Notes: generated by a model not told the origin, from the sequence alone. DNA of 30,427 bases from a virus (IMGVR_UViG_3300014501_000055:1-30427); one strand, 5' to 3'. Shown: positions 1-30,427, counted from the first letter of the stretch. Numbers and translations: made by a program.

Positions 1-1381
1 TGTTGGAGGTTGTAGCCATGCCGCAAGTGATATTCTCTACGTCGAAACCGGACCCTTCGGTGACGCCGATTGGATCGCCGAGCACCAGCGCAGCAGAGGT
101 CAGGGTGATCGTGTCGCCGCCGATAATGTAGGAGGAACTGGTTTGATAAGTCCCGATGCCTCCTGTCGTCCCTGTTAGTTGCTTCACGATGTAGATGCCG
201 CCAGCAAAATTGCCGCCAATATCGGTCAGGAGTTGCCCAACGCCGATAGTACCGCTGAGCACACTGGTCACGGTCAGTGTTGTGCCTGAGACTGAGCCAT
301 CGACCTGAGCGTTGCCGTCCTGGCCACCCCACAAGAGGCCGGAGCCTTCGCCGCCGCCGATAATCAGGAACGGCGATATGATCCCGGCAGTGGGAATCGC
401 GGCAAGATTGGTGGCAATGATCGGCCGTTTGGTGAGACACTGACCGAACCATGTGATGCCCGGACTGCCGCCATAGCTGCCGACGGGAATGGGAGTGCCG
501 GCGGTCTCAGCAGCATTGACGGCAGCTTGAAGGGCTGCGCCATCGTCCGTCACGCCATCGCATTTCGCGCCGAAGTCTTTGATGTTGATGAGATCGGCAA
601 CCTTGCTGTTCCAAGTCCGCGTGACAGCGCCGATGCCGGGTTGCTTGAACAAGCTTGCGACGCCGCTGTCGGCGATTGCATTGCCCGTGGTGTTGGAAAA
701 AGACGCCAGATCGCCGATGGTCGAAGTGCCAGGGCCGACGACGTTTCCACTGCCGGGCGCACCAGCCTGACATTTCGGGTTAAGTCCGGTTGCGTCGAAA
801 CTGAGAAACGCGCTCGCGCACTGGCTCGGCAACGGCATCGGGCCGGTCGTATTGCCGGGCGCGAAGAACAGCCCGCGGCCGGTCAGGTCATTCGTCTTGT
901 CCCAAATCTCGCGGTTCTGAGAAATGATGTCGGTGAGTACCTGATTGAACGCGCGCGCCGGCACGCCCTGATTTTCGTTGAACTGCGACAGCCGCCGCGG
1001 GCGCCGCGCCCCGACGATCTGGACGGTGCCGGTCTGCGCATTGGTAAACGTCAGCACCGCATCGGTGATTGGGCGCGGGATAGTCGCGAGTTGCCCGGTC
1101 GGGCTGGTGATCGTCCAGCCATAGGTCGGATCGTTGTAGCTGACCTCGACGCCGTTTAGCCAAACCTCGACCCAATCCTGGTAGTCTGTCGAATCGCCGT
1201 ACAGGGCAAAATTGACCGCGCACGCGCAGATCGAGGTCGTGATGCTATATGAGGTCAGGCGGGCGGTGTCGGGAAGGGCGGGAACCGGCGGCGGCGGGCC
1301 GCTCTGCGCAAGGGCTACCAGCGGGCACAGGACGGCCGCCAGCAGGCTTCCGGCGAGGATGGTCCGGCGCAGCAGGTTCAT
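1..1381 (-). CDS. Tail fibre/tailspike: T7-type N-terminal adaptor plus pectate-lyase-type domain (partial, runs off window)
   Basis: The frame is open from the ATG at 1381 to the window edge (460 residues, C-terminus missing). Residues 1-26 look like a signal peptide: basic MNLLRR, a hydrophobic core, then VALAQS. A proline-rich linker follows. Residues about 40-150 resemble the T7 gp17 N-terminal adaptor: a W-x-E-V-W-L-N-G-V-E-V strand, later GARRPRRLSQF and a helical NQVLTDIISQNREIW, which in T7 attaches the fibre to the tail tube. At about residues 268-290, IKDFGAKCDGVTDD followed by AALQAAVNAA is the classic start of the pectate-lyase-3 beta-helix fold of phage depolymerase spikes. It is the last gene of the late series, as gene 17 is in T7. 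No strong Shine-Dalgarno is seen before the ATG, but no other start lies nearby. A leader on a virion fibre is odd. Role in host binding or polysaccharide cleavage is inference. Confidence 0.85.
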   Translation of the reverse strand, partial: MNLLRRTILAGSLLAAVLCPLVALAQSGPPPPVPALPDTARLTSYSITTSICACAVNFALYGDSTDYQDWVEVWLNGVEVSYNDPTYGWTITSPTGQLATIPRPITDAVLTFTNAQTGTVQIVGARRPRRLSQFNENQGVPARAFNQVLTDIISQNREIWDKTNDLTGRGLFFAPGNTTGPMPLPSQCASAFLSFDATGLNPKCQAGAPGSGNVVGPGTSTIGDLASFSNTTGNAIADSGVASLFKQPGIGAVTRTWNSKVADLINIKDFGAKCDGVTDDGAALQAAVNAAETAGTPIPVGSYGGSPGITWFGQCLTKRPIIATNLAAIPTAGIISPFLIIGGGEGSGLLWGGQDGNAQVDGSVSGTTLTVTSVLSGTIGVGQLLTDIGGNFAGGIYIVKQLTGTTGGIGTYQTSSSYIIGGDTITLTSAALVLGDPIGVTEGSGFDVENITCGMATTSN

Positions 1382-1472
1382 GGCCGAGAGTCATGCAAGC
1401 GCCCCGCTGGGCTGGCAACGCACGTTTGGCCATGTGGCGGCCGATGATGCCCAGAAAGCGCCGTAGGCTCAT
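1245..1472 (-). CDS. Possible small coupled ORF between ejection gene and fibre gene
   Basis: The ATG overlaps the stop of the upstream ejection-protein gene (ATGA), the coupling mode used throughout this cluster. It would encode 75 residues beginning MSLRRFLGIIGRH. The last two thirds overlap the fibre gene in another frame and are Pro/Arg-rich, as expected of a shadow frame, so at most the first ~30 codons look meaningful. It contains the recurrent CGTGCGTTGC motif. No family recognised; it may simply be the untranslated gap. Confidence 0.2.
   Translation of the reverse strand: MSLRRFLGIIGRHMAKRALPAQRGACMTLGHEPAAPDHPRRKPAGGRPVPAGSPCAERPAAAGSRPSRHRPPDLI
1415..1424 (-). promoter_or_regulatory. 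Recurrent late motif CGTGCGTTGC, copy A (before tail fibre)
   Basis: On the minus strand the sequence is ACGTGCGTTGCC, 33 nt before the fibre ATG. It is one of five copies of the 10-mer, all in the direction of late transcription. Function is inferred from position only. Confidence 0.45.
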
Positions 1473-3922
1473 TGGCCGATGGCGGTTCCGAGGTCCGGGG
1501 CGCGGGTTGGGGCACCCTCCCCGGACGGCCACCAATAGCCGCTGCCCTGCTTGGCGGCGTTTTTGGCCTGCCGGTTGAAGGACTGCCGGTAATTGGGGTC
1601 GACGAGAACCTGAATCTTGTCCCAGAGCAGCCGGTCGACGGCCAGCTTTGTGTACCAGGTCTGCGGCGTCCAGCGCTTGCCCATCGCAAAAGCCTGCTGC
1701 CCAAAGGTCTGCCGGCCGGTCTGATCGAGTTGTTGCCGGATTGGCGACGTTATCAGGTTAGCGGTGTCGCCAAGCAACCCAGGAATCGGGCCTAAAAGCT
1801 GGCTAGCAATCTCGGTGCCGCTGCGCTGGCCTTGGAGCGCCGCTGAGAGAATGTCGCCGTAGATGCCGCCAGCGCCGCCGCGCGCGAACGCCTGTACCCA
1901 AAACTTCGGCTGCGCCATGTCGAGCGGGTCTTTACCGGCGATCGTCGCCGCAGCCTGTAGCGATACCGCGCCGGCAGCCATGCTGAGCAAGGTGAAGGCC
2001 GCACCGCGGGCAACACGGTTTTCCAGCGGCCCATCGACCAGCGTGCGCATCAGGTGCGTGGTCATGCGCTCAAGGACGAATTGCTTGTATTGCCCGGCCG
2101 CCAGCCAAAACTCGCCCGATGCCGTGCCGCGCAACGCGCCGCCGCCGATGATAGCTTGCGTGCGAATATCCGGCTGGTGAAAAGCGTAGCTGCCCTGTTC
2201 CTTGATTGCCATCATGAGCCGGTCGGACAGCGGCGCGTCGATCTTGGTTGTGTCGAGATAGCGCGCGCCGTTGCTGGCGACGAATGGGTCTGGCGCGCGA
2301 ATCTTGTCCCAATCGGCGGGCGTGAAGCCGTAATAGCCGAGGAAATGATCGCGGAACGCCGGATCGAGTTTGTCGAACGATTGACCGCGCATCCCCTCGA
2401 TTTGATTGAGCATCGAGACTTGCCAGCCGAGACGGCCGTTCGTCGTCCACATATCGGCGCCGGTCGCCTTGACCACACCGCGCGACACCTTGCGGATCAG
2501 GCCGGATACGTTGATCTGATCCTCGTATTTGCGGACGTAATTGTTGATGAAGTCCATGTAGCCGTGCGAACTGATTTGAAGATGTTGCGCGACCTCACGA
2601 CTGAGCGAGCCGTCAAATACCTGGCCGAGCACGCGGAAGCCGGACATGCCGAGGAAGTTTGATGCCATCAGCGTCATCGCGGAATCGCCGGGAATGATGG
2701 TGATCGGCAGGTTGCGGAGCGATGCCATGCCAACAAGATCGCGCGCGCCGGACATGATGCGGGCAAACGTCTGATTGGCGACAGGATGACCGCGCCCGGC
2801 AATCAAATTATAGCTGTTTTGCAGCGTGTTCTGGCTCGTCATAAAGCCAGCGCCCTTGACCGGCGTACTCGGATCGTCCTTCACCAGCCGCATTGCAGCC
2901 GCCCACACCGCGTCGGGATGCGCGCCGAATGTCTCGTGCAGCGCAATCGAGCGCGCCATGTGATCGATGTGATTGCTCACCGCCGCCATGATCTCATTGC
3001 CAACGCCGTATTTGGCTTGCAGTTTGAGCCACGAATCGGCACCAGCTTGGCCGGACTGAAACTCAAATGTGCGGCCCTGCTTGGAGAATGGCGCATCGCC
3101 GCCGCCTTCGGTCTTGATGTCCGAATAGGCTTTTTTCAGCATGTCCTCATAGCGCGCCGCTGTCGCGTAGCGATTGGTTTCCTTGTCGAACAGCTTAAGG
3201 CCACCGTTCGATATTTCGGCCATGTGGTCTTTGACGTATTCGGCCTCCGGTACGCGCGCGACACGATCAGGTGTCCAGTGCTGCATCAGCCGCCAATCTT
3301 CTAGCTCGGCAAACACCTTGCCTGCAGCTTTGGCGCGATCAGCGCCGTAATCGATCATCTTCTGAAAGCCGTCCGACACCGCCTTGGCGGCAGGATCGGC
3401 GGTCGCAACACCGAAGCGCTCGCGAATGAAATTTTGCGTATGGTCGACGAGTTCTTGCCCTTTGGCCCAGCCAGATTTGAACTTGTCGAGTTCAGGGCCG
3501 AGCATGGCGAATAGCTGATCCTTGATGCGCAGCCCGCGATAGTCCGCGTTGCCATCGGAGAATATCGGGTGCGTCGGGTCATCTTTGCGCAGTGCATTGA
3601 GCCGGTTGTCGCCGATCAGCGTGTCTTTGCTCACCACGCCAGCGAGTGCGGCATTGCGCCCGCGCGGATCTTCGACGATGCGCTTCTCGATTGTCTGCCA
3701 GCGCTTCACATCGGCAGCGATGCCGATCTGATTCTGGATTGCCTTGTCGCGCATTTTCTTTGCGGTTTCGAGCGCGGCGGCGGCATCCGCGCTCGCGGGG
3801 CCGGTCTGGCGCGAATACTCGGCTTTCGAGCGGCGGAAAAACTCAAGCGCCTCGTCCGCGATCGCGCGGCTCACCGTTTTGGTGGCGACCAATTTTTCTA
3901 TACACTCGGCTACGTCAGCCAT
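1469..3922 (-). CDS. Large internal virion / ejection protein (817 aa)
   Basis: The 817-residue protein begins MADVAECIEKLVATK and is largely alpha-helical with Ala/Lys/Glu-rich stretches. A hydrophobic segment lies near the C-terminal quarter (AAFTLLSMAAGAVSLQAAA), followed by LLGPIPGLLGDTANL, consistent with a protein that inserts into or crosses the envelope. It occupies the place of the gp15/gp16 ejection proteins of T7-like phages, between the tail tube genes and the fibre. It starts 10 nt after the stop of the 515-aa gene and ends in an ATGA junction. No catalytic motif is visible. The ejection role is inferred from size, composition and synteny. Confidence 0.6.
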   Translation of the reverse strand: MADVAECIEKLVATKTVSRAIADEALEFFRRSKAEYSRQTGPASADAAAALETAKKMRDKAIQNQIGIAADVKRWQTIEKRIVEDPRGRNAALAGVVSKDTLIGDNRLNALRKDDPTHPIFSDGNADYRGLRIKDQLFAMLGPELDKFKSGWAKGQELVDHTQNFIRERFGVATADPAAKAVSDGFQKMIDYGADRAKAAGKVFAELEDWRLMQHWTPDRVARVPEAEYVKDHMAEISNGGLKLFDKETNRYATAARYEDMLKKAYSDIKTEGGGDAPFSKQGRTFEFQSGQAGADSWLKLQAKYGVGNEIMAAVSNHIDHMARSIALHETFGAHPDAVWAAAMRLVKDDPSTPVKGAGFMTSQNTLQNSYNLIAGRGHPVANQTFARIMSGARDLVGMASLRNLPITIIPGDSAMTLMASNFLGMSGFRVLGQVFDGSLSREVAQHLQISSHGYMDFINNYVRKYEDQINVSGLIRKVSRGVVKATGADMWTTNGRLGWQVSMLNQIEGMRGQSFDKLDPAFRDHFLGYYGFTPADWDKIRAPDPFVASNGARYLDTTKIDAPLSDRLMMAIKEQGSYAFHQPDIRTQAIIGGGALRGTASGEFWLAAGQYKQFVLERMTTHLMRTLVDGPLENRVARGAAFTLLSMAAGAVSLQAAATIAGKDPLDMAQPKFWVQAFARGGAGGIYGDILSAALQGQRSGTEIASQLLGPIPGLLGDTANLITSPIRQQLDQTGRQTFGQQAFAMGKRWTPQTWYTKLAVDRLLWDKIQVLVDPNYRQSFNRQAKNAAKQGSGYWWPSGEGAPTRAPDLGTAIGQ

Positions 3923-3931
3923 GCTATGATC

Positions 3932-5479
3932 CTATCTGCCGCCCTGACTACCAGCGTCCGCCTCCGAAGTTTCGGAAACTGGATTAGCACAAGCCTGAAT
4001 CTGCTCAGCAGCGGCCTTGTAGCCATCGACCTCGTTCATCGCACTATCGAGCGAGCGGTAAACCGGCTCGCCCTGTTCATCGACGCCAGCCGGGATTCGC
4101 ACGTTGCCAGCGACCTGCGCGCGCTCAATATCGGCCCGTAGCGCGGCTTCATGTTCCGGCGCAGCCAGCGTTTCGCGCATTTGATCGGCGCTCTGCATCG
4201 AGGGCGTTGCCGCGACTTCGGCATCAAGACGGCGCTGTGCAGCAAAGTCTGTCGCGCTCGGCAGCGTGTCGGCGACGGTCTGCGGACGATCCATGACCGA
4301 TTGAAGGATCGAACGCGCCTCGTTATCGGTCTTTGCCTTGGCGACACCTTGAGCAAGTATCTCAGCATCTTCTTTCGGCATGTCATAACCTACTGCCTTG
4401 GCGGTTCCGCTGATCCAGTCCTCTAGCGTGGCCGTATGTGCCTCTGCTGCTTGTTCTTTCGCTGCGGCCTCAAACGGCAATTCACCTATCGCGGTGGTGC
4501 GCTCAGCTTGCGCGGCTGCGGTCGCCTCGGTCGCGGCTCCGCGCGCCGTCATTGCCTCATCGACCGATGCGGCAGGATCGTGACCGGCTACCTGAGTATC
4601 AACGTCCATCTTGCGGCCCGCAACGATATCGTCGATCGCTTTGCCCAATGCCTCGCGGTGCGCGACTTCGCCACCGACGCTGGGCAAGACGTTCGATTGC
4701 TGGATATTGGCTTCGCTTTCGACGACGTTGCCCGCATCGCGCACTGTCGTCGGCAACATCGGATCAGTTTTCATGTAGCGCCACAGATTGCCGAGCAGCT
4801 TTGTGGTCGCGCCGAATGCTGCGCCGCCGATTCCAGCTTCCGCAATGTTCGCGCCCGGCTCTCCGCTCGCACCGTAGCCGGGCTGCACCTGTTCACGGAA
4901 ACCGGCGTTCATCTTCTCGTTAGCAGCCTGCGACACGGCGCCGAACGCGCCCCACAGCACCGCACGGCCAAGCACGCCGACCGCCGCTTCCGGCACCACT
5001 ACCGCACTGACGAGGTTCACCGGGTCAAGCGCGGTAGTCGCGATGCCGCCCAGCGCCATGCCGACCTTACCGCCGAATGTCTTTTCCCGGTCGGCCAGCG
5101 CTGCATAATTGGCGCGCGCGGTTTGCGATGCCTGGATCGTCCGCCGTTCGAGCTCGTCGTCGGTCAGGTCTGGAATGGTCATCAGCGCCGGATTGGCGGC
5201 CTTCATCTTGCCGACCACATCCTGTGCGGATTGCATCAGGTCGGTGCGGGCATAGACCTGCTTACGGATGTCCTCGCCGCTCGCCTGCTGCACGTCATTG
5301 AGATAGCCATCGAACGCCGCCCGCTCGGCATTGCTATGCGCGAGATTGTCGCTGAATTGCTGGCCCTCCTGCCACGCGGCGTCAAAGCTTTCGCCGAACG
5401 TCGCTGGCAGGTCGCGGCCTTCCTCGGGCTGCGGCAGCGCGGCAACGGCGGTGTTGTTCTGCCACAGGTCGAGCATCAA
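3932..5479 (-). CDS. Internal virion / ejection protein (515 aa)
   Basis: This 515-residue protein has an acidic, helical N-terminus and a glycine/alanine-rich amphipathic stretch at about residues 145-185 ([19 protein letters not shown], then [18 protein letters not shown]). Long Ala/Glu/Thr-rich coiled-coil-like sequence follows, including [16 protein letters not shown]. Its ATG overlaps the stop of the lysozyme-containing gene by 4 nt (ATGA). Together with the genes on either side it forms the ejection set expected between tail tube and fibre in T7-type gene order. No enzymatic motif is recognised and it could be one part of a split gp15/gp16-type protein. Function is inferred from context. 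Confidence 0.6.
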
Positions 5480-8400
5480 ACGCCGCCGTACATCTGCGGG
5501 ATCAGATTGGTGTTGTCGGGCGATGCGGCTGGCGGTCCAGTGCGATTGCGCAGGTCAAGCACGAACTTTTGCGGACTGCCGCCCAGGTATCGCGCGGCCT
5601 GTGCTTGGTGCAAGGATTGCGCATAAGCGTCCGCGTTATCTGGATTATCGAATTTGCCTAAGAATTTTCCAGTGCGGCGGTAAGTGTCGATCGCTTCCTG
5701 ATTAGACATAATGCGGCCGTCGTCGCTCACGGTTGGTACTAGAACTTCTTTGCCATCCTCGTCGAATGACATTGACCGCACGGTCGATATCGAACCGTCC
5801 GCATTTTTAACCGTTGGCCGACTGTTCAAGTCGATGTTGCCAGGAGTTACCATTCCATTTGCTTGACCTGTCGGCGCGCCGCTCGGAACGCCCTGATAGG
5901 CATAGATCGGCTTCATGGGATCACGGCCGAGTTTGACGAAGTAGCGGCCGTCACCAACGCTTTCGAGTTGCGCGGACGAGCGCAGATAGGCCGCCGTAAC
6001 CGGCTGGCCGCCGAGCGTCTTGACCCCGTTCAAGTCCTGATCGGTCACGCCTTGCAGCACACCGTCGAATCGCAGCTGGCTCATGCCGCGCGCGGGCGCT
6101 ATGAAATCGCCGCCGTTGTGGCGCAGGATGCCGCCGGTCACGTCCGTCACGGCTTGGTTTAGCCGCGCGGCCGAATAGGTGGTCTGCCCGGATTGCGCGG
6201 ACAGGTCGGCATAGCGGGCCTTCACCATGCTTTCCGTCGTCGCATACGCGCCGGCCGGGTCAGTACGGTCCTGTAGCGTGAAAATCGAGGACGGCAGCGC
6301 CTTGTCCAGATCGCCGTGATATTGCGCTTTGGCCTCGCCTTCGCCCTCCGGGTCATATCGCTTATCGGTCTTGATCGCCGTCTGGCCGCGAAAGATTGAC
6401 GCCGCCACATCGGGCGCGGTTGCCATCATCGAGCCTGCTGCGGCTTCCGCCATCCCGCTCGGCTCATTGCCGCCGATCTTGCGCAACGTCGCGCCGCGCA
6501 CGTCCTCGGGCAGTTGTGCGATGGCACCATAAATCCCAGCCTTGACCGCCGGATCAGGATTGGCGAGCGCAGCCTTGACCTGCACCAAATCCTGCTTGTC
6601 AAGCGCAGCAAGCGGGCCAGTCTGCCAATTTGCTGCCGCAGTCTGTGCAATCTGCCCACGCATTTGCAATCCGGCGAGCAGCTTTTGCGGGTCGCTGAAA
6701 TCGAGCGGGGCCGGCGTCTTAAACTTGTCGGGAAAATTCTGGACGGCCGTGGCTATCGGATCGTCCTGCAACCCCTTTTGGATCGCCTCGGTGCGAGCGG
6801 TTAATTGCTTCTCGATCAGGTCGGCGCCCGGCGTGGCCGATCCGCTCGCCATCTGCCGGCGGTATTCCAGTTCAAGCGCGGTCTGTTGCGCGACCGGCAG
6901 TTGCGAAATGCGCTCGACCTTATCCATGATGTCGAGGCCGCTTGCCACTTTGGCCTGCAAATCGACGTTGTTTGTCGAGCGCGCGGCGGCAATTATATCG
7001 TCAACGGTATCCTTGTTCGGAATGCCTCCCTTACCTGCCTGCCAATCGTCGGTGATCTGCTTCCACGCGCGCGTCGCGGTATCGTCCACCGTGGCCGTGC
7101 GATTGGCGATCAGCCACGATTGCACGCCGGGGCCACCGCTGCCATCCGATGGGTTACCCTGAAATACGCTGCGGGCGAGCGCCTGCCGGTTTGCAAAGCC
7201 CAAGCCGCCAGCCGGGTTTTCGGGCGTCCAACCCTGCGGGCGCTCGTAATTGATGAACGCCGCCGCCGCATCCTCGGGCGTGCGCGCGCCTTGCAATGCA
7301 GTCAGGGTCGCGGATTCCTTGCCGTGCAGTTCGTGATCGATGAATTCCAATTGCGTCTGAAAGTCCGATGCTGGCTTGCCGACCGATGCCGCATAGGCTT
7401 TCAGCGCGTCAAGCCGCTCAGCGTGAAATTGCGCGATGCCGCCCGACGTGCCCTGATCGCCAACGGCCAGCGGATTGACGCCGCTCTCATGCGCGAGATT
7501 ACCGACAATCCCGGATGCCTGCTCTGGCGTGTAGCCGCGCGATGTAAAGAACTGATAGGCCGAGCGCGCCGCCGCTGCACCACGGATCGAGTTCAACTGC
7601 TGCGTCTGATCGCCAAGCGGTTGCCGGCCGAAGTCGTCGTGCAAATCCTTATGCGCGAATGCCGAATCGACCATCGCCACGCCGGCCGGGTAGTTCGCCG
7701 CCGCAAACGCCTTGCGCACGCTTTCGACTTCATCCGGCTCAATCCGCTGGCCGAGTTGGGATGCGACGGATAGTTCACGAAATGACTCGCGCGCCTCGCC
7801 GATGTCCTGCCGGCGGATTGCCTCGTTGGCCCTGATCTCCCCGACCGAGCGTGCATAAAACCCCTGCCGCTGCGTCTCGTCCAGTTTGTAATCTGGATTG
7901 CTCAGAATATCCTTGGCGGAATCCATCGCCGCCGTGTAGCCCTGCGTCTTGTAAACCTGATCGACGTGGTACAGATTTCGCGCGCCGGCAATCTGGCTTT
8001 GGAACTGCTGTAAATCAAAGTCGCGCTGTTCCGGCGTGTAAGCCAAACGCGGGTTGCGGGTTTTCTCATCGAGCAACGACGTGTATTTGCTGAGCGCCTG
8101 CTGCATCGCCGGATCGTTGGCCGCCGCGCCGCCGCGCGCCATTGCGATAGCATCGTCGCTCGCCGAATTGATGCCGGCCGTGATCGAACCATCCGCGCGC
8201 GCTAGATCAAGCCGCTCTTTCTCATTGAGCAGCCCGCGATAGGTCAGCGTGGTTTTAGAATCGATAGACCGGCCGAGCGCAGTCCCGACTTCGGGTCCGG
8301 CTACGGCCGTCATGTCCTGCACGGCCTTTTGCTTGTACGCCTGCGCCGCCGCCGCGTAGCCTTCCGGGTTGTCCCGGTACTGTTGGCGAATGGCAATGTC

Positions 8401-8739
8401 CTGGCGGTCGGCCGCGCCGTCAGCTTCCGCCAATGCGCCGATCTTTACCGCGCGGGCGTAGGCCGTCCCGGCCAAGCCGAAGATCGGCATGTGTGAGACT
8501 TGAATGTCGCCGTTGGCATCGCGAGTGACGGCTTCCGCACCGGCACGTTCGGCCAGCGGAACCGCAGCGGTTTCCAGCGCATCGCCAGTCTTGTCGAGCG
8601 CGCGCGACAATTCCTCATAAGGCTGCGCGACCTCGGTACCGCTGAGCCGAGTCTGCGGTGCTTCGCTTGTCTCGACCGCCGCAACGCCCGGCTCGATGCC
8701 GGTTTGCGTTTGTCGCACGAAGGGCAATACGTCGGGCAT
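5476..8739 (-). CDS. Ejection protein with internal lysozyme domain (peptidoglycan-degrading)
   Basis: The 1087-residue protein has a helical N-terminal part, then at about residues 390-525 a domain matching phage tail lysozymes: [20 protein letters not shown], then LAHESG with E418 as likely catalytic glutamate, then [29 protein letters not shown] and FINYERP. Such domains cut peptidoglycan during DNA entry, as the transglycosylase of T7 gp16 does. Residues about 967-1051 form a second conserved block ([55 protein letters not shown]) that I associate with other podophage ejection proteins but cannot assign a function. The gene overlaps the upstream 184-aa gene by 1 nt and the downstream one by 4 nt. 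Confidence 0.8.
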
Positions 8740-9293
8740 CAGTAGATTGCTCCCGCTGAGCCGCCCGCGTTAAAAGCAGCGGTGCCGGTCAATGGAGCGC
8801 CCGGATCGCTACCGCCCGCCGGGCCGCCGCCGCCACTGAGCGCCTTTGAGGCTATGCTTAGAGCATCCCCGCCGCCTGTAACCCATCCCGCGAGCAGCGC
8901 ATCGCTGCCTGCTTTGCGCAGATATGCGGCGTTGGCCTCATCCGTTGCCGACTGCTCCATGATGCTATTGACCGCAGTATCCTTCCGTTCTGTGCCGGTT
9001 GTTTCAGCATAGTCACGCACCGCAGCGCCGGTCGGCGATGTCGGATCGGTATGTGCAGCCGCGCGCACAGCATCGATATTTCCGAGCGTGATATTGAGAT
9101 TGTTCGTCATCTGCGCGTTGGTCTGCGTGGCTTTCAAGTCGCCGTATTGCGCGGCCTGATCCAGCATCGCCGCCTTATAATCATCGGTCGCTTTTGTGCC
9201 TTGGCTTTGTACGACGGCGCTCCCCACCGCCGTCACCATGCCGAGCGATGAAAGGCTGGACGCCGCCGTTGCGGATGATGTCGGATCGCCCAT
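8739..9293 (-). CDS. Small internal virion protein, T7 gp14-like by position
   Basis: The 184-residue protein sits directly after tail tubular protein B and before the large ejection proteins, the place of T7 gene 14. Its N-terminus ([20 protein letters not shown]) is a weakly hydrophobic, Ala/Ser-rich helix, followed by a helical region with [20 protein letters not shown] and a Gly-rich tail. That arrangement resembles gp14-type proteins, which insert in the outer membrane to start the ejection channel. The ATG directly follows the TAG of the upstream gene. Assignment rests on synteny and composition; no diagnostic motif is available. Confidence 0.6.
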
Positions 9294-11846
9294 CTAAATA
9301 CTCGCCTCCAAACCGATCTCATGCACCAAAAGCGGCCCCGGCGTATCCTTGATGATGCACACCCTTGGGTCATAGGCACGGCCAATCGGACGCCAGCGCT
9401 GCGCTTCCTCACGCAGCGGCGGCGGATTTGTCACGATGTCGCCCATGTTCCAAGCCGGCACGCGCCGCGTGTTCATGATGGCACCTAGCGCGGGCGATGT
9501 CGGCGTGATCGGGCCTGAGAACAATCGCGCCATCAGAAAGCCGGTCGAGTTTGAGACATACACCGCCATGCGCGACACCCGGCGCTTGAACATTCGCTGA
9601 TGCACACTTTGGCCCGGTGCGGCGTCAGGAACGAACGGCTCAAGCGTTGCCGTCCACGGTTGCCCGGCAACGAGTTGCGCCGAGGCAAGATTTTCGCCGC
9701 CGTTGTTCTGCGGAATAATATTGCCGTTGGCATCGACATGATACGTGCCCATCATCCGTGTTGACTGATCCATCAGCGTGACCGTGCTGTTCGGGCCGGG
9801 GAAATAATACAGCGGGCCTTTGCCTCCCGGCGGTGTGAACGGCGCGGGCAACGCATTCACCGGCAATGCACCGTCGACGTATTGCGTGTTGTCGAGCTTT
9901 TCGACCACGCTGACAGCCGTTACGCCGTTGGGCGCGTAGCTTGTCGTGAAAATCAGGTCTGCGCTCTGAGCCGAAATCCATTCGACAGTGCCCGCGCCAT
10001 TCCACGGCAGCCAGCCGACTTTCGGCTTTCCCTCCGGGCCGGGATCAAGCAGCCCTTGCCGAACCGCATACTTGCCGGTGACGATAGAGCCGTTCGTGAG
10101 CAGGATGTAAGCGTACAATTCCTCGAATTGATTGGTCGCGCTCGGAATCGCAATCGCAATCGGCGGCGACGCCGTGAACAGATGCGAGTGAAATTCCGAG
10201 ATATTGTCGATCACATAGGGCCGATAGTACGCACCCGGCGCCTGCACGGCGGCAATCGCAACGCCGCCGGCCTTCACATAGATAATTGATTGCTCGGCAG
10301 GTTGCGGCCGGACGTTGGGCAAACAGCCCTGTTCGCTGAGAAGATTGAAAGACACCGATCCGGGCACCAGCGGGTTCGTGACCGTGATCGGAATGTAATA
10401 AACTGCGTTGTCGCAGAAAACGAATTCTGACGATTCCATGCCGGGCTGCACGAACAACACTTGAGACTTGCCGGGCACGATCTCGAATATCGCATTGTTC
10501 GGCAGCGCCGCGACGTATAAATCCGTCGGCAATCCAATTGCCGACCACGCCAAGCCGGACGGCACCGAAGGAAAATTGCAAAGGCCGAGACGGCCCTGAT
10601 CGTAAAACACGGAAGTCGGATAGCCCCAATAGGCATTCATGACCTCATTGTCCCAAACCGACACTGCCTGTGGCGGCTCGGAAGCCACAACCGAAATCGT
10701 TGCCGATCCCGATGGACCGACGACGGTTTCAGCAACAAAGACCGCAGCAAAGCCGGTAGCGGATGGCAGAATTTGGACAGTGAGATATGTGCCGCCGGCG
10801 CCGAGCGATGTGACCGCGCTGCCGCCAGTCCCGGTGACAATTTCGGAATTTTGGAAAAGCGTGCTGGTGCTGAGCGCGACCGTCGCAACCGTGGCGTTTC
10901 CCGAACTGCCATAATAAATGTTGGTGACAATACCGGTCGCCCCTGACGTTCCGCCCGTCACGCCGGTCCCTAACGGAAAATCAGCGAGCGTATTGCCGGA
11001 AAATTCTAGGATTTGCTGGCTCGGTCCCGATGCTACGATACCGATGGCGCCAGACGTTGCGCCCTTGATTTCGTCGCCGACATTGAAAGCACCGACCGTC
11101 GCCGAAATCGTCAACTGCTGCCCCGGCGGCAGCGGTTCGATAACCGTCGCCGTCCCGGAAATTGAACTTGCCACCGCCGTAAGCAAAAGCTGGCGCTGGC
11201 AGAAACGCAACCGTGTGCCGATCATGGCCGTCGCGAGAACCGGCGCTGAAAATACAATCGTCACGCTGCCGGTGATCGCGCTCGGCTGCATCGTAATGTT
11301 CTGTGGCGATATACGATAAAATGCCGTGCGCTTTTGGCCGCCGCCGAGCACGGTTTCCGCATAAGTCGAAAGCGTCCACGTCGAGGTCTGCGAGACGCCA
11401 TTCCACATCAAGACCTGCGGAACATTTGCCGGAGCGCCGTCGCCATAGAAAATATAGATCGCAAGTTGCGAGCCGGCGGCAACAACATAGGAAATATTTT
11501 TGACCGTCGCGCTCGTCCATGGAATTGCCGTCGTGCCATCGCCCTTTACGGCCGACGTAAAGACCTGCGTGCCAGCGGCGTTGTAAATCCGCAGATACCC
11601 CGCGCCGAACACCAAATAAAAGATGTTGCCCGGCGACATCAGCACTTCTTCGACGCGGCCAGTTTCGAGAAACAGCGCCGAGCGGCCGGGACGGTTCTTT
11701 ACCTGTCCGCCGCTAAGGACGCGCCAGTTGGCCGCCTGCCGCGCGCCAATCTTCATCATCGGATTTTCGTCGGCACGCTTCATCGATTCGTCGAGTTCGC
11801 CCGCCGAAAAGTCCCGCTGCGCTCCGGTGATCTTTGGTATTGCCAT
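9294..11846 (-). CDS. Tail tubular protein B (T7 gp12-like nozzle protein)
   Basis: The 850-residue protein opens with the family signature: ITGAQRDFSAGELDESMKRA, then GARQAANWRVLSGGQVKNRP, matching the conserved S-x-G-E-L-x...N-x-x-x...GG-x-x-x-RPG pattern of podovirus tail tube B proteins. The rest is beta-rich with many Gly/Thr/Val repeats. It begins 9 nt after the stop of tail tubular A and is followed immediately by the gp14-like gene, the standard A-B-internal-protein order. Several internal GATSGAIGIV/GGTSGATGIV repeats (residues about 260-310) suggest a duplicated small beta element. It would form the distal tail nozzle to which fibres bind. Confidence 0.85.
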   Translation of the reverse strand: MAIPKITGAQRDFSAGELDESMKRADENPMMKIGARQAANWRVLSGGQVKNRPGRSALFLETGRVEEVLMSPGNIFYLVFGAGYLRIYNAAGTQVFTSAVKGDGTTAIPWTSATVKNISYVVAAGSQLAIYIFYGDGAPANVPQVLMWNGVSQTSTWTLSTYAETVLGGGQKRTAFYRISPQNITMQPSAITGSVTIVFSAPVLATAMIGTRLRFCQRQLLLTAVASSISGTATVIEPLPPGQQLTISATVGAFNVGDEIKGATSGAIGIVASGPSQQILEFSGNTLADFPLGTGVTGGTSGATGIVTNIYYGSSGNATVATVALSTSTLFQNSEIVTGTGGSAVTSLGAGGTYLTVQILPSATGFAAVFVAETVVGPSGSATISVVASEPPQAVSVWDNEVMNAYWGYPTSVFYDQGRLGLCNFPSVPSGLAWSAIGLPTDLYVAALPNNAIFEIVPGKSQVLFVQPGMESSEFVFCDNAVYYIPITVTNPLVPGSVSFNLLSEQGCLPNVRPQPAEQSIIYVKAGGVAIAAVQAPGAYYRPYVIDNISEFHSHLFTASPPIAIAIPSATNQFEELYAYILLTNGSIVTGKYAVRQGLLDPGPEGKPKVGWLPWNGAGTVEWISAQSADLIFTTSYAPNGVTAVSVVEKLDNTQYVDGALPVNALPAPFTPPGGKGPLYYFPGPNSTVTLMDQSTRMMGTYHVDANGNIIPQNNGGENLASAQLVAGQPWTATLEPFVPDAAPGQSVHQRMFKRRVSRMAVYVSNSTGFLMARLFSGPITPTSPALGAIMNTRRVPAWNMGDIVTNPPPLREEAQRWRPIGRAYDPRVCIIKDTPGPLLVHEIGLEASI

Positions 11847-11855
11847 GGGCTATTC

Positions 11856-12599
11856 TCAGCCCGGCAGACCCCCGCCGCCGCCCCAGCCGTCAATGCCGAT
11901 CGGCGGCCATGGCCTTCTAATGCGGCGGGATGCGGAAATGCGACAATTAAACATCATCCGCTTGGGCTTCTGCTGGTCGTACCGGGTGCGCGCCTTTTGC
12001 AGCATCGACTCGCCGGCCATCCACATCTTGTCGCCTTCGGCCGGGTCCTCATGCAGCCCGCGATAGATGCCGGACATGACGAAGCTTTGCAGCGCGAGGA
12101 TGAGCGTCGGCGTGCCGGACGTGGAATCGCATAGCGCGCCGGAATTGGAGATGTATTTGAGCGTGATCGTCGCTGGCGCGATGCCGCTATTGGGAGGCGG
12201 CGGCGGCGGGCCGCCCATCGCATTGGTAACGATCACCGGGCCGCTCGGCGTGCCCATGATGTCGTAGAGCGTCAATTGATTGGTCGTGGCGCTGGTCGGG
12301 TCGCCCACGTCCTGATTGATCTTGAGCCAAACGATGTGAACGCAGTCGTTCGGGATCGGATAGGCGGTGTCCCAATCGGTGTCCTGCGGCGCGGTCGGGC
12401 TCGGCTGTAGCGTCACGACAAGGGCGGCATAGCCCCAATTATGGCTCTCCATCGCGTAGGCAAGCCCGCGCTGATAGGCCGGATCGCAGATGTTCCATTC
12501 GTCGCTGCCGTCATCGGCAACCGCCACGCCGTCGTCGCCAGTCGCGGCAAGCGCACTGTTTATGATGCCGAGCTCATCGATCGGAAACTGGTAGGCCAT
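11856..12599 (-). CDS. Tail tubular protein A (T7 gp11-like adaptor/gatekeeper)
   Basis: The 247-residue protein contains the family hallmarks: ELGIINSALAATGDD at the N-terminus, ANA-type helix RGLAYAMESHNWGYA, and DWDTAYPIPNDCVHIVWL, which matches the tail tubular A pattern of W-x-x-x-Y-x-[IL]-P-x-D. The C-terminal helix LQSFVMSGIYRGLHEDPAEG is also typical. It caps the portal and connects to tail protein B. A poly-proline insertion (residues about 131-136) and a glycine run near the C-terminus are unusual. A GGGAG-like Shine-Dalgarno lies about 11 nt upstream. It follows the recurrent motif copy B. Confidence 0.85.
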   Translation of the reverse strand: MAYQFPIDELGIINSALAATGDDGVAVADDGSDEWNICDPAYQRGLAYAMESHNWGYAALVVTLQPSPTAPQDTDWDTAYPIPNDCVHIVWLKINQDVGDPTSATTNQLTLYDIMGTPSGPVIVTNAMGGPPPPPPNSGIAPATITLKYISNSGALCDSTSGTPTLILALQSFVMSGIYRGLHEDPAEGDKMWMAGESMLQKARTRYDQQKPKRMMFNCRISASRRIRRPWPPIGIDGWGGGGGLPG

Positions 12600-12651
12600 G
12601 CGCGACGATGCTCCCGGAGTTCATGTGCGGCAACGCACGCCGCCCCGTCAT
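12574..12651 (-). CDS. Possible 25-aa coupled ORF before tail tubular A
   Basis: The ATG overlaps the stop of the TPR-like gene (ATGA) and 25 codons follow, beginning MTGRRALPHMNSGS and overlapping the start of tail tubular A. It contains motif copy B. Like the ORF at 1245-1472 it encodes Arg-Ala-Leu-Pro from the motif. It could be a coupling peptide or only an untranslated spacer. Confidence 0.2.
   Translation of the reverse strand: MTGRRALPHMNSGSIVAHGLPVSDR
12630..12639 (-). promoter_or_regulatory. Recurrent late motif CGTGCGTTGC, copy B (before tail tube genes)
   Basis: The minus strand reads GCGTGCGTTGCC, 30 nt before the tail tubular A start, in the 48-nt gap between genes. Same orientation as the other four copies. 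Confidence 0.45.
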
Positions 12652-13115
12652 GGGGCCACGCCGCCATTCGCCGGATTGGCGTTCACAAGAAGCGAAAGCG
12701 GCCGATGCGGCCGGAATGCCCGCATAATCAGCAATTCCTCCTTCACGCCGGTCATATTGCCGTCCTCGTAATAGAGGCTGGCGAGTGCCCGGTGCAGGTC
12801 TATGGAATAAAAGTCCGCGTTCAATTCTTCGCGCAAGGCAGCTTCGGCATCGGGGCGAGAACCCTGCCAGCGCGTGCGGGCATAGTATTCGACTACGCCG
12901 CGCCGGAACCGGCAATCAAACGGATAGGCCAGTTTGGCGCGGGCCAGCAATACCAAGGCTTCGTCGTGCTGCGCTTCCGGCAAGCGCCAGGCGGCGGCTA
13001 ATTCGCTCTCCGCGTAAAGCCGCGCCGAGCCGTAGAGGCAGGCGGCGGCGACAAGCATTCCCCGCAGCAACAGCAAGCAGGGCCGATGGAATCGCCGTAT
13101 GAAGTGGAAATTCAA
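12648..13115 (-). CDS. TPR-like partner/C-terminal part of the O-antigen-ligase-like protein, +1 frame
   Basis: The frame starts at a TTG (13115) with GGAGG six nt upstream; an internal ATG lies at 13058. It overlaps the O-antigen-ligase-like gene by 200 nt in the +1 frame. From residue 20 it reads MLVAAACLYGSARLYAES, a membrane helix, then a helical-repeat region (ALVLLARAKLAYPFDCRFRR, ALREELNADFYSIDLHRALA, SLYYEDGNMTGVKEELLIMR) with the spacing of TPR units. Bacterial Wzy/WaaL/PglL-type ligases often end in such a last helix plus TPR-like tail, so this is probably the displaced C-terminus of the gene before it. Either the gene is split by a one-base insertion in a GGGG run (13060-13063), or the two parts are made separately or by frameshifting. 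Confidence 0.6.
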   Translation of the reverse strand: MNFHFIRRFHRPCLLLLRGMLVAAACLYGSARLYAESELAAAWRLPEAQHDEALVLLARAKLAYPFDCRFRRGVVEYYARTRWQGSRPDAEAALREELNADFYSIDLHRALASLYYEDGNMTGVKEELLIMRAFRPHRPLSLLVNANPANGGVAP

Positions 13116-14079
13116 AACACCCCTCCGTCATGAAGGCCAATAGCACCAAGCGTTCCGGGCCGAACGGCGCCATGAGCGCAAGGCCAAGGATGGCGAGATA
13201 GAGCAGCACGCCTGGACCGAGCTCATAGGCCATCTCGAGCACGTCATTGTGAGCATGATATGGGCGTCCCCAAAAATCATCGAATGCGATTTCGTGGCTC
13301 GGGTAGCGAGCATAAAACGAGCCGAGGCCCGCACCTAGCGGCGTCATACCGCGTATCGTATCGGACCATATCGCGAAGCGTTGCAAGATCGAACTTTGCC
13401 GGGCTGTCGTTTCCTCGTGAATGAGCCAGCCACCCGCAATCACGCCGACGCATAAAAGCACCACAGCGGCAATTTTCGATCGCGTCCAGATCAGGCCCAA
13501 TAACGCCACGCCCACCGCAATGATCGAGCCCCGCGCCATGGGCAGGAAAACCGCCGGAAACGCCGCCGCAGCAAGCCACAACGGCCCGCAGACCACGAGT
13601 GCCACCATCGTCAGGACGGCCGGCTCGGCAAGCCCATGCTTGTTAGCAAAAAATCCGGCGGGCGGATTGAGTTGCACAACGCCGTCAAAACCGAACCATT
13701 GCGCGACCGCAAGCGCACTGTTGACCGCAATGCCAATCCCGAGGCCAATATAGATTGGCCGCAACGATAGCATCGCACCGCCGACGACAAAGAGCCCGGC
13801 GCAGATCAATATCCGCAAGAATTCATCGACGCCTTCATAAATTCCTTCGCTCCAAAACAGCGATAGGGCCGCCCAGGCGATAAAAGCGATGCCAAGCCAA
13901 TGCTCGGCGCACATCTTGACGGGGATGAACAATGCCACGCACGCCGCAACGGCAAGCATCGGAAAGCGCAGCGCGCCCGGATCGCTCCATCCCGGCACAA
14001 ACGCAATGCAAAGGCTGAAAGAAAAGACCCCGGCGATTAAGCCGGGGTCCAGTCGGGGGAGGTTCTTACGCAGCAACAT
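12916..14079 (-). CDS. O-antigen ligase/polymerase-like polytopic membrane protein (Wzy/WaaL type)
   Basis: The 387-residue protein has about ten hydrophobic segments and a large loop carrying the family signature: GLGSFYARYPSHE, then RPYHAHNDVLEMAYELG, matching the H-x-HN-x-x-L-x-x-x-x-E-x-G motif of Wzy_C-type O-antigen ligases and polymerases, and later FEFPLHTAIPSALLAVAAG. These enzymes join or polymerise lipid-linked sugars on the periplasmic face of the inner membrane. In a phage this suggests change of the surface polysaccharide of a lysogen or infected cell. After AAG, at about position 13064, the sequence turns Arg-rich (NACRRRLPLRLG) and unlike the family, while the natural continuation is in the +1 frame. 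It lies inside the late structural operon, between cement and tail genes. Confidence 0.75.
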   Translation of the reverse strand: MLLRKNLPRLDPGLIAGVFSFSLCIAFVPGWSDPGALRFPMLAVAACVALFIPVKMCAEHWLGIAFIAWAALSLFWSEGIYEGVDEFLRILICAGLFVVGGAMLSLRPIYIGLGIGIAVNSALAVAQWFGFDGVVQLNPPAGFFANKHGLAEPAVLTMVALVVCGPLWLAAAAFPAVFLPMARGSIIAVGVALLGLIWTRSKIAAVVLLCVGVIAGGWLIHEETTARQSSILQRFAIWSDTIRGMTPLGAGLGSFYARYPSHEIAFDDFWGRPYHAHNDVLEMAYELGPGVLLYLAILGLALMAPFGPERLVLLAFMTEGCFEFPLHTAIPSALLAVAAGNACRRRLPLRLGAALRGERISRRLALAGSAARRSLGIAGPRQTGLSV

Positions 14080-14082
14080 AGA

Positions 14083-14688
14083 TCAGTAGTACCCGTACAC
14101 GATTGTCACGTTCATCAAACCGAGCCACGCTGACGTACCCGAACTGAAATACAGGGTGTGCGTGGTTGGCGGGCTGGTCGACGGGAACACGCTCTTGAGC
14201 CGGCTGACTTCCGGCGTAAACACCAATCCGGAAGCTGGCAGATTGCCGCCGCTGAGAACGTCAACGCCGCCCGAAGTCGTGCCGATTTGCAGGCTGTTGA
14301 TCGATGACCCGCTGGTTTCGTTGAAGATAATATCGCGGATGAACGTGCCGACCGGCAATATCATCGAGAATGCCGCGGCGTTTCCAGTCGATTCCATCGC
14401 TCCATAGGGCGATCCGAGCGCGAAGCCCTGCGACAGGAACCAGCCGACATCCGCCGCCGCGGCAACCACGCATCCCTGACCGTTCGTCGTGTAAGACGTT
14501 GACGTATTCGGGTTGGTGTAGCGCCGCGGGCCGACCGCACCGTTAGCGGTTGAGGGCGCACAGAGGTTCAGCGATGCCGCATGTGCCGGCGCATTCGGCA
14601 GCAGCAACAGCATCAGCGCGAATATAGCGACCAAGATGAAGTCGCTATAAATGCGCAGAGCGGGCATATAAGAGCGGATGACCTTCAT
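14083..14688 (-). CDS. Exported protein of unknown function in the late operon
   Basis: The 201-residue protein has a clear signal peptide: basic start, hydrophobic FILVAIFALMLLLLP and cleavage site APAHA/AS at about residue 37. The mature part begins SLNLCAPSTANGA and contains YTNPNTSTSYTTNGQGCVV, then AAAADVGWFLSQGF; the remainder is beta-rich and Ser/Thr/Gly-rich, like a virion decoration or receptor-type protein. Two cysteines in the mature part (LCAPS, GQGCV) could form a disulphide. The gene is joined to the 175-aa gene by ATGA overlap and followed 3 nt later by the O-antigen-ligase-like gene. I do not recognise the family. Export to the envelope is inferred from the leader. Confidence 0.7.
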   Translation of the reverse strand: MKVIRSYMPALRIYSDFILVAIFALMLLLLPNAPAHAASLNLCAPSTANGAVGPRRYTNPNTSTSYTTNGQGCVVAAAADVGWFLSQGFALGSPYGAMESTGNAAAFSMILPVGTFIRDIIFNETSGSSINSLQIGTTSGGVDVLSGGNLPASGLVFTPEVSRLKSVFPSTSPPTTHTLYFSSGTSAWLGLMNVTIVYGYY

Positions 14689-15212
14689 TGACGTGCCTCC
14701 TGATCGCCGAATACCGGATCACGGCGCTTGATGGCAGCGAGATCGGCGTCGCCTTCCGCCATGCGGCGCATATTCTCGGCATGACCCTTGCCGGGCTTCA
14801 TGCCGACCGGCAGGCCGCCGTTCTTCAAGCTGGTGTAACCGCGAGTGCGTGCGGAGATGCAATATCGATGTGCGTCGTTCTTAAGCGCATCGCTGGCGTC
14901 GGCCGACCACATGCTGATTTCATACGGGCCACCGTAGCGCACCGCGAAAGCATCGAATGCGGTCTTGTCGGCGCGATAAGCTTTTACCGCCGTTTCATAA
15001 TCGAGGATCTGCTCGCGGAAATCGACCATGGCTAGATCGAACGCGGGTTCGCCCTCTTTGCCGGCCGGCATCTGTGGGCGCTTCGGCATCTCAGGCTTTT
15101 TCGGCCCCAAGTCCCACAGCCACACCCGCGACGCCGCCTGATCGGCCAGTGCAGCGAAGTCGGCACCACCGCCGGTCAGCTTCGTGTGTTCCGATATGGA
15201 AACGTCAGCCAT
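14685..15212 (-). CDS. Hypothetical late protein, paralogue-like to the next gene (175 aa)
   Basis: The ATG overlaps the upstream stop by one base (TAATG). The soluble, charged 175-residue protein has VWLWDLGPKKPEMPKRPQMP at residues 30-49, a helical part FREQILDYETAVKAYR, then YGGPYEISMWSADASDALKN with RYCIS following. Two of these blocks have counterparts in the neighbouring 168-aa protein: WDxGP, and GP-x4-M-x-x-x-DA-x-x-AL...RY. The pair therefore looks like an old tandem duplication. No domain recognised. Position after the cement gene suggests a head-associated or host-directed late protein, but the sequence does not show which. Confidence 0.7.
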   Translation of the reverse strand: MADVSISEHTKLTGGGADFAALADQAASRVWLWDLGPKKPEMPKRPQMPAGKEGEPAFDLAMVDFREQILDYETAVKAYRADKTAFDAFAVRYGGPYEISMWSADASDALKNDAHRYCISARTRGYTSLKNGGLPVGMKPGKGHAENMRRMAEGDADLAAIKRRDPVFGDQEARQ

Positions 15213-15718
15213 TAGTTGTCCCTGTATTGACGAGGCGACGGATTGGGAAATACCGGCCTGCGCGGCGGCTGCGGTTCATCCTCGTCGGCAGCCGCCTTGA
15301 CGCGGCGCTTCGCCATTACGGTCGCGAATGCGACCTTGCGATCGGCAGCAAGTTGCGCGGCAGCGGCGTATTCCTCGGCACGCTTCTTCGCTTCCTCGCG
15401 CCGCTTGACGATCTCGGCAACCTCGGCTTCGACCTCGGAATCTCCTGCACCGAGCTCGATCGCATAACGCTTGGGCTCGACGGCGAGCGCGTGGCCGGCA
15501 TCGCTGGCGTGCATCGTCAACGGCACCGGGCCGGTGTTATCGCTGCGCCATTTTGCAACTTCGGCCTTGTGTCTGGCCTCGGCCGCCTTGTGTTCGTCAC
15601 TGTCGGGCGGCAGATCGGAATCGAATTCGTCAGGCGGTCCCTGATCCCACACGACGACGTTGCCGCGGGCATCAATATCGGAGGATAGAATGTGCGTGCG
15701 TGCCTGTGGTTCAGCCAT
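15212..15718 (-). CDS. Hypothetical late protein, paralogue-like to the preceding gene (168 aa)
   Basis: The chosen start is the ATG at 15718, which has GAGGA about five nt upstream; an ATG four codons earlier (15730) overlaps the cement-gene stop (ATGA) but has its purine tract too close. The protein has VVVWDQGPPDEF at residues 21-32, then GPVPLTMHASDAGHALAVEP and KRYAIEL at about 63-88, echoing the 175-aa neighbour. Residues about 93-140 form a Glu/Lys/Ala-rich coiled coil (EAEVAEIVKRREEAKKRAEE), and the C-terminus is Pro/Arg-rich. No family recognised. Confidence 0.7.
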   Translation of the reverse strand: MAEPQARTHILSSDIDARGNVVVWDQGPPDEFDSDLPPDSDEHKAAEARHKAEVAKWRSDNTGPVPLTMHASDAGHALAVEPKRYAIELGAGDSEVEAEVAEIVKRREEAKKRAEEYAAAAQLAADRKVAFATVMAKRRVKAAADEDEPQPPRRPVFPNPSPRQYRDN

Positions 15719-15726
15719 GATGATCC

Positions 15727-16335
15727 TCATTCCCTCGCCAGAACGGCGACAAATGCGCGGTAGGTGAGCGTGGCGCTATTGGCGACGGTGTGGTAAAGCG
15801 AGATGTATTCGTACTTGACGTTGTTCTGCTCGTTGGTGAACGGAATTTCGTACATCGAACCGCCGATCGAGGCCGGCGCTGGCGTGGTGATGCCGTTCAC
15901 GATGTCCTGACCGGCCGTGTTGCCAAATTCGATGCAACCCAAAACCGCGACGCCCAGCGTGGCACCGAAGTTCGGATCATTGGAACCGACGACAAAGACG
16001 CGGAACAAGGTCGTGCCGGTGAACAGTCCGCCCGTAACCCAGATCGGCACGACCGCATCGATGCGCGCCTGTTGCGGAATGATGCTGGCCGAGTTGGCAA
16101 TCGATGGCAGCGTGATCGTCACGCCCTGATTGCCGCCGAGATCGACAATGCCCTGGGCGCCGCCGTACTGCGCATAACCGCTTGCGGTGTACGATGCGGC
16201 ACCATCCGACAAACCCATATTGGCGTCGAAGGCATAATCCCGGTCGCCTTGCAGCATCATCAGGGCTGCTTGGGCGCTGTCCGTCATGCCGCGGATAATC
16301 GCGCGCCGGGAAACCGAAAGCTTTAGGTTCTTCAT
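15727..16335 (-). CDS. Capsid cement/decoration protein, Bbp16-like
   Basis: Start chosen at the ATG at 16335 (MKNLKLSVSRRAIIRG), with GAGGA about eight nt upstream and just past the capsid stop; longer readings would run into the capsid gene. The 202-residue, beta-rich protein has IVDLGGNQGVTITLP, SIIPQQARIDAVVPIWVTGG, TLFRVFVVGSNDPNF and near the end YEYISLYHTVANSATLTYRA. Gene order (scaffold, capsid, then this) and the final strand pattern recall the Bbp16 cement protein of Bordetella phage BPP-1. It would bind the outside of the shell and stabilise it. The comparison is from memory, not alignment. Confidence 0.65.
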   Translation of the reverse strand: MKNLKLSVSRRAIIRGMTDSAQAALMMLQGDRDYAFDANMGLSDGAASYTASGYAQYGGAQGIVDLGGNQGVTITLPSIANSASIIPQQARIDAVVPIWVTGGLFTGTTLFRVFVVGSNDPNFGATLGVAVLGCIEFGNTAGQDIVNGITTPAPASIGGSMYEIPFTNEQNNVKYEYISLYHTVANSATLTYRAFVAVLARE

Positions 16336-16349
16336 GGTCGGTATCCTCA

Positions 16350-17303
16350 TCAGGCCACGATTGGCGCGTTGGTCCAGGAAGTCAGGCGGCCGAGGCAATA
16401 CTTGTGCTCATCAACCAGACCGACATCCCAGGCGATATGCGTGCGGAACGTCTTGCGATCTTCCAGCAAGCCTACATCTTCCGGCGTCAGGTTACGGACG
16501 TAGATGCCGCGTAGCATGCCCTCGCCGAGCGTGATGCCGTAGAGCGAAGCCGTGACGGCCGAGCCGCCGCCGTTGCCGACCTCGTTGAATTGCAGCACCG
16601 GCACCTGATCGTCCTTGGGGTAGCCCCACAGTAACCGCAGGCCGGCGTAGCTGATCTTCGGCATGCCGACCTCATCCCAGGTCTGCATGACGAAGCCGGT
16701 GAGGGTCGAAGTGCGCGCCGCCTGAATCCACAGCGGCAGCGAAATGAACGGCACGAAGATGTAGGTGGTGCCGGACTTGCGCGAGATGTTGTTGAGGAAC
16801 TGGTCGAGATTGCCGAGCGACAGCGCGGCGCCGCTCGATGCCGTCGAGTTGTTGTAGAGCCGCCCGAACTTCTGGGCGCGGACTTGCAGGCCGTTGAACA
16901 CGCGCGGATTGGTCGATTGGTCGCCCTTGACAAAGGTATCGATCCACAAGCGCGCAAAGGCGGTGATGCCCATGCGTTCCTCGTAGTTTCGCCGCTCTGG
17001 GCCGTGACGATCCTGAATGGCGCGGTCCACGTCTATGTCGTGGTCGATGATATAGGTCGCCTCGTCGAACGGGCTGATCGTGCCGTGGCCGGTCGATGAC
17101 GCTTCGTTGATGGCGCGGAACACCGGAGTCGGCAGGACTGCCTCGCGATAGCCGACGTATTTTGAGCCACGCAGGCCCTCGAACGGCATGACCTCGAAAA
17201 CGTCACTGTATTGCGTGAACATTTCGATGATCGTGCGGCGGATGTCCTCATTGGAAAAACCCTTCGCATATTCGGGAAGGGTAATCAGATTCGAGACAGC
17301 CAT
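16350..17303 (-). CDS. Major capsid protein (podovirus HK97-fold type)
   Basis: The 317-residue protein contains features of podophage coat proteins: an N-arm leading to YSDVFEVMPFEGLRGSKYVG, an extended loop (RAINEASSTGHGTISPFDEA), the helix RNYEERMGITAFARLWIDTF, and a C-terminal RKTFRTHIAWDVGLVDEHKY followed by WTNAPIVA. It lies directly after scaffold and before cement, as expected. GAGAGGA about seven nt before the ATG is one of the strongest Shine-Dalgarno sequences in the cluster, fitting high expression. It would form the icosahedral shell. Confidence is high from order and length (about 320 aa). Confidence 0.85.
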   Translation of the reverse strand: MAVSNLITLPEYAKGFSNEDIRRTIIEMFTQYSDVFEVMPFEGLRGSKYVGYREAVLPTPVFRAINEASSTGHGTISPFDEATYIIDHDIDVDRAIQDRHGPERRNYEERMGITAFARLWIDTFVKGDQSTNPRVFNGLQVRAQKFGRLYNNSTASSGAALSLGNLDQFLNNISRKSGTTYIFVPFISLPLWIQAARTSTLTGFVMQTWDEVGMPKISYAGLRLLWGYPKDDQVPVLQFNEVGNGGGSAVTASLYGITLGEGMLRGIYVRNLTPEDVGLLEDRKTFRTHIAWDVGLVDEHKYCLGRLTSWTNAPIVA

Positions 17304-17318
17304 CGGTCAGTCCTCTCT

Positions 17319-17534
17319 TTAGGCAACACTGCCGCTTGCAGTGTAGGTGTAGGTCGCAAGAGCAGAATTTGGCGTGCCGACAGCATTAGTGCCGAGAACG
17401 GTTCCAGACGAAACGGCGCCCTGCGTCCGCTGTATCTGTGCGCCGAGCTTTTCCAATACCCGGCAAATATAGCCAGCCTCGGACGATTTCTTATCGAAAA
17501 CCTGATCGGCAATGGTGACGGTGAGGACGGTCAT
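17319..17534 (-). CDS. Small head-cluster protein (71 aa)
   Basis: The ATG overlaps the scaffold stop (ATGA) and the stop lies 15 nt before the capsid start, so it is embedded in the head operon. The protein begins MTVLTVTIADQVFDKKSSEA, has a short amphipathic helix (YICRVLEKLGAQIQRTQGAV) and ends in a small-residue, beta-prone stretch. No family recognised; a small minor head or decoration component is plausible from location. Confidence 0.65.
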   Translation of the reverse strand: MTVLTVTIADQVFDKKSSEAGYICRVLEKLGAQIQRTQGAVSSGTVLGTNAVGTPNSALATYTYTASGSVA

Positions 17535-18394
17535 GATGCAGCGCTGCCGTTTTTCTGGAACTGGCGCTGATCGAACTGCCGCGAGTAATCGAGACGCTGG
17601 GCCGGCGTCATTGCCTTATACTGTTCGTCAGTCGCACGGCCGGGCTGTTGCGGCGGCTCGCGGCCGGTGCCGCGGAACGAAGCGCCGCCCTGATTGGAAA
17701 CTTTGGTGATAAGTTTCTCGACGATTTCGACATCGCGCGCGGTGAACATCCTTGATGCAAGTTGAGCGCCTTCGGCGTCGCCGAGAAATGCCTTGAGGAA
17801 CGTGGTGACTGCGGTGACACGCGCCGGGCCGGTAGTGCCGAGCTTGGCAACTTCGGCATCGCGCGCCGTCTGGATTTGCGCCTGCGACGCGACCTGTGCA
17901 CCGCCGTAAAGGCCGAGCAACCTTGAGAAGTTTTCCTGCGACAGCCCCATCTCGTGCGCCATCGTGCGCGCCTGCGAGAGCAGCGGGTCACCGTCGTTGA
18001 ATTTGAACTCGATGCCGGCCGGCGGTTTGAAATCGGCGGGCAGCGCGATCTTGTAATCCTCGGCCTTCTGCGGCAGCGAGTTTTTGCGCACGTCATCGGC
18101 CGCAACGCGGGCCGTCAGTGTCGCAAAATGCTCGCCTAATTCCTTGTCTTTCGCTTTACCGGCGGTCGCATCCCAGAACGCCTCCGGAATGTAAGCGGGA
18201 CGCGCGGCGACTTGCGTTTGCTGCGTGCCGCTATTCTGATTTTGCTGGCTCTGAGTTCCGTTCTTCTGGCCCGTAGTCTGGGTCGTTTGGCTGCTTTGCG
18301 AGCCATTCCCTTGCTGTGAGTTGGTGCCCGATGTTTGCTGGCTGCCGCCTTGCGAAGACGACTGGCCGCCCTGATTGCTTGTCTCGTCCGCCAC
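17531..18394 (-). CDS. Scaffold protein
   Basis: The 287-residue protein begins with about 64 residues of Gln/Ser/Gly/Thr low-complexity sequence, then AYIPEAFWDATAGKAKDKEL, a region with SLPQKAEDYKIALPADF, LLSQARTMAHEMGLSQENFS and a helical C-terminal half ending AQRLDYSRQFDQRQFQK. The I-P-E-x-F-W-D opening and the A-x-E-x-GLSQ-x-x-F block are typical of podophage scaffold (head assembly) proteins. It would direct capsid polymerisation and leave before packaging. The gene starts inside the Bbp19-like gene (164-nt overlap) and ends with ATGA coupling to the 71-aa gene. Motif copy C lies 67 nt before the start. Confidence 0.75.
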   Translation of the reverse strand: MADETSNQGGQSSSQGGSQQTSGTNSQQGNGSQSSQTTQTTGQKNGTQSQQNQNSGTQQTQVAARPAYIPEAFWDATAGKAKDKELGEHFATLTARVAADDVRKNSLPQKAEDYKIALPADFKPPAGIEFKFNDGDPLLSQARTMAHEMGLSQENFSRLLGLYGGAQVASQAQIQTARDAEVAKLGTTGPARVTAVTTFLKAFLGDAEGAQLASRMFTARDVEIVEKLITKVSNQGGASFRGTGREPPQQPGRATDEQYKAMTPAQRLDYSRQFDQRQFQKNGSAAS

Positions 18395-18602
18395 CGTCGA
18401 TTCCTTCGGCCATTAGGCCCATCAGTTCGGCGGCAAAACTGCGTCGTCCTTCATTGTGGGGCAACGCACGTTCGTTAACGAAGTTGGTTGTGACGGCGCA
18501 GAGAATCTTCTGGCAATACAGATAAATCAACCGCCCATCGGCGGTGCGCGCCACGCGGTCGAAAGCGTCGCGCATATCCTGATCGGTCAGTTCTTCGCTC
18601 AT
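18231..18602 (-). CDS. Bbp19-like small head protein overlapping scaffold
   Basis: The ATG (18602) overlaps the portal stop by 4 nt (ATGA). The first 70 residues carry the recognisable part: MRDAFDRVARTADGRLIYLY, CQKILCAVTT, and LPHNEGRRSFAAELMGLMAE, which resembles the short Bbp19 family found between portal and scaffold in BPP-1-like phages. The remaining 53 residues are translated from DNA that is also the scaffold N-terminus (164-nt overlap), where the sequence is polar and shows no obvious fold. The role in the virion is not known to me. An in-frame stop earlier would have avoided the overlap, so the long overlap may be maintained. Confidence 0.65.
   Translation of the reverse strand: MSEELTDQDMRDAFDRVARTADGRLIYLYCQKILCAVTTNFVNERALPHNEGRRSFAAELMGLMAEGIDGGGRDKQSGRPVVFARRQPANIGHQLTAREWLAKQPNDPDYGPEERNSEPAKSE
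18462..18471 (-). promoter_or_regulatory. Recurrent late motif CGTGCGTTGC, copy C (before scaffold/capsid)
   Basis: The minus strand reads GAACGTGCGTTGCCCC, inside the Bbp19-like gene and 67 nt before the scaffold ATG. The motif also encodes Arg-Ala-Leu-Pro here. Confidence 0.4.
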
Positions 18603-20236
18603 GATGCCGGCCCTGGCGGTTGATCCGGCGCACCAGCGACATGCCGCGCGCCGACCAGTTGTGCCATTTGTTTCACCGCCGCCTGCACCTGATCGGGCTT
18701 GCGGAACTTGAGCAGCGTGACGCGCATCTTGGCGAGGATGGCTTTGATGCTTTCCGCGCCGTCGATGTACATCTTGAATTCTTCCGGGAACGCCTGACCG
18801 CAAAGCTGGATCGCCTTCGCCGTCATGCCGACTTCCTGCTGCTCGGCGGCAGCCTGCGCCGGGTTGCGCGGCATGGTCGAGATGGCGCGGCCGTCGACGC
18901 GCAACGGCGCGATGGCGCCGGAAACCTCAAGCAAATACTTGAAGCGCAGGAAAATGTTGGCCGGCCCCTCGCGCCAGAACGGCAGGCCCGGCGTGCCGAC
19001 GCGGCGCTGCGCGCGCGCCATCTCGTCAAGCCACTGGCCGAGCGTCGGCGGCGTGTCGCCGGTCTGCTCGGGATAATCGACGAAGAACAGCTTGCGCAGC
19101 TTCTTGAGCTTTTCGGTATATTGGAAATTGGCGGCATCGGCCGGCGGCGGCACGAAGATCGGCTTGATCGTGCCTTCCGAGCCCGGCCGCACCGGATAAC
19201 CCATGCCTTCCTCGATGCCCTGTTCGATGTTCACAATGCTGTCGTCAGGGTAGGCAATCGCCGGATTGACCGATTTCGATGCGTGCTCGGTGCGGATGAA
19301 TTCGAGTTCGTCGATCTGCCGGAACGTCGGCAAACCCTGGATCATCGGGCCGTTGCCGTGCGGCCAGTCCGCGGTCGGATTAAAGCGCATCACCAACAGC
19401 GGGCATGAGCCCTCGCCCCTCAACTCGGCATCGTGGATGAGCGTATTTTGCAGCATGACGACGGCCTGCCAAACCTCGTCCGCCTTGTCGTCCCATTTGC
19501 GCCAGAAACCCCAGATGACTTGCGTGCGATCGGACGGCTTGTCGTCGTGAAGCTTTTTCAGGTCAGCGGGCATCTTCGCCCAGATGTCCTCACCGACGAG
19601 TTCGCGGACGTAATGATTGCGCGTGTAGCGCACGGCGAAGCGGGTATCGATGTCGCCGTAGGGGCCGAGATCGATTTCGAGTTCGCGCAACGGGATCGCA
19701 GAAACAGTGATTGCCGCGGCGGGATGCGGGCGCTCGATCCACATTGCGGTCGTGCCGATGGCGAGATCGGGATAGAACGCCTTGGTGACTTCGGGATAAA
19801 GGTTCGACGCCTTCATGGCCTCGAAAATTTTATCGTCACCGGATTTGACCTGATCCTTGATTGCTTTCCACACCGGGCCTTCACGACCGCCCGGCAAATC
19901 CATGCCCGGCCCGCGCTCGCACCACGGCTCGCCTTCCGGCATGAAGGCGTTGACGATTTCGGTAATGAAATCCTGGCAGATAATGAACGCTTCGTCGGTG
20001 TTCAGTTCCGGCGCGTCAAGCATTCGAGACTGCGACGGCATGACGGCGGACGAGATTTGCCTTTGACGATTTGGTGCGGTGAAGAAGTAGCATTCCTTGA
20101 AATCAAGCTCGACGTAAGACTTCCACGTCCGGCACGCGGCGAGGCGGCTTATCGCCTGCTGTTGCAACGTGCGCGTCTCGCCGGTCGATACCGCTTCGGT
20201 CTGCGTTGCGTTGGCCGGGATTGGATCGTCAGCCAT
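18599..20236 (-). CDS. Portal protein (head-to-tail connector)
   Basis: The 545-residue protein is of the length and style of podovirus portals: RTWKSYVELDFKECYFFTAP near the N-terminus, the DF-x-x-E-[IV]-x-x-x-[FM]-MP block (FITEIVNAFMPEGEPWCERG), YPDLAIGTTAMWIERP, NPTADWPHGNGPMIQGLPTF, and a long C-terminal helical part with YLLEVSGAIAPLRVDGRAIS. It forms the dodecameric ring through which DNA is packaged and ejected. The C-terminus is Pro/Ala-rich and ends in an ATGA junction with the Bbp19-like gene. Confidence 0.85.
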   Translation of the reverse strand: MADDPIPANATQTEAVSTGETRTLQQQAISRLAACRTWKSYVELDFKECYFFTAPNRQRQISSAVMPSQSRMLDAPELNTDEAFIICQDFITEIVNAFMPEGEPWCERGPGMDLPGGREGPVWKAIKDQVKSGDDKIFEAMKASNLYPEVTKAFYPDLAIGTTAMWIERPHPAAAITVSAIPLRELEIDLGPYGDIDTRFAVRYTRNHYVRELVGEDIWAKMPADLKKLHDDKPSDRTQVIWGFWRKWDDKADEVWQAVVMLQNTLIHDAELRGEGSCPLLVMRFNPTADWPHGNGPMIQGLPTFRQIDELEFIRTEHASKSVNPAIAYPDDSIVNIEQGIEEGMGYPVRPGSEGTIKPIFVPPPADAANFQYTEKLKKLRKLFFVDYPEQTGDTPPTLGQWLDEMARAQRRVGTPGLPFWREGPANIFLRFKYLLEVSGAIAPLRVDGRAISTMPRNPAQAAAEQQEVGMTAKAIQLCGQAFPEEFKMYIDGAESIKAILAKMRVTLLKFRKPDQVQAAVKQMAQLVGARHVAGAPDQPPGPAS

Positions 20237-20237
20237 A

Positions 20238-20456
20238 TCACGTCTTAACGGCAGTAGGCGTAACCATTGGCGAGACTGTGGTGCCCGCCATCGCCAGTTG
20301 CGTACCGTACCGCGCCATCAACGACGCCATATCGGATTGCGTTTGGGTTTGCAGGCCGCCGACCAAATCGTTCTGCGCCTGCTGCTGTTCGGTGTCGAGG
20401 TTTGGGTCAACCGGGATTGACGGGGTGCTTTCCTTCATCGATGCGCTGGCCGCCAT
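20238..20456 (-). CDS. Small protein before portal (72 aa)
   Basis: The frame extends upstream to a TTG at 20549, but that would place 31 residues inside the preceding gene; the ATG at 20456 (MAASASMKEST) is preferred, and one at 20438 is also possible. The product is polar, with a Gln-rich helix (DTEQQQAQNDLVGGLQTQTQ) and a Thr/Ala-rich end. It ends 1 nt before the portal start. Genes of this size upstream of portal are common in podophages; no family recognised. No strong Shine-Dalgarno is visible for either start. Confidence 0.5.
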   Translation of the reverse strand: MAASASMKESTPSIPVDPNLDTEQQQAQNDLVGGLQTQTQSDMASLMARYGTQLAMAGTTVSPMVTPTAVKT

Positions 20457-20847
20457 GTTGCAGAATGTACCGATAGAGAGCGTCAGGCCGATACATAGCG
20501 CAACGCACGCCAAGCAGATGCCGTATCGCCGTGACGCAATTAAAGCCAACGCGGCCGGTCGGGCCCATGGGTTGCAAGGCGCGGGCGATCTTCACCACCG
20601 CGCAGCCTGCCGTGTATTGCATGAGCGTCGCCTTGGCGGTCGCCGCCGGGAACAGGATCAGCCGCGTGCCGCCCCATTGCGTGTCATAGAGCAGCCAAGC
20701 TTTGAAGCCGGGGCAGTAAGCGAAGGCCGAGACGTGCTTGAAGCGGCCGAACGCGAGCAGCGCCAGCCAGCGCATTTTTGTTTCCGGGTGAAACACCACA
20801 AACCACTCGGTCGGCTCGATGGCGTTCGGCAGATCGATCGCTTCCAT
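20407..20847 (-). CDS. Conserved-looking phage protein with possible His/Cys dyad (146 aa)
   Basis: The gene begins 3 nt after the terminase stop. The protein reads EWFVVFHPETKMRWLALLAF, then GRFKHVSAFAYCPGFKAWLL, then YDTQWGG, a hydrophobic middle, and FNCVTAIRHLLGVRCAMYRP with ALYRYILQHGG. The H of FKHVSAF (about residue 38) and the C of NCVTAIRHLLG (about 103) are placed like the His-then-Cys order of permuted papain/NlpC-type folds, but that is only suggestive. Position between terminase and portal suggests a packaging or head-associated role. No named family recognised. It contains motif copy D. Confidence 0.65.
   Translation of the reverse strand: MEAIDLPNAIEPTEWFVVFHPETKMRWLALLAFGRFKHVSAFAYCPGFKAWLLYDTQWGGTRLILFPAATAKATLMQYTAGCAVVKIARALQPMGPTGRVGFNCVTAIRHLLGVRCAMYRPDALYRYILQHGGQRIDEGKHPVNPG
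20500..20509 (-). promoter_or_regulatory. Recurrent late motif CGTGCGTTGC, copy D (before portal-side genes)
   Basis: The minus strand reads GGCGTGCGTTGCGC within the 146-aa gene, 43 nt before the small gene that precedes portal. The flanking base after the 10-mer is G rather than C, unlike the other copies. Confidence 0.35.
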
Positions 20848-20850
20848 GGC

Positions 20851-22347
20851 CTAACCCATGACGCGGCGCATGGTCCGGCGCTCGGGCCGCAGCCGCACAG
20901 GTTGCATCGTGCCGATCGGTTGCAGCCCGATCATGCGGCGCCCTTCGCCGGCGCTGATGCAAAAATACTGCGCGCAGTCGCACAGGTTGGAATACTTGTC
21001 TTTCATCGGCCGCAGTACACCATCTGCTTCGCGCACCAAATGATAGCGCCCGGCCATGCCGATAATGAGCGTGCGGCATAATGGCGAAATCACCAGCCGG
21101 TTGACGCCGCTTGGATTGTCGTTGAGCGCATAGGCTACAGCCTCGGTGCGCTCGTCGATATTGTTCATCTTCACCGGGGCCGCCGTAACCGGCATGCCGT
21201 TGAACCGGAAAATATCGTAGCTCGATTGCTCGGTCTGCTGGCCCTTATCGCGGCCCTTCGGATCGCCGACGCAGCGGAAGCCGTGGCCGCGATAATTCTG
21301 TTCGAGGAACCGCTTGACCTTCGGCGCAAAGACCGATGCCGGCTCGTTGAAACCGAGCATTTCGTACTGGAAATAGAGGCGCTGGTTGACTTCCTGACCG
21401 AATAGCGCGGCCGGATAAACGCGGCCGAAGTCGAGTGCCACGATCACATCATGCCCAGGAATGGGCCGCAGCGGCTCGCGCGCGACGTGATATTCGCGGC
21501 GGAACATCGGCCACACCGGCTGACCGTCGACCACGAGTGCAACACGGTTCATCAGCCGCGAATCGATCCATGCCTTTGACGGCGCGCCGATGCGCAGTTC
21601 CTCGTAGTAGCCGTCCGGCAAATTCTTGAGATTTTCGGCTTCCGGATTGATGTCGTATCGCGTGATCAGCCCGCGCTCGTCGGTCTTTTCGATCAGCGCC
21701 GGCGGCTGCATGTGAAAGCCCCACGCGGGCGGCCAGTGATATTGCGCGGCCTCATCCGCAGAAATGCCGATCGGCAACTCAACCTGCCCGGTCATCATGC
21801 CGAGCCAATGGTCCTCGTCGGGAGCGTTGGAATCGGCAATCACGCCGCGCCATGGATTCGGGCCTCCATGCTCGGGCGGCGGATAGCGCAGCCGCGAGCG
21901 CGCCTCGACGAACAGATCGCGAATGATAAAGCCGAGTTCGTTGAACGCAATGCCGGTGTATTCGGTCGAGCGCAGCTTGCGCACGTCCTCGTCCTTGTCG
22001 AGCGAAAGGAAGTCGACCACCGTTTCGATATCGCCGAACCTGATGCGGTGCTGCATGACCCCGCCATAGGTGAAACGGCCGTAGATCGATTCCGGGAACA
22101 GCCGCAGCCATGTCAGGATCGTGCTGCGCCGCAGGTCCGGCATCGTATTGCGCACGATCGCAAAGCGGGTGCGGCGCACGCCGTCGATCGGCGACGGCAC
22201 CTGCTCCTGCGCATGCCGCATGATGCGGATGCACAATGCCATGGTCTTGCCGGAACCGAGCGGCCCCTGGATCACATCGACCGGGCGGCTGGACGAGACA
22301 AAATCGCAAAGCTTGGTGCCGGCCAGAAACTCGTATTCCGCGGGCAT
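20851..22347 (-). CDS. terL: Terminase large subunit (packaging ATPase/nuclease)
   Basis: The 498-residue protein shows the Walker A GPLGSGKT at residues 28-35, a Walker B region TGIAFNELG at 131-139 ending in the catalytic Glu, and an RNase-H-like nuclease with VALDFGRVYPAALFGQ around D306 and a second acidic site GDPKG at about D362. The length is typical. It cuts concatemeric phage DNA and pumps it through the portal. The gene overlaps the stop of the 196-aa gene by one base. Confidence 0.9.
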   Translation of the reverse strand: MPAEYEFLAGTKLCDFVSSSRPVDVIQGPLGSGKTMALCIRIMRHAQEQVPSPIDGVRRTRFAIVRNTMPDLRRSTILTWLRLFPESIYGRFTYGGVMQHRIRFGDIETVVDFLSLDKDEDVRKLRSTEYTGIAFNELGFIIRDLFVEARSRLRYPPPEHGGPNPWRGVIADSNAPDEDHWLGMMTGQVELPIGISADEAAQYHWPPAWGFHMQPPALIEKTDERGLITRYDINPEAENLKNLPDGYYEELRIGAPSKAWIDSRLMNRVALVVDGQPVWPMFRREYHVAREPLRPIPGHDVIVALDFGRVYPAALFGQEVNQRLYFQYEMLGFNEPASVFAPKVKRFLEQNYRGHGFRCVGDPKGRDKGQQTEQSSYDIFRFNGMPVTAAPVKMNNIDERTEAVAYALNDNPSGVNRLVISPLCRTLIIGMAGRYHLVREADGVLRPMKDKYSNLCDCAQYFCISAGEGRRMIGLQPIGTMQPVRLRPERRTMRRVMG

Positions 22348-22937
22348 CAGGCGATCAGCCGAGCTTGCTGGACCTGCAACATGCGCGCGCGGGCGGCTTG
22401 GAGGATTGGCAGAATTTTTGTGTCCATGCCGTCCTCGGCTTCGTCAGTGTCCATGCCCGGCTCATATGGCCCGATGTAGAGGTCGGGCGGCACGGTTTCG
22501 GGCGAGATGCGTTGCGCCTCGTCCTCGCTGATATAGGTCGTCCATTCCGTCTCGTAAGCCATGATCTCGTCGTCGGACCAGCCCTCAAGCTTGAGCAGGT
22601 AATGCTCATAGCCGGTCGCCCACCAATGCGCCGACTTGGCGCCGGGGCCGAGCCAGTATTTCATGCCGAGCCGCGTCATCAGCCACCACTCGAAACCCTC
22701 ATGACCGGCCACCGGCTTATCGGGCTCGATGCCCATCTTGAAGCGCTGCGGCACATTTTCGTCCGCATAGGTCATGCCGCCATCCATCGAGCGGCCGGCG
22801 CCGTAGGGCACCAAAAACTTGCGGGACACGATTTGCGGCCGGGCGAGAAAATTGCGCAGCCCCGGCTCACGCTGGATCATGCGCACCACCGCACCAATCG
22901 GCGCCGCCTCGTCGGAATGGCCGCCACCCGAGCTCAT
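22347..22937 (-). CDS. Phage protein with HExxE-like motif (possible metallopeptidase relative, 196 aa)
   Basis: The protein reads LVPYGAGRSMDGGMTYADEN followed by VPQRFK, then AGHEGFEWWLMTRLGMKYWL, and SAHWWATGYEHYLLKLEGWS. The spaced HE-x-x-E...AH-x-x-AT-x-x-E arrangement after a mature-strand VPY...DGG pattern recalls conserved phage proteins found next to terminases that look like metal-binding, peptidase-like folds. Whether it is active is not shown. An acidic region precedes the C-terminal helix. It touches the upstream and downstream genes by TGATG overlaps, so it is co-translated with terminase. Confidence 0.6.
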   Translation of the reverse strand: MSSGGGHSDEAAPIGAVVRMIQREPGLRNFLARPQIVSRKFLVPYGAGRSMDGGMTYADENVPQRFKMGIEPDKPVAGHEGFEWWLMTRLGMKYWLGPGAKSAHWWATGYEHYLLKLEGWSDDEIMAYETEWTTYISEDEAQRISPETVPPDLYIGPYEPGMDTDEAEDGMDTKILPILQAARARMLQVQQARLIA

Positions 22938-23191
22938 CAGTTCCTCTCGTTATGCAGGGTCGTCCATTCCTGCATAGCGATAAACATGCGCCCGATGGCT
23001 TCGGAAAATTTAAGCGTTGTCGAGCACTTGTTCGACCAATCGCCGTCCGGATGTCCCATAATCACCACGACCGTATCGACGTTCCCCGTCTCGGCTTCCG
23101 CAAGCGCATTGCGCAGAATCCGCACCACACTCTCGCGCACGTCATCGGCGGCTTTCGGCGGCGTGACAAGCTTGATCGGCTCGGCGCTCAT
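22937..23191 (-). CDS. Small hypothetical protein (84 aa)
   Basis: Start chosen at the ATG overlapping the stop of the 127-aa gene (ATGA at 23188-23191); longer readings run back into that gene. The protein begins MSAEPIKLVTPPKAADDVRE, has a helix (SVVRILRNALAEAETG), a strand DTVVVIMGHPDGDW and a second helix EAIGRMFIAMQEW. This is a compact alpha/beta outline. No family recognised. Confidence 0.6.
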   Translation of the reverse strand: MSAEPIKLVTPPKAADDVRESVVRILRNALAEAETGNVDTVVVIMGHPDGDWSNKCSTTLKFSEAIGRMFIAMQEWTTLHNERN

Positions 23192-23571
23192 CCGCTGGCT
23201 TTGTCGATTTTCGGCATGGTCGGTATCCATGGCCGCGGCGGTTCCTTGAGAATTGCGCGCGGCGGCACCTTCAACCGGATCATCTTGTCGCAATGCTTGC
23301 TGATGATTTCCTCGTCACGCGGGGTATAAGGCTCGATCTCGACGCCGCCAGCCCGCGGCTTGCAAAGCAGCCGGACCTGCATCAAAACCGCGCCCTGCTC
23401 GGGGTCGGGCGACACATCGCTGAAATGGCCTTCGCGGATCACAAAGGCTTTGACCAGACCAACCTTGCGGATGTTCTTCGCCCAGGCATTGATCTCATCG
23501 GTGTATTTCTCAAGAAAATACTCAGGAATATTGAGAAAGCGCACCGAACCGCAATTGATGACCGATTTCAT
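23188..23571 (-). CDS. Hypothetical accessory protein (127 aa)
   Basis: Start chosen at the ATG overlapping the preceding stop (ATGA). The protein begins MKSVINCGSVRFLNIPEYFL, contains KYTDEINAWAKNIRKVGLVK and VLMQVRLLCKPRAGGVEIEP, and ends in a Pro-rich tail (RPWIPTMPKIDKASG). The middle looks alpha/beta. No known domain is recognised; it is one of a run of coupled small genes between the two terminase genes. Confidence 0.6.
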   Translation of the reverse strand: MKSVINCGSVRFLNIPEYFLEKYTDEINAWAKNIRKVGLVKAFVIREGHFSDVSPDPEQGAVLMQVRLLCKPRAGGVEIEPYTPRDEEIISKHCDKMIRLKVPPRAILKEPPRPWIPTMPKIDKASG

Positions 23572-23771
23572 GACGCCCTCTTGATGACCGCCGGAACCGC
23601 CGGCTCGGCAAAATCCACATTGCACCCCGCGCAGTGCAACCCGGCCGCAAAAAACTTCACCGCCTCGTCCGGCGCCAGCACACACATCGCATCGCCAAAC
23701 TTCACCCGAACCCCGCCACTCAGGTCGGGCTCGACCATCAAAACCCCGAACTTGCCAACCGGCTTGCTCAT
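23568..23771 (-). CDS. Small Cys-containing protein (67 aa)
   Basis: The 67-residue protein starts at an ATGA overlap and contains CVLAPDEAVKFFAAGLHCAG followed by CNVDFAEPAVPAVI. Three cysteines (C at LHCAGC and earlier AMCVL) could bind metal, though the spacing is not a standard zinc ribbon. Function unknown. Confidence 0.55.
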   Translation of the reverse strand: MSKPVGKFGVLMVEPDLSGGVRVKFGDAMCVLAPDEAVKFFAAGLHCAGCNVDFAEPAVPAVIKRAS

Positions 23772-23998
23772 GAGCGCTCGCAGATCAAAGCTATGGACCG
23801 CCGCATCCCCTCGGCATCGATCTTGTCAACCTCCTGCTGTGCAATGACCGCGCCAGCATAGGTATGCGCGGCTCTAACACTATCGAGCCAGCGGATATAG
23901 GCGGCGCGGAGCTCGACATCGTTCATCTCGTGATACGGGTCAGCCACTCGCTTTGCAGCAAGGGGATCGCCAATTTCCGCGCTGTCAAATTTCGCCAT
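23768..23998 (-). CDS. Small hypothetical protein (76 aa)
   Basis: Start taken as the ATG at 23998, forming TGATG with the stop of the DUF2158-like gene; a GTG one codon earlier is equally possible. The protein is mostly helical: ADPYHEMNDVELRAAYIRWL, then DSVRAAHTYAGAVIAQQEVD and EGMRRSIALICERS. No family recognised. Confidence 0.55.
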   Translation of the reverse strand: MAKFDSAEIGDPLAAKRVADPYHEMNDVELRAAYIRWLDSVRAAHTYAGAVIAQQEVDKIDAEGMRRSIALICERS

Positions 23999-24189
23999 CA
24001 CGATAACTCCAATCGTCCTGGCGGCTCCCGCACCAACTCATCCGGCCGAAACGACGAAAACCGGAACCGCGCACCGTCCAGCCAGATAACCTCCACAAAC
24101 CCGCCGTCCATCCGAACCACCATCATCAGCGGCGAACCAGTCCGTAGCCATACCTCATCGCCAAACCGGAATGTTTCGCCAGCCGCCAA
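23998..24189 (-). CDS. DUF2158/YodC-like small protein (63 aa)
   Basis: The sequence FRFGDEVWLRTGSPLMMVVR, then GGFVEVIWLDGARFRFSSFR and PDELVRE matches the short YodC-like pattern F-x-x-GD-x-V-x-L-[KR]-[ST]-G-[GS]-P-x-M-x-V...W-x...F-x-x-x-x-L. The start is a TTG with TGGAAAA just before it. Such proteins are small beta-barrels of unknown role, common in phages and bacteria. Confidence 0.65.
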   Translation of the reverse strand: MAAGETFRFGDEVWLRTGSPLMMVVRMDGGFVEVIWLDGARFRFSSFRPDELVREPPGRLELS

Positions 24190-24219
24190 TTTTCCAGCCC
24201 CAACATTTTCAGCCGCCAG

Positions 24220-24291
24220 TCATTTCGCAGGCCCAGTGATTTGCGGGCAGAATGTGTGGACAGTGGATAGGAGCGGCGCGCGAACGATCAT
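24220..24291 (-). CDS. Possible 23-aa coupled ORF
   Basis: The ATG overlaps the stop of the terminase-small-like gene (ATGA) and 23 codons follow (MIVRAPLLSTVHTFCPQITG...). The ~100-nt gap between the two larger genes otherwise holds nothing visible. Too short to judge. Confidence 0.2.
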   Translation of the reverse strand: MIVRAPLLSTVHTFCPQITGPAK

Positions 24292-24881
24292 TTTTCCCCT
24301 CCGGTCGCCTCATCGTCGGATTTGCCCGGCCGCGTGTGCACATTTGGATGGTCGAGCTCGTGCGGCGTTGATGGCTCATGAGTGCGAGATTCCTGCAACG
24401 CATTGATATGATTAGCTGTGACTGCATGTGCATCGATTGCGCCGGCGCTGGCTGGCGGTGCAATCACGTTCGTCACAACGCGAATCACTACGCCAGGCGA
24501 TGCACTTACACCGGAGCCGCGCTGCTGCTGCTCATCGCCAAGCTGCTCAAGCACTTTGATGGCTTGCACTGCCGGCATGTTGTTCTCGGCATCGCGTATT
24601 TCGCACAGGCGAAGAATGTTTTTGCCGGATGCCGCAGCACGAAGTACCTCCCTGCGCTGTCTGAGATGCGCGAGCACATGAGCACGCGCGAACGCTTGCC
24701 GCAGTTGGAATGTGGTCAATCCGGCTGCTGTTGCTGCATCTCGCAGGTCAGCGCCCTCAAATACGATCAACTCAATCGCTTGGTGTAGCTTTCGTCCTAT
24801 GCGTGGCGCTTTGATTGGCTTGTCCAACGCTGCACTGCGTGGTGGTGCTCGGTTGGTGATTGCAATGTCTGTGCTGGTCAT
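24288..24881 (-). CDS. Putative terminase small subunit (HTH DNA-binding)
   Basis: Start taken as the ATG at 24881 (MTSTDIAITNR); a GTG at 24998 is open but overlaps the regulatory region. Residues about 25-100 carry a helix-turn-helix and following helix: LHQAIELIVFEGADLRDAAT, AAGLTTFQLRQAFARAHVLA, HLRQRREVLRAAAS, then IRDAENNMPAVQAIKVLEQL. This layout (HTH with D-A-A-x-x-A-G-[LM], then N-x-x-x-x-x-AI-x-x-LE) is typical of phage terminase small subunits, which recognise the packaging site. The tail is Pro/His/Thr-rich. It lies 2 kb upstream of the large subunit with small genes between, so the assignment is moderate. Confidence 0.55.
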   Translation of the reverse strand: MTSTDIAITNRAPPRSAALDKPIKAPRIGRKLHQAIELIVFEGADLRDAATAAGLTTFQLRQAFARAHVLAHLRQRREVLRAAASGKNILRLCEIRDAENNMPAVQAIKVLEQLGDEQQQRGSGVSASPGVVIRVVTNVIAPPASAGAIDAHAVTANHINALQESRTHEPSTPHELDHPNVHTRPGKSDDEATGGEK

Positions 24882-24989
24882 TGCTGCTCTGCTCAAGCGA
24901 CCCTCGCGCTGCGCTATGCTCGGTGAAGTAATAGACGCGCGGGCGCGATGCGTGACGCGCGATGGAATGCCCGATATTTGCTTTTTCTG

Positions 24990-24999
24990 GCAACGCACG
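24990..24999 (-). promoter_or_regulatory. Recurrent late motif CGTGCGTTGC, copy E (before terminase-small-like gene)
   Basis: The minus strand reads CAACGTGCGTTGCCAG in a true intergenic region, 108 nt before the chosen ATG and at the head of the whole late cluster. This non-coding copy argues that the motif acts at the DNA or RNA level. Confidence 0.5.
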
Positions 25000-25058
25000 T
25001 TGTGGAAATGCTGTGTTTATTGGGGTTTCTAATGGGGTAGTTACTATTTGTGCCTACC

Positions 25059-25086
25059 TTGACTTCGGCGAGGTCACTTTTACATT
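25059..25086 (+). promoter_or_regulatory. Sigma-70-like promoter of the HTH gene
   Basis: TTGACT at 25059-25064, a 16-nt spacer and TACATT at 25081-25086. Transcription would start near 25093, giving a ~25-nt leader with AAGGAGGT (25102-25109) in front of the GTG at 25117. Confidence 0.5.
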
Positions 25087-25116
25087 TGTCAAATGGCCGA
25101 CAAGGAGGTAAGGCGC

Positions 25117-25317
25117 GTGGCGATGACCTTATTGGCTTGCGGTGAGATAACGCCAGCCGAGTTGACCGAATTGGCTGGCGTATCACGCCAGTTAATGCAC
25201 CACTGGATTCGGCGTTCTGGCGTCGATTGGTTGCGTATCCGGAAAGCGCGCCTGATGAGGCGGTGGCGCAAGGAAATGCACAATGGGCCGCGATTGGTCG
25301 AAAAGCCGACGGCGTGA
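25117..25317 (+). CDS. Small HTH DNA-binding protein (66 aa)
   Basis: The frame opens at ATG 25093, but AAGGAGGT at 25102-25109 lies seven nt before the in-frame GTG at 25117, so GTG is the better start. The product is a helix-turn-helix: ITPAELTELAGVSRQLMHHW, then IRRSGVDWLRIRKARLMRRW. The HTH is at about residues 10-35 and the rest is basic. It is the first gene of a short rightward unit opposite to the late genes, so it may be a switch regulator, but it lacks an oligomerisation domain. It overlaps the zinc-ribbon gene by 35 nt. Confidence 0.7.
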   Translation: MAMTLLACGEITPAELTELAGVSRQLMHHWIRRSGVDWLRIRKARLMRRWRKEMHNGPRLVEKPTA

Positions 25318-25585
25318 CAAGGCACGGACGGCACAGCGTTGTGCGGTCGAGGACGCAGCACTGTTCGCCAACGTGCCGGACATTGGGCCGAGCAAGGAGG
25401 CTGTGCGCGCTGAAACCGATGCGCTCGTTGCCGCTTATCGTGGAAGGATCAGTCGGCTGCCGACTTACGCAGCGTTGCGCTGTCGGTCGTGCGGCCATCG
25501 CGGGACAGCGCGGGTGCCCCCAGGTGCCTCGCCTTCGTTCCGTTGCTCGGCTTGCGATTCTTCGCTCGTCGCGTGGCGGATTTGA
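25283..25585 (+). CDS. Zinc-ribbon protein (100 aa)
   Basis: Residues 67-91 contain LRCRSCGHRGTARVP and then FRCSACDSSL: two CxxC knuckles (C-R-S-C and C-S-A-C) separated by about 20 residues, a clear zinc ribbon. The N-terminal two thirds are helical and basic (RDWSKSRRRDKARTAQ). It starts inside the HTH gene and its last 137 nt are antisense to the oppositely read 205-aa gene. A nucleic-acid-binding or phage regulatory role is likely from the ribbon; specific function unknown. Confidence 0.65.
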   Translation: MGRDWSKSRRRDKARTAQRCAVEDAALFANVPDIGPSKEAVRAETDALVAAYRGRISRLPTYAALRCRSCGHRGTARVPPGASPSFRCSACDSSLVAWRI

Positions 25586-26066
25586 TCTTGCTCCACCGTG
25601 TTCGATTTAGAGTGCGCGCCAGTTCACTGCGCTCAACGGCGGTTAACTTAGCCCATCGTGCTTTACCGCCTTTGCGCTGGATATGTTTCATAAATCGCCG
25701 ACTTACTTCAAACTTGAAGCTGCCACCATGGACCAAATTTCCATTCCGCTTTCCAAGCGAATTCTTTGCCATGAAATTCTCGATTCGGCGTAACGCATCG
25801 GTGTCCTCGACCACGATGCACTTGACGCCCAGCCCGCCAAGCGCCCAGCCGAGCGAGCCCATGGTGATGCGGCGCTGCGAGCCCGGCGCCAGTACCTTGC
25901 TGAAATAGCCACGCGGCGCGCCGGTGCATTCGTCCAGCACTTCAAAGCTGATATTGCGCAGCGCGTGACACGCACGCAGCGCCAATTGCAGCCCGGTGTA
26001 GTCGGTGAATTCGCCGATGACGCGCGGTTCGGTCATTCCCCGGCCCCGCCGTGCGTGCTCATTCAA
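25449..26066 (-). CDS. Conserved phage-type protein, basic C-terminus (205 aa)
   Basis: Start at 26066, with GAAGG about seven nt upstream; the ATG overlaps the previous stop. An alternative ATG is at 26036. The core reads FTDYTGLQLALRACHALRNI, SFEVLDECTGAPRGYFSKVL, APGSQRRITMGSLGWALGGL and GVKCIVVEDTDALRRIENFM. The segment with LDECTGAPRGYFSKVL and RRITMGSLGWAL looks like the HTH-type regulators carried in rhizobial phages. The basic C-terminal part (GGKARWAKLTAVERSELART, then SKIKSATRRAKNRKP) is probably nucleic-acid binding. No named family. Confidence 0.65.
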   Translation of the reverse strand: MNEHARRGRGMTEPRVIGEFTDYTGLQLALRACHALRNISFEVLDECTGAPRGYFSKVLAPGSQRRITMGSLGWALGGLGVKCIVVEDTDALRRIENFMAKNSLGKRNGNLVHGGSFKFEVSRRFMKHIQRKGGKARWAKLTAVERSELARTLNRTRWSKIKSATRRAKNRKPSNGTKARHLGAPALSRDGRTTDSATLRKSAAD

Positions 26067-26250
26067 CAGCCTTCAATGTTGGCAGCGTTATCGGTCGGTG
26101 CCGATGCTTGCTATTTTTCATTGCGGCAAAAGCGTGAATGCGTGGCCCTCCATGCCGGACGGTAACGCTGATTTTATGCTGTTGCGCCGACTTTACAATT
26201 TCGGTGGTAAGGCCGGCGTTGCGCGGCATTAAGGGAGGCTTACCACTCAT
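26059..26250 (-). CDS. Small hypothetical protein (63 aa)
   Basis: Start at 26250, where ATG overlaps the preceding stop (ATGA); an ATG four codons earlier is possible. The sequence MSGKPPLMPRNAGLTTEIVK, then SAQQHKISVTVRHGGPRIHA and a basic tail. One long helix followed by a strand. No family recognised. Confidence 0.5.
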   Translation of the reverse strand: MSGKPPLMPRNAGLTTEIVKSAQQHKISVTVRHGGPRIHAFAAMKNSKHRHRPITLPTLKAVE

Positions 26251-26495
26251 TCTGCGCCCCATTTGATGGCATCAAAGCCTTTTTCAATGAGTGCCTGTTC
26301 GTCCTCCCGCGCCCGCCGAGCATGACCGTGCGGTCCTTCACAAATCAGCCAGCTAACCTCTACCTCCAAGTCAACGATAATCTTCCCGTCTTTCCAGCTA
26401 AATCGTGAGATGTAATTGGCACCAATGAGCCCGCGATCCTCATGCCAAATTGGCACGAGCGTTCCATCCGCTTTGATGCCGTAGATCATGCTCAT
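26247..26495 (-). CDS. Small hypothetical protein (82 aa)
   Basis: The ATG overlaps the stop of the 177-aa gene (ATGA). The product begins MSMIYGIKADGTLVPIWHED and contains a beta-rich middle (RFSWKDGKIIVDLEVEVSWL), then a charged helix (GHARRAREDEQALIEKGFDA). Function unknown. Confidence 0.55.
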   Translation of the reverse strand: MSMIYGIKADGTLVPIWHEDRGLIGANYISRFSWKDGKIIVDLEVEVSWLICEGPHGHARRAREDEQALIEKGFDAIKWGAE

Positions 26496-27025
26496 TCCGC
26501 CGCGGCCTGCTGCTGCGCGTAGTGCGCGCGGAGCTCGTCATTCGACGGTGCTTGCCTCGGCGCCGGTTTTGGCTTTCCTGGCATCATTCGCAGCCGTTTA
26601 GCTAGGTTTTGCAGCCATTCCCCGATGGCACCGTGTTTGACGATCGGATCAGGCTTGTTGATCGCGCGGCGCTGAAATGGCCGATATGCGGCCCAATTGC
26701 GATGAAATTCCAGCCGGCGATCGCACCATTCGACAATACAGGCCACAGTTGGCGGAAACTCGCGCGCGCGGGCCAATCCATAGCGCGGATCGCAACATTC
26801 CCGGACAATGCCGAGCGGATATTGCGCCAGCACCGCGGCGAGCGATGCAAAGTAGCCGTCAGGATCAGGTGGCCGAGCGTGCGGCCACGATTTAATGAGG
26901 TCTTTGGCGGCTTTACTAGCTTCGTGGGGTGATGTCGCGCATTGGAGTATTGAGGTCGAATTCGTCTGGCGCTGTAGCGGCGATAAGCCGGTCTGCGGCG
27001 TCCATGACTGGACTTCCTGTGCCAT
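26492..27025 (-). CDS. Probable replication-module protein (177 aa)
   Basis: AAGGA nine nt before the ATG at 27025 supports this start, although it lies 110 nt inside the previous gene. The protein has a helical domain ATSPHEASKAAKDLIKSWPH, then ARPPDPDGYFASLAAVLAQY, PLGIVRECCDPRYGLAREFP-like sequence (PRYGLARAREFPPTVACIVE) and WCDRRLEFHRNW. This PDPD-x-Y...YP...[ILV]V-x-x-x-[CAG]-DP-x-x-G pattern is one I associate with helicase-loader-like or replication-associated proteins of rhizobial phages, paired with the gene upstream. Function is inferred from context. Confidence 0.6.
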   Translation of the reverse strand: MAQEVQSWTPQTGLSPLQRQTNSTSILQCATSPHEASKAAKDLIKSWPHARPPDPDGYFASLAAVLAQYPLGIVRECCDPRYGLARAREFPPTVACIVEWCDRRLEFHRNWAAYRPFQRRAINKPDPIVKHGAIGEWLQNLAKRLRMMPGKPKPAPRQAPSNDELRAHYAQQQAAAE

Positions 27026-27452
27026 TGATCGTGTTCCTTTCCTGCAAGCAGGCTCGAATGTAGCCGATAGCGTCGGCCGGCCGCTTTACTTCCGCACTCC
27101 CGATTGCTCGCTCGATAGCCTCAATATTGTCGTGCGTGATTTTCGCCCATTGGCCGAGAATCGAGCGCGCCTTCGCATCTGCGAGGCCAAGATCCATAAG
27201 GCGGCGTACAAGGCCAAAGAGCCTGCCACGTCCATCCGTTTCCGATCCATGTCCGCCGCTTTCCGCCTCATGTCCACCATCTGTCCGCACCTTGTCCGCT
27301 CGTTTCCGCCGCTTCGCGGCAGCTTCATTCGGTCGTCTTTTCTTTCGCTTAGCCTCTTGGACCTCGATTTGATGCTCGATCGCCGCCATAATCACGCTCA
27401 CGCTCGCGCCGGCTTTTTCGAGTATTTTGAGTGCGGCCAAATCGATTTTCAT
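26916..27452 (-). CDS. Probable replication-module protein (178 aa)
   Basis: The protein begins MKIDLAALKILEKAGASVSV and IMAAIEHQIEVQEAKRKKRR, a helix leading to a strongly basic linker (PNEAAAKRRKRADKVRTD), then a helical C-terminal domain (LADAKARSILGQWAKITHDN, RPADAIGYIRACLQER). Such a helix, basic linker, helical domain order is seen in replication initiator-type proteins of alphaproteobacterial prophages. It is the first gene after the structured intergenic region, which may hold an origin or operators. No enzymatic motif; the call is from context. Shine-Dalgarno is weak. Confidence 0.55.
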   Translation of the reverse strand: MKIDLAALKILEKAGASVSVIMAAIEHQIEVQEAKRKKRRPNEAAAKRRKRADKVRTDGGHEAESGGHGSETDGRGRLFGLVRRLMDLGLADAKARSILGQWAKITHDNIEAIERAIGSAEVKRPADAIGYIRACLQERNTINGTGSPVMDAADRLIAATAPDEFDLNTPMRDITPRS

Positions 27453-27492
27453 TCGATATACCAGTGATTTCTTGTCTTACTTTACTGAGAGT

Positions 27493-27581
27493 CTGTCACT
27501 CGGTTCAGGCTGAGTTCAAGGCAACACCCCCTTACCCCCACGGAATTGACCGTGTAGGGTAAGGAGAGCTGCCCAATGTCC
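27493..27581. repeat. Tandem structured repeat, unit 1
   Basis: The unit opens CTGTCACTCGGTTCAGGCTG and holds a near-perfect dyad, CTTACCCCCACGG at 27531-27543 and CCGTGTAGGGTAAG at 27550-27563 around a 6-nt AATTGA loop, ending TAGGGTAAGGAG. Confidence 0.6.
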
Positions 27582-27670
27582 CTGTCACTTCGGACTAGGC
27601 TTGAGACAACCGGCATAGGTCGGCATTTAACACTGTGCGCATCCGACCTAGGGTAAGCACCCTCACACCC
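27582..27670. repeat. Tandem structured repeat, unit 2
   Basis: The unit opens CTGTCACTTCGGACTAGGCT, then has the perfect dyad TAGGTCGG (27616-27623) and CCGACCTA (27643-27650) with a 19-nt loop, and again runs into TAGGGTAAGCAC. Ends match unit 1 while the hairpin differs. Confidence 0.6.
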
Positions 27671-27706
27671 TGCGCATACTTATACGCTCACAAATTCTAT
27701 ATTTCG

Positions 27707-27730
27707 TGCTTATCCGGTTTAGACACACAG
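27707..27730 (+). repeat. Left arm of 24-nt inverted repeat flanking the 99-aa gene
   Basis: TGCTTATCCGGTT, three bases TAG, then ACACACAG. The right arm at 28044-28067 matches in 21 of 24 positions in inverted orientation. Confidence 0.65.
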
Positions 27731-27733
27731 CTA

Positions 27734-28033
27734 CTATCCGAAGGATTTTTCGGGGAACTGGCCGACCTGTATATCGGCAGCGATCATTTGCTGCGTTGGC
27801 ATGGTGCCGTACTTCTCGATAGCCCACGCGATCCCGGCATACCGTTCCTCTTTTGACAGCGCCTCAAACAATTGGCGTCGCGCCATGTGAACAAACGGCA
27901 GGTCCGTAAATGTGCGCCACAGAAGCCCGTAGGCCCGCTGTGATGGCGTCACTTGGCGCTCCACCGTGTCGGCCGGGATTTCAGGCCGTTTTACGCCTAG
28001 TGCGTCAAGCTGTTCTTTCGTCAAGCCGCTCAT
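27734..28033 (-). CDS. Hypothetical protein between inverted repeats (99 aa)
   Basis: The gene starts with CAGGAG about seven nt before ATG, the Shine-Dalgarno lying at the edge of the right inverted-repeat arm. The protein begins MSGLTKEQLDALGVKRPEIP, then VTPSQRAYGLLWRTFTDLPF, ARRQLFEALSKEERYAGIAW and AIEKYGTMPTQQMIAADI. It is mostly helical. I associate the pattern with rhizobial phage proteins of unknown role. The last codons lie 3 nt from the left repeat arm, so the repeats bracket exactly this gene. Confidence 0.6.
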   Translation of the reverse strand: MSGLTKEQLDALGVKRPEIPADTVERQVTPSQRAYGLLWRTFTDLPFVHMARRQLFEALSKEERYAGIAWAIEKYGTMPTQQMIAADIQVGQFPEKSFG

Positions 28034-28043
28034 GATCTAGCTC

Positions 28044-28067
28044 CTGTGTGTGGCAACCGGATAAGCA
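28044..28067 (-). repeat. Right arm of 24-nt inverted repeat flanking the 99-aa gene
   Basis: On the minus strand: TGCTTATCCGGTT, GCC, ACACACAG, leading directly into the CAGGAG Shine-Dalgarno of the 99-aa gene. The TGCTTA(C/T)CC core also occurs on the minus strand at 27651-27659. Confidence 0.65.
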
Positions 28068-28075
28068 TGCTATAT

Positions 28076-28585
28076 TTATCCCATCCGCCCATTGCGCGCG
28101 CGCGCCATTTTGCGGGTCCGCAATTCAAATGCGCCGCGGTCGACAGCGCGCGGCTGCGTGTGCGCCATCCGGTAATGTTTGCCGCAATAGGCGTGGCCCT
28201 TGAGTGCGCCAGCGCCGCAATAGAGCGTTTCGGCGCCTTTGACCTCGCCGTCAATCCACCGGCAATGATGCGGCTTGAGCTCGCCCAGCGTGACGGGATT
28301 GGGGAGGGTTTCTGGCTCGAGCTCTTGCGCCACGATGGGCACCGGCGCCGCCCGGTGGAATGGGTGCCGGCGCGTGTAGCGCATACGCGGCTTTTTCCGG
28401 CCGTTGCTAACTGTTGGTGCCCCACGCTTGTCCAGGCCGATGCGGCTGGCTTTGCCGATCGCCGCATTGCGCGTAATGCCGCCGATTGCTGCGGCGATCT
28501 GGCCGTATGACAGCCCTTCATCGTAGAGTTGCCGCAGCATGGCGACCCGCTCGTCGGTCCAGTTGCCGGTGCGGTTGTCGCTCAT
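28076..28585 (-). CDS. GcrA-family transcription regulator
   Basis: The start is the ATG at 28585 (MSDNRTGNWTDERV), which overlaps the nuclease stop (ATGA). Residues about 8-50 are the GcrA DNA-binding domain: NWTDERVAMLRQLYDEGLSY, then GQIAAAIGGITRNAAIGKAS and RIGLDKRG. The C-terminal part has the family's Cys/His cluster: LGELKPHHCRWIDGEVKGAE, LYCGAGALKGHAYCGKHYRM. In Caulobacter and relatives GcrA binds sigma-70 and methylated GANTC promoters to control the cell cycle. A phage copy could redirect host transcription or phage promoters in step with CcrM methylation; that is inference. The C-terminus is basic (RTRKMARARNGRMG). Length (169 aa) is near the family's. Confidence 0.85.
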   Translation of the reverse strand: MSDNRTGNWTDERVAMLRQLYDEGLSYGQIAAAIGGITRNAAIGKASRIGLDKRGAPTVSNGRKKPRMRYTRRHPFHRAAPVPIVAQELEPETLPNPVTLGELKPHHCRWIDGEVKGAETLYCGAGALKGHAYCGKHYRMAHTQPRAVDRGAFELRTRKMARARNGRMG

Positions 28586-28944
28586 GCAGGGGCCCGGCGT
28601 AAAATACCCCAATGTTCAAGGGTAATTATGGCCTCATCGATGCCATGCGCGCACCAAGCGTAGCCGCCGGCTGCGCGGAAATCGGCCATAAACTCGTCCT
28701 GTTCGGGCGTGACGCGGCCCTTGTCGGACTTGAGTTCCAGCGCGAAGGCTTGGCCGTTGTGGACAAAAATCAGGTCGGAAACGCCAGCCCGCAGCCCGAG
28801 CCGCTTGAGCCTGGCACCGTCGCGCGCCGAGCGTGGATTGTTGCCAGCATGGAAAAACACCAGCCCGTCAGCCCCGCGTGCCGCCAAGTGCTGGATCACG
28901 GCGGCCTGGATTTGCTGCTCAGGATGGTCGGAATGGCGTGGCAG
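28582..28944 (-). CDS. VRR-NUC domain nuclease, probably with a CTG start
   Basis: The recognisable domain reads GLVFFHAGNNPRSARDGARL, then KRLGLRAGVSDLIFVHNGQA and FALELKSDKGRVTPEQDEFM, with the nuclease signature G-x-x-D...E-L-K (catalytic Asp of GVSD, Glu and Lys of ELK). VRR-NUC proteins are small restriction-like endonucleases common in phages, for Holliday junction or replication fork processing. The usual start codons begin at GTG 28899, but the conserved N-terminal helix PEQQIQAAVIQHLAAR needs more sequence; AGGAG at 28951-28955 stands six nt before an in-frame CTG at 28944. The stop overlaps the GcrA start (ATGA). Confidence 0.75.
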   Translation of the reverse strand: MPRHSDHPEQQIQAAVIQHLAARGADGLVFFHAGNNPRSARDGARLKRLGLRAGVSDLIFVHNGQAFALELKSDKGRVTPEQDEFMADFRAAGGYAWCAHGIDEAIITLEHWGILRRAPA

Positions 28945-29041
28945 GGCGTGCTCCTATGGATAGGGCGAGCCGAGGCGAGGGTGGCCTTGGGGAAGGCTGG
29001 CAAACCCCGGCTCGCTTACGCACGCAACAAACGCTAGGACA

Positions 29042-29260
29042 TTATTCCGCTGCGATGGGCGACGGCCCACCATTGTCAAGTTTCGGTGGATAAAGGTCAG
29101 GCCGCAGCCGCTCGCGTGGCACGCCAGTAATGGCTTCGACCTGGATAACTCGCTCGGCCGGCACGCGCGTCCAAGCCCAGAAAGCGGCCCTAGAAATGCC
29201 GATTTGATTGGCAATTCGCGTTCCGTCGCCGCGGTTCGGGGCTAGTTCTGCCGGTGTCAT
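29042..29260 (-). CDS. Cro/YdaS-like regulator (72 aa), probably from a leaderless mRNA
   Basis: The start is the ATG at 29260 (MTPAELAPNRGDG). The HTH follows: TRIANQIGISRAAFWAWTRV, then PAERVIQVEAITGVPRERLR and PDLYPP, the pattern of YdaS/Cro-type prophage regulators. A minus-strand promoter with TTGTCA (29298-29293), 17-nt spacer and extended -10 TGC-TATGGG (29275-29270) would start transcription about three nt before the ATG, with no Shine-Dalgarno, as lambda cI from PRM. It faces the early rightward operon. A repressor or anti-repressor role in the lysogeny switch is inferred. Confidence 0.75.
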   Translation of the reverse strand: MTPAELAPNRGDGTRIANQIGISRAAFWAWTRVPAERVIQVEAITGVPRERLRPDLYPPKLDNGGPSPIAAE

Positions 29261-29269
29261 GTTGGGCGC

Positions 29270-29298
29270 CCCATAGCATGTCACTACGCAGTTGACAA
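29270..29298 (-). promoter_or_regulatory. Leftward promoter of the Cro/YdaS-like gene
   Basis: TTGTCA (29298-29293), 17-nt spacer, TGC-TATGGG extended -10 (TATGGG at 29275-29270). Its -35 overlaps the -35 of the rightward promoter. Confidence 0.5.
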
Positions 29299-29318
29299 GG
29301 CCGTGCGGCTCGTATAGG
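29292..29318 (+). promoter_or_regulatory. Rightward early promoter
   Basis: TTGACA (29292-29297) and TATAGG (29313-29318) with a 15-nt spacer, or TAGGGA (29315-29320) with 17. It reads into the operon starting at 29346. Confidence 0.4.
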
Positions 29319-29323
29319 GAGGG

Positions 29324-29334
29324 TTGACAGTCAA
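29324..29334. promoter_or_regulatory. Palindromic operator candidate TTGACAGTCAA
   Basis: A perfect 11-bp palindrome (TTGAC-A-GTCAA) lies between the rightward promoter and the first ATG, where bound repressor would block early transcription. Half-site TTGAC also occurs in the -35 at 29292. Confidence 0.45.
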
Positions 29335-29345
29335 TTGGAGGCCAC

Positions 29346-29540
29346 ATGCCCGCCAATGCCACACAGTCGCCCGCTGACGCCCCTCCCGCCGTCGTGGTCC
29401 ATATGGTCAAGTTTCAGCGCAACGTGCAAAACGGCCTGCTGCGCTCGTTCTGTAGCTGCGGCTGGCTTACGGCCGGCTGGGAGGATCAGGTCAAAAACGA
29501 GGCGGCCCGGCACGATTTGGACTGGAAACCCGCATCATGA
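29346..29540 (+). CDS. Small early protein with CxC-G-W motif (64 aa)
   Basis: First gene of the early rightward operon, with GGAGG five nt before the ATG. Sequence: MPANATQSPADAPPAVVVHM, then VKFQRNVQNGLLRSFCSCGW and LTAGWEDQVKNEAARHDLDW. The CSCGW...W pattern with a following His (about residues 36-57) looks like a small metal-binding element seen in phage proteins. Its stop overlaps the next ATG (ATGA). Confidence 0.65.
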   Translation: MPANATQSPADAPPAVVVHMVKFQRNVQNGLLRSFCSCGWLTAGWEDQVKNEAARHDLDWKPAS

Positions 29541-29770
29541 GCATGAGCAAGACCAGCAACCACGAGGCCGCGGTGCGTCTGATCCGGCAGGTCGGCCCGA
29601 TGACCACAGTGCAAGTCGCTGATCTCATGTGCTGGGGGTACTCAAAGGCGCACAAGGAACTGCTCGCCGCGCGCCGACTGGCGCTGCTGCACCGCGTCGG
29701 CAAGGACGAATATGGCCGGCTCGTGTTTGGCGCCACGCCGTCGATCGATTGGCCCCCGGTGCAGCCATGA
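29537..29770 (+). CDS. Small HTH protein of the early operon (77 aa)
   Basis: Starts by ATGA overlap. Contains a winged-helix-like HTH: AAVRLIRQVGPMTTVQVADL, then MCWGYSKAHKELLAARRLAL and LHRVGKDEYGRLVF, where the last part is the wing. It could be a transcription regulator or replication-linked DNA-binding protein. The C-terminus is Pro-rich. Next gene overlaps by 4 nt. Confidence 0.6.
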   Translation: MSMSKTSNHEAAVRLIRQVGPMTTVQVADLMCWGYSKAHKELLAARRLALLHRVGKDEYGRLVFGATPSIDWPPVQP

Positions 29771-29928
29771 ACATGCAAATCCGGGTGCCCGATCTGCAAG
29801 AGCCGATCCGGTGGCTTGACCCGTATCCGCGCCGCGCCAGCACCGTCGTTCGCGATTTTGTCGTCATCGTGCTGACGATCGCGACTTTGGGGGTTGCGCT
29901 CAAGATCATTTTGGAGATTTGGCCGTGA
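29767..29928 (+). CDS. Single-pass membrane protein (53 aa)
   Basis: The ATG overlaps the stop of the previous gene (ATGA). Residues about 1-28 are polar (MNMQIRVPDLQEPIRWLDPY), followed by one transmembrane helix FVVIVLTIATLGVALKIILE. Membrane peptides in early operons sometimes act in superinfection exclusion, but nothing here shows it. Confidence 0.6.
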   Translation: MNMQIRVPDLQEPIRWLDPYPRRASTVVRDFVVIVLTIATLGVALKIILEIWP

Positions 29929-30427
29929 ATGAGACTGTGATCCAAGAGAAAATCGAGATGGCTGTCGGGCAGGAAGCCCCCGCACCGCAGTTGCCGACTG
30001 TCGTGAAGCAGGAGCGCGTGCCGCGGAAGGCGAAGGCCGAAACGGTGCCGCAGTTCTCGGCGCACATCGCCGCTTCAATTCTGGCGATCACCCGCGTAAT
30101 CGAGCGCGTTCAAAAGAAGGGCGAGAACGAATTTCAGCACTACAAATACATGCGCTGGGAGGACATCAACGAAGAACTCGCGCCATTGCTCGCCGCGCAC
30201 GGCCTTATCATCGTGCAGTCCGAGCAGAGCCGCAGCCTGCTTGAGGAAAACGACAAGGGCTCCGTGCTGGCGATCGTGTATCACTTCACCATCGTCAACG
30301 AGAAGGGCGAGGCATGGCCCTCCGTCGAATGGACGGCGATTGCGCGGCTGCGCGACCAAAAGGGCATCACTGACGACAAGGCGGCATCGAAGTGCCACAC
30401 GCAGGCCGAAAAGCAATTCTGCATCAA
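29925..30427 (+). CDS. ERF-family single-strand annealing protein (partial, runs off window)
   Basis: GTG at 29925 overlaps the membrane-gene stop (GTGA), with GGAG eight nt upstream. The frame stays open to the window edge (167 codons). After a ~45-residue basic/Gln-rich N-terminus it reads FSAHIAASILAITRVIERVQ, KKGENEFQHYKYMRWEDINE, ELAPLLAAHGLIIVQSE, then IVYHFTIVNEKGEAWPSVEW and DDKAASKCHTQAEKQF, matching the ERF superfamily (I-x-x-V-x-K-x-x-x-N-x-F-x-x-Y-x-[YF]). ERF proteins anneal single strands in phage recombination and replication. Its place in the early operon fits. Confidence 0.8.
   Translation, partial: MNETVIQEKIEMAVGQEAPAPQLPTVVKQERVPRKAKAETVPQFSAHIAASILAITRVIERVQKKGENEFQHYKYMRWEDINEELAPLLAAHGLIIVQSEQSRSLLEENDKGSVLAIVYHFTIVNEKGEAWPSVEWTAIARLRDQKGITDDKAASKCHTQAEKQFCI

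Follow-up and report, generated by a model that had tools for sequence, protein, structure and literature searches.

In the λ CII/CI system an HTH protein binds at or beside the promoter -35 element, CII sites being paired direct repeats and CI sites palindromic, and T7-like phages (Autographiviridae) carry many same-strand promoters along the structural module, each a single block of ~20 bp. Bacteriophage Mu possesses several late promoters (lys, I, P, mom), which are switched on by the activator C together with host RNA polymerase (PMC4461284), and in the middle promoters of phage T4 a MotA box replaces the -35 element upstream of a σ70 -10 box (PMC7403470). The alphaproteobacterial GTA activators GafA and GafYZ drive capsid/terminase clusters via host RNA polymerase, GafY contacting RpoD; the GTA has one main cluster promoter with normal -10 and -35 elements, a far-upstream GafY element and IHF (PMC9638019, PMC11150451).

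Here we analysed a stretch of viral DNA (the window, i.e. the whole 30,427 nt of IMGVR_UViG_3300014501_000055:1-30427; all coordinates count from its first letter) that probably belongs to a temperate podovirus of Hyphomicrobiales with T7-like structure. Five copies of a short word are found in its late region, and they are likely the upstream (-35-position) halves of five bipartite late promoters. The word, (A/G)CGTGCGTTGC (9-10 bp), would be located at about -40 to -32 and stand in for a normal -35 element, followed 17 ± 1 bp downstream by a minimal -10 box, CANNNT, which keeps the -11 A and the -7 T. At the cleanest sites the start codon would coincide with +1, resulting in leaderless mRNAs. 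A phage-encoded DNA-binding protein would probably read the word and bring host RNA polymerase, presumably with σ70, to the sites, the best candidate being an XRE-type HTH protein encoded at 25449-26036. Taken as a whole, we regard this explanation as quite probable, and we lean slightly towards its being an undescribed system of a large group of rhizobial podoviruses, in which an XRE protein replaces -35 recognition at about five dispersed late promoters, giving leaderless mRNAs, with at least six spellings of the word, the reader co-evolving with all sites of its genome.

The arrangement shares features with each of the described systems, Mu C, T4 MotA and GafA/GafY being the nearest in mechanism. 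As for Mu C and P2 Ogr, several late promoters would use one recognition word; C, however, belongs to the Mor/C family. Our candidate reader is of the XRE kind, its site would be one 9-10-mer without palindromic symmetry, and leaderless mRNAs are predicted for many of the genes. As in T4 middle promoters, a short phage word takes the place of the -35 element before a -10 box, but genes and timing differ, MotA is unrelated in fold, and an AsiA-like partner was not identified here. With GafA/GafYZ it has in common a (candidate) DNA-binding activator in Alphaproteobacteria and structural gene clusters as targets, although here the putative promoters are many and dispersed and the word is situated at -35. 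An HTH protein at or beside the -35 element is reminiscent of λ CII/CI, but the site is one single word, and the repeated promoters on one strand of a T7-like structural module recall the Autographiviridae, although here they are bipartite and include a -10 box. One word at several same-strand putative late promoters is combined with a -10 box at promoter spacing that lacks a standard -35 element. The sites and the late genes are as follows:

1415-1424, minus strand: core of site A, before the fibre/spike-like gene with its ATG at 1381
12630-12639, minus strand: core of site B, before the tail tubular A-like gene with its ATG at 12599
12605-12610, minus strand: CATCGT, the -10-like box of site B, separated from the core by 17 bp; +1 is predicted approximately at the ATG at 12599
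18461-18470, minus strand: core of site C, within the small gene between portal and scaffold (18231-18602)
18436-18441, minus strand: CAGTTT, the -10-like box of site C, separated from the core by 17 bp, in line with the enrichment in the family
20500-20509, minus strand: core of site D, within the 146-aa gene, which is followed downstream by a small ORF and, after it, the portal gene
24990-24999, minus strand: core of site E, ~110 nt before the ATG of the terminase-small-like gene at 24881
2-1381, minus strand: fibre/spike-like gene, downstream of site A, running off the window
11856-12599, minus strand: tail tubular A-like gene (phrog_394 and phrog_9239), predicted leaderless mRNA from site B
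16350-17303, minus strand: major capsid protein (phrog_212, E 6.3e-41)
17531-18394, minus strand: scaffold-position gene, assigned by position (weak phrog_3742), conserved in 14/14 genomes
18231-18602, minus strand: small gene between portal and scaffold (cluster 22), holding site C
18599-20236, minus strand: portal (head-tail connector; PF12236, E 2.1e-21; phrog_332)
20407-20847, minus strand: 146-aa gene (cluster 6), holding site D, conserved in 14/14 genomes
20851-22347, minus strand: terminase large subunit (phrog_979, E 2.4e-6)
24288-24881, minus strand: terminase-small-like gene, the first late gene, conserved in 14/14 genomes; the family call is weak, with the JY08 homologue matching Sf6_terminase at E 0.6

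Exact CGTGCGTTGC occurs five times on the minus strand and not once on the plus strand of the window, and three further copies with one mismatch are likewise on the minus strand. An earlier note on this DNA had reported the five copies and the lack of one in the opposite orientation, and the search of both strands bears it out, except that it placed the site C copy at 18462-18471, i.e. off by one. Its argument that chance would give less than one copy holds for this particular word (0.07-0.29 minus-strand copies expected from Markov models of order 1-5), but not for 10-mers in general, as 89% of simulated GC-rich sequences hold some 10-mer at five or more copies. Thus, the window by itself is no proof of significance, which the word acquires because it is conserved in relatives. 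That each late module has one copy before a gene start is mostly right; the copies of sites C and D are located inside genes, and the note, too, had counted two within coding sequence.

Searches of IMG/VR with the capsid and portal proteins brought up 159 matches, many of which share a contig. The search of genome and relatives on both strands that had been proposed as a check gave 53 late-strand copies of exact CGTGCGTTGC versus two on the opposite strand in these IMG/VR relatives, and 134 versus two when each of the 22 larger genomes, which are related and not independent, so that a binomial p-value is too optimistic, was searched with its own spelling. A genome holds some 5-9 copies, most of them at constant places ahead of certain genes. 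When k-mers were searched de novo, GTGCGTTGC or a word close to it came out as a leading late-strand word in many longer relatives. The sites are found at homologous places: upstream of the capsid gene at ~7 kb (terminase-small-like gene), ~2.95 kb (in the gene upstream of the portal gene) and ~0.92 kb (within the small gene between portal and scaffold). Another place is downstream of the capsid gene, before the tail-tube gene. Sites C and D of the window have their counterparts in relatives, and so has site E, which also recurs in the Bradyrhizobium plasmid NZ_CP094518.1 (L206, sp. ISRA432). The capsid protein of this plasmid is 69% identical, and its annotated integrase and S24 peptidase indicate that it is in fact a (temperate) phage genome of this group. 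Used as a held-out test, it contains six copies of GTGCGTTGC, all in late orientation and at the same places, one of them exactly 40 nt before an independently annotated start, as well as an XRE homologue (E 4e-32), and it fits the picture of bipartite late promoters.

Prophage relatives are present in Microvirga, Gellertiella and other Hyphomicrobiales assemblies; as to named phages, we found no close one except Microcystis phage Mwe-JY08 (L168, PP395640.1). The relatives of the latter are Hyphomicrobiales prophages, so its host label may be wrong. A contig in an actinobacterial MAG (Salinibacterium; L163, SCSV01000188.1) is a phage of this group and was probably mis-binned. In four relatives (L007, L010, L072, L081) the first late site is preceded, at a distance of ~65-150 bp, by an inverted copy of the word that points away from it and may constitute a divergent promoter.

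When the de-duplicated sites are aligned, more conserved positions appear 24-33 nt downstream of the word. An A...T (-10-like) box with the consensus CANNNT is present at index 27-29, i.e. ~17 bp (17 ± 1) downstream of the word, in 61% of the 204 sites; at control offsets the figure is 11% (maximum 18%). For an ATG at index 39-41 the corresponding values are 39% and 4.5% (maximum 12%). These figures are direct counts over the 204 sites (an earlier set comprised 147), which replaced an EM refinement that had locked to one spacing. The -10 box begins 12 ± 1 nt before the ATG, which tends to shift with it. By established promoter geometry this puts the ATG at the predicted +1, and the mRNAs of the tail-tube class are, judging from the -10-to-ATG distance, likely leaderless. 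Several tail-tube sites directly abut an intrinsic-terminator-like T-run. About 40% of the family sites lack the A...T box, and in the window no clear -10 element is apparent at sites D and E, while site A, with its ATG at index 42, has a poor one and strictly no A...T box. The earlier note stated that no -10 element aligns with the word, which is incorrect for no fewer than two of the five copies, as site B has CATCGT and site C CAGTTT. Among the functions that it had left open, a phage-specific promoter or activator site has good support from the -10-like box, the ATG at +1, the common orientation, the homologous positions and the coordinated change of the word described below.

The 22 larger genomes use six spellings, GTGCGTTGC, GTGCTTTGC, GTGCGGTGC, GTGCGTTGA, GGGCATTGC and GATCATTGC, one per lineage, and all copies in one genome change together. 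In G006 GGGCATTGC and in G011 GATCATTGC occur five times each, at the same places and with the same downstream geometry, and other relatives have GTGCTTTGC, GTGCGGTGC or GTGCGTTGA. A true absence of the motif in relatives of the L018/L048 type was considered and rejected, as other spellings were found there. When sites C and D are identified solely from their protein context, the two words of a genome agree in 23 of 27 cases, as compared to a mean of 13.3 and a maximum of 19 after shuffling. Such coordinated change is what a trans-acting reader predicts, and a phage-made factor likely reads the word. Moreover, at site D the word is found in all three reading frames across relatives, encoding different peptides, so that the constraint acts on the nucleic acid, just as the earlier note had suspected when it favoured selection on DNA or RNA over selection on protein.

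Which protein might be the reader? Two regulator-like genes of the window were considered:

25449-26036, minus strand: XRE/CI-type HTH protein with a basic C-terminal tail, 195 aa, candidate late activator
28076-28612, minus strand: homologue of the cell-cycle regulator GcrA (PF07750, E 6.9e-29)

The HTH gene closes the early region and immediately precedes the first putative late promoter. In a comparison of 14 genomes one non-late, non-structural gene was universal, coding for ~150-240 aa and located at this very position, and an XRE homologue is found in every motif-bearing genome that is long enough to hold it. Absence of the gene from G011, first taken as support, was rejected, as this contig begins inside the gene and a partial XRE tail is present at its very start. 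Pfam support for the HTH is marginal and support from sequence databases weak, so it is chiefly the predicted fold that speaks for an XRE protein: the AlphaFold model has a pLDDT >90 over the HTH and displays a four- to five-helix HTH fold, which in Foldseek resembles HipB, ClgR, C-proteins and λ CI (probability ~1, E 0.03 or worse), with 1rio (CI with σ region 4) among the fold matches. In Pfam and PHROGs the candidate had no match to the Mor/C or Ogr families. From its universality and position it is plausible, and in our estimation rather probable, that this protein reads the word. Insertions just after the recognition helix are present in 6/7 homologues from phages with altered spelling versus 2/32 others (hand tally; Fisher p 6e-5), a link that is only suggestive, as it is confounded by shared ancestry, five of six belonging to one clade. 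Promoters of a phage σ factor (T4 gp55 or phiEco32 gp36 type) were rejected as no Sigma70_r2 match was obtained in 27 records, with controls positive, although a very divergent σ-like protein could be missed by this search. For T7-like RNA polymerase, PF00940 matched in 0/25 records in a search run without a positive control. The early region also codes for a YdaS/Cro-like regulator (29042-29410, minus strand; PF15943, E 5e-10).

The same promoters might be served by another reader, for example the GcrA homologue, the terminase-small-like protein or the 146-aa protein. Caulobacter GcrA is a σ-2 co-factor (PMC7403470) and a homologue is encoded in the window and in 13/27 related phages; it is, however, missing from many motif-bearing genomes (G007, G022, G023, G026 and G029), and the promoters show no enrichment of GANTC, so that GcrA was rejected as reader on account of its patchy presence and this lack of enrichment. 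The terminase-small-like and 146-aa genes are as universal as the XRE gene (14/14), but are late genes themselves, and we give another reader a small chance overall. That no phage reader is needed at all, the sites being ordinary host σ70 promoters with a TTGC-type -35 element, would agree with the TTGC common to most spellings, which sits at the place of TTGACA with a 17-bp spacer. Yet the GTGCG half is conserved within a genome as well as TTGC and changes in step at all sites, in G023 all nine late-strand copies are spelled GTGCGGTGC and so lack an intact TTGC, and the -10 box seems too weak to sustain a promoter without help, all of which makes this quite unlikely.

Bipartite promoters read by a phage factor also account better for the data than functions that do not involve transcription initiation. 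The copies point in the transcribed direction within the late operon, as would be expected of an RNA signal for antitermination, processing or translation control, two of which the earlier note had listed. The -10-like box at 17 bp and the ATG at +1 correspond to promoter geometry instead, the latter would leave the word outside the mRNA, and several copies directly follow terminator-like T-runs; an RNA signal is thus very improbable. Protein-coding conservation or chance could be invoked because two window copies are coding and five-copy 10-mers are common in GC-rich simulations, but it is refuted by the three reading frames and different peptides at site D, together with the non-coding location of other sites, and by the strand bias of 134 versus 2, and hardly deserves consideration. 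The same is true for a signal of the KOPS or Chi kind, which would mark polarity or recombination and guide a DNA motor: the word is indeed short, non-palindromic and strand-biased, but is present in only ~5-9 copies per genome, mostly before particular genes with -10 box and ATG at fixed distance, and its spelling differs between close relatives.

For the word and this promoter type we found no relevant literature in a search that covered few subscription journals. The proposed bipartite promoters would offer a testable late-gene switch for abundant, largely uncharacterised phages of soil- and plant-associated Alphaproteobacteria, and the six spellings with their likely readers would form a natural series, unusually well suited to the study of how the specificity of a DNA-binding protein and that of its regulon change together. 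Leaderless late mRNAs, if true, would be unusual for highly expressed structural genes.

Other features of the window may be mentioned. Directly past site E, at ~24945-24975 on the minus strand, there is a non-coding block, CATCGCGCGTC(A/C)CGCATCGCGCCCGCG, that also occurs in the Bradyrhizobium phage-plasmid near 26200; it is conserved between distant relatives and is possibly a packaging (cos/pac) site beside the small terminase gene. An O-antigen ligase-like protein (PF04932; 12916-14079, minus strand), encoded in the late region between the tail-tube gene and the capsid block, is a possible surface-changing gene, and a large internal protein (5476-8739, minus strand) contains a phage tail lysozyme domain (PF18013, E 1e-29).
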